Below, piece after piece: positions 1 through 64,000 of a stretch of DNA of 64,000 nt. Source of the DNA: Siphonodentalium dalli. Its lineage: Eukaryota; Mollusca; Scaphopoda; Gadilida; Siphonodentaliidae. The position numbers were made by a program, and so were the translations under genes. Every line of letters begins with the position of its first letter. The stretch's first letter is position 1. The stretch is taken from NCBI GenBank assembly GCA_032622095.1, contig CP136065.1, positions 155,503,577 to 155,567,576 of the forward strand. Reading direction: 5' to 3'. Below the pieces are notes generated by a model. It saw only the letters and a list, made by a program, of their open reading frames with translations. It was not told the DNA's origin and made no database searches.

Positions 1-430
1 AAGTCTGTAAAAACATCACCACTGATAAGAACCTGGAGAAATAGATCAGCTCTCTTTTTATATTCATTATTGATAGATCTCCAATAAAAAAAATTTGTGT
101 GTTAAAACCATTAATTGTTATGTAATCAAAACAGTCACAGTGATTTGTCAACAAACAATGCTAATCGTGTAGTAAGTTAAAATATTTTAGTCTGAATATA
201 TTTTTCAGAATATTTTTCAATGCTTTGATTAAACTTGGGTAACTTATTGGACTAATTGGACTTTTGTTGATAATTCCACTGTAACAGTAATGTACACATA
301 ACTGATTAATATTGAAAATAAGAAAAAAGTAAATTGAATTTTTCATATATTGTGTTGATGATAGTTGTTTTACAGACTTTTATATTATTTTGCTTGAACC
401 CACTTCGAAGGCATTGAGTCCCTTTAAGTA
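1..430 (+). repeat. Dispersed repeat, copy cut by left edge
   Basis: Bases 1-330 align with 19623-19935 and bases 368-430 with 20790-20846 (shared text such as agatctccaat, actgtaacagtaatg, cttcgaaggcattgagtccc). The second copy is split by a family C element. No coding content was seen. The element's left limit is outside the window. Confidence 0.7.
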
Positions 431-610
431 CGAGCGGGATATTTGGAACATGCGACCCAATATTAGTAGTTGAATAGAGTTAATCACAAACTTATAAATT
501 GCTAAGCGATTAATTAATAGTTTGTTATTCGGCACGATGCCTTTAAACTGAGAAGTGGATGTTATTATTATATTATTCCATTTTGACTGTCTATGCAACT
601 AATAATAATT

Positions 611-1625
611 GTCCCCCGAAAAATTTATTTTTGGAGGACTTTTGTAATCAGCCCCGTCTGTGCGTCCGTCCGTCCGTCCTTGCATCCCGTCCGTGCGTCT
701 GTATGTCCTGTGCGTCCGTCCGTCCATGCATCCGGAGTTATAACTCCAGTAATGATCATCCGATGTTATTGAAATTTGGTATGTAGGTGTCTCAACCAAG
801 AACACAGGTGCTCTGCAATTCTGGGTTTGATCCGATGTTCTTTTATGGAGTTATTTCCCTTTTTTCAACTTTTTTTTTACTTAGAAAATTTCTCACTTTT
901 TCGGTTTCCAGATGATATCTCAAGTTTGGATCCTTTAATTGCAAATACCGTTTTTATGTGGATCAGTCATATCAAGATAAAGGTTGAGTTTGAATTTGAG
1001 TTTGATCCGATGATTTTTCCTAGAGTTATGGACTTTTTTCGACTTAGAAAATTCTATTTTTATTCTTTTTTCTTTGGTTTCCGGATGATAACTCAAGTTT
1101 GGACTGTTCAATTGAAAATTCCGTTTTTTTTGTGAGTCATTGATATCAAAATACAGGTCAAGTTCGAACTTGAGTTTGATCCGATTATTTTTCTCAGAGT
1201 TATGGGCTTTTCGACTTAGAAAATTCAATTTTTCTTGGGTTTTCTTTGGTTTCCGGATGATAACTCAAGTTTGGATTGTTTAATTGGAAATTATGTTTTT
1301 TTGTGGGTCGTTCATATCAAAATACAGGTCAAGCTCGAATTTGAGTTTGATCGAATGATTTTTCCCCGAGTTATGGGCCTTTCGACTTTGAAAAACATTT
1401 TTATAATTTTCTGTATGCGGGTACCTTCATGGTGTAATCAACTCCTCCTACAGTTTTGATCGTAGATATTTGAAACTTCAGAGTATTGTCACCCACATAT
1501 TGGAGATCTGCAACATGTATATAGATGATGGAAAAATTATTTCTTTACGGAATTATTAACCCTTTCGACTTTTTTGTTTATTTCTTTAACAAAGCGGTGT
1601 CGACTTGCCACGTTTTCGGGGGATA
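611..1625. repeat. Tandem-unit repeat with CCGT run
   Basis: Starts with GTCCCCCGAAAA and ends with its approximate inverse (TTTTCGGGGGATAC). A CGTCCGTC-rich run at 655-730 is followed by about four units of ~160 bp, each containing 'aactcaagtttgga', 'gtttgatccgatgatttt' and 'gagttatggg'. Related copies lie at 13790-14540, 44255-44660 and 59690-60050. This looks like an old non-autonomous DNA element family with internal tandem growth. Confidence 0.65.
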
Positions 1626-1931
1626 CTGTGATCGGCTGACCATTTATTTATTATTATTTGCGTCTGAGGTATTTTCCAACTTTATCAGTTAATCTATAAC
1701 AACATCGTGATTAGCTGATAGTACAGCATTACTCATTTAATATATATCCCAAATTTTTGAGGGAATACAACTGGTGAATATGCTTTTTTAATGTAAAACA
1801 CACACCAACTTTGAAAATTAAGCAATACATCAATGTAAATCTCCCCGCAGAGATCTGAGAGGCATTTTTTTAATTATGTGACATGTTATTCCAAATGAAT
1901 TAATCAGTTCTCTCTTTTATGTTTTTGACAG

Positions 1932-1992
1932 ACTGCTGTTCTAGCTCAGCTTAAACATCCCAACATTGTGAGCTATTTCGAGTCATTTGAAG
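1932..1992 (+). CDS. NEK1: NEK1 exon 1 of window (helix C end to strand 4)
   Basis: Acceptor tttttgacag, donor gtaaga. Phase 0 to 1. Encodes [20 protein letters not shown]. The HPNIV turn between helix C and strand 4 is universal in NEK kinases. The preceding kinase exon is not in the window. Confidence 0.92.
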
Positions 1993-4900
1993 GTAAGAAA
2001 TGAGGTGTGATCAAAATAGCAATATCATAAATATCTCATAAGTATATTTACTGATGCGCTTGATACTTTTTCCATAAATATTTGCACCCTGCGAATCGGG
2101 GGTTTTCGGTTTGAATTTAATCTCGAATCGTATCGAACTGAAGAATCTCAATCGCAACAAATCTCAAATCAAATAGTTGTTTTGAGTACATCAAGAGTGA
2201 ATATGCTGAACAGTATTGGGAACACTTGAATCAGTAGCTATAACAAATAGAAAATCTCATATTGATAATTGATCGTCAATGGATCTTGTATTAACTAACC
2301 ATATTAATGTGTCAAATGTGTTAATGCGTATCAACAATAATTATATACAATATCATGAAGATGTCAGAAGCAACAAGAAAGACAATAAGCTAGCTACTGT
2401 AGTATCAACAGCTCATTTTCAAGATTGATACTGATTGATGTTGATGAAGAATAAGTCAGCATAATGCACTTCCGAACATTTACATTCAGCAAACTTCATC
2501 ATTCTCTGTATGGTACGTTATACTGAAATCAGCAATTATGTATCATTCTGAACTCTTTGACCTTTGGCAGTATATCAAACTGAGACTGATGAGGTTTGCC
2601 AAATTATTTTGTATGTAATTCCAAACGTGATGTATAATTAAATGGCACCCTGCCATCCTGGTGGTTATTCTTACAGAGATTAGGTGGTCTATATATAGAT
2701 CATTTGGGACAGTACATGCCATATGAGAGATCGTTCATCATTTTCATGAGGTCTCTTTGTGCAAAAAACATTGGTTTTTATAAACCATGGCAATTTACAG
2801 GTCTGACGAGGAAAACAGCATAGCCGATTTTGGATCGAATCAAACAAAAGATTCCGAATTAATTCATGGGGCCCTAATAAAAAACAATTTCTGTTTGAAT
2901 GATGGAGTTCAGTAAAAACCGATCTAAACTTAGTTACTTTGTGGAAAACTTTTGTTTAAAGATATTGTATTCAAGTTAAGTAACATATCAATAGTAACAT
3001 ATCAATACTGTCTATATGATGATTTGAAAATTTAATTTGAGGTTTGCCGATTATCAGTAAGCTATTAACCATCTAATTATTACTGGTGAAGCCAATTATT
3101 ACCACAAACCTGTTATTTTGGCTACAATTTGGAGGGAAATTATTGTTTGGCATATTTTATTATTAAAAAATGAATTAAAGTGACTACTTTTTTACTTTGA
3201 ACCAAACAGTTTCAATTCAGTGTGAAAGGATTGGTAACCTAGGACACACAGTAAACACTTTAGGTTAATGTGCCCATGGGGACAATTGGCTTGCGGAATG
3301 TTAACCCTTCCCAAATTCTTATTCCTGTGACTCGGTCACTTACATCTTTATACAGAAATACACGCAACAAGTAATTAAAGCATTGCTAGGACTTGTCCAA
3401 TCAGAATTTAGGAAAATTACCAATTGATCATAAAATCACACAATAGGATATTTTTCCAATTCATAAACACTAATGAACTCATTCTTTACTAAAGGGATTC
3501 TTCCATTCTGTTACAAAAATACATATTAGAATGGTCTATATTATCAATTTGGAGGTTCAGGATACATAAAATGACAGACAGAAAAACACATAATACAAGT
3601 TCAGTAGGATTCCTATCCATTGATGGGTAATGTTCAGATAATAAGTTCAACAAATGACCTGTTGTCGTTTGTTGAACTTAATATCTGAACATTTCCTATG
3701 GGAACTACTTGTCAATGAGTATTCAATATAGAAAGGGATAAAGAAGAGAGGTGATTATATCTGATCTGAATTTTTAGAGTGAAATGTTCTTTGTGTAATT
3801 TTTTTTTTAGATTATATCCCTTTCATGACTGGATCGTCCAGTGTCGCGCTGTCGGTAGCCAAATTAGCCAATGGCCAATCTTTTTCGAATTTGGCTAATA
3901 AAAATTTCATTTGGCTAAAATTTTGGCTAAACTTTTTTTGACCCCAAATGGAAACGGAAAGCATGGAGTCGGAAAGCTAATTAATAAAAGCGCTCAATAG
4001 ATCGACATTCAAGACGAAGTTAGCTGACAAAAGTGAGGAAAGTATATCGTACTTATGAAATATCGTTCTGTAACGGTGGCGTTGATTGAATTGTGGCGGC
4101 TGTACAACGGGGACATTACACAACTGTTTGACATATGATCAGTATTTTTTTTTGTGACATTTAACCAGCCTAATCGTCAAAACGCATAAGCTGTATACTG
4201 GTTATGTAACTGATTAAGCCGTCTGTAAGATCAAATACCTAAATGCTTTGTTAATTAGAGAAGAGCAGTTCTTAACTCAATGGTTACGTAATGTGTATCA
4301 TAAAGTGCATCCCGTCCAATAATCTGGCTTCACAGTTAAAATCTTACTATAATAAGCAATAGTTAGCGGCCGTCATGTCATGGTGTCAATAGTGTCAACG
4401 ACATAGAGTTATTACAATTAGTTTAGCGGATTTATGTGATTATAATTATATAGAATGTTAGTTTCATGTTTGCGAATTGGTATGGTCCGATGTGAAATCC
4501 CGCCGTATTCTATATTAATGTTTTATGAATTGATCTGCCTGTGTGATATGATGCATACATATGTTCGTATAATATTGTTTTTAAAGTTGTTTTTGTGTTG
4601 TTTTAATTATGTTTTTATTCTGAGTAACAAATAAAGTTTAAAACAAATATTTTAGTCATTAATTGTGAACCGCCCAGAAAATGAGGATTTAATTTGGTTA
4701 AAAAAAAAAATTATTTGGCCAAAAAACATTTGGCTAAAGATTTTTTCATTTGGCTAATAAAATTTTCATTTGGCTAAACTTTTGGCTAAAAGATTTTTCG
4801 GTCCAGCGCGAACACTGGGAGCATCCTGAAATTTTGCGAAAACCATGTGCCAATGCATTCTTGTATATATATGCGAGTCTCCAATAAGGAGCCTCAAATA

Positions 4901-7900
4901 TATAAGAGAATACATTGGCCTTACAGTATTTACATTGACCTTGTAAGCCAGTGCATTCTTTTATATATGCGAGGCTACCTTTGGGAGACTCGCATTATTA
5001 AGAGAATGCATTGGCACATGATCTTCAAAGCTGCACCAGCACAGCTCCCGTCATGAAAGGGATATACAGTATGCACCTGCAAACTGTTTTTGTCACTTCT
5101 CACTTTCAGATCGAGGAACTTTGTTCATTGTGATGGACTACTGTGATGGAGGTATGTAAAATTAAAATCTACATGTGAGATAAGTAAGACATTGCAAGTA
5201 GGGTACCATAAGTAATATAGTTAGCAAGTGATAAACAGAAATACAGTTCAATCTGAAACCTGGGAAATGCAAGTCGTAACATTGTTTGTGTTAGAAATCG
5301 GAGGTAGGTATTGCCGACAACAACCTTATCATTATGGACAGAGTATGTTGTAAACAAAAATTTCATTCTAAAATTTATTTTGACTGTCAGGTACCTTTTT
5401 TCTCTGTGTTATTATTCCTGATAACATCAGCTGCAAAATGCAGAACTATGTATTACTAAATAAGCTTTATTTAGAACATGCTCATACCTAGAGGCATAAG
5501 ATGATATACCGGTACTGCATTTGTGGTCATGTGATATTGTCATCAACTTAGATTACTTGATATCTCACTTCTAATGAGAAATATAACTGTCTTTTGTATT
5601 AATTGGACCGAATCTAGGTGATAAATGAGACTACTATGAATCATAATGTTTTAGGTGTCACTTTGATATATTGTTTTTTTTTAATTTTCAGGTGATTTGT
5701 ACACAAAAATAAGTTCTCAAAGAGGAATTTTATTCAAAGAGGATCAGGTTTGTTTGAGATACATGTATATTCTCATCTGCTGAATCATAGTGAAGGCTTG
5801 AAATTAACTCTTTCTTTACTAAGGTAGCAATACACAATTTCTGGCCATTTTGACCACTTTGAGGGGGTACTGTACTACAACCTTCTGCTGCGCCATGGTC
5901 ATTGATAAACAGCACATGAATTCTTGGTTACAAGATACAGAAATGGTCAGAGCATTATCTGTCTGTATTTTGACAGGAATTGTCACATCACAAGTTGAAT
6001 TATCTCCCTTTTATCATCTTTTTTTGCTGAAATTGGCAGAGTGAATGTCAGTCTATAATCACCTTATGAGCTAATAGAACCTAGATATATATAAGATATA
6101 TTAAAAAATAAAGAAAAGTTATATCAATTTTGAAATTTTGCCTTGGAAGTGCAGACGACTGTTTCAAGGGAGATAAATCAGGATCTTTTCCGGTGGAGTA
6201 CCATACAGAGCTGGCCCACAACATATTTCAAAAACATACTCCGTAATCACATGTTGTATACTATGGTACCTTGATAAAATAATTAAACCATCAAACCATT
6301 ACTCCCATGAATAACATATGCAAAACTGACAGTTATAGCCCTTATATGCTTAAAATCCTATTTTTCAACCCTCCGACAAACACATGAATTGTGTATTGCT
6401 AACTAAATGGATTCTCCAATCCAGTGATAAAGGTATATGTTTGAATGGTCTATTACTTATCATCTGAACATTTCATAAGAGAAATACTCGTCAATGAATC
6501 TTTAGTTAAGAGAGGGTTAATAAATATGAATCACAGTGAACCCTTCTACTATGTGCATGCATTTAAAAAAATATTTTAATGAATATATGGAAAGTAATTA
6601 AATATTGTTTTGTTAATCAATAAACAAAAAATCTAGCAGTGTCTAATTGGATTTATCTACTGGCTAAAATTTCTCCCATCATGAATTCCGACAATGATCA
6701 TTGTCGTTCTCATTTCTACCCATGCGTTTTAATTTTCCATTGATTTTGCTTTCAGATTTTTGACTGGTTTGTGCAAATATGTTTAGCATTGAAGCACATT
6801 CATGACAGAAAAATTCTACATAGAGACATCAAAACACAGGTGTGTATTCATTTTATCAATAAGTTGGGTGTACATATTAACCTTAATCACATTATCAAGA
6901 TAATAAGGTGAACATGGAGAGGATATGGATTACCGATATAAATATATACTTAATTATTGGCATTATCTTGTAGATATCGTACAAACATTAATAACATTTA
7001 AAAACAAACACACAGATCAAGTTTGAATCATGGTTTAATCCAAGAAATTTGTCATCGTTATGTCCATTTTCATCTTTAGAATTTGCTGCTCATTTTGTTT
7101 CAAATTTGATATATGGATAACTATTATATACAGTTTGGTAGGTACTACTTATATGAATATACAGTTTGTGTTCAAATCTGTGTTGGTTGAATGAGTTACA
7201 CCAATTTTCCACTTAGAACACAGACTTCGAAATTAGGAAAAATGTCCCACAGCAAATTTGTTAAGATTACACATGGATTTTTTTGTGTGTTTTTTTTAAT
7301 AATTTATTCAATTTTGTGTTACAATTTGTATGGCTAATTATGAATTCCCTTAAATTTCGAGGACTGTAGAACATCATAAATTTAGTTATATCTACTTAGA
7401 AAATTTTCAGAATTTTTTACACTACTAAGATGTTAGCAAGGGATAGCAAGCATTTTGTTTTACATCAATATGACCAATTTCACCATCACAGTATATATTG
7501 TTCTGGACCAGACCAGGAACTTCTTTCTCACATTGCCATGTATGTTATTTTTCAGAATGTGTTCTTGAACAAGAGTGGTACTATACAATTAGGAGACTTT
7601 GGAATAGCAAAAGTTCTCAACAGGTAATGTAGCTGCTGGACCCAGTTGTTTGACTTCTGATCATCAGACCTCCTACGTACTTCCTGACATCCATCCTCCT
7701 TTTCAAACTCAATATTTCCGCCAAAGGAAGCCCTCACACTGAACTATATGGATAGATGTCCTGCGTTTGTAAACCATAGCAGAAAAGGGTTAACTTTTTG
7801 GTTGCCTACGGTAACTAATGGTCAGTGGCTTGCCTCGGCATCAGTCACGCATGCGCAGTCCCAATATAATTCACTGTACAGATTGAATTAGCCAGTTTAT

Positions 7901-10900
7901 TTTTCTGCTACCAACCGAACGGATCATAAGGGAGTATTTTTCCGAATTTGTCGTTTAACAATAGCGACAAATTCAATTTATCGATACAATAATTACTGGT
8001 CGCCTACGCGTTCGTTTTTATAATTATCGTTTCGAATTCACGGACCGTTTCGTTTCAAACATATAATTGTTCGTGTTTTTCGAATAGGCGACTGACTTCA
8101 AAATGTTCGAATATGAAAATCGACATTTCGCCATAATCAGCCGCCATTTCAAGGCCTTACGAGGCGCATAGACTACTGTGAACAATTCATCTATGTAATT
8201 ATTATAGAACCTATAAGGTATGATATAATTTGTCAGATATAAAAAATGCCACGTGATTCGCTAACGGAAGTCTCCTAATTTCGTGGGAATTTATTTACGC
8301 GTGGACATTTATTTAGCAATAATTACCATCGCTACTGACGCTATCTATCATAATGTTATGAACAACATTCTTTCTCATAATACTTTGTTGTTTTATGGTT
8401 CTATACCACTGATCCAGATGTGTTGGTCACATTCGAACTTAAAGTTGATAACATTAACAATCTTGGTTTATCAATGTCAAAAACAGATACCATTTCAAGG
8501 CCTTACGAGGCGCACAGATTATTGTGAGAAATACATCTATGGAATTATTATAGCACCTATAAGGTATGATTGAATTTGTCAGATATCAAAAATGCCACGT
8601 GATTCTCCGCCGGAAATATCATAATTTCGTGGGAATTATTTTGACGTTTTAATGAGTGGAAATTTATTTAACAATAATTCCATCGCTACTGACGCTATCT
8701 CTCGTCATGTTATGAACAACGTGCTTTCACATAATACTATGTTTCAATACAAATGATCCAGATGTGTTAATCACGTTTGACCTTGAAGTTGATTACAATC
8801 TACCCAAGAATACTGACAGTTGATTAGATCTTGGTTTATCAATGTCACATGCATAACAATAACTTCATATGACAGTAGTACCGTAGTGCTACGAATAAAT
8901 CTCAGCCATGTCATAGAGGTATGTCGATTAATAGCTACCTTGTATATACCGCTATTCTCAAAGTGATTGACCAGAGAAACGGGGTGATACCCCGGTCATG
9001 ACCGCGGTGATACCGGTAATAAACGGTAGCGGTATCGAGACGGTCATGGCGTGAAGTTACGGTATTGGGTGATGATACAGTGGTCTTTTAGCGGGCACCG
9101 CATTAATTTTGTTGAATACCGCGGTGATTTTCATGGAACTCTTTTAGGGGAGGTATTTACTCGCGCATGCTTGTTCGCGTTAACAAGCGGTATCGGTGCC
9201 GCGGTGTTGGAGGATACCGCGGTATAGTACCGCCATATTAACTGGGTGACACCACGTTATTGGTGGTTAATTACTTTAAGTATGGCGGTAGGTCTAATGA
9301 ACAATAGCTGCGATTATACACCAGCCGGTTCAGCAAGCCGGTCTGAACCGGTGGGCTTGTAAATTTCTGAGAAGGATCCAGGGATGTTTTTCTACCTGCT
9401 ACAGGTTTGGGCGCTCAAACTCTGGAGACCCTGGGGATAGTAATTATTAAAGTGGTTCTCCATTATTTCAACAAAAAAAAAAAGAATAATTCAACAACTA
9501 AACATGAAAATCGGATGAGATAGTCTACTAGTATGATATAGAGCCTTTATTTGCACCATCTCTGGATCCTTCCCAGGTAGTATTTCTCGGTCGGATCTCT
9601 TCTCGGGCAGGAACAGTTCACGCTCCCCCGATTATGCCGCGGCATTAAATCAATTAGTGGGGAAGCGACCGGTGGCGATGCAGGGGTACTTGGGACCCCC
9701 AGGACATTTGGTCCCACACCGGCGCAAGCGGTTCTGTGTGCTGAAGTTGCCAAAATCGCGTGCGAACGTAACGACACCGGCTGGGCGGCCTACGGCGACT
9801 TCGGCATAGGGCAGTGGCCCTACCCATGAGGTAGCAAGCCCGGTCCCCTTGGTCACGATCTATATAAAGACACGGCCTTGCCTGCCTCTCAGCCGTCTTG
9901 GGGTTTCTGCTGCAATGGCCTCTACCCATCGTTCTGCTTGGACAGGACATTCAGCTTGGTCGGGACCACCTGCATTTGGGGGGGGGGGGGGGGGGGCTCA
10001 CCCCGGTCCGATGGCTCCACCTCCTTCCGGTTATCAGAAGAAACCAGTTTTGGCTATGGGATTCTTCATTTCGACACTGGACTCCAAAATTGGAACTCAG
10101 TTTATCAGCCTTAAAATTCCATGGGAGGTATTTACTCCTCGATTGAGCCATCGCCGGAATGGGCCTCCCTCTAGTGTTTTGTCGTCCATTATTGCAGGTC
10201 GTTCCGACGCTAGGGCAGAGAGCGACATGCTATCCTTACACCCCAAGGCGTCTGAGGCTTTTGATGACGACCCGTCTGCGCACAATACGTCAGACTGTGG
10301 ATCTTTTCGGTCGTCACAGTCTGGCATCGGTAAGGCAGAAGCTGCGGATCGTGATTTCCTATCCACGGATTATCTCATCTATAGGCTTCTTCCTACTGAA
10401 CTATGAACTCTCAAGCCCTCCTGGCACGCCCTGCGCAATCGTACCACCGTCTTCAAAATGCATCGAGAACTCGATCTATCTTACCTGTGATATACATTTC
10501 ATAGGTAAGTGACACGACCCGCGACTGACACACTGGTCAATAGACTTCACACATGAATGAAGCACATTTACATGGAAAGCATTTCTCTTGTCACGTGCCA
10601 CAACGACCCTGCCAATGGCCTGGCCGACAGAGTACATCTCATGGCTCTTCATACTACTATTACCAATATCAATTTGATTATCTGGCACATGGTAATAAAA
10701 TTAACAGGGCACTGCACGCCTATAGACAATAGACAATAACGCGGGCAAAGACGTTTGCACTGTCCATCTCAGCTTTCTAGACTTTCTTTGCAGGCAGGGG
10801 ACCACCCAGTCCGAGTGGATCCCAACCCCATGGCACCCGATCATACGGGCCTGAAACCATGCTGCCAACTCTGCGCGCTTCGGTATATGCCGGAATTGTC

Positions 10901-13900
10901 CTATCAACATTCGACAATAAAAACAGGCAAAGACGTTTGCGCTGTCCAGCTCAGCTTTCGAGGAAGCTCTTTGACTAGCCATCAAACCTTTCCTTGCAGG
11001 CAGGGACCAACCCATATGAGGGGATCCCAACCACATGGCACCAGCCACCCAATCATAAGGGCCTGAGATCATGCTGACAACTCTGCTCGCTTCGGTCTAT
11101 GCTGGATTTGTCCTATTTTCCTTAAACATGCCTTCAACAGGACCACTTAGGTCGGGGGAGCTCCTCTCCATCATGGCTCTTAAAATTCAATAAGTAACAA
11201 CATTATAAAGGGATGTGTGTCCTTTACTAGGAGGATAAAAATTTTCATTTGTTTCCTTAATCAGCGAGCCTTTTTGGAGGGGGTCTTCCCCTAGTTTGCT
11301 GCATGCCTCACACTAACATATCACACACCTAGGTCGTTCTGCTGCATGTTTGGGGGGGAAAGTGACATGATGTTCTGGGCAGAGGCTCAGAACTGAATAT
11401 TCCGCATGGTGACAATTTACCCGTGGTTATCATCTGATTACATTGTACATCATTTGAACTGATTTCAGTTGTCAAAGAGCCAAAGGGCCTTCTGCAATGA
11501 TCTCATTGTGACTTATAGATCACCTTGATATATAATTTTTATATCATTTTTATATATTTATATCAGTCCTTCCCAGGAGACGGGAGTGATTGCTCTCGAA
11601 CCTGTATGCACTCGTAATTTTCAATTCACGTGTGCTAAAATTCGCACCCGTCCTTCTTCACAAAATACTAATGGAGACTGTAATTGTTGGTTCAATATTG
11701 AACTATTTTAAGGTTTATTTAGATGCTTTACCATCTCAGTGCAACTATGGCATATTAAAGTGTAACTAGACATAGGTCTATTCCACAATGACTTTTGGTT
11801 TGAGCAAAAACCAAAACTTACATGTACAATTATGGTATCGTATGGGTGCCATATTACACCCGTCTTCTGCATTACGGGAGCAAATAAATGCTCTCGGTGT
11901 GTTTTCCTCATGGGAAGGACTGTTTATATACTCGTAAGATTTGTATCACAGGATTTCTGTCGGATATCCTGTGATGCATAGGTACCTCAGAGAGGGCTCC
12001 CTCTGTTCAGATGGCTTGACTCCATTATCGTTGTACAACCTGTTTGGCCTAATGGGTTCTCAACTCAATCCCTGTGCCACAAATTTGGCATCAGGTTCTC
12101 TGGCTTTTTCTTTGGCGAATAGCAGTTAGTTAACTTAGGTTGTCTCGCCATCGATGGAGTGGGCCTCCGTCTGCAGGTCGTTCTGTCGCTAAGGCGGAGA
12201 GTGAGTTAGTCTCCTTCCTTCATGATCCTGCATCATGGGACCTTGACGGGTGGGACCTTAGAACAGACAGCTGAAGAAGACGACACAGAGAGGAACGAAG
12301 AGTTTCTTCTAACGTTATACTTGCTCGGTTCGCTCGCAACTATGCATTGGATGGCACCTCATGGGATGTTTGGTTCAAAACAAGGGGGGCGGTACACATT
12401 TGAGCAATATAGCACTCTAACTATATGAGTTATTTCACGTAAATAATCCTAACAGATTCATTAAAGTGTTCATATATGGTACAATCTGTTTTAGAAGAGT
12501 ACCTTTACTCAAAATTTGGCTATTAACTTTATTGCTCGTGCCTCCTCCTGGGCTTGCATTCTAATCCATATAGTTCAGTGTGAGGGCTTCCTTTGGCGGA
12601 AATATGATATTTTTTAAAATATAATATATATTTCCTTAAAGAAAGCCTGAACACTGAACTATCATAGGGCCCTCCCATGGCGGTGCCATTCCCAACCCCG
12701 CGACTCGCCAATCTTCTGATTGAGTTGAAAATAAACTGGCTAATTCAATCTGTACAGTGAATTATATTGGGACTGCGCATGCGTGACTGATGCCGAGGCA
12801 AGCCACTGACCATTAGTTACCGTAGGCGACCAAAAAGTTAACCCTTTTCTGCTATGGTTTACAAATGCAGGACATCTATCCATATAGTTCAGTGTTCAGG
12901 CTTTCTTTAAGGAAATATATATTATATTTTTAAAAATATCATTTTGTCTCTGAAGAGCAGATGTAATAAATATGCTGGATGATATTTCAAATTCAAATTC
13001 TTGGAGAATAATGACCATATCTATGAATTCGACCATGAATGGTATCCAGTTATGATGGCAGTCAACGAAATGTAGTAATCACATGTATAGTGTATAAATG
13101 AGCCAATGTCTCCTGCTAGATTTTGGTGTATACATAAATAACATGACACCCATACAATACTATTTACTTTAACTTACTTCTTGATTTATTTTACTTCATG
13201 TCATTACAGGCAACCCATGAGAATTGTCGATCAGTTAATTAACTGTTAAAAGAGCATACCACATACTCGAATTTATCGTATGATTGCTATTTCTCAGGTT
13301 GTCATGTTAACACATGGATAGTGTGTCAATATACTTTATGAACGCATGACTATATGTTTTTGTATCTTCAATTAATATGTAAATAAAGTTATTTAAAAAA
13401 CAAATTTCTTGGAGAATAGACAATAGTTGAATGTTACATTATTGAAGCAGGTGGACAACTGTTGTCCTTAAATATCATTTAAAAAAATTGCATAAGTACA
13501 CATCATGATAGTCATGGTTTAATAAATCAGTAGATAATACAAATTAAAGAAGTTTTAGGTTATTATCTTGCAGATAAAAAATTGAGTCCTATTTTCAAAC
13601 CCGAAGCTATATGAAATCAAGAAGCCTGAAAATATCAAGCATATAATTTTTATGTTAAAAATTGATTCAATTTATTTGTTTTCATCATCAAAATGTTGTT
13701 CATTATAATTGTAATCTTATATTGGGGCAAATAGATAGTGTTTAAATCAATATATTTGAGAATAGAGTGCCACTAAAATATTTTCGTTTTTATGTGTACC
13801 CATACCATAGTATGGTACACATAGTGTCAACGTCCGGATTGACCACTCGTCGTTCGTCCGTCCGTCCGTCCGTCCGTCTGGCCGTCCGTCCGTCTGTCCG

Positions 13901-16900
13901 TCCGTAGACACTTTACGTGTAATGCGATAACTCAAACATTTTTTACCTGATCAAAACCAAAATTTGTATATGGGGTTTTTAGCCCAATATACAGATCGAG
14001 TTCGAATATGGGTTTGATCCGACTTTTTTTTACAGAGTTGTGGCCCTTTTTTTACTTAGAATTCACACATTCTGCCATAACTCAAACATTTTTTAGCTGA
14101 TCGGAACCAAATTTGGTATGTGAATTTCTCGGCCCAAAATACAGATTGAGTTCGAATATGGGTTTGATCAGAGTTTTTTTTACGGAGTTATGGCCCTTTT
14201 TCGAATTAGAATTCATTAATTCTGCCATAACTCTAACATTTTTTATCTGATTGGAACCAAATTTGGTGTATGAGTTTCTCAGACCAACATACAGATTGAG
14301 TTCGAATATGGGTTTGATCGGATTTTTAATGGAGTTATGGTCCTTTGACATATAATTCACACATACATGTACTTCGATAAATCAACCATTTTTCATCTGA
14401 TAGGAACCAAATTTGGTATGTGAGTTTCTCAACTCAAAATACAGAACGAGTTTGAATATGGGTTAGATCCAATTTGTTATACCAGAGATATGGCCCTTTT
14501 TAAACTAAGAATTATCCAGATTATAACCCAAGTAACTTACAATTAATGAATACCTGCTTCTCTGTGAGCAAGATAAAAGACAATATAGTTTATTGCTTTG
14601 AGAGTTATTTATAGCCCTCATATGTTAGCTCTGTATAAGACAGAGATAGGTGATTTAACCCCTTTTACCCATTCCATGTCTTTTAACCTTTTCCATTAAA
14701 TAAATAATTATATTATTTTGATATCTCACATGGCAATTTGCAACAACATGAATAGAACTGCTTACACTATGATAGTGGTGACAGGCTCTAGAGTTTAGAT
14801 GTTATATTAACCCTTCTATATTGACTCATACATTCCAATAATTTGTGTTATTACTGGTTATTATGTACATTTGTCATATACTACTTTAGATCATAACAGT
14901 ATACTCTATAATTCAACATTAAACGATTATGATTCTGATCATAACAATTTATTATCGCCAAGGGATGGGTTAAACATCTGCCGATCGTGATCGGCCTCTC
15001 GTTACTTTTCTTCAAACCTTTGCAGCACTGTCGAGTTAGCAAGAACATGCATTGGAACGCCATATTACCTGTCCCCAGAAATTGTTGAATCTAGGCCTTA
15101 TAACAATAAAAGGTGAGTTGATGTGAAATGCCTATTTTTTTATCTCAGAAATTAAGTCATCGAGGCATCGATCCCATCTTGATCACTCCCTAATTTTGTT
15201 AATGTCTCAATGATGTTCCAAAAGGTACACATGTGGAATGGAGATAATCAGATTAAGTTGGAATGGCATGCCTATTTTCACCTCAGAATGTCTACGTACA
15301 GTAATGCCCTAAATAATCGACTCCTTAACCACATCAGAATTATGGGTGATTTTTCAGGATTTAGTCGGAAATATGGCTTATTGCCATTCATCGGAAAGCT
15401 CTCACTAGTATTTTTCATTTTTCTTTTGTATGGTAAGCTGAAAGTTAACATGGGATATCTTGACTAATTTGGTGTAAAAAAATCAGACAGTGCATCTTTA
15501 AAGATGCAGGGCTCCAGGCCAAATATTATGAAACCTAATTTACTTACTTTACTTACTCAATCCGAATTAACGCTCGCAAATTACTACTTCCTTGGCTTCG
15601 GGGGTAAAAAATATTTGATTCGAGTTGAGGAACCCGCCCATCAAAGCTAGGAGTGATCAGATATCGATATCCGAAATTAATTATTTTAATTATAAGTGGC
15701 CCAGTAAACTGTCGACGAGAAGAAGTTATCTGACAAGATAGTGGACGAAGATAACTCTAAAATCCAGTGGCTTTTTTGTGTCAGATATTTGATAACCGAC
15801 AAAATTTCGTTGAACAAAATGTTGATAAATAACAGGTTTTGGGCAATTTTATACTATAGTTGACTGTGGTTAGCATTATTTTTGGGCAATTAATCGATTC
15901 TGATAACTGAAGCGGCATTTAAAAAAATGTTGTTGTTGTTGTTGGAATCTGATGATATGGGGACCATTGAATCGGATTGAGTAACTTTAAGATTCTAGTG
16001 TATCAAATAACATATTTGGAATAACAAAATGACATTCTTTGGTACATATAGGTCAAGTTTGTCACCGGGACAATGCAAAATACTGTGTTAATTTAGATGT
16101 TGTTGTAACTGGAGGTCTGGAACCCTGAATACATCTTTAACCCTTTCATGACAGGAGCTGTGCTGGTGCAGCATTAAATATCCCGTGCCAGTGCATTCAT
16201 TTATATATGCAAGTCTCCCTAGGGAGACTTGTATATATAAGAGAATACACTGGCTTACATGGTCAAGGAAATATTGTTAGGCCAATGTATTCTCTTATAT
16301 ATGCAAGGCTCCCTATGGGAGACTTGCATATATAAGAGAATGCATTGGCACAATGTTTTCGAAAAATTTCTAAAAGCTCCAGTCATGGAAGGGTTAAGTT
16401 GGCCATCAAAAACCTTTTCAAAGTTCTGATGTGTATCATGATGCTGTCTCTTCTTTGTGGTATAATTTTACTACTTGTAAAACATGTGCTATGTTGGAAT
16501 TAATGCATTAAAGCAGGGGGGGGGGGGGTCAGGAATAAAATTACAGATACAATATGGAAATTTTGTGTTTTTCAGTTTTGGGGACCCACCACCCCGGGAG
16601 CGTAAGTTTTTTCCACCCAGGTCTGGGACACCCACCCGGGAGTGTAAGTTTTTTCCACCCAGGTCTGGGACACCCACCCCCAAAATTGATGAAAATGTTG
16701 TAAATTCTACTAAATAATGTGTTGTTGGCAGGGTAAGGGTCTCTCATTGTGTCTGCACCAGAACTGAGAGAACGCTGATCAAGTAAACCCACAAAAAATA
16801 AACAAAGCACATGGCTGAAAAATATGCCAACAAAACCAGTGACAAAACCGTTAAAAACCCAAATATTTATGGTTATAAAGGTAAAATACCCACTTTAACA

Positions 16901-19900
16901 GGATAGTTGTGTCCCTTATTAGCAATAGGTTAAAATATGTGCATGTGTAAAGTAAAAACACCATCAATTTGATTAAATAAACACAGTTCCAGTCCTCTCC
17001 ATGTGGGAAATCACTGGTGAGCAATGCGGAGCTCCCCTTAAAATCATTCTAGGCTAGTAGCTCTTCTACAAAATGTCGAGGTGAGTAGTATCCCAGCAGG
17101 AGATACCGAAGGCATCTCCCGAAGGCCTGAGGGGGGGTGAGTACGGGAGGGGTCAGGGGGCTTCCCCTGGAAAATTTTGAAAATTAGATGCTCTGAGATT
17201 GATACTATACAATTTGTCCCACCTCAGAATTTAAAAGCCTTCAAATAACGATTTTGTGTCAATAAGTGACAAAAATGCAATGCCACATTGCTAATAGTAC
17301 ACAAGCAAGTAAGTTGGTATATTTGAAATCAATTTATCTGATATATTACGCATATTTGAGGCATGTGTATTCTGAGTTATCGACAGTATTTTATTGAACC
17401 ACATGGTCTCTCTGTTTGTTGTGCAGAAATTGTATTGCCGATGTGAATCGGAATCAGTTCGATTTTGAATTAATTCCTCGATCTATTTTAGTAATTAGCG
17501 CATATAATAAAAAGAAAACCTTCGTGTTTTGAGTGAATACAGGAATTACCTCATTCGTGGTCACAGTGAGCTACTGGATGATTCCAGTATCTCACTGTGA
17601 TCACTCATGAGATACTTCCGGTATTCACTCAAAACACGCAGGTATCCTCTATGTATAATAAGTTAAAAAAGCCATGATAAACTATGAGAAAAGATGAGAA
17701 TGGATTTTTTTTCATTGCAATTTTTTTCCTCGAACAAAACCGGACCCACCCCATGGTTTCAACTGTTAAAGGGAGAAATTGTGGACAAAAAATAAAATAT
17801 AGAGCCCCCCTCACTTGTATAAGGCTATATCATGCACTACTATATGAATCTGATTATTTTAATTCATTTTGAAGCTGTAATTTGTCTTAGAAATGATTTT
17901 GGAAAAAAATTGCATGACATCAGAAAAAATCTGCATTCCGGGCTCGGGAACACCCACCCACCCGGTCCTTGTATCCTGTAATTTTTTTCCGACTCCCCCC
18001 CCCTGATTAAAGGCCCATTTAATTTTCGAGTCACCGATGTGATATGTAGCTAGTTTCGTCACTTAAATTGTTTATGTCCGTGAGTGGATTTGAGCATTTA
18101 TTGGGCGAGGCTCTGCCGAGTCCAATAGATGCCAAATCCCCCGAGCGGACATAAACAGTTTAAGCGATGACATTAGCTACATATTTTATTTATCCATCGC
18201 ACAAAACTTGCCTTTTGTGATGTAAATATGTCATTTTCCTCAGTTTTACATTCGTTACTTTGATGACGCCATTACATTTATTAGGTCAAGCAAACCCATT
18301 AGCATTCATGACGTGAGAAAACCGGAGTGCAGCTTAGAGCGAAATAGTTCATTGGCATTTTTACATTGATTATAAACAGACTGAGGATTTGTAGATGTTT
18401 TAGAGCTAAAACATATATCATTTTACAAATTATTTTAGTGAATTATACACGATAAAAACGTTCTGAAATCACAATGATGTCATTAAGGCCGGTTGACGTC
18501 CCTTGTTACCTGCGCAATTTGCATATCAAATTACGTCATAAAAGTAGTACTAACCTAATAAAGCTACGTTGACCTAATAAAGCTACATTGACATAATAAA
18601 CATAATGTTTATTAGGCAGGCTTTATGTAGTCAATAGACGTAGTGAGCGGTGGATAAATTGTTTTATTAACAATCTATGACTTAAAATATTATTAAATTA
18701 CTATAATTCATCCCCATTTGGAATGTCTGTCTCTCAGATAGTGCCCACAGAGTAATAGAAAATAGCTGAAATCAAAGAAACATTTCCCCCGTCTCGCTCC
18801 CAGAATGCAACATAATTCAAACTAAGATATAGAGTTATTGCCCTTCCATTGAAAATAATAGATTTTGTACTACAGTCCAGATGAAACATAAGCACATAAA
18901 ACGCATCGGTCTTCAACAAAAACAACATGTTCACAGTTCATTACACCAGATAAGTTGATAAATACAATGTTTTGGAGCTTCCTCTTTCAAATGGTATATA
19001 ATATGGCATATATTTGATATAATGTGATCTGGGGGTTCGAAAATTAAGTGGGCCTTTAAGGTTTTATGTGAATTCTCTAACATAGATCTGCAAACACTTT
19101 TATTTGCTTCACATTTTATTTTTCAGTGATGTGTGGTCTTTAGGCTGTGTGCTTTATGAACTTGCTACTCTGCGGCATGCTGTAAGTTGTTAACCTTTAG
19201 AGAAAGTTAATTATATCTTTAATACTGATGCCATTCAAAATGGGTGTGCTGTCAGTCAATTTTGCATTGAGGCAGGCAATCTCATTATTATTTTATCTTT
19301 CCCAGTAGCCCACAATTTATATCTCAGAACTTGTAGGCTGTCAGTGGGTTAAATTCACGTAATATTTTGCACATGCATGCTATAGTCAAGAATTGTCGCA
19401 AATACCATTATAATACAAGCTCTAAACATTGATCCAAAATTTCAACAGAACACTGTGTACCTGTGTAAATTGTTTGGATGAAGGAAGCCATGAGACAAAA
19501 CATTTCCAAAAGAGTGTTCTGTTGTTATTTATCAGATCACCATGAAGTCCTTCTGGACTGGAATATTTGTTGCATTAAGGATCCCAAGGCAAATATGTGG
19601 GTAAATTAGCAAAAACTTATAAAAGTCTGGAAAAACATCACCACCAAGAAGAAAATGGAAAAATAGATAAACTTTGTTCTTATATTAATTATCGATAGAT
19701 CTCCAATCAAAAATAAATTGTATGATGAAACCATTGTTATGTGAACAAACTTAACAATTATTTGTCAACAAACATCACTGTAATTTCAAATATTTCAGTC
19801 TAAATATGATTTTCAGAATATTTTTCTAATGTTTAGAGTAAAGTTTTTATTAAACTTTGGTATCTAATTGGACATTGATAAGTAATGCTACTGTAACAGT

Positions 19901-22900
19901 AATGATTCATATCAATGGTTTCAATATGCAATAGCTTATTATTGGAGAGTTATTAAAGACGTATAATCCGAATTAATGCTCCTAAATTACTATTTCTTTG
20001 GCTTCGGGGGTAAAAAATATTTGATTCAAGTCGAGGAACCCACCCATCAAAGCGCAGAGTGATCAGATATAAATTTTTGAAATTTGTTATTTCTCGAAAT
20101 GTATAATTATCTGTGGCCCAGAAAAAAATCATCAAACCGATGGTATCAGACAAAATTGCGGATGAAGATGGATAACTCTAAAATCAAGTAATAATATGGC
20201 CAAATTTGTTGATACTCAAGTGATAATACGGCCATATTTCATTTTATCACATAATTTGGCCATAAAAGCAGTTTCATAATTATCGGTAATAGACACGTTT
20301 AATATCAGCGCGTGCGATGACGTCACGGCGTTCTTCAGATAACTTGCGATCGCTGTAGTTTATGATTGTTGTTTTCGATGAATATTTCGCGTTGCTTCGG
20401 GTTTATTTGATCATGTGATAAAAGGTATCTCACACTCGTCCTATTTTATACGTAATTTATCAACCTCGTCCTCTAAATTCTATTTGAGCCTCGGTAAACC
20501 TCGGCTCAAATCGAATTTAGTGAACTCGGTTGATAAATTCCGTATAAAATAGGAACTCATGTGAGATCCTCTATGAACAACATGTTGATAAATAACACGT
20601 TTTGGTAAATTTTATACCATTGTTGACGTATTATTATTTAGTTGTAATTAATCGATTCTGATAGCTAAAGCTTATTTTGAAAAAATGTTGTTGGATTGTA
20701 ACTTGATGATATGGGGACTGTCTGATCAGATTGAGTACCTTTAATAATGAAAAGAACAACAAAATTAATCTGTTTTTACATGTACTTGTTGATAGACTTT
20801 TATAAAATTCGCATGAACCAACTTCGAAGGCATTGAGTCCCTTTAACCCTTTGAACCCGGCTGGCCGGTATTCCGGCTATGACGTAATCTCGTTCTACCG
20901 TCGGCATCGCAGTGTTGCACTTTATTTTTTATATTTCGATAAATACTCAACGTTGAGAAAAATAAAATAGTGTTGCATAAAATTCATATTATAACTGTTT
21001 TAGCTGCCCAAATATTATCGAGGTTGTGTTTGGCATAACGAAGTATAAGCCGATTAAAAACCGGATACAGTCTCCATTTCATCACATTTCTGCAATTACG
21101 GCACCGCCATATTGCTTCTCGTGACCTCTCGTTTCGCATTAGGTCATATCGCCTTATATGGCTCATAAGAGATCAAAACTATATATTTATAGATAGAAAC
21201 TTTAGTGACGTATTCTTGTGGTATTTATCTCCCAATGTGTGTGAAGAAATTCCCGCTAAATTATATAATTCGTGCTAACGAGTTTTGTTTAAGAATAAAC
21301 AAACTTCTGAGTTCATTAAATCATAATTTGTTTGCGCAAAGGTACACGCTATTTAGATTTACACGAGAAAAAAGTTCAGAATCTTGTCTTTAAGATGGCA
21401 TAAACCAATAGACCGCACAATGCCGCGCATATTTTAGTTATTGGTGGGGTATTCAGAGAACACCCAGAGTTTGTTTTGGTTAAAGCCCATATGACGTCAT
21501 GTATTTACGTTGGGATTGTGACGTTACGTAACATTTGTTGACAGTTTGTTTCTATAATAAATCTAATAAGTTTTCAATTTTTTATAACTTTTTCTGGATT
21601 TAAGATATTGAAATAGATTGTGATGTGCTGAATTCAGAATTTAATAATCTTTCCAATGGTGTAAACAATATGGTAGAAGAGAATGCATATAATACAGCAC
21701 CATACGCCTGAACACAGTCTACAATAAGAGAAAATACCCCTGGGAGCCCACGGTTAGGGCGTTGATCGTTGTGGGGAGCCAGGGTTCAAAGGGTTAACAT
21801 TGTATCAAGTCTCAACTTTATTATTGTTAATTTTATTGTTATTTATGAATTAAGTGATACGATTGTGACTCTTTGTAGATGTAACCATTCACATCCGGTA
21901 ATGTAATGTTTCCATATTATTTTGTGCAAATATAGATGTAAAACAGTACTATTCTTGATATTTTATATAGATAATATAATGTGCATCAAGGTGTGTTATT
22001 TAATTGTCTGTCCCCTATTTCAGTTCGAGGCTGGTAATATGAAGAATCTCATGATTAAAATATCCAGGTGTGTACGATTATTCTCAATATCACATCTCAA
22101 TGAATTACCCATTCAGCTATTGGACTTACATTGGATCAAACAGGGCCGAGATAGGAGATTTAACACCCCCACCCCCACCCACTGCTCTACAGAGAAACTG
22201 TTTGTTGAATTCAAGTTTGGTATATGTAGATTCCTAGGATCATACAATAGTTTGATATCTCATCAGTTTATATAGGTGTTATAATGTCATCTGTATACAG
22301 GATGTTAACCCTTTTCATCTAACCAGTCCGTAAATTTTGTTGTACCTTTGGGGAACATGGTATCACTTTACATGGTTTAAATAATTATGAAATCATAATG
22401 GGTCCAAAGAAAAGAAAATTAGCATAGGGTCTGAGTGATTGGGAAATTGATAACATGTTTTAAAGTTACTTTTAATTATACAGACTGTCGTAGACTTCAA
22501 AGTGCTAGTCTTCTCAGTCCCGATAGTCTGGTGGGCGACTCCACAGTCATTGACTGTCTTGTTCATTTTGTAATTATGTTTTTTACAAGATGTATATGTG
22601 TATTTGGAAAAGTCAGTTACTTGCCATTGTTTCTGGATTTTATGTTTTGTTTCATACAAAAAACAACCATCTGCATGGTCTTCATCCAACAAACAATCTA
22701 GCAAAGAAAACGAAAAATCAAAGACAATCTCAGTAAGTTACTCAATGCAAAACCAATTCTCATTCTAGATGAGAAACTAACTTCACAAAAGCTATTCTGA
22801 GTTGCATAGTTCATATATATCATATCCATCAAGCTCTTTCGAAGATGCTTCCTGTGTTTAAAATTAATCTGTATTACCATACTTTTAATATTCTAGAGTT

Positions 22901-25900
22901 ATTGATAATATTTTCAGGGGAACATACCCACCACTCTCTACGAAGTACAGTTATGATCTCAGAGGACTAGTAGCTCAACTGTTCAAGAAAAACCCAAGGT
23001 AATTCAATAAAAAATGATAGTGGCCGTTTCTCAATAGATCACTTCGGGCAATGCAGCTAGATTCCATTTACCCTATGTATGAACTGCTTTTTCTACTGCG
23101 TGGTCGTGATGCATACGTGCAAGTGATTTCCTCACTGAATGGGTGTTGTGATGTTGTTGTGTTGTTTTGTATCAACTGTATGTTGTGTCAAACCTCTCTC
23201 TCTCTCCCGCTCTCTCTCTCTCTCTAACTCACTCACTCTCTTTCTCTCAACCTCACCCTCTCCCTTAACTCCCGTATTACAATGTTATACCTATACTAGT
23301 ATCTCAATTCTACATATGTAAGAACATTCCAATCAAACAAAAACTATATATCCCGTGAATTTCCCGTCTGCTTTACCTCAAGTAATATTTCCGTCACATG
23401 AAGTAACATTTATTTCACGAGGAGAGGACTTTAAAAAAGCATTTTGCTTGTTGTCCAATCCTCTTTCTAAGTCTCTCTGTATCTATGCGTGTATTGTGTT
23501 TGTGTAATGTTTTATTTTTTTTAAATAAATATTGTTTACACCAATAAAAAATGATACACAGGACTTTGCATGAAAGTGACAATAATGAAACATCATTAAG
23601 TTGAAATTTATTTTTGCTGTTGATTGTATAAATTTGATATACAGTAAAACCTCTCCAAACTGGACCCTTTATAAACTGAATCCTTCTCCATATATAATAC
23701 CGAATGAAGTGTTCTGTCCTAAATTCATCCATCTGCATTCACTAAAAAGTAGCTCTGTAATCCGAGATATCTCAATTCGGAACACTGAACAAGATTTTGA
23801 GTCCGTAAACGGCCGAACACATGCATATTGACCTCCAGTTCATAGATCATGCATGCATGTCTGATCAGTGTTGTCGTACCATTGTCTAATGTACTGGCCC
23901 AATCAGTAGTCTTTTGTTCGGATAAAGCTTTTAGTCTGAAAATGACAACATGTGCCTGATTAGATATTGTTATGTTTGTTTCATACTTTTAGTGAATAAT
24001 TGAGAATTCACAGTTAGATTACATCATTGGCAGTTTGTTTTTACATCAGTGAATACATCATAGGTGGACAGAGTTTTTACAAGCACTGTCAACATAGACA
24101 CCAGTTATCGATAAATCCTTACTGGGACATTTATCACTAAAACATTTTCATCCAGAATGATTGAACTATTACACAGACTTAACACACAGTATTGAATTAC
24201 AGGAAGAGATTTAAGTTTATAAATGATCTACAATCTATGCTATGTAACTGCCGTCCCAGAAAGACTTAGCATAAAACATAGAATTGGCAAATTGTTAGTC
24301 AGCAACATAATGGAACTTGTAATGTTTATTTATATTGCCTACAAAAGTCAACTATACTTACATAGGTCATACCAGTTCATTTAGAATTTTTGTGTCTGAT
24401 GTGTACCTTCCAGCCTTGAGGAACAATCTATCTTCCAATAACCGAGATATAATTTTTCATCTGCATGGAAAGGCTTTATATTTGTGTTTTGATTGAAACT
24501 AACTTATACTTATAAATGATTGCAGTATGAATAGCTAGCTAGCCACAATCAGTATAAATTAAAGTAAAACATCTCCAAACCGAATACCCTTCGTACTGAA
24601 CTTCATGTTTGGTTTAGAGAGGTGTTCGGTTTATAGAAAATCATCATGCAATCATGAAACATGAGACCGCCATTACAAAAAGTGATCAAGTCGCAAATAC
24701 ACATTATTAATTGTTGCAACTTTAATAACCAACACAATGGGAAATATTATTTGTAATAATTGTAGATCGTTTTATAAACTTAAATAATTTCTTTGAATTT
24801 GATGCTATGTGCGACATCTGTGTGATGGTTCAATCATTGTAGATAAAAGATTTTTTTCGGTGTTCCACAAATTTAGGTAACATACCTCGCGAATTTCAGC
24901 ACCATAGTAATTATAGCATTAAAGTTACCATAGTAACTTAAGCTACGAGTTAGGCGTATGTCTGACTGAACCTTGCTAAAATGTGTATAATACCAAATTT
25001 AGGCTTGAAGGTTAGGCTTCAATATGAGTTCAATTCCAACAATGGATCAGGTCATTTCATTACTTAAATGATCTTACGTATTGTTTATATCACTTTCACT
25101 ATCCATACTGACATATTAAATCAAATTTAATGAATAACATCCTCGTTTTCTTTACAGAGATAGGCCATCAGTGAATAGCATCCTTAAAAAGAATTTCATC
25201 TACCAGAGATGTGCAAGATTCCTAACACATGGGGTAAGTGCTATTCCCTATCTTAGTTCTCACTGCACAATAACCTGGCATCATGTGCTCCACATATGAT
25301 GATATGCAGGATCCGTGATGGTCCAGAATTGACTTTTGCCAAATGTTTTGCCAGATGGAATATATTTTGCCAAATTATCTCAGAAGTTGCCAAACAATAT
25401 CAGACCAAAATTAAAGGCACGGATGGACTTCGCGGTGGGTATGCTGTCAAAATAGTCACTTCCGTTAAAACTGTCATGAACAAAAATAATATTAAAATAT
25501 AGACATATTTTGTTCTTATATCAATCATAAATATCGTGTATATAGTATGTTATTGTCAAGTTCGTATCATGTGTTATGTACCATTTTTGGCTTTTGTTTA
25601 CATAACAAAGGGTACAAACATGACAATCACAAAATATTTACGCGATATTTATGATTGGTATAAGAACAAAGTCTGTCTTTATTTTAATATTCTTTACGTT
25701 GTTTCTTGGAGAAGGGGACAGAACTGACGCAACACCAGGTTCCATTTTGGGCATATTTATTGCCAACAAACATAATAAATTCATAATGACTGATTTAACT
25801 ATAAACTGGTGCACAAATATGATTGCACAAATACATGGACATATATACAAACATGCTAGTAAATATGTAGCTCAACTATCAATATATGTAATATATCCGG

Positions 25901-28900
25901 GCAAAGTGGATGTATACCACCACACTGTAAGCGAAATAGACTTCATGCACGCGATCTATACTCTGAGATCAACTATGAGAATAAACAACCTTTCATCGGC
26001 CATGAAAACCGCTCAGGAAAAACCGGATGCATCTTTTGGTGGCCATATATTTCAATATGACTTCTTTTGGTGGCTCCCAGAATCCTGCATCCGATACTCT
26101 ACTACTTGTACATAATACTCTTTAGCAGTGCTTTCAGTCGGCCTCAAGATCAAGAACGTCGGAGTCGTTCAACGCTTATTCCCATGATTACCGTTTGATG
26201 TGATAAATCAACCATTGTTTACATTGTTCTTTTGAAAATATTATGTTCCATAAAAAAATTATGAATTTGTGTTTTGGAAGATTAATAATTGGGCGGGTGG
26301 GCGGGAAAATTAAAAGATTTCTATAAACTGTCTGATTGACGCTATAGGCTTAAAACAAAGGAACTGAATCTTGGAGTATAAAAGACGCTATTAGCATTTA
26401 CCCCGACGATCCGCGGTATCTGATTGGCTGGCAGCCTAATCCTTTTCGGCGAGAAATGATAGATAGATAGATAGATAGATAGATAGTTTATTGGTCAGAA
26501 TGCTATTCAGATTAAATAATGTTACAAACATAGATATATATATATTGATATTGGCATCCTGCCAGGATTGACATAGCCTTTGTTTAAGGCCGTCTTCCTG
26601 TCAACCCTTCAACGAATAGTATGTATGTGTGTCTTGCCGATAAGCATGTCGCTGGTATTGTGCATAGATTTTATTAATGTATGTCTTATGGTGTGCGAAA
26701 ATTGATATATTTAACTGCCGACTCCTGATAATTATCTTTTTGGATCAGACGTGTCATGTTAAGTTGTTTGGAACCGACAATTATATTATATATACCTAAT
26801 AATATATATCGAGAGATGCAGGCACCCGCTTAACCGAATTGAATTTTATAAGAACGATGGTTATAGAATGAAGTGGTTATAATATGAAGTGGTTATAATA
26901 TAAAGTTTTCTATGGACGTGGTTGTCGACATGAATTATTGTTTGAATGTTGTACATGATGGATATTTGAGGCTCACAATTTTGACAGTCGAAATCCGGCA
27001 CGACCCCTTAAACTTAAAGCGACATGTCGGATCCCGCTTGACACCAGACACGTTTATTGGGCTTCGAGATATATACACATACGCATAGGGCGTGTCAGTT
27101 GGTTAGGTACAATCTGGACAGTAGGGATTATCACATGCCACCTCATTGGGATAGGATTCCGTGAAGTTCTCACTAATAATTTTCTTGAAGGTACCCTTAT
27201 TTCCTTGTTCCCTAAGATTACTATCCAGGTCATTCCAGATGCGCGGATAATTGAAATGTGGTAGGGTCTCGATTGTCTTGTTGCGCGGCGTTTCATAAAC
27301 CAGTGTTCCCTTCTGGCGGGTTACTCGTTTTGTTTTATCTTCCTGCTTTGTGAAGAATGTATTAAATGATATTGGGGTACAGGCAAATTTCCAGTCACGC
27401 ACGAACGATGTTATCTGTAATATGTAGAGATGAGCTTTCTTGAGAATCTTGGATTCGCGGAAAAGAGGGTCGGTATGGGAGTTGTATTTTGCGTTATTTA
27501 TAATGCGAATTGATTTTTTCTGCATAAGAAATAACCGATTTAACTGGCTGCTATGGCCCCATATATGTATACCATATAATAAGTGACTCTGTATCAAGGC
27601 ATTATAGAGACATTTCTTAGCATCTTTGGGGAGTATGTGTTTTGACTTATTTATCGCAAAGTTGGCATGGGCTACACGAGAGCACATCTGAGAGATGTGG
27701 TTTTTAAATGTGAGTTTATCATCCATGGTTAGCCCTAAAAATTTGAAGTTGGTCACCTGTTGGATATCTTTCAACCCTAATTTTAGTGATACATTTCGTG
27801 ATTCTTTTGAGTTATTAAATAGAATAGTTCTCGTCTTTTCTGCATTTATTACTAATTTATTTGCAGCGCACCAGTTACTGATTTTAATTAGTTCCTTATT
27901 CATTTCATTCTCGAGTTGTGTCAGGTCAGAACCGGAAATGTGAACGGTAGTATCATCTGCAAAGGACAGTAGATCAAGATTTGTTGAGTTAGATATGTCA
28001 TTAACATATAGAGGAAAAATCAGAGGACCCAACACGGACCCCTGGGGCACACCAAATCGTATATTTCCAGGTTCAGAGTTCACGCCTAAACAGTCTACAT
28101 ACTGGGTTCTGTTTTGTAGGTAACTATGGAACCATTTATTTGCAATACCCCTTATTCCATAATGATTCAGTTTTTCAAGTATGATATTATGATCTACAGT
28201 GTCGAAAGCCTTAGATAAGTCGAGGAAAACGGCTAATGTCGAATGTTTTGATGATTTATTAAAAGTCTGAGTGATTGTATCTAAAAGATGGAGGACAGGA
28301 TGCATGTTGCTGTGGTTTTCCCTGAATCCATATTGGTGCTTATAAAGGACATCGTATTTATTCAAGTATTTTGATAACCGTTTATACATAGCTTTTTCAA
28401 TTAACTTGGAAAATACTGGGAGAATACTAATGGGTCTGTAATTATTAAAATCATGTGGATTGCCCTTTTTTGGTATTGGTATGACCCGAGCTGTTTTCAT
28501 TTTATCCGGGACAATCCCATTTTTGAATGATTGATTATGTAAGAAAATGGTTCTGCTACCTCACTCGAAACTTGTTTTAAGAGTTCCGTTGATAATCCGT
28601 CACAGTCTTTACTGGATTTGAATTGCATGCTTTGTAGTATTGATATAACTTCACTTGGAACCGTAGGGTGTAAAAACATTGTATCACTATAATGTTCTGT
28701 AAGGAATGCTTTGTAGTCATGGCTTGCATTGGTTTGTATAGTTTTAATTGATTCTTCGCCAACCGATATAAAAAAGTTGTTGAATTCATTTGATATAGCC
28801 GTTTTGAAATGATACGCGGTATTTTATTGGCTGGTGGCCGTCTTCACTTTCCAAAGCGTAATTTTGATTGGCTGACAGCCTGACACTCTAAACGTAAACA

Positions 28901-31900
28901 ATCTTCCAGCTGACGGGCTACTATTGAAAAATACGGTTCCATGAATGAACATGACTATCTATAGCTCCGGATATACTATAAAAGGAATCTGAAGTACCCA
29001 GTGCCATTATATCACCCTTATCCATCCACAACGTAAAAGCTTTTACAAGTAAAATTCCCTTTTTGTTATGGTGGTTCTAATGGATGTGACTATTTTAACA
29101 GAAATACCCACTGCGGAGGCCATCTGTGCCTTTAAGGGGTCTCAAAATGGAAAATTGATTCTTACAGTTGACAATGGCTACTTCTAAGAATTCTGCTGTT
29201 TTAGACATAAAAAAACAATAGATCATCTGTATATATAATTATTATATAAAAGATGCATTTAACAGCTCTGATAAATGTGTTAACATCACATTATTTGGCC
29301 AGCTCTAAGGAATGATTATTGAAGTACACATCACCATCATACTCAATGGCCCTACCTCCCTGATATACAATCGGATTAACAACCTGTTGATAGAGTTGTT
29401 AACATCTCCTCTACCAGAAAACTGGCTTGAAGCATTTTCTTGACATAGGTATTTTATGCAGGTGGTTTAAGCAACCACTTTCCAGGCTTAATAAATAGCC
29501 TGTACTTCTTGTGGAAAGGTGAAGGAATAGACTTTGCCCACAATAATGCTCCCCAACCCACCGATAAAAGCAACTCACAAACTGGAATTATAGAATGAAA
29601 TTCAATTAAACGCAAATTGCTATGAGAATTTAGGGAGTCTGTGCACCATTCCACTTGACATTTTATATTTGAAATTAGTTTCAAAAACTCTTACATGTAT
29701 ATGTTGAGCAAATTATGTTTACAATTTCCATATATATACATTATATTTGTGACTTGCTGGCAAATTATGCACTCAAATGATTATTGATCTACCCTAACTA
29801 TCACCCGTGACTAAGCGATTCAGTCGCTTTCGGTGTGAATATAAAAATCGTGTGCTTTGAATCGCTACGGACAACAGAAAACGGACTTAAAAATGGCGCG
29901 CTCGCGCCCTGTGTGAATTTACCTTAACTTGCCAAAAATTTTCCCTTGATGAAATGACATCATTAGCAGAGTACATGTTAAGATCATTCTCAAGATTTAT
30001 TTGTGTCTTTCTGTAGAGGAGTGTCCGATTGCAAGAGATCTTTCATTATACCCCCATCTCAAAAGATGGGGGGGGGGGGGTATACTGGATTACATACGTT
30101 GAGCCATCCGTCTGTGTCCATCCGCTCATATATCTCAACCATGGGTTATCGGATTTTGATGAAATTTAGTATGCAGGTGTGGCATCAAGAGGGCTTTCAA
30201 AAGAGGGTTCATTGACGTTGTTCACATTTTTTCGTTCAAGAGTTATCCCTCTTTGTTTATCTGAAAATGTTGGATTTCTGTCTGTCCACTGATATATCTC
30301 AACCATGGGTTATCGGATCTCGATGAAATTTTGAATGCAAATTTGGCATCAGGAGGGCTTTCAAAACAGAGTTCATTGACATTGTTCACATTTTCCGTTC
30401 AAGAGTTATCCCTCTTTGTTTATCTTAAAATGTTGAATTTCCGTCCGTCTGCTCTTATCTCTCAACCATGGGTAGTTCAGGATCTCAATGAAATTTGGTA
30501 TGCAGGTTTGGCATCATAAGGGCTTACAAAAGAGTGTTCAAGAGTTATCCCTCTTTCTTTATCTGAAAATGTTTGATTTCTGTTCATTAGAATTGTCCAG
30601 TAATTTGTTCGTTCCTCACATTTTTTTCAAATTTGATTTCCAATCTGTCCATATTTCAATTTTCTCCATGGGGGTATACCAGCATCCATGGTGCAACCTC
30701 TTGTTAAAACCTGGCTACCTTGCATTTGAGCCCAACTTTCTGCCTTTAAAATTAATGATAATTCTGACTTGATAGAATGCGTAACTACTCCGATTGCTTA
30801 ACCAAGAGAGGATGAGCAATCAGTGCTCTGTGACCTGGGTAATCTATATATATAAAACCTGTCGTCTGTCTGTGTGTGTGTATCTGTGTGTGTATCTGTG
30901 TATAACTCGGTCACACTTTTGGCGCGCTTATAACTTTTCAACCATGCGTGCAATGTGGACCAAATTTGGACCACGCCCTATATTGTGTCGTAAAAGGCGA
31001 CTCACAAAATTTCACGCCGATTGGTCAAAGCAAACCTCAAATCTAGCATGGTCCCCAAATGCCGTATTTGCACCCAAGTAGACACTATTTCTTATGACGT
31101 TTGTCGAATTGACGTTATGCGACGTCATACATAAACCCACACTTGCGTTGCTGTTGCATTGACAAAATTTCCATGCGCTCTACCGAAGCGTTGTTGAAAA
31201 AGGGCGCTATAGATTAATTGTCAGATAATTTTGAGTGTGAATATAATTAATGCATGTTGCTTTTGCCATGGAAGTGCATGGGGTGTAGAGTCGAGACTAG
31301 AGCGTTCTATGCCGTCGTTGGAAATTGGTGCTAAATGGTCTTATAATATGCCACTTCAGTGTGAATATAAGTAACGGATTGTGTCTTTGTTATGAAAGTT
31401 GTGCATTGTGTGTGGAATCGAAGGAGTACATATACGGAAGACGGCAAATTGATAAATAACATTTTAAACAATATAAAAATGGGTGCGAAGTGGGAAAATG
31501 GGCCGTAGTGCAAGGGCCTGTGGCCTTAGGCTTATATAGGCTGCTGAATAAAAGCTCCCGAAGGGAGCCTGTTTAAAAAAATCATAATGTATGTGCGCGA
31601 AGCACCCGAAGGGGCTGCAGTCCACTCGGTCGCTGAATAAGGCTCTGTTTCAGTTACTGGAATATATAAAATAGTAATACTGAACTATAAGTTGCTTTTG
31701 TTGCATTCCATATGCGCATACATATATGTGGGTGGTAGTAGAACCTACAGTTTTTCTGTGAAAAAAAAAAGTGTTCCCGAGCCATAGGCTCATATATATA
31801 TAGCGCACAAAGGGGCCGCAGGCCCCTCCACCGCTGAATAAATACTCCCAAATGGAGTCTATTTCAGTAAGTAAATACATTAATAAAATAACATGTTGAT

Positions 31901-34900
31901 TTTGTTGAGTTCCAAATGTGCATGCATATATGTGGGGCAGGGGGGGGGGGGGGGTACAAAATACAGTTTTAATTCAATAAAGTGTCCCCATGCGCCTCCG
32001 GTGAAAAAGAAGTATGACCAATCCATTGCTAATACATGTATAGAAATGATAATGTGTTCATGGCCGTGGAGACCAGAAACGAAGAACATTTATATACCCG
32101 TCATTTTGACTGGCAATCCCCTAGTAATGTTATAAAGCACATTGAAGTACGTAACTGTCAATTATGCTATTCTAAATTATTTGAGATTTTAATAATTTAT
32201 ACTGTAATTTTTTTCAGGAAATGGCAGATGAGTTCAACCATACTGTAATGCATGGTGTAAAGTTAGCAAAAGCTCTACCAGCTGGTCCAGCAGCATCCAG
32301 GCCTCCAGGGGGTGCTGGTAAGTAATAAATTTGTACACATTTATGTTTGACTCATGTGATGTGTTTTGACATGTTTGTCATAACCTTTAACATCTCCCTG
32401 GCATTCAACCAATTCGCTACTAAATACAGCTTTGTTTTTAATTGCCGTGATCAACTTTTTATAGAACCTCCTTAACCCCTCCGTGACTGGAGCTTCCTGA
32501 ACTTTTGTGAAAATCCTGTGCCGATGCATTCTCTTATATTGTATGAGTCTCCCATAGGGAGCCTCGCATATATAAGAGGATACACTGGCCTAACAATATT
32601 TATCTTGACCTTGTAAGCCACTTTATTTTCTTATATATATATAGAAATCATCTAATGTTTTTTTTAGCTGGTGATGGAAGGAACAGGCCAATAACTCCCA
32701 GATATGATCCGGCTAAAGTGTACGGTCAACCAGCAGTCAGAAAATCAAATGACAAGAACAGGTCTGTATTGAAATAAAACTAAAGCTACCTGCTGATCAT
32801 GAACCATATCCGATGGCATAACAAACTTGGAGTTGTACTGTAGCATTATATGTGCCAAGTTTCATGCTTTTATCACATCTACTAAATGTCAGTATTTTAT
32901 GTTTTAATCTAACCTCATATATTAAAAATAGTATGATATTCTTAACAATTGTTTTTTCCCTTCCAAAAACAGTTTAAGACTGAGACCGAAATATCCATTA
33001 TATTTGTAGGCCAGGATCAGCAGCCGGATCACGACCAGGATCAGCTGCCGGATCACGACCGGGATCAGCTGCTGGGGCGAGACCGTCAAGTGGAGGTAAA
33101 AGACCAATACCAGGGGCGCAGGTAAGCTTAGTACCTAGTTAAATAACAACTCAATTCAAGCCTGCAAATAGTGTGTCTGTCATTTGCACAGGGATGGATT
33201 TAATGTTTTAATTTTGAATAGCATTTTGCAGCACTGGGTAGATTTTGTTTAGCATTTCTTACCAATAATTGTTTTTTCATTAGTTAGCAGAAATTGGAAA
33301 TCGCTTCCCAAATTGCGATGCAAATCCAGGTAAATCGAGCCCTGCATTTGCAGAATGAGGTCCTCAGAGGAGAATTTAGTGAAGCTATACAGCATCGTGG
33401 GCTAGCATTACCAAATTCACCCTCTGGGAATCTCATTCTGCTTAGACCTCAATGGGAGAGACCTAGGATCAGATTGAATTCCCTAGTTGCAGTTGGAGAT
33501 GTTCACCCATTTGTCACCTCGATTATGCATTTTATCTTCTGCAAATTAGGTGATATACAAACTGAACAGAAGGGAAAATAACTAAAAACAATGTTAATTT
33601 GAGACTATAGAAACTTCCCAGAAGATGAGGCATAAGCAGATTGAGGTCCCCAGAGGGTGAATTTGGCGATGCTAGCCCGCTGTTTGGGATAGCATCACTA
33701 AATTCACCCTCTGGGGACCTCATTCTGCAAATGACAGACACACTATTTGCAGGCTTGACTCCATTAAGGTCACTAATGTTCCCCTGGAGTTGAATTGGCC
33801 TCTTTTATAATTCTCTACAATTAATATAAGATGGAAGAGAATTAATATTCTGTTTTTCCGCCAAGGAGAAGCCCTCAGCTGAACTATATGGATTATTATC
33901 CTCGGCCTTGTGTTATCAGGAGGGTTAAAATTTATTTCCGTCTATTGCCTACTCCGGTCAATCAGTGCTCGGGATTAGCTATGCATGAATGCGACTCGTG
34001 TAACTCTCGCGTGATTCTCGCGTTCTAACAATCCATCTAGTCAGTTTTTAATTCCTCCTCCAGCTATCGGACGTGGTTAATTTTAAGGAAGTATTATTCT
34101 GTATTGCGCGTTATCAAATCAATATTTATTGTTGATAACAACTTGCAATTTATCCGTTGCTTTTAATAAAAAATTTACGAACTCGCAGAAACTCTTCGTT
34201 TCATTGTATGCGCGAATTCCGTGTTTTTTATCGACACATTTCGTCTACGAATTTGTGATTGAATTTGACAAAAACACCGTTTGAATCACGTTGGCATATT
34301 TGCCATTGATGGCCATTTTTACTCAGATGCACATCGTTTACTTATGGCCAACCTATATTGCATTACTGTGCAACATATACGGTGGCATGACTCGTCGAAT
34401 TTCGGAATCCACGTGGTGCGGTATGCGGAGTAGCCTAATTTCGCGCTACACATTCTATTTCCTGACGTCGTATCTTCGCCCCGTTCAGGTTATGTATACT
34501 GCCATATCATATATGCAACAGCTATGTTAGTGCGCAGAACGTTGTCCAGGACAGAAATATCTCCTTTTGCACTAATTTACATGAATAAATAACAAAGATA
34601 GAACTTGTTACCTGATGTAATTTCTTTTGCCTCAACTAATTGTATTTTGTAAGTTGACGTTGAGCAACTGGAACTTCATCGACGTTCGGGAAATGATTAT
34701 CGAAGAACATCATTGTACATATACATTATGTCATTATCATTAATTGTGCTTAAGCGATTAATATTTGCAAATCTTAGCTAGCCCGAATGTCTTAACATGA
34801 GGGCTTGTATTTGGATACTTGAAACGTTGGCGCGGATGTTAGTGACTTCACAATATTTATTTGACAATCCTGACTCTGTTCTTGCGATTCCATTCACTTT

Positions 34901-37900
34901 CCATCATTGTATCAATGGAATAATAGTTAGAAACAAGGCGATTCTGTTCGTTATACATCTAGTATTATAATACCTGTGTCAAATAATGCTGTAATACTAT
35001 AATAGTCTCTTTCTTTACGTACATGTATAGTATGAGTTGACAGTGTCCGGTTGCTACGACTCGTGCAACTGGTTTGATTGGGGAATAGGATTATCAGACA
35101 CACGATTTGACAACAAGGATTTTCGTTTCTAGTTTACATTATCGAATGGCGATCTCCATCAAATCATAATCTGACTTTCTCTCGGCGACAATTGTGTCCG
35201 TTTCTTTGCAATTACTTACTGTATTTTGCTGAATGGGTTCCCCTGTTCCAAGACTGCACAGCCATGCAAGCGCAGTAGCCTGAACCTTCTGCTATAGTTT
35301 GCTTACCTATACAATGTTAATTCCGTCCGTGGTCAGAACTCTTTGGTGACATTTTGGATGAGATCCTTGTTGCGAGCCTACTGGCCTACTTGTGGCAAGT
35401 CGCCTTATCCGATGTGACCTGGCATGAACTGTTATCCTCAGACATTAGTGTTTATCGATACATTCAACATTCATTGGTCCATTAATCAGGACCAATATGG
35501 TATCAGTGCCTCATCGCCACAAAACCGGCCAAATGGTGAGCATGACACATGTATGGCCAGCCGTAATAGTTCCATACCAATGGTATCAGTGCCTTAAATT
35601 CTCAATGACATAAGAACTGACTATATCAATATGGCGACAATGTTTTCACCGATACCGACATACTTCTGCGCTTTCAATCCGTGAATAGTAACGGCGAACT
35701 ACTATGCCTATATATTGCCACGTGCTCCAGATGCATTGCCGATAGCCTTTCCCACTGAGCCCATCACTTGGCTCTCAACCTTCTATTTCCACATATCGAA
35801 AAGATCAAATGTGAAATAGCCTTCACTCACGTATAAAGCACAGTTACATAACATGCATTTATATTGCGCAGGGCCGCTGCCACTATAATTTTCAACAGAG
35901 ACCAACACATGGCTCTTTTCTTTCTATTGCCTCATATCCAATTGATTATCGGGCAAATAACAAAAAGGACAGCATTTGTATTGTCACACAAATTAAGTGC
36001 GTTTACATGAACAGCATTTAGATTTATATTGCGCACGACCACGGCAGGCCTGCGTATTGGAGGCACACGACGGTTCGGTTCACATGACGGTTGCGAAATC
36101 TAGGTTGCGCCAAGGTTGTGTGAGGCTCTCGCGATACTGATTATAACTGTTTGTGTAACTTATGGGTCCCTAAGGACAACCAGACAGCCGACACATTCTA
36201 GTATGTTACGGCTTGCGCATATTTTGCATTCCGCAGACCTGCCAGTGCCAATTTCAGAAGAGTCCAAAACATATCTCTTCTCCTTCTATTACTAAATATC
36301 CATATGATTATCTGGTGAATAGAATACCTAAATGACTAACACAAATGACAGCTTTTGTATCATCACACATATACAGCGCCGTTCCGCAAGAAGCCTCTAT
36401 ATCGTGTATGACCACTGCCCAGTACCAGTGACTGGCGGGGTGCTACTATCGTTGATTCGGAAAACCAATCTTCATGGGCGCACACTTAGCACCTGAGCCT
36501 TAGGGTGGGGAAGACTCGTCATGTGCCGCTGACAGCGCACCAACCAACCAGCCTTCAGTTCTTCCCAGATGAAAATGCAGCTCAAGCCCTCATTTTCTCT
36601 CACAATTCAGAAGACGGATGTAATTGCATCCGTAATATAATCGTTCGTTGTGTTTCTCTCAAATTAAATGTCTTTGTGGGATAGACCTCGATACATGCAT
36701 GTTTAGTTGCACTTTCACATTCCCATAATTTAACTGCGATGGGACCGGTTTTTAAATATACCTCCAATAGTTTAATATTGAATCAACGGTTACTGTAACC
36801 ATGCACTTTTGTCAAGAGGGAGAGGGCAAAGTTTAATGCTCGTGAATTAGAGAATTACAAGTGCATACGGGTGCGAGTACAATTGCTCCTGTCATCTGGG
36901 AAGGACTGAGACTTCTGACTCTTCCCCACGGTCCATGGCCCACTCCATTACGAGAGTGGGTCTTGTCCCCCTGGAATCATTCTCCCTCGGGATATGTCCA
37001 GGCCTGCTCTACCTTCGGAGGACTTTCCGTACGCGTATAAAACATTCTCCTCACCGTTAGCAAGGGCACCGCGAAAACTGTTCTTGCACAGGAGAAATCG
37101 GTTCTCATCGTCCTCTTCGCCGAGAAGTGACTGTATCTTACCTGCAGTTTAATTTCTAGCAGGTAAGACCACGTGGCCACATAATGAACGGAATTTACCT
37201 TATTAACATTATTTGCATTAACTAACAAAATGTTTTGTGTATTACGCTTGCTAATAACTAACAGAATGTCTTGTCTTGCTTATAGTCGACGAGATTCAAC
37301 TTTGATGACCACACACCGTGCGGGTTGCTCAAGAAATAAACGCGGCAATATGCGGTATTGTCATTGTTGGATGAGGGCCCGTTGGTCCATGGTTAAACAA
37401 TTTGAGCAAACGTACCAGTCTTACCTCGGGCAGGACCAGTTCGGCCCCCCCCTGGTCATGCATCAGCAGACTTTGGGTGGCAGCGTGCAGTTCTCGGAGA
37501 TTCGGGCAACCAATCCTCCAGAATACCCGCACACTCGCCTTTGGAGGCTGTTCTGGGTGGGGAAGTCTCGATGTCCGGTGCCACTCAATGCGCTCCAGCC
37601 AAAAGGCCTTCTGACGCTTCCCCACGGCGCTGTGACCCACCCCATTACGAGGGTCGGTCTTGTCCCCCTGGAAACGTCATCCCACGTGATACGTCCAGGC
37701 CTGCTCCTCTGCCGTCATGGGATCCTAGTGGTATGTCATCGACTTTTATGCCGGCTTGTCTGGACCACCTGCATTCGGGAGATTCAGTGGGGGGTTTTCT
37801 CTGGTCAAATGGATCCTTTTAATTTTATCTTTTTGCTGACCTTCTGGCATTGGGGTGGGCCAAAGCACCTTAACTTCAACTGCGAGAGCATTTATTCCTC

Positions 37901-40900
37901 GTTCGAGCCATTCCCCGAGTGGGCTTCCCTATAGTACCTTATCTCAACCTGATGCAGGGTGTTCTGTTGCTGGCGTCGATACTGACATGCTTCCTATACT
38001 TCTCATGGCGTCTCATGGCTTTGACGACGATGGGCAAGAATCACGGGATTCTGTCGTTCCGAAGGAACTCGCTTTGCGTATGGAAACGACATGGGTCGAT
38101 CTCTTGTACAAAACTTCATCACAGGATATGTGTCAACTGACTTACACAAACTTTGCACAACTGTACCAGTCTTTACCTCGGGATGAACCAGTTCAAGCCC
38201 CATGGTCCTACACCAGCAGTCCGTGGCAGGCGGGGTGCCGTTCTCGGAGATTCGGGCAACCAATCCTCCAGGACAATCGCACCCGAGCCTTTGGAGGCTG
38301 TTCTGTGTGGGGACGACTCGATGTCGCATACTGTCAATAGCGCTTTCTATTTTGGAAGATATCTACAGAAATCACTCATCTCATGAAAACGAGAAGAAGA
38401 CGCAGTGAAGTCAGCAGCAGAAGAAGAAGTCTCTACTTGCTCGGTTTCTAGCTGGCGCATATGGTGTGGCACTGCCTGGGACGTTTCTTCGTAAAACCAG
38501 GGGGGGGGGGGGGGCAGGTACAAGCTTGAGCAATACTGGAATCTGAATTTATGAGCTCTTTCACATAACATATCAAGGCTGATTCATGACTAAATCACAT
38601 TTACATGAAATCTGTTTTCGGAAGAGTACATTCCCGTCAAACTGGGATATTAATTTTATTGCTCGTTGCCTCCTCCTGGGCTTGCATTCTAATCCATATA
38701 GTTCAGTTGAGGGCTTCTCCTTGGTGGAAAAATATTATTTTTAAAAGTAAAATTACTTTTTCCTTAAGGGAAGCCCGAAACTGAACTATCAGAGATCCCT
38801 CCCATGGCGGTGCCGTTCCCAACCCCGCGACTCGCAAATCCTATGATTCGGTCACTGATTCGGTCGGAAAATTAAAAACTGACTAGATGGATTGTTAGAA
38901 CGCGAGAATCACGCGAGAGTTACACGAGACGCATTCATGCGTAGCTAATCCCGAGCACTGATTGACCGGAGTAGGCAATAGACGGACAATAAATTTTAAC
39001 CCTCCTGATAACACAAGGCCGAGGATAATAATCCATATAGTTCAGTTTCGGGCTTCCCTTAAGGAAAAAGTTATTTTACTTTTAAAAATTATATTTTTCA
39101 GACACCGCCACCTCATAAAAATATGGCCCCCTGGGTGATTTTTATTGCCCACTGAAATTATAAATCATCCTGCCAGTCGGTTTCACATCAAGATGTCCAC
39201 ATTCTCTGTTATCTCTCTTTTCTTCTCTTTATGTGGCCTAACATTTGTACTAAATATTTGAAATGTGTATTTAAAAGTCACCAGGTGTTGATACGTGTAA
39301 ACAGTTATGATGCACATACAAATTCAGTGTGCAACAAGGTTTGTTCAATACTGGGGGTCTTTCTTTGGACATTCACAGAACGTAGTCCAGATACATTCAG
39401 GAAACTGTATAACAGTATGGTCAACCAGTGTTGGAATACTGCAACAGTGCATGTGATCAACATTTTAATTATCAAAGTATAAAACTTGATTGTTAAGTGG
39501 CCACATCTTCATTTAACCCTTTCATGGTGGGAGCCCCGCTGGTGAAGCATTAAAGATCATGTGCCAGTGCATTCTCTTTTATATGTGAGTCTCCCATTGG
39601 CTGACAAGGTTAAGATAAATATTGTAAGGCTCCCTATGGGAGACTCGCATATATAAGAGAATGCATTGGCAAAGCGTTTTCACCAAATTTCAAGAAGATC
39701 CTGTCATCAAAGTGTTCAGGTGATTGGGATAAAATATCTATAATGATGCCATCATTTTAATTTGAAAGTTTTCATTTCTTTTTAGGATTGGGAGAAAAAA
39801 AGAAAGGAGTTGATTGAGAGAGAAAAGAAAAGAAAGGAAGAGGAACTAGCAAAAAAGAAAAAGGAGGTGATAACTCTGCGCGCTTTCATAATATTACAAA
39901 AATTAACACAATAGATAGATAGAACAATACAAGTGTGTGAACTTCTTAACGTTATTGTACAAGTTTGTTGTGATGTGATGGTGAGTTGTACCTTGCTGCA
40001 CGACAGAAATTACTTGTGATTTATGAAGACGTAACCTCATAATAGTGAAGACATTTTCTGTTATAGTTGACATCATCAATAACATTGTCAACATAATTGG
40101 TTTGTATTGTCCAAGGACAAGACAAAATTTGTTATTGAACGTTTTTAAAATTCTGTATTTTGCTGTATTTCCCAATAATAAACCAATGTGTGTGCAATAT
40201 TTAATATTATTATATGAATATGATCATTAATTTTGCAATCAGCCTTTGCTTTTGCAACCAGCCAATCAAAATTGCTTATACGTAACTCATTTGTCATTGA
40301 TTTTCAGAAGAAAGTTTCATTAATTTGTTGTTTATTGAACATATTGGTCTCTTCAGCTTCTACAGTAGTACTCTAATGGGCTAAAAGGTCAAGAATACCC
40401 CTAGGTCATATAATAAAACCATGGTTTCGAACTTGATATGAGATTTATCAACCCTAGTAAGTTAATATTCACCTCGGCCTGCAGCCTTGGTGAATATTAA
40501 CTTCCTCGGGTTGATAAATCCTCATGTCAACCTCGAAACCATGCAACAAATGTATAATGATGCACTCTGTACCTGAAGCTTTAGATCTGATAGCCTTTAT
40601 AAACTGTTATAGCAAATGTATATATTCCATATTGAGGACGAATACAGTGAAACCTGTTATGAGAGACCACCCATTTTGCCAACACATGACAGGTGGTCGC
40701 CGACGACAGGTCTGTTCCAATTTCGACTGAACTGACATCTATCATCAGTGTTAGATGTCTGAGCAAGTGAATTATTTTTATACAAAAACTGGTTGAAAAT
40801 GATTGTGATTATATGTTTAATCTTTTTTTAATAAAGTATAGGCCAACTTTAAATTAATATGAGTAAAAAAAAAAGAAAAAAGAAGAGATTTATAGGCATA

Positions 40901-43900
40901 CAGGTAAATGCATGTTAAATAATGCAGTAGAACAGCCGATCAGAGAACATATCGGGCATATGAGTCATGACAGAAGGAAGAACAAGACAGATTGCCGGGG
41001 TGCAAATCAACTCCCAACATGATAACTTGATACAAAGGGAATAAACGTACATCAGTCGTCACTGCGTGTCTTTATTTCATTCCTGTCTCACATATTATAT
41101 TATTTTGAATGTATTAGTATCTTCGAATAAAACTGCAAACAGCAGAAAATTCATAAACAGTGGGTGTCCTTGACCTTGTCACATGGAATGATTTTAATTT
41201 AATATGAAGCCCGGGAATGAGCATTATAAAAACTTGGAAAGCATGCATTGTCAGCGTGTTGATGGTTCTTTCAATGAGACATAGCGGAGGACGCGAACTC
41301 CTGATTTTATTAAACAAAGGTTCCTTTGTGCAGTACGCTTCGGGTACAGACATTAAATCCCCGCGTTGAGTAAGTTTGACACTTTGCCCTAAGCATTTTC
41401 ATGCTTCGCCACAATGAGGCAGCGACTGGATTATAATGATAGGCCTATCCCTAAAACAACAGTACAGCCAAGCAGAGTCTCAATTTTATGCTACTGTGGA
41501 ATGTAGGATCTTGTTTGTATTTTATCATACATTAGGTCAAACACATCGTCAACATTCATGTCAAAAATAATAAGAGTGATGAAGTTTTTATAATCTATGT
41601 TCCCTAATACTACTTTTGGATTAAAATGAACCAATGATATATCCCTCCTGCTGGGAATTCCGCTTAGTCACATGTCCCGGTGGGGAATCCCCAAATCATA
41701 GTCTGTGATGAAGCAACTGATTGCAAATAATTTTAATCAAAGAAATGCATCCTGCTGAAGCATCTGGGGCTCACGTTGGAAAAGCACTGGTCAAAGACTT
41801 ATTTTTCATGTCTGGTGGTCGTTCATAACAGGTAAATTTTGTCATTTTTTCCACAAATCACTGACCGCTGGTCGCGTTTGACAGGTGGTCGCTCACAGCA
41901 GGTCATTTATATAGTAAAATCAGTCCATACAAAGCCAATCCGGTCGTTAAAGCCAGGTGGTCGCTCTTGGCAGTGGTCGCCCAAAGCAGGTTTCACTGTA
42001 CTATACAAATTCACTGCGGATTGTGCTATATAAATTCATTGATTATTATTATTTTATCACAAATTGTTTGTTATATTTTATCATTGCATACCAATCAATT
42101 CAGTAACTAATTCAGGCAATTTTTTAATTAATTTTACAGGAACAAGCAGCCATAGCCAAGAGACACAAAGACCTAATTGAAAAACAGAAGGTAAGCAGCA
42201 ATATGAAACGTTTCCCAGAAGAAATGATGAATATCAAACAGAGAGGTGTAAAATGAACAAAGCCTCCTGTTATAGGAACATAAAATAATTCTACACCAAA
42301 ACCAGATCACGAAATGATGAAGACGATCTTGGATGCATCTCTGCGATTAGAGAACGCTCTAATTCAATCTTTTTTCAACAGGAGGTTTGCTGGTAAACAT
42401 GGCGGGTTGGCATGTTTGATGACTGGAAACAAGCATAATTATGGCGAACCTTAGGATAACATTGTATAATTGCAAATTTGTGAAGACGTCTCTTGATGTT
42501 GTGAATAAACTTTATGATAACTGTGTTGTATTGCTGCAGAAACACTGGCTCTTGAAAAATGATTTGCATATGCTATGAACTATCAACTAAGACTTCGAAA
42601 CCGGTGGAATATCCGCAATTGATTGTAAATGAGATATTTTGCCTTGGGATCCATTTAGGGCTTCAATGGGTTAAAGGTACTCAATCTGATCAGATGGTAG
42701 CCATATCATCAAGATACAACAACAACAACAATTCTTCAAAATACGCTTTAGAATTGATTAATTAATGCTAACCACTGTCTGCTATGGTATCAAATTTCCC
42801 AAAACATGTTAGTTATCAACATTTTGTTTTATGAAATATGGCGCATTATCACTTGAGTATCACAAAATTTGGCCATATTACCACTTGATTTTAGAGTTAT
42901 CCATCTTCATCCGCAAACTCTTTTCTGGGCCACAAATAATTGCACTTCTTGAGAAATAACAAACTTAAAAAATTGATATCTTATCATTCTGAGCATTGAT
43001 GGGTGGGTTCCTCAACTTGAATCAAATATTTTTAACCCCGAAGCCAAAGTAATAGTAATTTAGGAGCGTTAATTTGGATAATGCATCTTTAATGTAAATT
43101 GAGATTATTTTAATGTTCAGGCCGACAGAATGCACAAGGCTAGAGAAGTAGGCTGGCAGAATGTACTAGGATCCAATGAGTATGAGGTAAGTGGATGGTG
43201 TCCTCATAATATGACTTGTATGTCTTGTCTTTTTTGCAAACTTAATTTTTTTTTTAGGTGTTTAGTTTAGATCTCAAAAGTGCCAGACTATGTATTTAGT
43301 TAGGGTTCCAGGCCAAATTAGTCCGTCTGATGTCTGTTCAGGTCACAGTGTGGACAGTAGTGCTCAGATTTAATGAAATTTGGTATGGATGTTCACTACT
43401 ACATGTATGAGGTAGATGTTTAATAAAAAATATGTTGTCAAAATATGCTGAAGTTATTAACTGTGGAGACGCGTATTGTTTTGATTGTAACAACACGTTA
43501 ACATAGTAACTCTCACAAGTCTCACCTAACCTGGTCGAAGATTTACCCTTTTACCTACCTATTCACTTATCATTATTTGAAGAATGTCAGACTATTATCT
43601 CATATAAAAAAATCACTAAAAACCCGTCGAAGTAAAAGGGTATGAGATATACAAAACATAATTTGATCAACGCTTATAGAGCGACCAGTAAACCAAACTC
43701 ATAAATACATTACTATATACATACTCGGACACACCCTCATACATGTGTGTTTTCCATCTTTCTCCGGCTTAATTCTTGCTTCGATGATAACACGATTGCA
43801 CTAGACAAGCGAATTAATAGGTGGCACCAACCGAGGTGCGTGAACCAATACGGATAACCGCTATATACAATACAATATATTCATTTATGAACTCAGGGGA

Positions 43901-44324
43901 CAATAGGAAGACGGCCTATATTGGCCATGTCGCCCCCTGTACAATTATAATTTATGTTATTTGTGATCATTTGTATATTGACATGATTTATTGCACAAAT
44001 AAAATATTCATTCATTCATTCATATGAGGAAATTCAATGGAATGTTCAATCGTTTTGTTCGGGGTTTCGTTCTAGAGTTATTCATCTTTGTTTATCTGGA
44101 AATGTTGGCTTTTTGTTTACTTAGCAAATATGTCCACCATCGGTTGTCGGATCTCATTGATATTTGGTATGGATGTTCACTACTATGAGGAAATTCAATG
44201 GATTGGTCAATCGTTTTGTTTGGGTTTTCCAACTTATCCATCTTTTTTATGTTTACCCACACCATAGTATGGTAAACATAGTGTCGTTGCCCGGATTGAC
44301 CACTCGTCGTTCGTCCGTCTGTCC

Positions 44325-44355
<31 letters not shown>

Positions 44356-47300
44356 CGTAGACACTTTACGAGTAATGCGATAACTCAAACATTTTCTATC
44401 CGATCGAAACCAAATTTTGTATATGAGCCCAAAATACAGATCGAGTTCAAATTTGGGTTTGATCCGAGTTTTTGTTACAGAGTTATGGCCCTTTTTCAAC
44501 TTAGAATTCACGCATTCTGCCATAACTCAAATATTTTTTATTTGATTGGAACCAAATTTTGTATGTGAGTTTCGAAGCCCAAAATACAGATCGAGTCCGA
44601 ATATGGGTTTGATCCGATTAATTTTAAAGGAGTTATGACCCTTTTTTGACAAAAAAATAAAAAATTTAAAATTCAATTTTTTTAGATTTAACTCCTTGCT
44701 AAATTTAGCATATACAAATATCAAATTTTGTTTGAACTTTAATAACAATAAAAAAAATAAAAAATAAAAAAAAAAAAATATTGACACTTTCATTTATTTT
44801 AGTTTTATACGATTAATTAGGTGTGATATCCTGTTTTGAAAATATGAAGATTTTATTGCAATAGTTTCATGTAATATAATGATATCAATAAATTACCATG
44901 TGATCATCCAACATCCAGAGTATATGAGAGGACATTTTATAGATGTTGTCATTCCAAGTGAAATCTGTTATGAAATGAGTGATGACATATTATACAGAGC
45001 TCTGGTGGTCAAGATAAACAACACTGGTGGCTGGCTGTTTGTTTATTCTAACTGTCAAATTGATTAATGGCAGCATAAGACTGGTGTTTATCCTATTCTT
45101 GAAATTTCATTACAGGGTGAGATAAGAGCCCCCACTCACCTACATAAGACTAAATTCCATTAATTTGCTTCAAAAATAATTAACCCTGTCCAAGGTTTCC
45201 ATAGACACATGCAATAATGTACATGGACTCTTCCTCATATCTCTTAATATATGTTGGGTATCTTTGCACACTATTCACTTATATCAATTTTGGTTTTGAC
45301 TGATTAATTGATTTTTGAAAAATATATTAACCCTTCAGACATGTGCTTTCAATTTGAAATTAAAATAACAGCTGATGGCCAATATGATTTATCTATGCAA
45401 TGGGAATCAGGCAGATAAATATACATGACTATTGTAAGTGATGACTTGTTTTGAAAATCAATATGGTAGATGTTAGTGTTTCCAGGAACCTTATTTTCCC
45501 ATTTGTTCATATTTTCATGGTTGATTGAATTTTAGGGGCCACAGAGCACTTAGAAGATTAACATTGAAGGTTGTGGCTTTTAGTGTCCAAGCTACTTGTA
45601 AAACATTGTAATGTGTGAAACCATTTAATTGAGGGCTAACTTACTTTCTTTTATATGAACGATTTAGTGGTCATAGGGTCAAGCATCCTCATCATATTAT
45701 GTCTGTATAACATTATATAGATAATACTTTTGAATTGTATGAACTACATATATTTTTGAAAACCATGCATACACCCCTGTTATGAAACACTTAATCTTAT
45801 TTAATACACAGGTCAGATCTGATCTTATATCTGTCCATGTTTGATAAACAAATAACTGGGGAGAATGGGGGAAGGGGGGGGGGGGCGTAATTAAAGCACC
45901 ATTTAAATATGAGATGGAATCCCCTCATGTATGTTATTCTAAGCAGTCTGGCTTGGTTAAAGATAGGGATTTATCACTTTTGCTTCCAATGAGTTAACTT
46001 AAACTCCTAAACATGTCCTCTGAAATTACTAAACCATTGGATCTTACAGTGAGAGGTCCTTGGGTGAATAGGGACAGAGTTATGAGATTTAAAACTACTC
46101 CTCCCCACCCCAAATAATTTAACCCTTCCTTAAGACAAATTATTTGAGCTTTTGATTTCAAGTTGGGTACTGATATATGGATTAATTCCTGTGATCATAT
46201 CTTTGACAAGTTATCAGTTATGACTAGTCGCTATTGCCAAGGTATGGGTTAAACATCTGCCGATCGTGATCGGCCTCTCGTTTTTATCTGGAAATGTTTT
46301 TTTTAACTTCTGAGCAGATATGTCAACAGAGGTTGTTAGATCTTCATGACCAACTGGGACCTTGGCTAACTGGGACCTTTGGCTAACTGGGACCTTGGTT
46401 ATATTTATTACATATATTAGTAGAATAGAACATTGATAATAGAATATTGTTTATTTTATTTATGTTATTGCTTCAAAAATGTTTTTCAACCTGACTTAAT
46501 AAAAAAAAAAAAATATATATGTATATATTGTCAATCTATAAAACTGAAGGTCACTATTTTAATTTCTTATTTGTATGTTATTTGTATCTTATATATTTCT
46601 ATGAATATTTATTGTTAATAAAGTCAATAAAGTGATGGTTATTATGGGCATTCACAGTTAAGATGCAATAAAGTGATTGTTACTCATGGCATTCACAGTG
46701 AAGGTGTGAGTTTGTTTTGAAAGAGATTGTTGTTTTAATCAGTTGGTCCATTTGATCTTGTGATCTAATCATTGTCAGCTTACTTGTGTTCACTTGTAAC
46801 AACTGACCAGTCATCAGGCCAATTTACCGTCAGACAGCATATCAGCACAATGTCTTCTGAACCTGATGTAACGTGTATTTCGTGTGGCGATGTGGTTAGA
46901 CCAAGACACGAGGCCTTGACTTGTGATGTTGATGAATGATGGCGTCTTCGGACGCAGCATAAGAACCAACAATGATGTCGAAGGATATGGCATAATAAAC
47001 TTAACCAGAGAGTGATGAAGGCGAACTTACCACTGTATCTCCTCCTGACTCTGTTGTATCAAGAAGCCAAGGAGATTCCGACAACATGCAATTTTCAAAG
47101 ATGGTGAGTGAAGGAAAGTTGACGCGTCGCCAGAGGAAGAACACCATGGTAATGCATGGGAAAATCTTCAGCCTATGGGACAAATACGACGCCAAAGAGG
47201 TCTCAACCAGTCAACTTCTCAGAGAATGCGCTCAGTTATTCGCACCAGTTCCAGAACCAGACAGGCGTGACAGAGAATGCACTCAGATATTCTCACCAGT

Positions 47301-50300
47301 TGAAGAACCAGACATGCGTGACAGAGAGTAAATACAGCATACCAGTATGGGTATATACATGCAGATACATGAGTGCTACAGCCTCCATCGTGCTACACAG
47401 AACTGCAAAACCAGCAGACTTGTATCGTGTTTTTATTGTGTTTTTACTGTTTTGTTTAATGTTATTTATCTAATGTGTTAACATTTCATTTGTTTTTAAC
47501 TTTCTCATGACTTAATAAAAATTGATTTTAATGAAATGATTAATAATATATCTAAAGGTCCCAGTTAGCCAAGGTCCCAGTTAGCCAAGGTCCCAGTTAG
47601 CCAGAAGGTCCCAGTTAGCCAAGGTCCCAGTTAGCCTGACTTGAGGTCCCAGTTAGCCAAGGTCCCAGTTAGCCAAGGTCCCAGTTAGCTGGATACCAAT
47701 TAAATGGAGTGTTCAATCGTTTTGTTCAGGTTTTTCATTCCAGAGTTATTCATCCATATTTATCTGAAAATGCTGATTTTTGGGTCCGTCTATCTCAGTT
47801 TTTGATGTACAACCTATGGTTATTTACAACATCTTGGTGTCAAAAACAATGACAAAACAGCACTGTTGCATCTACATATTGATCATGATGTATACCTAAT
47901 GTAATTTCTTTGGTTAGCTTAGTATCTTTAGATAGGTCTATCAGAATTTGTTTTTCTGTTCCGGACATGATAATGCAATATTGGATTGTAACTGATTGTT
48001 TCCATTTTTTTTATATTTATGTATACTTGTAAGTTCCAATATTCGGAACAAACCCTGGAAAGTTCTAATTTGTGTATAGTGTATATACATTTTCTCATGT
48101 ACCATGTATAATGGCTGAGAATAATGAAGCATTACTTACTATTACTTACTAGTCATAGGTTATAGATATGCCCACACTAGGAGGTATGCCACCTAATGGG
48201 TATGCACAGACGATAGTCCATCTCTTTTTTATTCCACACCCATACACCCATACATAAGATTTCAAAACATTCAATAAAATTGTTTGTCTTGTTCTTGGAC
48301 AATACAAACTGATTACGTTAACAACGTCATTGACAACGTCAGCTGTAAGAGAAGAAGTCTTCACTAAATTATGAGGTATAATCTACATAAATCACAAGTT
48401 TGTTCAATATTAAATAAAGCAATATCGACCTAAATTTCAGCGCATTACAAGCTAAAATATCCAGAGTTTGCAATAAACATAGAACAACACATTGTGTGAA
48501 CATATTAATGTTATTACACTTGTTTGTCTTCCTGCAAGGTAACCTACCGTTCTTGTTTTTTATCTTAGCGTCACAACACACTAGTCTTCTTCTTCTTCCG
48601 ATTACAGTCCACCATCAACAGGCTGATGATTATGACTAAATTTATTTTGGCAATGGCTGGCGATAATTTCTCTTCATGATTACGATTTGAAAAATATAAT
48701 TTAGTTGATTTGAATTTGAATTTGGAGTGTCATGATTTGTTTAGTGGACTCTTGACTGAGTCGAATGGGTTTTGTGGGACGTCCAGCATGGATTTAGTTA
48801 GTTCATCATCCTGGTCCTGAACTCATTGACTGGAATGATGGTGACTATTTCTGTTTTCAGTTTGGTGTATATATAGGACTAGTTTATGTTTAATATTTGG
48901 TTTTAAACAGGTTTCAGCAGAGCAAACAAAAGATGTTAAATTCAATTTTGTGTGTTATTGTATTTGGAGGTATGGAAATATTTAGAGATATTTAACACTC
49001 ATTTCCAATAGTTTTTGTAAAGTCTCTCCTGTCTCCTTTATGTAATAGGAGTTAACCGTTCCATGACTGGAGCTTCCTGAATTTTTGTGAAAACCCTGTG
49101 GCAATGCATTCACTTATATTGCGAATCTCACATAGGTAGCCTCCCATATATAAGAGAATGCATTGGCCTAACAATATTTACCTGGACCTTGTAAGTCAGT
49201 ATATTCTCTTAAGGGAGCCTCGCATATATAAGACAATGCATGGCACTGGATCTTTAATGCTGCACCAGCGCAGCTCCAGTCATGACAGAGTTAATTTACT
49301 TGAATGCTTAAATATTGAACAAACATGGTATGCTTATCTCCATTTTATCTGCATAAAAAAATTTAACAAAATGCACTTTTTATCGGCATCACATATCATG
49401 AAGTGAGATCTCATTTTCTTGTTCCTTTACCCAGAACATCATCTGAACAACTTCCTGTTAATCAATGACGACTATTTGTTGACTCAATTACGCAACTACT
49501 GTCTTCACCGTGACATATTTTACACCTGTCATAAATCACAATGTGCTTCATTAAAATTTATTCAGCTGTCAACAGGCGATGCTAGTGAATAAAAAACTGA
49601 AGTTAGCAGTTCTCGACCAATCAGAATGCATGTTTTAGAACAAACATTCAGCTTGAATTACCATGCATAACTATTATACATTGGCTGGTAGGACGGTGAC
49701 TAAAGTGATGCTCTATTTTGTAGAATCGAGACGCCCGAGCTATCATCCAAGAAGATTCGTATGATAGAAGACCTGCTCCTGCAGCAATGCCAAAGGTCTG
49801 CTTAACCATTTATTTACTAAATGGACTCTCCGATCAGTTAGAACATTTTACATATGAATTGTCGATTATTCATTTGGGAAGAGTGTTCAGGATAAATTAG
49901 CAGGCGAGAGTATGACAAAAAGATCAATAATACAAGTGCTAAAGGATTCCTATTCATTGGTAGGAAATGTTCAGATAATAAGTTCAACAAACAACCATAT
50001 ATGATGGGAAATATTCAGATAATAAGTTATACAAAGTTTCCTAAGGGAACTATTCGTCAATCAGTATATAGAAAAAAAAACAGATTAATACAGTCATGAC
50101 TCCACTTCTACCAAATCCTTCCAATTTATATTAATAAGGCCATTGAAAATAAATATGTGTGTTGACATGAATTAAAACATGAAAAGTAGAACGACAGATT
50201 GAGGGTTTTTATTTTTTCCAAAGAACTATGGAAATTCAATAATTCAAGGAGTTGTATCGAATTTCATGGAATAAAAACCTATTGATATGTGAGAAATCTC

Positions 50301-53300
50301 CATAGAATTTGTTCTGGTATCATATAGCCATCATATGTTTGACATAATGTGAACTAAATTTCTTATTTTGGATAGGTAATCAAGTTCCGAACTGTAGGTA
50401 AACTAATTTGAAATATTTGATGACATCTTCTTCTTGTGATAGGGGGATGCATGACAACATATGATAAATTATAAAGTTGTATCTAATTAATTTCAGCATT
50501 ATGATGACAGAGACAGAGATAGGGGTAATTATGAAGCATATCATGCATATCTGGCAAAAAGAGAAAACGAAAATCGGGAGAAGATACATCGAGGTGCTGA
50601 ACCTAGATCACCACCTGGTGAGCATTTTGAGTTAACCTGTTTATTTGTTGGAAATAGATCTATTTGGGAAATAACTATGTTTATTATATTTTCGTTAACT
50701 TTTATGTAAAACATATCTTATCCACGCTTCCACAATTTCAATACAACAAAATTTAATACTTATAGCAATAAATTTATCCTCATAATGGGAGCTGAGCTGG
50801 TGCAGCATTAAGACCCTGTGTCAGTGCATTCTCTTATATATGCGAGTCTCCCTCTGGGAGCCACTCATATATAAGAGAGTGCACTGGCTTACAAGGTAAA
50901 TGTAAATATTGTTAGGCCAATGCATTCTCTTATATATATGCGAGGCTCCCTGTGGGAGACTTGCATATATGAGAATGCATTGGCACAGGGTTTTCACCAA
51001 ATTTCAGGAAGCTCCAGTCATTGAAGGGTTAATTCATTAAACAGCAAGGGGATTAAACAACATTAATCCTCACCAAGCTTGTAATAGACAAGTATCAATC
51101 AAAGTTGAAGGTTTGTGATGTTCACATCAGCTCTGCTATAGCACATGCCATCATTCTGTCATTTATTCAGTTAAATACTGAAGAAGGGTACAGCTTTAAT
51201 TTTGCAATATCAGCACCAATTGTGTGTTATCTCATGATTTTCTTGTCTGTTTTCAGTAGTTTCAAGTAGTAATTGATCATCATTCTTTGTGATGACCTTT
51301 TAGAATTAAATTTATCCTGTTTAGGCCAAACAAAAAAAAGGTTTTGGTTCTCGGGCAATTTTTTTCTTCAAATCAATGAGGGAGGGAGGGTTTTAAAAAA
51401 AAGTTTCTGCATATAGTAAGCATGGACAAAGATACCTTCCTCTGTCTAGTAATAACCAGAAAGGTAGAGGGAACTGTTATGCATATAAACTCATTTAGTC
51501 TTATATAAAAATGACATTGTACTACCAGTGTATGACTTGGATTACCTAACATTATATAATGTCCCTGACATTCACTATTGTTATTGTTGTCTAAAATTGA
51601 TAACTCTCAATTCTAATATGTGATCCTGAATTCCATCCTGTGGCTTTCAATCCTGTATGGATTTACAATTAGTGTAATTTAGTTCACAAGGACTAATTGT
51701 AAGAAGAGCATGAGGATCAGCTAATCATTTTCTTAATTGTAGTCATCTACATCATGTTGTAAGCCCGCAAGTCACTTTTCACATATTACACATATATTAG
51801 AGCTCAATGCACACTAATATCCAAATATCTAACATGTTTGTAATGTTTTTTTTTTTTTTTTATCAAATTAATTTTTTCCGATGTTCTTTGTCCTAACATT
51901 AGGCACCGCAAATACAAAGGCCTAACGCAATCCTTTTTATTCAATGCGGCGGGGCCTGAGAACCAAAACCCTTTTTTTTTTGGCCTTATTAGGTAATTAT
52001 ATGCCAGCTCGTCAGCCAATGCCTGCTCCAAGTGCCGAACCTCAGTGGCGGAGGGCTCCAGATGCCGCCGAGATTGCACGTAATATGGCCATTCAAGCAA
52101 ACAGAGACAGGTCTGTATACTCTGAAAATACTCACATGTTAAGGGTCAGACAAATGTTTTGCCAACATTCCTGTATTTCTAAATGGATTTTCTAAAAATT
52201 TGTCTAGAATTCTTTTCTGTCTGAGATTTCTTTTTCAGCTATGGTACAAGTAATTATTGTGACACAATATTTAAGAAATATCAGCTCACCAGGTATCTCA
52301 AATACTCTGGCCTATTTCAATTATCTTTAGTGTCTTTCTTGGTACCAAAATATACAAAAAAGCAAATGATATTTTCAACCTCTCAAATGTATTACAATCC
52401 ATTGTTTTGATATTCTCTTAATAATTGTATCGATTCTTTATACAATGAAAATGAGAATATGTGAAATTCAAGATTTTTCATTGGATAGATTCAGAGAAAT
52501 TATTTGTTGAAAATGTCTTGCAATTTTTGCCTGGATTTATGCAATGTGCATGTCTGGCCCTTAAAGTAATATATAGAGAATACCTACAGTTTTTGTTTGA
52601 ATACCGAATATCTCATGAGTGTCTGGAGAGAAATATCAAATTTTCACGCCCGGCTGCAAGCTGCGAGTGAAAATTCAATATTTCTTTCCAAACATGAATG
52701 AGATGTTTCAGGTATTCAAACAAGAAACTGTAGGTATTCTTTTTAATATATGTATGCACATTATTAAAGCTCAAAGTTGCTAAGTTATGCGGCATTTTTA
52801 CTTTTAATAGTACAGCAATTTGAACGATATATATACTAGGAAGAATACTTGCTACAAATCATAAGTGCACAATTACCTAGCAGACCTGTTTAATGCCTAA
52901 AAATCTGTCAGGGAGATTCTGCTCCTTCAGTCAGGATAGATTTGGGTCTTGTCAGGGAGATTACAAATTGCAGCCAAAAAGTAACATTTTCACTATTTCT
53001 TCCTTTGAAAAATGTTGGGTAGTTATTTTAAAGTAGTTAAATGTAATTAATCTTCACTTTTCAAAGGATGAATTAATGTAAATGCACATTTCTGATCACA
53101 TTTGAATGTAGATCATGCCATGAATCTCTACTAATGCTTACGCCTGTATAGATCATATTCCATCAGTACAAAACCCGGGAACTTTTTTGAAGTTTTGACA
53201 GGGAACCGTATAAAGTCGGTACGTGAAGTTAAATCACTAAGACCCCTATATGTAAATCATTAAGCAACAGGTATGAACAAAGAAGTACATTCTTTATACG

Positions 53301-56300
53301 GTTCCCTGTCAAAACTTTAAAAAAGTTCCCGGGTTTTGTACTGATGGAATATGATCTCTACGGTCGTTAGCATTAGTAGAGATTCATGGCATGATCTAAT
53401 TTGAATGTATTTATTCAAATAAAAATAATTGAACATTTTTTCTTTGATTATTTATTTCATAATATCAATGTATAGCGTTATAACATTTAAAACCAAGAAA
53501 ATTCTTCGGCCCACGAATCCCTATACATGTACTTGGAGTCATATCGGTGTCGTTTCGATGGACTATCAACAACTTCGTCACTGTCATTTCGGCAGCGTTT
53601 CGCCAAACTAAGACACCGGACATTTCTACATTTAACACCAGAACTAATAAACTAGAATGATTTATTGCGGAAATAAACCCAACCCCAGTATATATAGCCT
53701 GTGCATTTATTTACTAACATGCCATGTTTTGGTGCTTATAGTAATTATTGATCCCCAAAGAAAACAAACTGCCATACATTCAATTAATTTCTTTTGAAAG
53801 AGTGCGAGTCATTAGTTGCGACAAAGAAGCAGTGTATTATATTATAATAAATAGACGCCAGAGGCAGGCCACGGTGTCTACTCCGGTTATCAATGGAGCA
53901 CACCTGATCTCGGCAAATCTCGTCCACACGTGGTTTCAATAGAAAACACTTCCGCGTTCTGAGAATTTTTACATTAAATTTTTTGTTGTTGATTTGATTG
54001 AAACCGTGAAATTACAAGCTTAATCCGGGAGCGCGGGAGATGAGGCCTCAAACCGGTAGTCTCCCGCACGATCCGGGAGATTAAACAGTTCTGTTACCTA
54101 GATAAATAAAAGAAATGAAACACGGATTCGAAACTAACAAGTCTCCCTGTTAATCACAGTCGAAATATAAAAAATCCCACGTCTCGGGCGGGTTACAGCT
54201 GCATGGTGCTTGATAAGTTGCGGCTAGCCAATCAAAAACGCCGACTTGCATGATCAATCAATAATTGGATGTTGATAAGCTACAGTGAAATAATGCTATC
54301 TAGAATTGAAATAACGACATCTTATTTCACTGTGGCCTCTAAGAGATAAATACAATAATCTACGTTTCAGTAAATTCCTGCTATTTTATGGGCAAGCATA
54401 TAATAAAAATTAGTTACTTCCTCACATTAGTGAGATGGATGCGCTTTGTTTTTACTATACAGCGAAAAACTAATAAGAAATGCCCTTTGTTCTTACATGT
54501 CATATTTTTCCTCTGCGTGTTTCCCCAAGGCTTTTCCTTGTTTATCTTTCCCCCAGGGAGAAGATAACCCAGTGTTCTCTCCCACCCTGTCCTGATTATC
54601 TCTCCCACCAGATTTATTAACTCAAAATAAAATGGTTAGTTACTAACATCTAACCATTCATGATCACTATATGACTTGGAAAAAATAACTATTAGTGGTA
54701 ACATGGAAGCATGCCTGGCTTTTTAAAGTGATAAGAGCTTAACTTTCAATTTGAATGCATGGTTTAATGCAGTGTATCATTTAAAAAAAGGAACAATATA
54801 TCATATCATGAATGCTCCAGAATTTTCTTCCACTGGCTACTGACTTTTTACAGGAAATTTAATACGGAAAGTATGCGCGGATATCAAAATTAAGGTGAAT
54901 GAAGAATTCCCAATTTAGAAAGTGACTCGCTCAGTCGCTGATTGGTAGAATATATATGCTAATGATGATTTGATTGACAGCTACAATTGGTATTTATTTT
55001 CCATATATAGGCATTTAGGTGGTGAAGCAGCCCAGAGAGCCCATGTTGTTAATGACTACCTGCAGAGGAAGAAGGAGGCCGAGTTGAACAGAGCACGTGG
55101 ACAAGCTCAATTATTTGGCGTAAGTTTACTGAAAGGATTCTCCCATTCAGTTCTAAAATTATACATTTAACCCTTTCAGGCCTCAGCCTAGGGGTTCAGA
55201 ACAGGGAGACTTGAAGTCTCCCTCCAAGAAATTTAGGGAGACTTCAGGAAATTTAGGGAGACTTCACTCAGGGAGAAGTGGGGAGACTACCAAAAAAAAT
55301 GATAAATTGACAATTTTCAAATATTTTATAACATCAATAAAAAAATTAAAAAGATAAAATAAGAAATAAAACTAAAAAATTTTGACTGTATCTGAAATTA
55401 GCCTAATTAATTGTTATTATACATTTAAAATTTTTGGAAATGTTTTGTGTAGCTATCATTCAAGCAAGACAATTATTAAGTTACTGTAGTAGTTAATTTT
55501 TGTAAACTTTGTAAGTTTAATTTGGTCACGGCTGTAATGTGGGTGTCCGCTAAAATAAACAATAAGGACTAACTAACAAAGGAGTTGCAAAAGCTTTTAG
55601 TTTTATTACTAAAGCTTTTATTAATTAATGGACTCCCTAATTAATGCCAACCCACTGGTATAATCCGATTAAAGCAATAAACTTGACAATTTTATTTACG
55701 GAAGTTTACGGAAGCGGTCTCTTCAAAAATTGCGACCTGTTCTCATCAAAAAGTGCGACGCGTTAGCGAAACGAACTTCCGAAGCGCCTGGTACATACTC
55801 TGATAATGTCGTAATTGTTTTATATCTGAAAAGCGGGACGGCGGTCTTTTAAGTTAATTAAAACATTTATTTGTGACACTCACGATCGTCAGTAACAACA
55901 CAGATGCGAACATCTCATCGTGTTTTCAGCGTGTCAAAACATTCGTGATTAACATTCATTACCGCAAGGGAACAAAGGTCATATTTTATTTTTTATTTTA
56001 AACACTTGGGACTTTGTCTCTGCATCGTCTGTTTGTTTTTGGGATGGCCGCCACAATTCATCTATATACGGACATGTCTGGAAAAAAACTAGGAAAAAAA
56101 ATAAAAAAATAAAAAATCCCCCTAAAATTGAAGGCGACTTCGATTTCGCCTTAGAGCGACGATAGGGCGAAGTCAGCGACAGTAAGGCGACAATCTTGCC
56201 CGAGTCGCCTTGTGAGCTGAGGCCTGAACCCTTTCATGTCTGGAACTTCCTGAAATTTTGCAATAACCCTGTGCCAATGAATTCTCTTCTATATGCGAGT

Positions 56301-59300
56301 TACCCATAGGGTGCCTTGCATATATAAGAGAAAGAGTTGGCCTAACAAAATTTACCTTAATCTAGTAAGCCAATGCGTTCTCTTATATATGCGAGGTTCC
56401 CTATGGGAGACTTGCATATATAAGAGAATGCACTGGCACAGGGTCTTTAATGCTGTACCAGCGCAGCTCCCGGCATGAATGGGTTAAATGCTCCTATTTT
56501 CATTTGCTTGCATGTTCATTCATCTGTAGCGATATTTAGACATAGACAATGCGTTCATCACATTCATGTTTGTTGAACTTATTAGCTGAACATCTCTAAA
56601 ATGCATTATGTTAAAACCTCTCCAAAGCGAACACCCTCGTTCTGACCATTTTGTTACATTTATATATATATTGTATACAGGTGTTCGGTTATAGATCAGA
56701 AAATCACGCCATTTAGTAAACATGTCCGTGTTACCAAGACTGACCAAAAATCATGTACTCTATTATTAATTAATGTAACTTTACTAAAACTACTTCAAAT
56801 AAATATATTAACATGCACAGTATATAAAACTAATGGTAAAAATGTATATATTAAAAAATTGATGACGATTTTGTCATAGTTTTTAAATGTTTTGCTGATA
56901 AGATGATTCCATGGTTATGATAAGCTCTTCACTTCAGCATTATTATATAAACCTTTGTTACTTCTCTAAATTCAATTCTGTTCGCAAAGTCTGTATGGCA
57001 TTTTTTTTCTTCTGAATTAAAATGTTTTGGTCACACCACAGGGCATCTATAAGAACTAACGTTTATGTTGACAGTTGTTGCAGAAGCTCCACCTGCCTCA
57101 GTATATTAATTGATGTAAAAACTAACTGTCAATGATTCAATCATACAGCTGTGTATTCTCAATTGTTAGCTAAAGGTGAAAAGTAAACATAGCAACATCT
57201 AGTCAGATGCCTGTTTATCTGACTCATAGCATTCTCCAAACAAAAGTCACCTCATTTAGGCTTACACTTTAACCCTTTCAATACTAAATGGATACTCAGT
57301 TATGAAAGTATACATTGGAATATTCTATTATTCATCTGGAGGGGTGTCCAGGAAAAATAAGCAGACAACAGTATGACAAAAAGATAATACAAGTGCTGAA
57401 GGATTCCTATTCTTTGGCGGGAAATGTTCAGATAATAAGTTTATAATAAGTTTGTTGAACTTATTGTCTGAACATTTCCTAAGGGAACCACTCATAGTAT
57501 AAAAAGGCACAAAAACGCTGATCCATTGACCGTAGGTTTGATTTCCAGAGGGGGAAATGCATGTGACATATCGGATTACAGAGGTAAAATCCTTAGCGAG
57601 ATGGGTTAATTCGGGACTGAGTTGTTTGTTCAGTTTGGAGAGGGATTTGGTTTATAGAAGGTCCAGTTTGGAGAGGTTTGACTGTAATGTCATTCATGTA
57701 ACTCCCCATCAACAAGCTAGTACAAATTATCAATATATTCATGCTCATAAAGTGGCCCATAACTGTTTAAAGTATTTAGTATGCCATGGGCCTTGTACAA
57801 AACCATGTTTTCTTTTCTGCTTTTATTCACGTTCAATCTGTTTGTGAAAAAGATTTAATCATTACAAAGTTTACACAAACATGTGCTGAATTAAGATCGA
57901 ACACATTCATTTGCAGAATGAGTTCTCCAGAGGGTGAATTTAGTGACACTATCTCACATAGTGGGCTAGCATTACCAAATTCACCCTCTGGGGACCTCAT
58001 TCTGCCCAGTCCTCAACTTCTCTGGAAAGTTTCTTTATTATCAAATTTCTACAGAAACTTCTTCACATAGATTCTATTTCTTTTTTAGTTTAGTTTCTGT
58101 ATATCCCCAAACTGGCAGACGACAAATTGCATAATCGAGGTTCCCAATGGGTGTACATCACAATATACACCATTTGGGAATTTAAATCTGATTCTACAGA
58201 AACTTCTTCACATAGATTCTATTTCTTTTTTAGTTTAGTTTCTGTATACTCCCAAACTGGCAGGCGACAAATTGCATAATCGAGGTTCCCAATGGGTGTA
58301 CATCACAATATACACCATTTGGGAATTTAAATCTATAATAATAATAATAATAATAATATTTTTATAGCGCCTATCCCCCGCAAGGGGCCCTAAGCGCTTT
58401 ACACATTATATAAATACACAAGAAATGCACATGGAAAATAATCAATAGATATGTGGAATTATATATAATCAGATTTTGTTAGTTTTCTTTGTGTCGGGGT
58501 AGCGTCGTCGGAATATGTGAGTTTTTAAAGCAGATCGAAAATCGGTTAGCAAGCAAGATTGTCGCATTTCATTTGGTAGAGAGTTCCAAATGTCGGGACA
58601 GGCTACAGAGAAAGCTCTGTCACCGACGGTCAAAAGATTTGCATAAATCTGATTCTATGTCTCCCATAGCAGATGAGGCCATGCAGAATGAGGTCCACAG
58701 AGGGTGAATTTGGTGATGCTAGCCTGCTCTGCTGGCTAGTCTCGTTAAATTAACCCTATGGGGACCTCATTCTGCAAATGACAGGCACACTAAACTCAGG
58801 CTTGTTACTGTAAGTGATAACTTTGTTCAAATATGTGTTAATCACTTGAAGGATTGCGATGTAATCTCAGTAAAAAGGCATTGGTCATACTTGATTGGGT
58901 GAATTTTTAAGAAATCAATCACATGAAATATATCACCTAACTTTTTAAGGTCATCTGTTTGGGAAATAATGGCATATAATGACCACGGGCTACTTAAATT
59001 ATACACATATAAATACACACGTGCATGCTAAAATATTTGGTCTGAGAAACAGGGACTTGACTTTGCCTGGTTTTGCCAACCTTAATTGAGCTCTGACAAA
59101 CCACATAGGCTTACATTGTCAATATGGAAGATGTTTTAGGATCATCACAGACTAATAGTTACCCTTTCATGACATGAACTGTGCTGATGCAGCATTAAAG
59201 ATCCTGTGCCAGTGCATTCACTTATATATGCGAGTCTCACATAGGGAGCCTAGCATATATAAGATAATACACAGGCTTACAAGGTCAAGGTAATAATGTT

Positions 59301-62300
59301 AGGCCAATGCATTCTCTTATATATGCGAGTCCCATGCATATATAAGAGAATGCATCAAAAATTGGCACAGGGTTTTCACAAAATTTCATGAAGCTCCAGT
59401 CATGGAAGGGATAACAATATTTTTTTTATTGATAACAACTAAATCCTATATAATGAATATATGTTTTAGTTTTCAAAGAGAAGGCTACAAAATTTATCAA
59501 GTTTCTTCAGTGTTTTATATGTTGCTCTTAGTTTCCATTTCCATTTCTTTCAGCATGACCCTAGTGTCTACATGAAAAAACCACAGATGCAAAAAGAAGG
59601 TAAAATTTCATTATGGAGCTATGGCTCTCATATAGTTCTTATATGTTATACTCCTGTTTGGAAAAACGGTCGTATTATGTAATTAGTCTGTATGTCCCTT
59701 TATCTGTTAACATTTTTGGTTTTCAACCAATAACTCCAGTTTGGATTATCTGTTCTGAACCAAAATTGGTATATGTGTTTCCCTGCTAAAAATACATGCC
59801 AAATTCGCAATGGGTTCTGTCCAATTATTTTGACATGAGTTACAGCCCTTTTTCTACTTAGAATTTGCTTGAATTCATAACATTTTGGTTTCTGACTGAT
59901 AACCCCAGTTTGGATTATTTGATCAGAACCCAAGTTGGCATGTGTGTTTCTCAGACAAAAATACAGGCCTAATTCAAATATGGGTTTCGTCCTATTATTT
60001 TTACATGAGTTACGGCCCTTTTTCAACTTAATTCACCTGATTTAATAACAATTTACAAGGAAACTAACTGGGGTATTTAGCCACACCCCAGCAATGCTCT
60101 TGTTATTGATTTATTTTTAGAAAACTAGTTTTTTGGTGGGATTACTCTTTGATTAGAATAAGCTCATACAAATTAATAGCCTCAGTTTTCTTCGACGTAA
60201 ATCAAAATTGGTTGGGATAATGCTTTTTTCGTCAAAGTCCTGTGTATTTATCTTTCTATATCCGGTTTAGCGTTGTTGACCCACTCACCGAAAATCCCCA
60301 ATAAGTGTACTAAAATGTCACAATTGTGACAATAAACCTGTTTAATCCATAGAATATATTATATTTGTTCTGAACTCCACAAGAATTGTCAACTGAAAGT
60401 AGTAGTAGTGTAATGTAAAAGATATATTGTATCCCAATGTTTACTAGAATACAAACTCATTTAACTCGCGAAGTGACAGTGTGTATTAAGTAAACAAACT
60501 GATGTTACTGTATTTACCTAACTTATTCAATATGCAATTTCACATGAAAATTAGATTATAATACATCATTATTACTGACGAAAAATCCCGCCACTGGATC
60601 TGGGTGTAAATTCTGCTATAGAAATGTATATGAACAGCTGGACTTCGAAGTAAAACAGTATTATCTCAACTTGGACTAACAATTTAAATGATCTTGTGTA
60701 TGAGCTGATTTGAATGTAGATCATGTAGCTTATGACATTGATCTCAATATTCATGAAACACAATGCAAATGTCACATACAGTTTCAATTCTAAATTTACG
60801 TGATTAGACTGAATTAAAAAAAATTCATGTTAACCCTTCCATGACTGGAGCTTCCTGAAATACTGCGAAAACCCTGTGCCAATGCATTCTCTTATATATG
60901 CGAGTCTCTCAGAGGAAGCCTTGCATATATAAGAGAATTCATTGGCCTGACAATATTTACCTTGATCTTGTAAAAACCAGTGCATTCTCTTATATATGCA
61001 AGGCTCCCTATGGGAGACTTGCATATATAAGAAAATGCACTAGCACAGGGTCTTTAATGCGGCACCAGTGCAGTTCCCGTCATGAAAGGGTTAATATATG
61101 TATATATTTCCAGCAGTGAGGGAATCTGCTGAAGACATCAGAAGGAGAGACGAACAGGTGCGTATTTCAATCATAGATTTCTTTACGGATTCTCCCTTTC
61201 ATTTCTAAAAGAATACATTGGAACAGTCTATTTTCATTTAATATAAGGAGACAACACTCAACTGAGAAAGCCGCTAATGATTCATTTGTAGCATTATCCA
61301 GCCAATTACAATAAGGCCAAATAAATAAAAATTCTTTGTTAATTCCCTCATTAACCATTTCATGACTGGCCATGGAGCTTCATGAAATTTTGCGAAAACC
61401 CTGTGCCAATGCATTCTCTTATATATGCGAGTCTCCCATATGGAGCCTTGTATATATAAAAGAATGAATTGTTCTAACAATATTTACCTTGACCTAGTGA
61501 GCCAGTACGTTCTCTTATATACATGTGTGTGTGGCTCCCTATGGGAGAATATAATAGAATGCACTGGCACAGGATCTTTAATGCTGCACCAGCTATGAAA
61601 GGGTTAATTACCTGAAGAAAGCCTCATCAAATATTATAGTATCTTTATTGCAACTTGGCAAATGTCTGATGAAGCCGCACCCATTCTTGGCGAATTCCAG
61701 ATAAGACATATATGGACAGTTACTAGAACTCACAGACTGCCCTCTGGGAGCCTTCCAAGTCCGTTTTTTGCTTCATTAAAATATTTTATTTGCAAATTTA
61801 CCAACAGTTCAAAACTCAATATTTCATATGTCCACAAAAATAAATAGAAATAGTCTCTGTTGAGGATGTAATGGGTAAATGGCATTTGATGTCAAATTTT
61901 ATAGATTTTTTGGAAAGTTTAAAGTAGATGTGATTTGTTGACCACCTCCTACAGTAATGCCCTAAATAATCGACTCCTTAACACGTTGAGTGCCGGAAAT
62001 CAGTTAGTAATCTTAACAGTTTGCCAAATCGTGGCAAGATAGATACCCTTAGTAGACCATAATTTGGCTTCAATGAAGCAAAAATTGGATGACGTCGCGA
62101 CTTTAGATGACAGAAACGGTGATTGATAGTACTACGAGATAACTCGTAGCCGGCAATGTCGGAAGGAATTGGGGTATTCCCACCACCAGTGCCAACTACG
62201 AGTTATCTCGTAGATACAATTGGACACGTTTGAGCAACAAATATAAAGTAGAATATAACCCAAACAAGTTATTTTGGTGGTAAGCATATTTATGGAGGTG

Positions 62301-63889
62301 TGGGAGTCCTTGTGGTTGTTATAGCTCGTTATATAGTTATATTATGGCTGATGCACGGTGGAGCAAATTACTTATATGAGCATGCATGGCTACAGACGGC
62401 GAATCCGACGTGGAATCGGGTGAACTTGTTTCCTGTGAGGATGAGTTTATTTCGTCCATGCAGTAATGACTACGAGCATGCATATTCTGTTGTTTCGGGC
62501 ATTGTAAGTTATCTCCCATTTAGCCTGATTTAGGCCTATGCTAGGGTTCCAAAGTACAGCCCAAAACAATAGTGTTGGAAGAATTGTCAGCACAAAATTA
62601 AAACAACCATGCAGCAGTAGCCAAATAGATCCCTGTACATTCAGGAGTGTGCTACATTCCATATAATCCATCCGTCTGGAAATAAGTCACCCTTTACTGT
62701 AAATCTCTATGCTACACAAAACCATTTATCCGCACCTACATGTAGAACAGTTCGATGAACTGCATGATGTCTAAAGTACGGTAATTGTTACACTTTCCAT
62801 TGTCCATCATGTTCGGAAGAGGGTAAAATGTAGCTTTGGGGAATAATTGTTCCGCTTTACTTGTATTATAAATAAATAAAATACCTAGCCCCCAAATGGA
62901 GCCGCACAGTGTATTCCAAAAACAATTGCTGTGTTCCCTAATAATGAGATAATGGTAGCATCAACGCGCGTAACGTCATGGATTATCCGCTTATCGTGTG
63001 TTGGATGCGTCCACTCGCACATGAGTGAGAGGGAACATATTTTGGCAGGGGTGTGACGTGTGTGGGTGGTTGTGCAAAGTTTCAATGTGTTGAAACACAA
63101 CGATGTAACCATTCCTCGAAACTGCCTTCGCATGTTTGTACATTGTGAATATCCACCCCCTGACTGTGTTTGCATGCGTGCACATTTTCAGTCTATTGAA
63201 TACCAAAAACCCAGTCTAATTGCCCACACATGACTGCCTCTGGTGGTCACTCAGTGAGACAGTGTCAGCTGTATTCATTCACAACTTGACCATTTTGAGT
63301 AGAATATATGTGCTGATGGTGCTCACTTCATTTGAACGATGTGAGGGGGGCCACACTATTTATTTGATAAAATCACTGTTCCGATGTTCCGAGGCGGGTT
63401 TTCGTGGTGTATCGACCTATTCCACTGCTTCAGTTTGTCAGTTACACGACATGGAAACCACTATGAGATAACTTGTAGTGGCAACCTGCGAAGGTTGCGT
63501 ACTACGAGATAACTCGTAGTGGCACTCAACGTGTTAACCACAGCAGAATTATGGGTAATTTTTCAGGATTTAGTCGGAAATATGGCTTGTTGCCATTCAT
63601 CAGAAAGCTCTCAATGAGAGCTTTCTGATGAATGGCAACAAGCTTTCTGATGAATGGCAACAAGCCATATTTCCGACTAAATCCTGAAAAATTACCCATA
63701 ATTCTGCTGTGGTTAAGGAGTTGATTATTTATGGCATTATTGTACATAGAGGTCTGGGTGGTTTCTGAATGATTGATCTACTGAGTGTTCACTTATTATA
63801 TTTTTTCCCCTTAGGATTATTTGGATAAACTGAGGCACATAAGAGAGCAGAACTACCATAACAAGAAGGGAGACATGGATCCTTCAAAG
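1932..63889 (+). CDS. NEK1: NEK1-like serine/threonine kinase gene, internal part (23 exons)
   Basis: Twenty-three GT-AG exons join in one frame of 581 codons (phases agree at all 22 junctions). Residues 1-218 are a kinase domain from the end of helix C to the last C-lobe helices: HRDIK at 75-79, DFG at 95-97, activation segment [14 protein letters not shown] near 109-122, and DRPSVNSIL near the end. Residues 219-320 are a Pro/Gly/Ala/Ser linker. Residues 321-386 are Lys/Glu-rich helix ending in [11 protein letters not shown], close to a NEK1 signature. Residues 387-581 are linker plus basic coiled coil ([35 protein letters not shown]). NEK1 family kinases act at cilia/centrosomes and in DNA-damage signalling (established knowledge). 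The start codon, glycine loop and catalytic Lys lie left of the window and the C-terminus lies right. NEK5 is the nearest alternative, but the C-lobe ([35 protein letters not shown]) fits NEK1 better. Phase-0 exons could have been missed. Confidence 0.93.
1993..3477. other. Intron 1, left part: no recognisable feature
   Basis: A+T-rich sequence between exon 1 and the first family B MITE. I see no exon, RNA gene or repeat that recurs elsewhere in the window. Confidence 0.5.
3478..3737 (+). mobile_element. Family B MITE (TTAA type), copy 1
   Basis: Shares TTTACTAAA-GGATTCT, 'GGTCTAT', a palindrome built on cagataataagttcaacaaa, and the end 'TATAGAAAGGG' with copies at 5808, 49806, 55125 and 57273. 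Flanking TTAA is decayed here (right side ATAA). Confidence 0.65.
3818..5061 (+). mobile_element. Family A MITE, copy 1, split by hAT-like element
   Basis: Ends are CCCTTTCATGAC and GTCATGAAAGGG; here they are flanked by ATAT on both sides rather than TTAA. Inside are two head-to-tail hairpins with arms of about 30 nt (tgcattctcttatatatgcg and inverse). The left 13 bases are separated from the rest by 3839-4817. It ends 48 nt upstream of exon 2. Confidence 0.85.
3839..4817. mobile_element. hAT-like element nested in family A MITE
   Basis: Inverted ends CAGTGTCGCGCTG and CAGCGCGAACACTG. Flanking octamers GGATCGTC (3831-3838) and GGAGCATC (4818-4825) both derive from the MITE's own GGAGCTTC, giving an 8-bp target duplication as in hAT transposons. 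Subterminal copies of 'TTTGGCTAA' occur at both ends (3855-3935, 4715-4790). An AATAAA lies near 4631. No transposase frame was seen. Confidence 0.75.
5110..5151 (+). CDS. NEK1: NEK1 exon 2 (strand 5 and hinge)
   Basis: A 42-nt exon between acceptor cactttcag and donor gtatgt. Encodes [18 protein letters not shown] is the hinge that contacts ATP. It begins 48 nt after the end of a TTAA MITE. Confidence 0.92.
5692..5747 (+). CDS. NEK1: NEK1 exon 3 (helix D region)
   Basis: Acceptor ttttcag, donor gtttgt. Encodes [19 protein letters not shown] with the GGDL motif that starts helix D in NEKs. Phase 1 to 0. Confidence 0.93.
5808..6516 (+). mobile_element. Family B MITE, copy 2, interrupted
   Basis: TTAA at 5804-5807 and 6517-6520. 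Left end CTCTTTCTTTACTAA, right end AGTTAAGAGAGGG. It starts 60 nt after exon 3 and is split by the insertion at 5825-6401. Confidence 0.75.
5825..6401. mobile_element. Inverted-repeat element nested in family B MITE
   Basis: Terminal inverted repeat TAGCAATACACAATT at 5825-5839 and its inverse at 6387-6401. The host text ACTAA is present on both sides, which implies a short target duplication. 577 bp, no coding frame. Superfamily not assigned. Confidence 0.65.
6756..6839 (+). CDS. NEK1: NEK1 exon 4 (helix E, catalytic loop HRD)
   Basis: Acceptor gctttcag, donor gtgtgt. 28 codons, phase 0 to 0. Encodes [17 protein letters not shown] followed by [11 protein letters not shown]. Asp of HRD is the catalytic base and Lys of DIK is present; the invariant Asn opens the next exon. 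Confidence 0.95.
6840..7555. other. Intron 4: no recognisable feature
   Basis: 716 nt of A+T-rich intron between exons 4 and 5; nothing supportable was seen. Confidence 0.6.
7556..7623 (+). CDS. NEK1: NEK1 exon 5 (DFG motif)
   Basis: Acceptor tttttcag, donor gtaatg. Encodes [20 protein letters not shown] and LN. Asn (metal ligand) and DFG are intact, so an active kinase is expected. A 5.2 kb DIRS-like element starts 89 nt downstream. Confidence 0.95.
8141..8800. repeat. Tandem duplication inside DIRS-like element 1
   Basis: Two copies of about 345 and 310 bp starting with ccatttcaaggccttacgag. Both contain 'aatgccacgtgattc' and 'ccatcgctactgacgctatc'. They are clearly diverged, so the duplication is older than the near-identical element ends. 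Confidence 0.75.
9849..10406 (+). CDS. Possible Gag-like frame in DIRS-like element 1
   Basis: 185 codons, not recognised as a known domain. Its stretch from about residue 97 to 140 ([13 protein letters not shown], then SDML and ASEAFDDD) aligns in frame with the 37855-38340 frame of the second element ([25 protein letters not shown]). Conservation between diverged subfamilies suggests a real protein, possibly Gag, with an acidic Phe-Asp-Asp-Asp motif. A third, decayed copy of the segment lies near 12148-12255. The 19-base G run at 9978-9996 sits inside the frame and could shift it. Confidence 0.4.
   Translation: MVTIYIKTRPCLPLSRLGVSAAMASTHRSAWTGHSAWSGPPAFGGGGGGAHPGPMAPPPSGYQKKPVLAMGFFISTLDSKIGTQFISLKIPWEVFTPRLSHRRNGPPSSVLSSIIAGRSDARAESDMLSLHPKASEAFDDDPSAHNTSDCGSFRSSQSGIGKAEAADRDFLSTDYLIYRLLPTEL
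12565..12655. other. Internal complementary region of DIRS-like element 1
   Basis: 'ccatatagttcagtgtgagg' onward is the reverse complement of the first ~40 bases of the element. The following 'tatatttccttaaagaaagc' part is the reverse complement of the last ~55 bases. In DIRS elements this region templates completion of the ends through a circular intermediate. Confidence 0.8.
13011..13405 (+). pseudogene. Retrocopy of a transcript 3' end (or SINE)
   Basis: Flanked by a perfect 13-bp duplication TTCTTGGAGAATA (12998-13010 and 13406-13418). It ends with AATAAA (13382-13387) and an A-rich tail. No reading frame, so it is probably the 3' untranslated part of an mRNA copied by a LINE. The source gene is unknown. 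Confidence 0.65.
13790..14540. repeat. Tandem-unit repeat with CCGT run
   Basis: Begins with an imperfect palindrome (accataccatagtatggtac), then (CCGT)n at 13855-13910, then about four units of ~120-130 bp with 'ggaaccaaatttggtatg', 'gagttcgaatatgggtttga' and 'gagttatggccctttt'. Same family as 44255-44660. Confidence 0.7.
14957..15001 (+). repeat. 45-bp dispersed repeat next to exon 6
   Basis: Nearly identical (one mismatch seen) to 46236-46280. It contains the palindrome GCCGATCGTGATCGGC. Flanks differ between the copies. It ends 24 nt before exon 6. Confidence 0.75.
15026..15112 (+). CDS. NEK1: NEK1 exon 6 (activation loop)
   Basis: Acceptor ctttgcag, donor gtgagt. Encodes [20 protein letters not shown] then VESRPYNNK. 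It carries the activation-loop Thr (TCIGTP) and the SPE version of the APE motif. Phase 2 to 2. A 45-bp dispersed repeat ends 24 nt upstream. Confidence 0.95.
15298..15402 (+). repeat. Half copy of foldback element (empty site)
   Basis: From 'tacagtaatgccctaaataa' to 'gaaagctctc' it matches one arm of the foldback at 61950-63745. It keeps an uninterrupted 'ctccttaaccac', which is the empty target of the TTAA element at 61982-63533. Confidence 0.75.
15560..15986 (+). mobile_element. Family C element (TTAA type), copy 1
   Basis: Shares 'tggcttcgggggtaaaaaat', 'gaggaaccc', 'gtggccca' and 'atgatatggggac' with copies at 19957-20740 and 42675-43088. The right end abuts TTAA at 15987-15990; the left end is decayed. 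Confidence 0.65.
16141..16393 (-). mobile_element. Family A MITE, copy 2
   Basis: Complete 253-bp copy with TTAA at 16137-16140 and 16394-16397, ends CCCTTTCATGAC and GTCATGGAAGGG. Two internal hairpins. Opposite orientation to copy 1. Confidence 0.88.
16575..16690. repeat. 48-bp minisatellite, about two units
   Basis: Unit 'gtaagttttttccacccagg' followed by 'tctgggacacccacccgggag' occurs twice. A 13-base G run precedes it (16516-16528). A related C-rich segment is at 17935-18000. Confidence 0.65.
17524..17639. repeat. Foldback hairpin
   Basis: Arms start 'gtgttttgagtgaatac' and meet around 'agctactggatgattccagt'. About 50-nt imperfect arms; transcribed as part of intron 6. Confidence 0.65.
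18011..19055. mobile_element. TTAA-flanked element with AGGCCCATTT ends
   Basis: TTAA at 18007-18010 and 19056-19059. Inverted ends AGGCCCATTTAATTTTCGA and its inverse with one change. 1045 bp, with an internal imperfect foldback (18040-18190: 'aattgtttatgtccg' and inverse). No transposase frame. It ends 71 nt before exon 7. Confidence 0.75.
19127..19181 (+). CDS. NEK1: NEK1 exon 7 (helix F)
   Basis: Acceptor tttttcag, donor gtaagt. Encodes [19 protein letters not shown], the conserved D-x-W-S-x-G helix F. Phase 2 to 0. Confidence 0.95.
19957..20740 (+). mobile_element. Family C element, copy 2 (long form)
   Basis: TTAA at 19953-19956 and 20741-20744. Longer than copies 1 and 3 because it contains extra sequence with a foldback at 20427-20566 (arms from 'tctcacactcgtcctatttt'). 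Confidence 0.7.
20427..20566. repeat. Foldback hairpin with ~60-nt arms
   Basis: Arms 'tctcacactcgtcctatttt' and inverse, enclosing 'gagcctcggtaaacctcggctc'. Several mismatches. Similar architecture to 40420-40543. Confidence 0.65.
20847..21793. mobile_element. piggyBac-like TTAA element, CCCTTTGAACCC ends
   Basis: TTAA at 20843-20846 and 21794-21797. Inverted ends CCCTTTGAACCCGGCT and AGCCAGGGTTCAAAGGG. 947 bp, no long frame. The CCCTTT tip is shared with families A and B. Confidence 0.8.
22024..22067 (+). CDS. NEK1: NEK1 exon 8 (helix G)
   Basis: A 44-nt exon: acceptor ctatttcag, donor gtgtgt. Encodes [21 protein letters not shown] matches NEK1 rather than NEK5. Phase 0 to 2. Confidence 0.93.
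22918..22998 (+). CDS. NEK1: NEK1 exon 9 (helix G-H)
   Basis: Acceptor attttcag, donor gtaatt. Encodes [18 protein letters not shown] then VAQLFKKNP. Phase 2 to 2. Confidence 0.94.
23190..23260. repeat. CT-rich microsatellite
   Basis: Imperfect (CT)n/(CTCT) run in intron 9. Confidence 0.8.
23261..25157. other. Intron 9, right part: two pogo-type end fragments
   Basis: 'acagtaaaacctctccaaac' at 23641 and 'agtaaaacatctccaaaccg' at 24563 resemble the outer ends of a pogo-like family (compare 56612 and the inverse near 57690). No matching opposite ends were found, so they are left as fragments. Nothing else supportable. Confidence 0.45.
25158..25233 (+). CDS. NEK1: NEK1 exon 10 (end of kinase domain)
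   Basis: Acceptor ctttacag, donor gtaagt. Encodes [14 protein letters not shown] then [12 protein letters not shown]. The Arg of DRPS pairs with the SPE Glu in the kinase fold. Phase 2 to 0. Confidence 0.94.
25651..26115 (+). pseudogene. Unrecognised 154-codon open frame, possible VWA-like remnant
   Basis: Begins [20 protein letters not shown], a plausible signal peptide, then [21 protein letters not shown] later part ([20 protein letters not shown], then [11 protein letters not shown] and [10 protein letters not shown]) has the spacing of the middle of a von Willebrand A domain, but no intact metal-binding Asp-x-Ser-x-Ser is seen. No promoter or splice context was recognised. It could be a decayed retrocopy or a chance frame; length in this A+T-rich intron argues mildly against chance. 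Confidence 0.3.
26462..28805 (-). mobile_element. 5'-truncated LINE (Jockey/CR1-type)
   Basis: Flanked by the perfect 9-bp duplication GAAATGATA (26453-26461 and 28806-28814). On the minus strand the 3' end is AATAAAC followed by (TATC)n. It contains the reverse transcriptase frame below but no endonuclease, as usual for 5'-truncated copies. Confidence 0.88.
27103..28500 (-). CDS. LINE reverse transcriptase, partial
   Basis: 465 codons. Motifs in order: RVIPIPKKG and [20 protein letters not shown] (fingers), [12 protein letters not shown] (motif A with catalytic Asp), [11 protein letters not shown] (motif B), SFADDTTV (catalytic Asp pair), then [10 protein letters not shown] (thumb start), and a C-terminal [10 protein letters not shown]. 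It copies the LINE RNA at the nicked target. The frame continues upstream to about 28790 after a one-base shift near 28500-28530, and the N-terminal endonuclease is missing, so this copy is dead. Jockey- or CR1-like by motif style; exact clade not resolved. Confidence 0.92.
28815..30046. other. Intron 10 middle: no recognisable feature
   Basis: Apart from 'attttattggctggtggccg', which resembles the flank on the other side of the LINE (near 26420), nothing supportable was seen. Confidence 0.5.
30047..30678. mobile_element. DNA-element-like repeat with TATACCCCCAT ends
   Basis: Perfect 11-bp inverted ends TATACCCCCAT (30047-30057) and ATGGGGGTATA (30668-30678). Inside are about three to four units of ~150 bp ('atatctcaaccatgggttat', 'agttatccctctttgtttat'). 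Related internal units recur at 44030-44240 and around 46280-47850. Confidence 0.7.
30840..31975. repeat. Repeat region with TG-rich start and two diverged ~235-bp units
   Basis: 'taaaacctgtcgtctgtctg' plus TG repeats at 30855-30905. Later two diverged units at about 31580-31760 and 31790-31975 share 'gctgaataa', 'gtttcagt', 'catatatgtgg' and short palindromes (aggggccgcaggcccct). A 15-base G run lies at 31940-31954. Possibly one mobile element; class unknown. Confidence 0.5.
32218..32317 (+). CDS. NEK1: NEK1 exon 11 (post-kinase linker)
   Basis: Acceptor tttttcag, donor gtaagt. Encodes [20 protein letters not shown] and [19 protein letters not shown] matches the acidic-EEF segment that follows the kinase domain in NEK1. 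Intron 10 (25234-32217) is about 7 kb and holds a LINE. Confidence 0.85.
32476..32642 (+). mobile_element. Family A MITE, copy 3, right part lost
   Basis: TTAA at 32472-32475, left end CCCCTCCGTGACTGGAGC and the first hairpin are intact. The second hairpin breaks off inside its first arm, about 25 nt upstream of exon 12. Confidence 0.8.
32668..32761 (+). CDS. NEK1: NEK1 exon 12 (linker)
   Basis: Acceptor tgttttttttag, donor gtctgt. Encodes [20 protein letters not shown] then [11 protein letters not shown]. Phase 1 to 2. A truncated family A MITE ends about 25 nt upstream. Confidence 0.88.
33010..33121 (+). CDS. NEK1: NEK1 exon 13 (Arg-Pro-Gly-Ser-Ala repeat linker)
   Basis: Acceptor tatttgtag, donor gtaagc. 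Encodes three near-perfect RPGSAAGS octads (33010-33085) then [15 protein letters not shown]. The DNA is a 24-bp coding minisatellite. Phase 2 to 0. Confidence 0.88.
33157..33757. repeat. Foldback element, GCAGAATGAGGTCCCC family
   Basis: Outer arms caagcctgcaaatagtgtgt (33157) and inverse ending 33757. Inner arms 'gcagaatgaggtcc' and inverse recur several times. It starts 35 nt after exon 13. A second copy is at 57908-58804. Confidence 0.75.
37855..38340 (+). CDS. Possible Gag-like frame in DIRS-like element 2
   Basis: 161 codons. [18 protein letters not shown] and ASHGFDDD align in frame with the 9849-10406 frame of element 1. The C-terminal half ([20 protein letters not shown]) repeats text also encoded near 37408-37590. 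A frame at 37230-37934 (234 codons) overlaps in another register; neither matches a domain I know. Confidence 0.35.
   Translation: MGQSTLTSTARAFIPRSSHSPSGLPYSTLSQPDAGCSVAGVDTDMLPILLMASHGFDDDGQESRDSVVPKELALRMETTWVDLLYKTSSQDMCQLTYTNFAQLYQSLPRDEPVQAPWSYTSSPWQAGCRSRRFGQPILQDNRTRAFGGCSVWGRLDVAYCQ
38692..38790. other. Internal complementary region of DIRS-like element 2
   Basis: 'ccatatagttcagttgaggg' onward mirrors the left terminus and 'cttttt ccttaagggaagcc' onward mirrors the right terminus. Confidence 0.78.
39517..39714 (-). mobile_element. Family A MITE, copy 4, internally deleted
   Basis: TTAA at 39513-39516, CCCTTTCATGGTGGGAGC end present. About 50 bp are missing from the first hairpin. 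The right end is decayed. It stops 71 nt before exon 14. Confidence 0.8.
39786..39866 (+). CDS. NEK1: NEK1 exon 14 (Lys/Glu helix)
   Basis: Acceptor ctttttag, donor gtgata. Encodes [20 protein letters not shown] then LAKKKKE. Its position matches the charged coiled coil after the NEK1 kinase linker. 27 codons, phase 0 to 0. Confidence 0.88.
39868..40230 (+). repeat. Dispersed repeat, paired with 48160-48600
   Basis: 'gtttgtattgtccaaggaca' and 'gttattgaacgttttt' match the inverse of 48240-48320, and 'gtgtgaacttcttaacgttatt' region matches the inverse of 48490-48530. It starts right at the exon 14 donor. Class unknown. Confidence 0.6.
40420..40543. repeat. Foldback hairpin
   Basis: Arms 'catggtttcgaacttgatat' and inverse; loop region 'cacctcggcctgcagccttggtg' is itself palindromic. 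Confidence 0.7.
40645..41998. mobile_element. pogo/Tigger-like (Tc1-mariner) element
   Basis: Inverted ends CAGTGAAACCTGTTATGAG and CAGGTTTCACTG, flanked by TA on both sides (40643-40644, 41999-42000). Copies of 'aggtggtcgc' occur at both ends. 1354 bp with no transposase frame, so non-autonomous. Confidence 0.75.
42140..42190 (+). CDS. NEK1: NEK1 exon 15 (coiled coil)
   Basis: Acceptor attttacag, donor gtaagc. 17 codons, phase 0: [17 protein letters not shown]. It continues the helix of exon 14. Confidence 0.87.
42675..43088 (-). mobile_element. Family C element, copy 3
   Basis: TTAA at 42671-42674 and 43089-43092. Inverse orientation of copies 1 and 2. It ends 32 nt before exon 16. Confidence 0.75.
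43121..43186 (+). CDS. NEK1: NEK1 exon 16 (RAREQGW-like motif)
   Basis: Acceptor aatgttcag, donor gtaagt. 22 codons: [20 protein letters not shown] then [13 protein letters not shown] corresponds to a strongly conserved NEK1 segment and identifies the region outside the kinase domain. Confidence 0.93.
43320..44240. repeat. Tandem-unit repeat (host of LINE insertion)
   Basis: Units with 'aatttggtatggatgttcac' and 'aaattcaatgg' at 43375-43410 and 44023-44230. The first unit is split by 43413-44022. Confidence 0.6.
43413..44022 (+). mobile_element. 5'-truncated LINE or SINE with (ATTC)n tail
   Basis: 3' end AATAAAATATTCATTCATTC. Flanked by TATGAGG (43406-43412 and 44023-44029); the uninterrupted repeat unit at 44180-44195 has this site once. 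No coding text was recognised. Confidence 0.6.
44255..44660. repeat. Tandem-unit repeat with CTGT run
   Basis: Palindromic start (accatagtatggt), (CTGT)n at 44315-44355, then units with 'aaccaaattttgtatatgag' and 'gagttatggccctttt'. Same family as 13790-14540. Confidence 0.7.
44790..46235. other. Intron 16, middle: no recognisable feature
   Basis: A+T-rich, with a G-rich run at 45870-45887. No exon, RNA gene or recurring repeat was seen. Confidence 0.5.
46236..46280 (+). repeat. 45-bp dispersed repeat, second copy
   Basis: Matches 14957-15001 with the same GCCGATCGTGATCGGC palindrome, in unrelated flanks. Confidence 0.75.
46352..47692. mobile_element. Element bounded by inverted arrays of a 16-bp repeat
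   Basis: Left end: three units reading AACTGGGACCTTGGCT. Right end: eight units of the inverse, GGTCCCAGTTAGCCAA (47557-47692). It sits inside a tandem-unit repeat whose two halves (46282-46350 and 47693-47850) match 44090-44230. The interior carries a decayed gene (see 46852). The class is uncertain; Mutator-like elements sometimes have tandem-repeat ends. Confidence 0.65.
46852..47519 (+). pseudogene. Decayed gene with N-terminal CxxC zinc-binding motif
   Basis: Starts [20 protein letters not shown] then EALTCDVDE before a stop, with the end of the motif altered. The Cys-x-x-Cys-Gly...Arg-His-Glu-Ala-Leu-x-Cys pattern resembles the N-terminus of invertebrate MULE-type transposase-like proteins, from memory of the pattern only. 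Other frames run 47086-47331 ([20 protein letters not shown]). It ends with AATAAA at 47514-47519. No catalytic domain. Confidence 0.4.
48160..48600 (-). repeat. Dispersed repeat, paired with 39868-40230
   Basis: Inverse copy of the 39868-40230 repeat. Class unknown. Confidence 0.55.
49056..49290 (+). mobile_element. Family A MITE, copy 5
   Basis: TTAA at 49052-49055 and 49291-49294, ends CCGTTCCATGACTGGAGC and GTCATGACAGAG. The second hairpin is shortened. Confidence 0.85.
49724..49795 (+). CDS. NEK1: NEK1 exon 17 (linker)
   Basis: Acceptor attttgtag, donor gtctgc. 24 codons, phase 0: [20 protein letters not shown] then AMPK. The TTAA of a family B MITE begins at intron base +7. Confidence 0.84.
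49806..50084 (+). mobile_element. Family B MITE, copy 3, at exon 17 donor
   Basis: TTAA at 49802-49805 and 50085-50088. Left end CCATTTATTTACTAAATGGA. The insertion point is intron base +7, directly after gtctgc. Confidence 0.8.
50497..50617 (+). CDS. NEK1: NEK1 exon 18 (YExYHA motif)
   Basis: Acceptor taatttcag, donor gtgagc. Encodes [20 protein letters not shown] then [31 protein letters not shown] resembles the Tyr-Glu-x-Tyr-His-Ala motif of NEK1. Phase 0 to 1. Confidence 0.9.
50778..51028 (-). mobile_element. Family A MITE, copy 6
   Basis: Both hairpins intact. Right end CATTGAAGGG followed by TTAA; left end decayed (CCTCATAATGGGAGC). Confidence 0.85.
51029..51992. other. Intron 18, right part: no recognisable feature
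   Basis: Contains a purine-rich stretch (51375-51395) and T runs at 51845-51860. Nothing else supportable. Confidence 0.5.
51993..52110 (+). CDS. NEK1: NEK1 exon 19 (linker to second helical block)
   Basis: Acceptor cttattag, donor gtctgt. Encodes [20 protein letters not shown] then [19 protein letters not shown]. Phase 1 to 2. The polypyrimidine tract is a long T run at 51972-51981. Confidence 0.89.
52577..52739. repeat. Foldback hairpin with ~65-nt arms
   Basis: Arms start gaatacctacagtttttgtt, with inverse ending at 52739; loop 'cccggctgcaagctgcgag'. Confidence 0.75.
52881..54093. mobile_element. hAT-like element with perfect 8-bp target duplication
   Basis: Inverted ends CAGACCTGTTTAAT and ATTAAACAGTTCTG. 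TTACCTAG flanks both sides (52873-52880 and 54094-54101). 1213 bp including a nested foldback at 53110-53399. Subterminal 'cagggagatt' and 'cgggagatt' motifs occur. No transposase frame. Confidence 0.85.
53110..53399. mobile_element. Foldback (MULE-like) element nested in hAT-like element
   Basis: Arms of about 110 bp: AGATCATGCCATGAATCTCT and inverse, including 'acaaaacccgggaac'. Flanked by TTTGAATGT on both sides (53101-53109 and 53400-53408), a 9-bp duplication as in Mutator-like elements. Confidence 0.8.
54102..55010. other. Intron 19, right part: no recognisable feature
   Basis: Nothing beyond A+T-rich intron text was seen. Confidence 0.5.
55011..55119 (+). CDS. NEK1: NEK1 exon 20 (basic coiled coil)
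   Basis: Acceptor atatatag (weak pyrimidine content), donor gtaagt. Encodes [20 protein letters not shown] then [26 protein letters not shown]-like text matches NEK1. Phase 2 to 0. Confidence 0.92.
55171..56483 (+). mobile_element. Family A MITE, copy 7, split by hAT-like element
   Basis: TTAA at 55167-55170 and 56484-56487. The first six bases, CCCTTT, precede the hAT-like insertion at 55177-56226 and are repeated in the target duplication on its right; the rest runs from 56235 with two full hairpins. Confidence 0.82.
55177..56226. mobile_element. hAT-like element nested in family A MITE
   Basis: Inverted ends CAGGCCTCAGC and GCTGAGGCCTG. Perfect 8-bp duplication AACCCTTT (55169-55176 and 56227-56234). 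1050 bp. Short direct repeats 'agggagactt' near the left end and 'gcgacttcg'-type repeats near the right end. No transposase frame. Confidence 0.87.
56612..57693. mobile_element. Possible pogo-like element with AAACCTCTCCAAA ends
   Basis: 'taaaacctctccaaagcgaa' at 56612 and the inverse 'tttggagaggtttgactgta' ending at 57693. The left tip is degraded. It contains the family B copy at 57273-57510. Confidence 0.45.
57273..57510 (+). mobile_element. Family B MITE, copy 5
   Basis: TTAA at 57269-57272, CCCTTTCAATACTAAATGGA end. The internal palindrome 'tttgttgaacttattgtctg' is present. The right end is degraded. Confidence 0.75.
57908..58804. repeat. Foldback element, second copy, with LINE fragment and tandem duplication
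   Basis: Inner arms 'gcagaatgag' with 'agagggtgaatttagtgaca' and inverses; right outer arm 'caaatgacaggcacac'. A 143-bp segment ('cagaaacttcttcacataga' to 'gggaatttaaatct') is directly duplicated at about 58048-58190 and 58191-58336. Confidence 0.7.
58337..58645 (-). mobile_element. LINE 3'-end fragment
   Basis: On the minus strand it encodes [20 protein letters not shown] then [14 protein letters not shown], the C-terminal signature of many LINE polymerases, followed by a short untranslated part ('agcgcttagggcccc') and an (ATT)n tail. Inserted in the duplicated segment with TAAATCT on both sides. Confidence 0.75.
59162..59410 (-). mobile_element. Family A MITE, copy 8
   Basis: Ends CCCTTTCATGACATGAACTG and AGTCATGGAAGGG. 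The second hairpin has a small deletion. Flanks GTTA and ATAA are degraded TTAA. It lies 143 nt upstream of exon 21. Confidence 0.85.
59554..59599 (+). CDS. NEK1: NEK1 exon 21 (lineage insert, part 1)
   Basis: Acceptor atttctttcag, donor gtaaaa. Encodes [15 protein letters not shown]. Phase 0 to 1. With exon 22 it adds exactly 90 nt between segments that are adjacent in family members, so it may be an optional cassette. Confidence 0.72.
59690..60050. repeat. Tandem-unit repeat without CCGT run
   Basis: Two units of ~175 bp with 'taactccagtttggattatc', 'aaaatacaggcc' and 'gagttacggccctttttc'. Same family as 611-1625. Confidence 0.65.
60051..60829. other. Intron 21, middle: no recognisable feature
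   Basis: A+T-rich. 'atttgaatgtagatcatg' at 60710 recalls the insertion site and end of the 53110 foldback but no arms follow. Confidence 0.5.
60834..61090 (+). mobile_element. Family A MITE, copy 9
   Basis: Complete 257-bp copy, TTAA at 60830-60833 and 61091-61094. Ends 23 nt before exon 22. Confidence 0.9.
61114..61157 (+). CDS. NEK1: NEK1 exon 22 (lineage insert, part 2)
   Basis: Acceptor atatttccag, donor gtgcgt. Encodes [15 protein letters not shown]. Phase 1 to 0. It lies between two family A MITEs (23 nt upstream and about 200 nt downstream), with a family B fragment starting about 20 nt past the donor. Confidence 0.75.
61177..61250 (+). mobile_element. Family B MITE fragment at exon 22 donor
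   Basis: 'TTTCTTTACGGATTCTCCC' then 'taaaagaatacattggaaca' match the 5' part of family B. It starts about 20 nt into intron 22. Confidence 0.6.
61355..61603 (+). mobile_element. Family A MITE, copy 10
   Basis: TTAA at 61351-61354 and 61604-61607. Same orientation as copy 9; the second hairpin is partly decayed. Confidence 0.88.
61950..63745. repeat. Foldback element interrupted by TTAA element
   Basis: Outer arms 'tacagtaatgccctaaataa' and inverse ending 63745. Inner arms 63538-63715 fold almost perfectly ('ccacagcagaattatgggta' and inverse). The left arm is split by 61982-63533. Confidence 0.8.
61982..63533 (+). mobile_element. piggyBac-like TTAA element, CACGTTGAGTGCC ends
   Basis: TTAA at 61978-61981 and 63534-63537. 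Inverted ends CACGTTGAGTGCC and GGCACTCAACGTG. Palindrome CTACGAGATAACTCGTAG occurs near both ends (about 62130, 62195, 63460, 63500). The sequence at 62389-62467 encodes [20 protein letters not shown] then a stop, like the acidic N-terminus of piggyBac transposases (inference). 1552 bp, so a deleted derivative. Confidence 0.8.
63815..63889 (+). CDS. NEK1: NEK1 exon 23 (coiled coil)
   Basis: Acceptor ccccttag, donor gtaagt. 25 codons: [20 protein letters not shown] then [17 protein letters not shown] resembles the NEK1 Tyr-Leu-Ala-Arg-Leu-Arg-x-Ile segment. The intron beyond it continues past the window edge. Confidence 0.92.
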
Positions 63890-64000
63890 GTAAGTTTACT
63901 TCCATATGATCTCGACCACCAACAGACAATGTTCAGAAACACAAAATAAAAAACATTATTCTAGTTCACTCATTCAGCCTCCTGACAGGTAAATTCAATT
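63890..64000. other. Start of intron 23
   Basis: Begins gtaagt; no feature before the window edge. Confidence 0.7.

Follow-up and report, generated by a model that had tools for sequence, protein, structure and literature searches.

Two elements, E1 and E2, in the window analysed here (the whole stretch of 64,000 nt) raise the question of how retrotransposons with DIRS-type ends, but with neither a reverse transcriptase (RT) nor a tyrosine recombinase (YR), came to multiply in their genome. The same genome holds the X clade, a set of intact DIRS elements whose gag, RT-RNaseH and YR are encoded in frames that overlap, and that include L083, which has a 985-aa frame (X-985), and L084. The features of the two elements are the following.

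7712–12942, plus strand: E1, probable non-autonomous DIRS element with inverted terminal repeats (ITRs) and an internal complementary region (ICR), RT and YR absent; borders taken from fetched copies
7712–7903, plus strand: E1 left ITR, its outer 42 nt repeated in the ICR
8132–8797, plus strand: E1 internal duplication, unit about 310–320 nt, 81%
9592–10405, plus strand: E1 gag remnant, frameshifted, matching the N-half of X-985 gag (82% DNA identity, L083:910–1738)
9810–10403, plus strand: 198-aa ORF inside the E1 gag remnant
10404–10530, plus strand: E1 vestige of an X-type right-end region, lying immediately beside the gag remnant (78% to L083:5789–5918)
12384–12563, plus strand: E1 pre-ICR block, common to E2–E4 from about 12384 (E4 from about 12311)
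12564–12662, plus strand: E1 ICR (left half 12564–12605, right half 12601–12662)
12728–12942, plus strand: E1 right ITR and right extension
33853–39097, plus strand: E2, probable non-autonomous DIRS element of a different subfamily; right end accurate to a few bases
33853–34053, plus strand: E2 left ITR
37538–38133, plus strand: E2 gag remnants in two main blocks, 32–36% at the amino-acid level to X-985 gag
37840–38337, plus strand: ORF starting within the E2 gag remnants
38690–38789, plus strand: E2 ICR
38870–39097, plus strand: E2 right ITR and right extension

The inverted repeats of E1 (7712–7903 and 12728–12918) align over 192 nt at 95.3% identity with 8 mismatches and 1 gap opening, and those of E2 (33853–34053 and 38870–39069) over 202 nt at 95.0% with 7 mismatches and 3 gap openings. 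The two ends of one copy differ at 7–8 positions plus gaps, rather than at the roughly 2–4 positions given in the initial annotation, and most of these differences lie in the outermost ~40 bp, a stretch in which each end agrees with its own ICR half. The left half of the E1 ICR (12564–12605) is the reverse complement of the left tip (7712–7753) at 42 of 42 positions, and the right half (12601–12662) is that of the right tip (12884–12945) at 60 of 62. In E2 the segment 38690–38732 matches the left tip at 41/43 positions and 38727–38789 matches the right tip at 61/63. The description of inverted ends with an internal region formed from both joined tips thus holds for both elements, with a correspondence that is near-exact where it had been called exact, and the length of about 5.23 kb assigned to each agrees with the measured values of about 5.23 kb (E1) and 5.24 kb (E2). 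The left border is identical in all eight fetched E1 copies, with differing flanks, and the right border was found in six of the seven E1 copies inspected (L001–L006), always as ...AAATATCAT, as in E1 itself; L007 ends early. By eye, and with filled sites compared, no repeat of 4 nt or more was seen in the flanks of E1 and six copies. Split direct repeats, a feature of Ngaro and VIPER-type elements, are absent from E1 and E2, whose ends are inverted and whose direct repeats are internal or short. An Rfam search of 7000–40000 gave no match. A 360-bp block is common to E1 and E2 in opposite orientation (11563–11922 and 36909–36556).

In the sections consulted of Piednoel et al. 2011 (PMC3266345), DIRS1-like retrotransposons are described as having ITRs composed of a conserved portion and a short divergent one, a right extension, a 3' ICR made from both tips and sizes of about 4–6 kb, and as inserting, in the model, with no target-site duplication. 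E1 and E2 resemble them in ITR parts, 3' ICR, right extension and size, and differ in having no gag-RT-RNaseH-YR coding capacity; those sections cover coding elements and name deleted copies as a topic for later. Since RT-RNaseH and tyrosine recombinase genes are missing, E1 and E2 are not classed as autonomous DIRS, and they likewise fall outside the Cryptons, which have their own YR gene and no RT, YR being absent from both by Pfam.

Six-frame Pfam scans of E1 (8000–12600) and E2 (34100–38700), 12 frames with stops written as X, found neither RT nor YR; EPTP (0.099) and Nod_GRP (0.014) were the sole rows returned, each under its cut-off. As a positive control, the three forward frames of the autonomous DIRS element L056 gave RVT_1 (1.1e-16) and Phage_integrase (4.3e-07) above the cut-offs, with RNase H and Dam under theirs. 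Searches by tblastn with X proteins detected gag in E1 at about 1e-60 and no credible RT or YR in E1, E2, L008, L057 or L058 (best 0.010). The absence of RT and recombinase motifs reported in the initial annotation is borne out by both kinds of search, and because gag remains visible in E1 at this level and RT and YR do not, decay alone fails to hide them. The E1 ORF is a piece of X-type gag broken by frameshifts; the gag match passes through each of the three frames, contains one in-frame stop and has eight gaps whose lengths are not divisible by three. A G-run indel breaks this ORF in four of seven other E1 copies, contrary to the proposal that the lineage keeps one short protein.

Exact pattern matches in the genome number 483 ICRs and 544 left tips, with 0 for a reversed-pattern control, and 100 places of each kind are listed individually. 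The scored E1 left ends, the best 40 of 2008 candidates, are all at 99–100%. Eight E1 sequences are 0.30–1.48% apart (mean 0.68%, 28 pairs) and four E2 sequences 2.0–2.8%, which are low-end estimates since both sets were drawn from best matches; the E1-type L104 and L060, and the nested, fused or interrupted L008, L010, L013 and L014, stand outside these sets. Near-identical full-length E1 copies indicate recent amplification of the enzyme-lacking form. At least five subfamilies, E1–E5, have ends common to all and different interiors, and alignment of E1 with E2 confirms the earlier view of these two as diverged subfamilies. Their lengths are 5.23 (E1), 5.24 (E2), 5.42 (E3) and about 5.16 kb (E4, an estimate with 829 bases and the right end unfetched), near one another and near an autonomous X element at about 5.68 kb, so that a loose size limit is possible. 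The claim that length has been kept survives in part: four subfamilies lie at about 5.1–5.4 kb, but E1 and E2 lack collinearity, their gag remnants sitting at positions about 1.6 kb apart, another E4 copy measures just 4.04 kb, and 18 of 42 E1-type tip-to-ICR distances are under 4780 nt. For these distances, 87 of the 100 ICRs listed (those on C1, and on C2 as far as 110.2 Mb) were matched up with the full list of 100 tips; 67 found a partner and 20 did not. E2-type elements stand outside the count because the ICR of E2 is spelled differently from the pattern used.

Several loci were considered as chimeras or concealed autonomous forms. L008 is an E4 element nested in E1 rather than a chimera. 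The larger E copies L059, L060 and L061 contain insertions or rearrangements, and tblastn with L056 and L027 proteins gave no credible RT or YR in them (best 0.011); the ICR-side 3 kb of L101–L104, together with L099, yielded gag matches alone or none.

The X clade provides the autonomous counterpart. In L083 Pfam recognizes RT and RNase H and gives a weak match to YR, the X-985 YR match scoring 18.6, under the curated cut-off of 27.1. There are 21 X-985 copies whose YR end is 99–100% identical, and the 985-codon frame is open in 8 of them. The E tip motif TAGTTYAGT occurs in 33 of 35 X right regions and in 0 of 22 right regions from other DIRS, among them L035, whose ICR was not recovered. 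E1/E3 ICRs score 67–89 against the 33 X right regions and at most 39 against the remaining 24, with shuffled maxima of 25–43. E and X have an ICR/tip region of common origin, and the E termini and ICR are related to an autonomous family of the same genome, though the tip arms differ. X elements are like E in the tip motif CCATATAGTTCAGT, in the blocks before and after the ICR (the E1 pre-ICR block is common to E5 from about 12487 and to X-985 from about 12520) and in gag origin; they are unlike E in encoding gag, RT-RNaseH and YR and in having GTAACGTGTCTC-type arms, whereas E arms are of the GAGGGCTTCC type. The X gag also has a PAM2 motif (PABP-binding).

Complete DIRS ends, missing enzymes, hundreds of copies and intact relatives with a shared end motif make the E elements appear to be passengers, with the engine encoded at other loci. 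We consider it likely that E1–E5 are non-autonomous DIRS1-like subfamilies that have kept only the cis-acting parts and take their enzymes from the X clade or from a close sibling outside the sample; in this respect the non-autonomous DIRS lineage of the initial annotation stands, given the full cis-structure. The anatomy, the lack of any RT or YR match, the young copies and their number, the X-type gag remnant and the X copies with open frames are observed, and an X-type helper probably moves the E elements in trans. The cis parts retained are the inverted ends, the 3' ICR storing both tips and the conserved pre-ICR block. E RNA, once transcribed, would be packaged and reverse transcribed by helper gag and RT, the ICR would restore the missing tips, and a circle would then form and be inserted by the helper YR. 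The DIRS replication model itself (ICR as tip template, circle, YR insertion) is, in the part of PMC5633606 consulted, described as experimentally not fully proven.

Other origins of the E elements fit the data less well. Frameshifted gag remnants and the 2.0–2.8% spacing of E2 copies would suit decayed autonomous DIRS with RT and YR degraded beyond sight, but full-length copies nearly identical to E1 have the same interior without RT or YR, so that the spreading form already lacked them, and gag of the same source was found where RT and YR were not. The young copies largely refute decay, which we regard as very improbable. A Crypton-like route, in which a YR on its own moves DNA circles with no RNA stage and the ICR is inherited baggage, would suit the restriction of conservation to the cis ends and a genome rich in YR genes. 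It is nonetheless improbable, since ICR halves match their own tips (42/42, 60/62) although the tips differ from each other, which tip copying from the ICR in reverse transcription predicts and for which a DNA-only route offers no reason. Nested elements do exist here (L008, L061), but chance or nested insertion as the source of the ITR/ICR pattern is already refuted, with next to no probability left to it, by borders fixed in independent copies with different flanks and by 483 + 544 exact matches against none for the control.

The tip arms bear on which helper serves the E elements. GGGCTT-type arms are present in all five E subfamilies, and none of 33 X right regions contains GGGCTTC/GAAGCCC. 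Arm identity is 0.79/0.81 among five E ICRs and 0.55 (left) and 0.52 (right) between five E and three X ICRs, the latter values lying within the shuffled range (left arms; mean 0.47, 95th percentile 0.58). The initial annotation named as support many RT-less 5.2 kb copies together with one autonomous family with the same ends; hundreds of copies and the X tip motif answer to this, while the X arms do not. A different DIRS family with GGGCTT-arm tips, outside the sampled X families, is a possible, if tentative, helper: E arms are common to E1–E5 and absent from those X regions, and the RT/YR searches, which turned up no autonomous element bearing E-type tips, each scored 112–150 of 665–1471 candidates. 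The outer tip motif, the post-ICR block and the gag remnant nevertheless indicate X or a close sister, and none of the 100 E-type ICRs listed comes within 14 kb of an RT/YR match, counting the matches of those RT/YR searches on C1 and C2 and no Pfam YR matches. Searching for E tips that lack the E-type AATCC junction gave one match, L099, where RT and YR are not detectable. It is also conceivable, though we think it unlikely, that E1–E5 are a guild of parasitic retroelements with a recombination site of their own, given tip arms of 15–20 bp that are of one type in five subfamilies with different interiors and absent from sampled autonomous DIRS right ends; their helper would then be nearly or wholly gone, or the X recombinase would ignore the arms and read just the CCATATAGTTCAGT bases on the outside and the GGAAA bases on the inside. 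On this reading the PAM2 of X gag might also load polyadenylated RNA of any kind that has suitable ends, which would let parasites in, and a loose size limit (E about 5.1–5.4 kb, X about 5.7 kb) would fit packaging in helper particles. The exact helper may lie outside the sample, be lost or tolerate arm differences. Two sets of candidates were rejected: among Pfam YR matches, none of 20 flanks chosen from 150 scored has an E1 or E2 end (most are, by eye, presumably Crypton-like, and one, L027, is a DIRS), and the other DIRS families lack the E tip motif in their 22 right regions.

TOC1 of Chlamydomonas, a YR-type retroelement of several kb that is not known to have coding capacity, resembles E1 and E2 in this and differs in having split repeats in place of ITRs and an ICR. 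In the portions of the literature searched, descriptions of non-autonomous YR retroelements seem scarce; "non-autonomous DIRS" was not found there, and related wording led to "deleted DIRS" in a paper whose consulted sections do not describe such elements. SIRE, the sole described case encountered there, is likewise a non-autonomous derivative of a YR retrotransposon, but is about 0.43 kb long and tied to a split-direct-repeat element, whereas E1 and E2 are 5.2 kb with ITRs and an ICR. The constancy of ends, ICR and pre-ICR block around changing interiors suggests which parts are sufficient in cis. What a DIRS recombinase recognizes can be tested directly on E and X tips, whose arms differ. 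At one locus the left part of an E2 copy is joined to an X RT-YR 3' part; with two bases exactly common at the junction (TT; the alignments overlap by 8), ordinary DNA rearrangement explains this single case as well as template switching does.

The initial annotation had described two DIRS-like elements in the window; our analysis confirmed this observation and partly supported the interpretation placed on it. Each element has inverted terminal repeats (ITRs) and an internal complementary region (ICR):

7712-12942: E1, inverted ends and an ICR near the 3' end
33853 to about 39097: E2, inverted ends and an ICR near the 3' end

The ITRs align over 192 nt at 95.3% identity in E1 and over 202 nt at 95.0% in E2, and each ICR is the reverse complement of both joined tips (42/42 and 60/62 bases agree in E1, 41/43 and 61/63 in E2), which bears out the DIRS-type anatomy of both. 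The left border of E1 is constant amid differing flanks in all eight fetched copies, and its right border, found in six of the seven copies inspected, was identical every time. E1 and E2 have the ITR and ICR structure of DIRS1-like retrotransposons, in which, according to PMC3266345, the two ICR halves overlap at the circular junction and the ITR comprises a short divergent and a usually longer conserved part, with a right extension present.

Such E elements are young and numerous in this genome (G000; 2.23 Gb in 9 contigs, the window being C5:155503577-155567576). Exact-pattern searches genome-wide returned 483 ICR and 544 left-tip matches, with none for the reversed controls. Identity was 99-100% in all 40 scored matches to the E1 left end (best 40 of 2008 candidates), 96-100% in all 40 to an E2 interior stretch (best 40 of 907) and printed as 100% in all 40 to an E1 interior stretch (best 40 of 1720). 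Divergence was 0.30-1.48% (mean 0.68%) among eight E1 sequences (28 pairs) and 2.0-2.8% among four E2 sequences, all taken from the best matches, so that the whole families are more diverse.

An enzyme-bearing clade of the same genome, X, was traced from locus L010, an E2 copy whose 3' side continues into reverse transcriptase-tyrosine recombinase (RT-YR) sequence; searches scored the best 150 of 665 candidates with a YR query and the best 150 of 1216 with an RT query. The member L083 has frames of 543 codons for gag, 752 codons for RT-RNaseH (RVT_1 1.3e-21) and 985 codons, the last terminating in a YR (Phage_integrase 0.0017, under the curated cut-off). Among the matches scored, the YR end is 99-100% identical in 21 copies of this X-985 type, and the 985-codon frame is open in 8. 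The tip motif TAGTTYAGT occurs in 33 of 35 sampled X right regions (exceptions L082 and L094) and in 0 of 22 right regions of other DIRS elements. Alignment scores of the E1 and E3 ICRs were 67-89 against the 33 motif-bearing X right regions and at most 39 against the other 24, with shuffled maxima of 25-43. E1 and X-985 have in common, around the ICR, CTCGT.GCC.CCTCCTGGGCTTGCATTCTA..CCATATAGTTCAGTGTG, GGAAATAT, ATATATATTTCC and GGGCCCTCCC. The X gag also contains a PAM2 motif (PF07145, cut-off 20) at aa 224-238 in L083 (762-2390; 20.2 bits) and aa 229-244 in L084 (50-2107; 24.3 bits), which Pfam did not find in the gag of two other DIRS elements of the genome, L056 and L055. PAM2 motifs bind poly(A)-binding protein through its MLLE domain; among the papers listed in a literature search, no title concerned PAM2 in retrotransposon Gag.

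The annotated lack of RT and recombinase holds for both elements. Six-frame Pfam scans (X at stops) found no RT, RNase H or YR in E1 8000-12600 or E2 34100-38700 and returned two rows, both sub-threshold (EPTP 0.099, Nod_GRP 0.014). The autonomous DIRS element L056, scanned in three forward frames as a positive control, gave RVT_1 (1.1e-16) and Phage_integrase (4.3e-07) above cut-offs; its rows for RNase H (7.9e-05) and Dam (0.00024) fell under them. With X proteins, tblastn matched gag in E1 (~1e-60) and E2 (2e-13) and yielded no credible RT or YR match in E1, E2, L008, L057 or L058 (top E = 0.010, in L008).

The 198-codon frame of E1, which the initial annotation took for a retained short protein, is a gag remnant. 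E1 9592-10405 has 82% DNA identity to X-985 gag, with 257 gag codons aligned across three E1 frames; the alignment has a single stop in frame, eight gaps of lengths not divisible by three and a dN/dS of 0.70. The frame is open in E1, L002, L003 and L005, whereas an indel in a run of G disrupts it in L001, L004, L006 and L007, and retention of the protein is therefore not borne out. An X-type right-end relic (10404-10530) adjoins the remnant, which indicates that E1 captured a deleted X fragment.

Further subfamilies occur elsewhere in the genome:

E3: L057 and L058, about 5.4 kb
E4: L008, about 5.16 kb by estimate; L061, 4.04 kb
E5: L099, 81-84% identity with each of E1 to E4 across some 250 bases surrounding the ICR

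The subfamilies have the ICR region and tips in common, and their interiors are different or rearranged; outside the ICR surroundings E5 is unlike any sequence compared. The gag remnant lies ~1.6 kb further right in E2 than in E1, and a 360-bp block, about 70% identical and present in E3 too, is inverted between E1 (11563-11922) and E2 (36556-36909). E1 and E2 are thus not collinear, and their equal length was not inherited position by position. Among the matches listed, tip-to-ICR length in 42 paired E1-type elements was 4800-4900 nt in 21, 4790 nt in one, below 4780 nt in 18 and above 5100 nt in two; in 24 T-type (E3) elements it was 4780-5100 nt in 15, less in one and more in eight. The proposed keeping of length consequently stands in part: four subfamilies spanning 5.1-5.4 kb, close to the autonomous X element (about 5.68 kb), leave room for a loose size limit, but the large number of E1-type copies that fall short of this argues against a strict limit.

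We infer that E elements are moved in trans by helper proteins. The DIRS model, whose cycle PMC5633606 describes as still short of full experimental proof, requires ends and an ICR in its template, both of which E elements have; gag, RT and YR would be supplied by X or a sister. At one locus (L010:4569 / L062:219-226) the left part of E2 is fused to an X RT-YR 3' part, ~95% identical to L084 and without about 1 kb of it. The alignments overlap by 8 bases, two of them exactly shared, and the junction could reflect RT template switching between co-packaged RNAs or equally a DNA rearrangement.

The tip arms fit X poorly as the helper. The arms that separate the outer motif from the inner GGAAA are of GAGGGCTTCC type in E1-E5 and of GTAACGTGTCTC type in X-985, with left/right identities of 0.79/0.81 for E-E, 0.83/0.75 for X-X and 0.55/0.52 for E-X (five E and three X ICRs); shuffled left arms averaged 0.47 (95th percentile 0.58). 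Neither GGGCTTC nor GAAGCCC occurs in the 33 X right regions, and none of 100 listed E-type ICRs (of 483) lies within 14 kb of a scored RT or YR match on C1 and C2. The arms may be half-sites of one recombinase, a tentative reading because left-right likeness within an element is clear in X (0.76-0.86) and weak in E (0.57-0.64, close to the shuffled limit). A helper with E-type arms may be unsampled or lost, or X may tolerate E arms.

TOC1 of Chlamydomonas, a YR-type retroelement not known to have coding capacity, offers a parallel. Phrase searches of the literature covered, with subscription journals mostly outside its scope, yielded no description of non-autonomous DIRS elements; the nearest described case found was SIRE, a short derivative of VIPER that is not autonomous (PMC6681497).

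The genome is very rich in YR genes (PF00589, best 150 scored of 1445 candidates), and many of 20 fetched YR flanks (L015-L034) look Crypton-like by eye, with imperfect palindromes present. Other features of the window are:

7552-7627: short frame, NEK-type kinase exon-like by eye; 75-aa piece without a Pfam match
27106-28560 (-): 485-codon open frame, LINE reverse transcriptase-like by eye
49032-61471: dense inverted repeats of 66-133 nt, several matching each other
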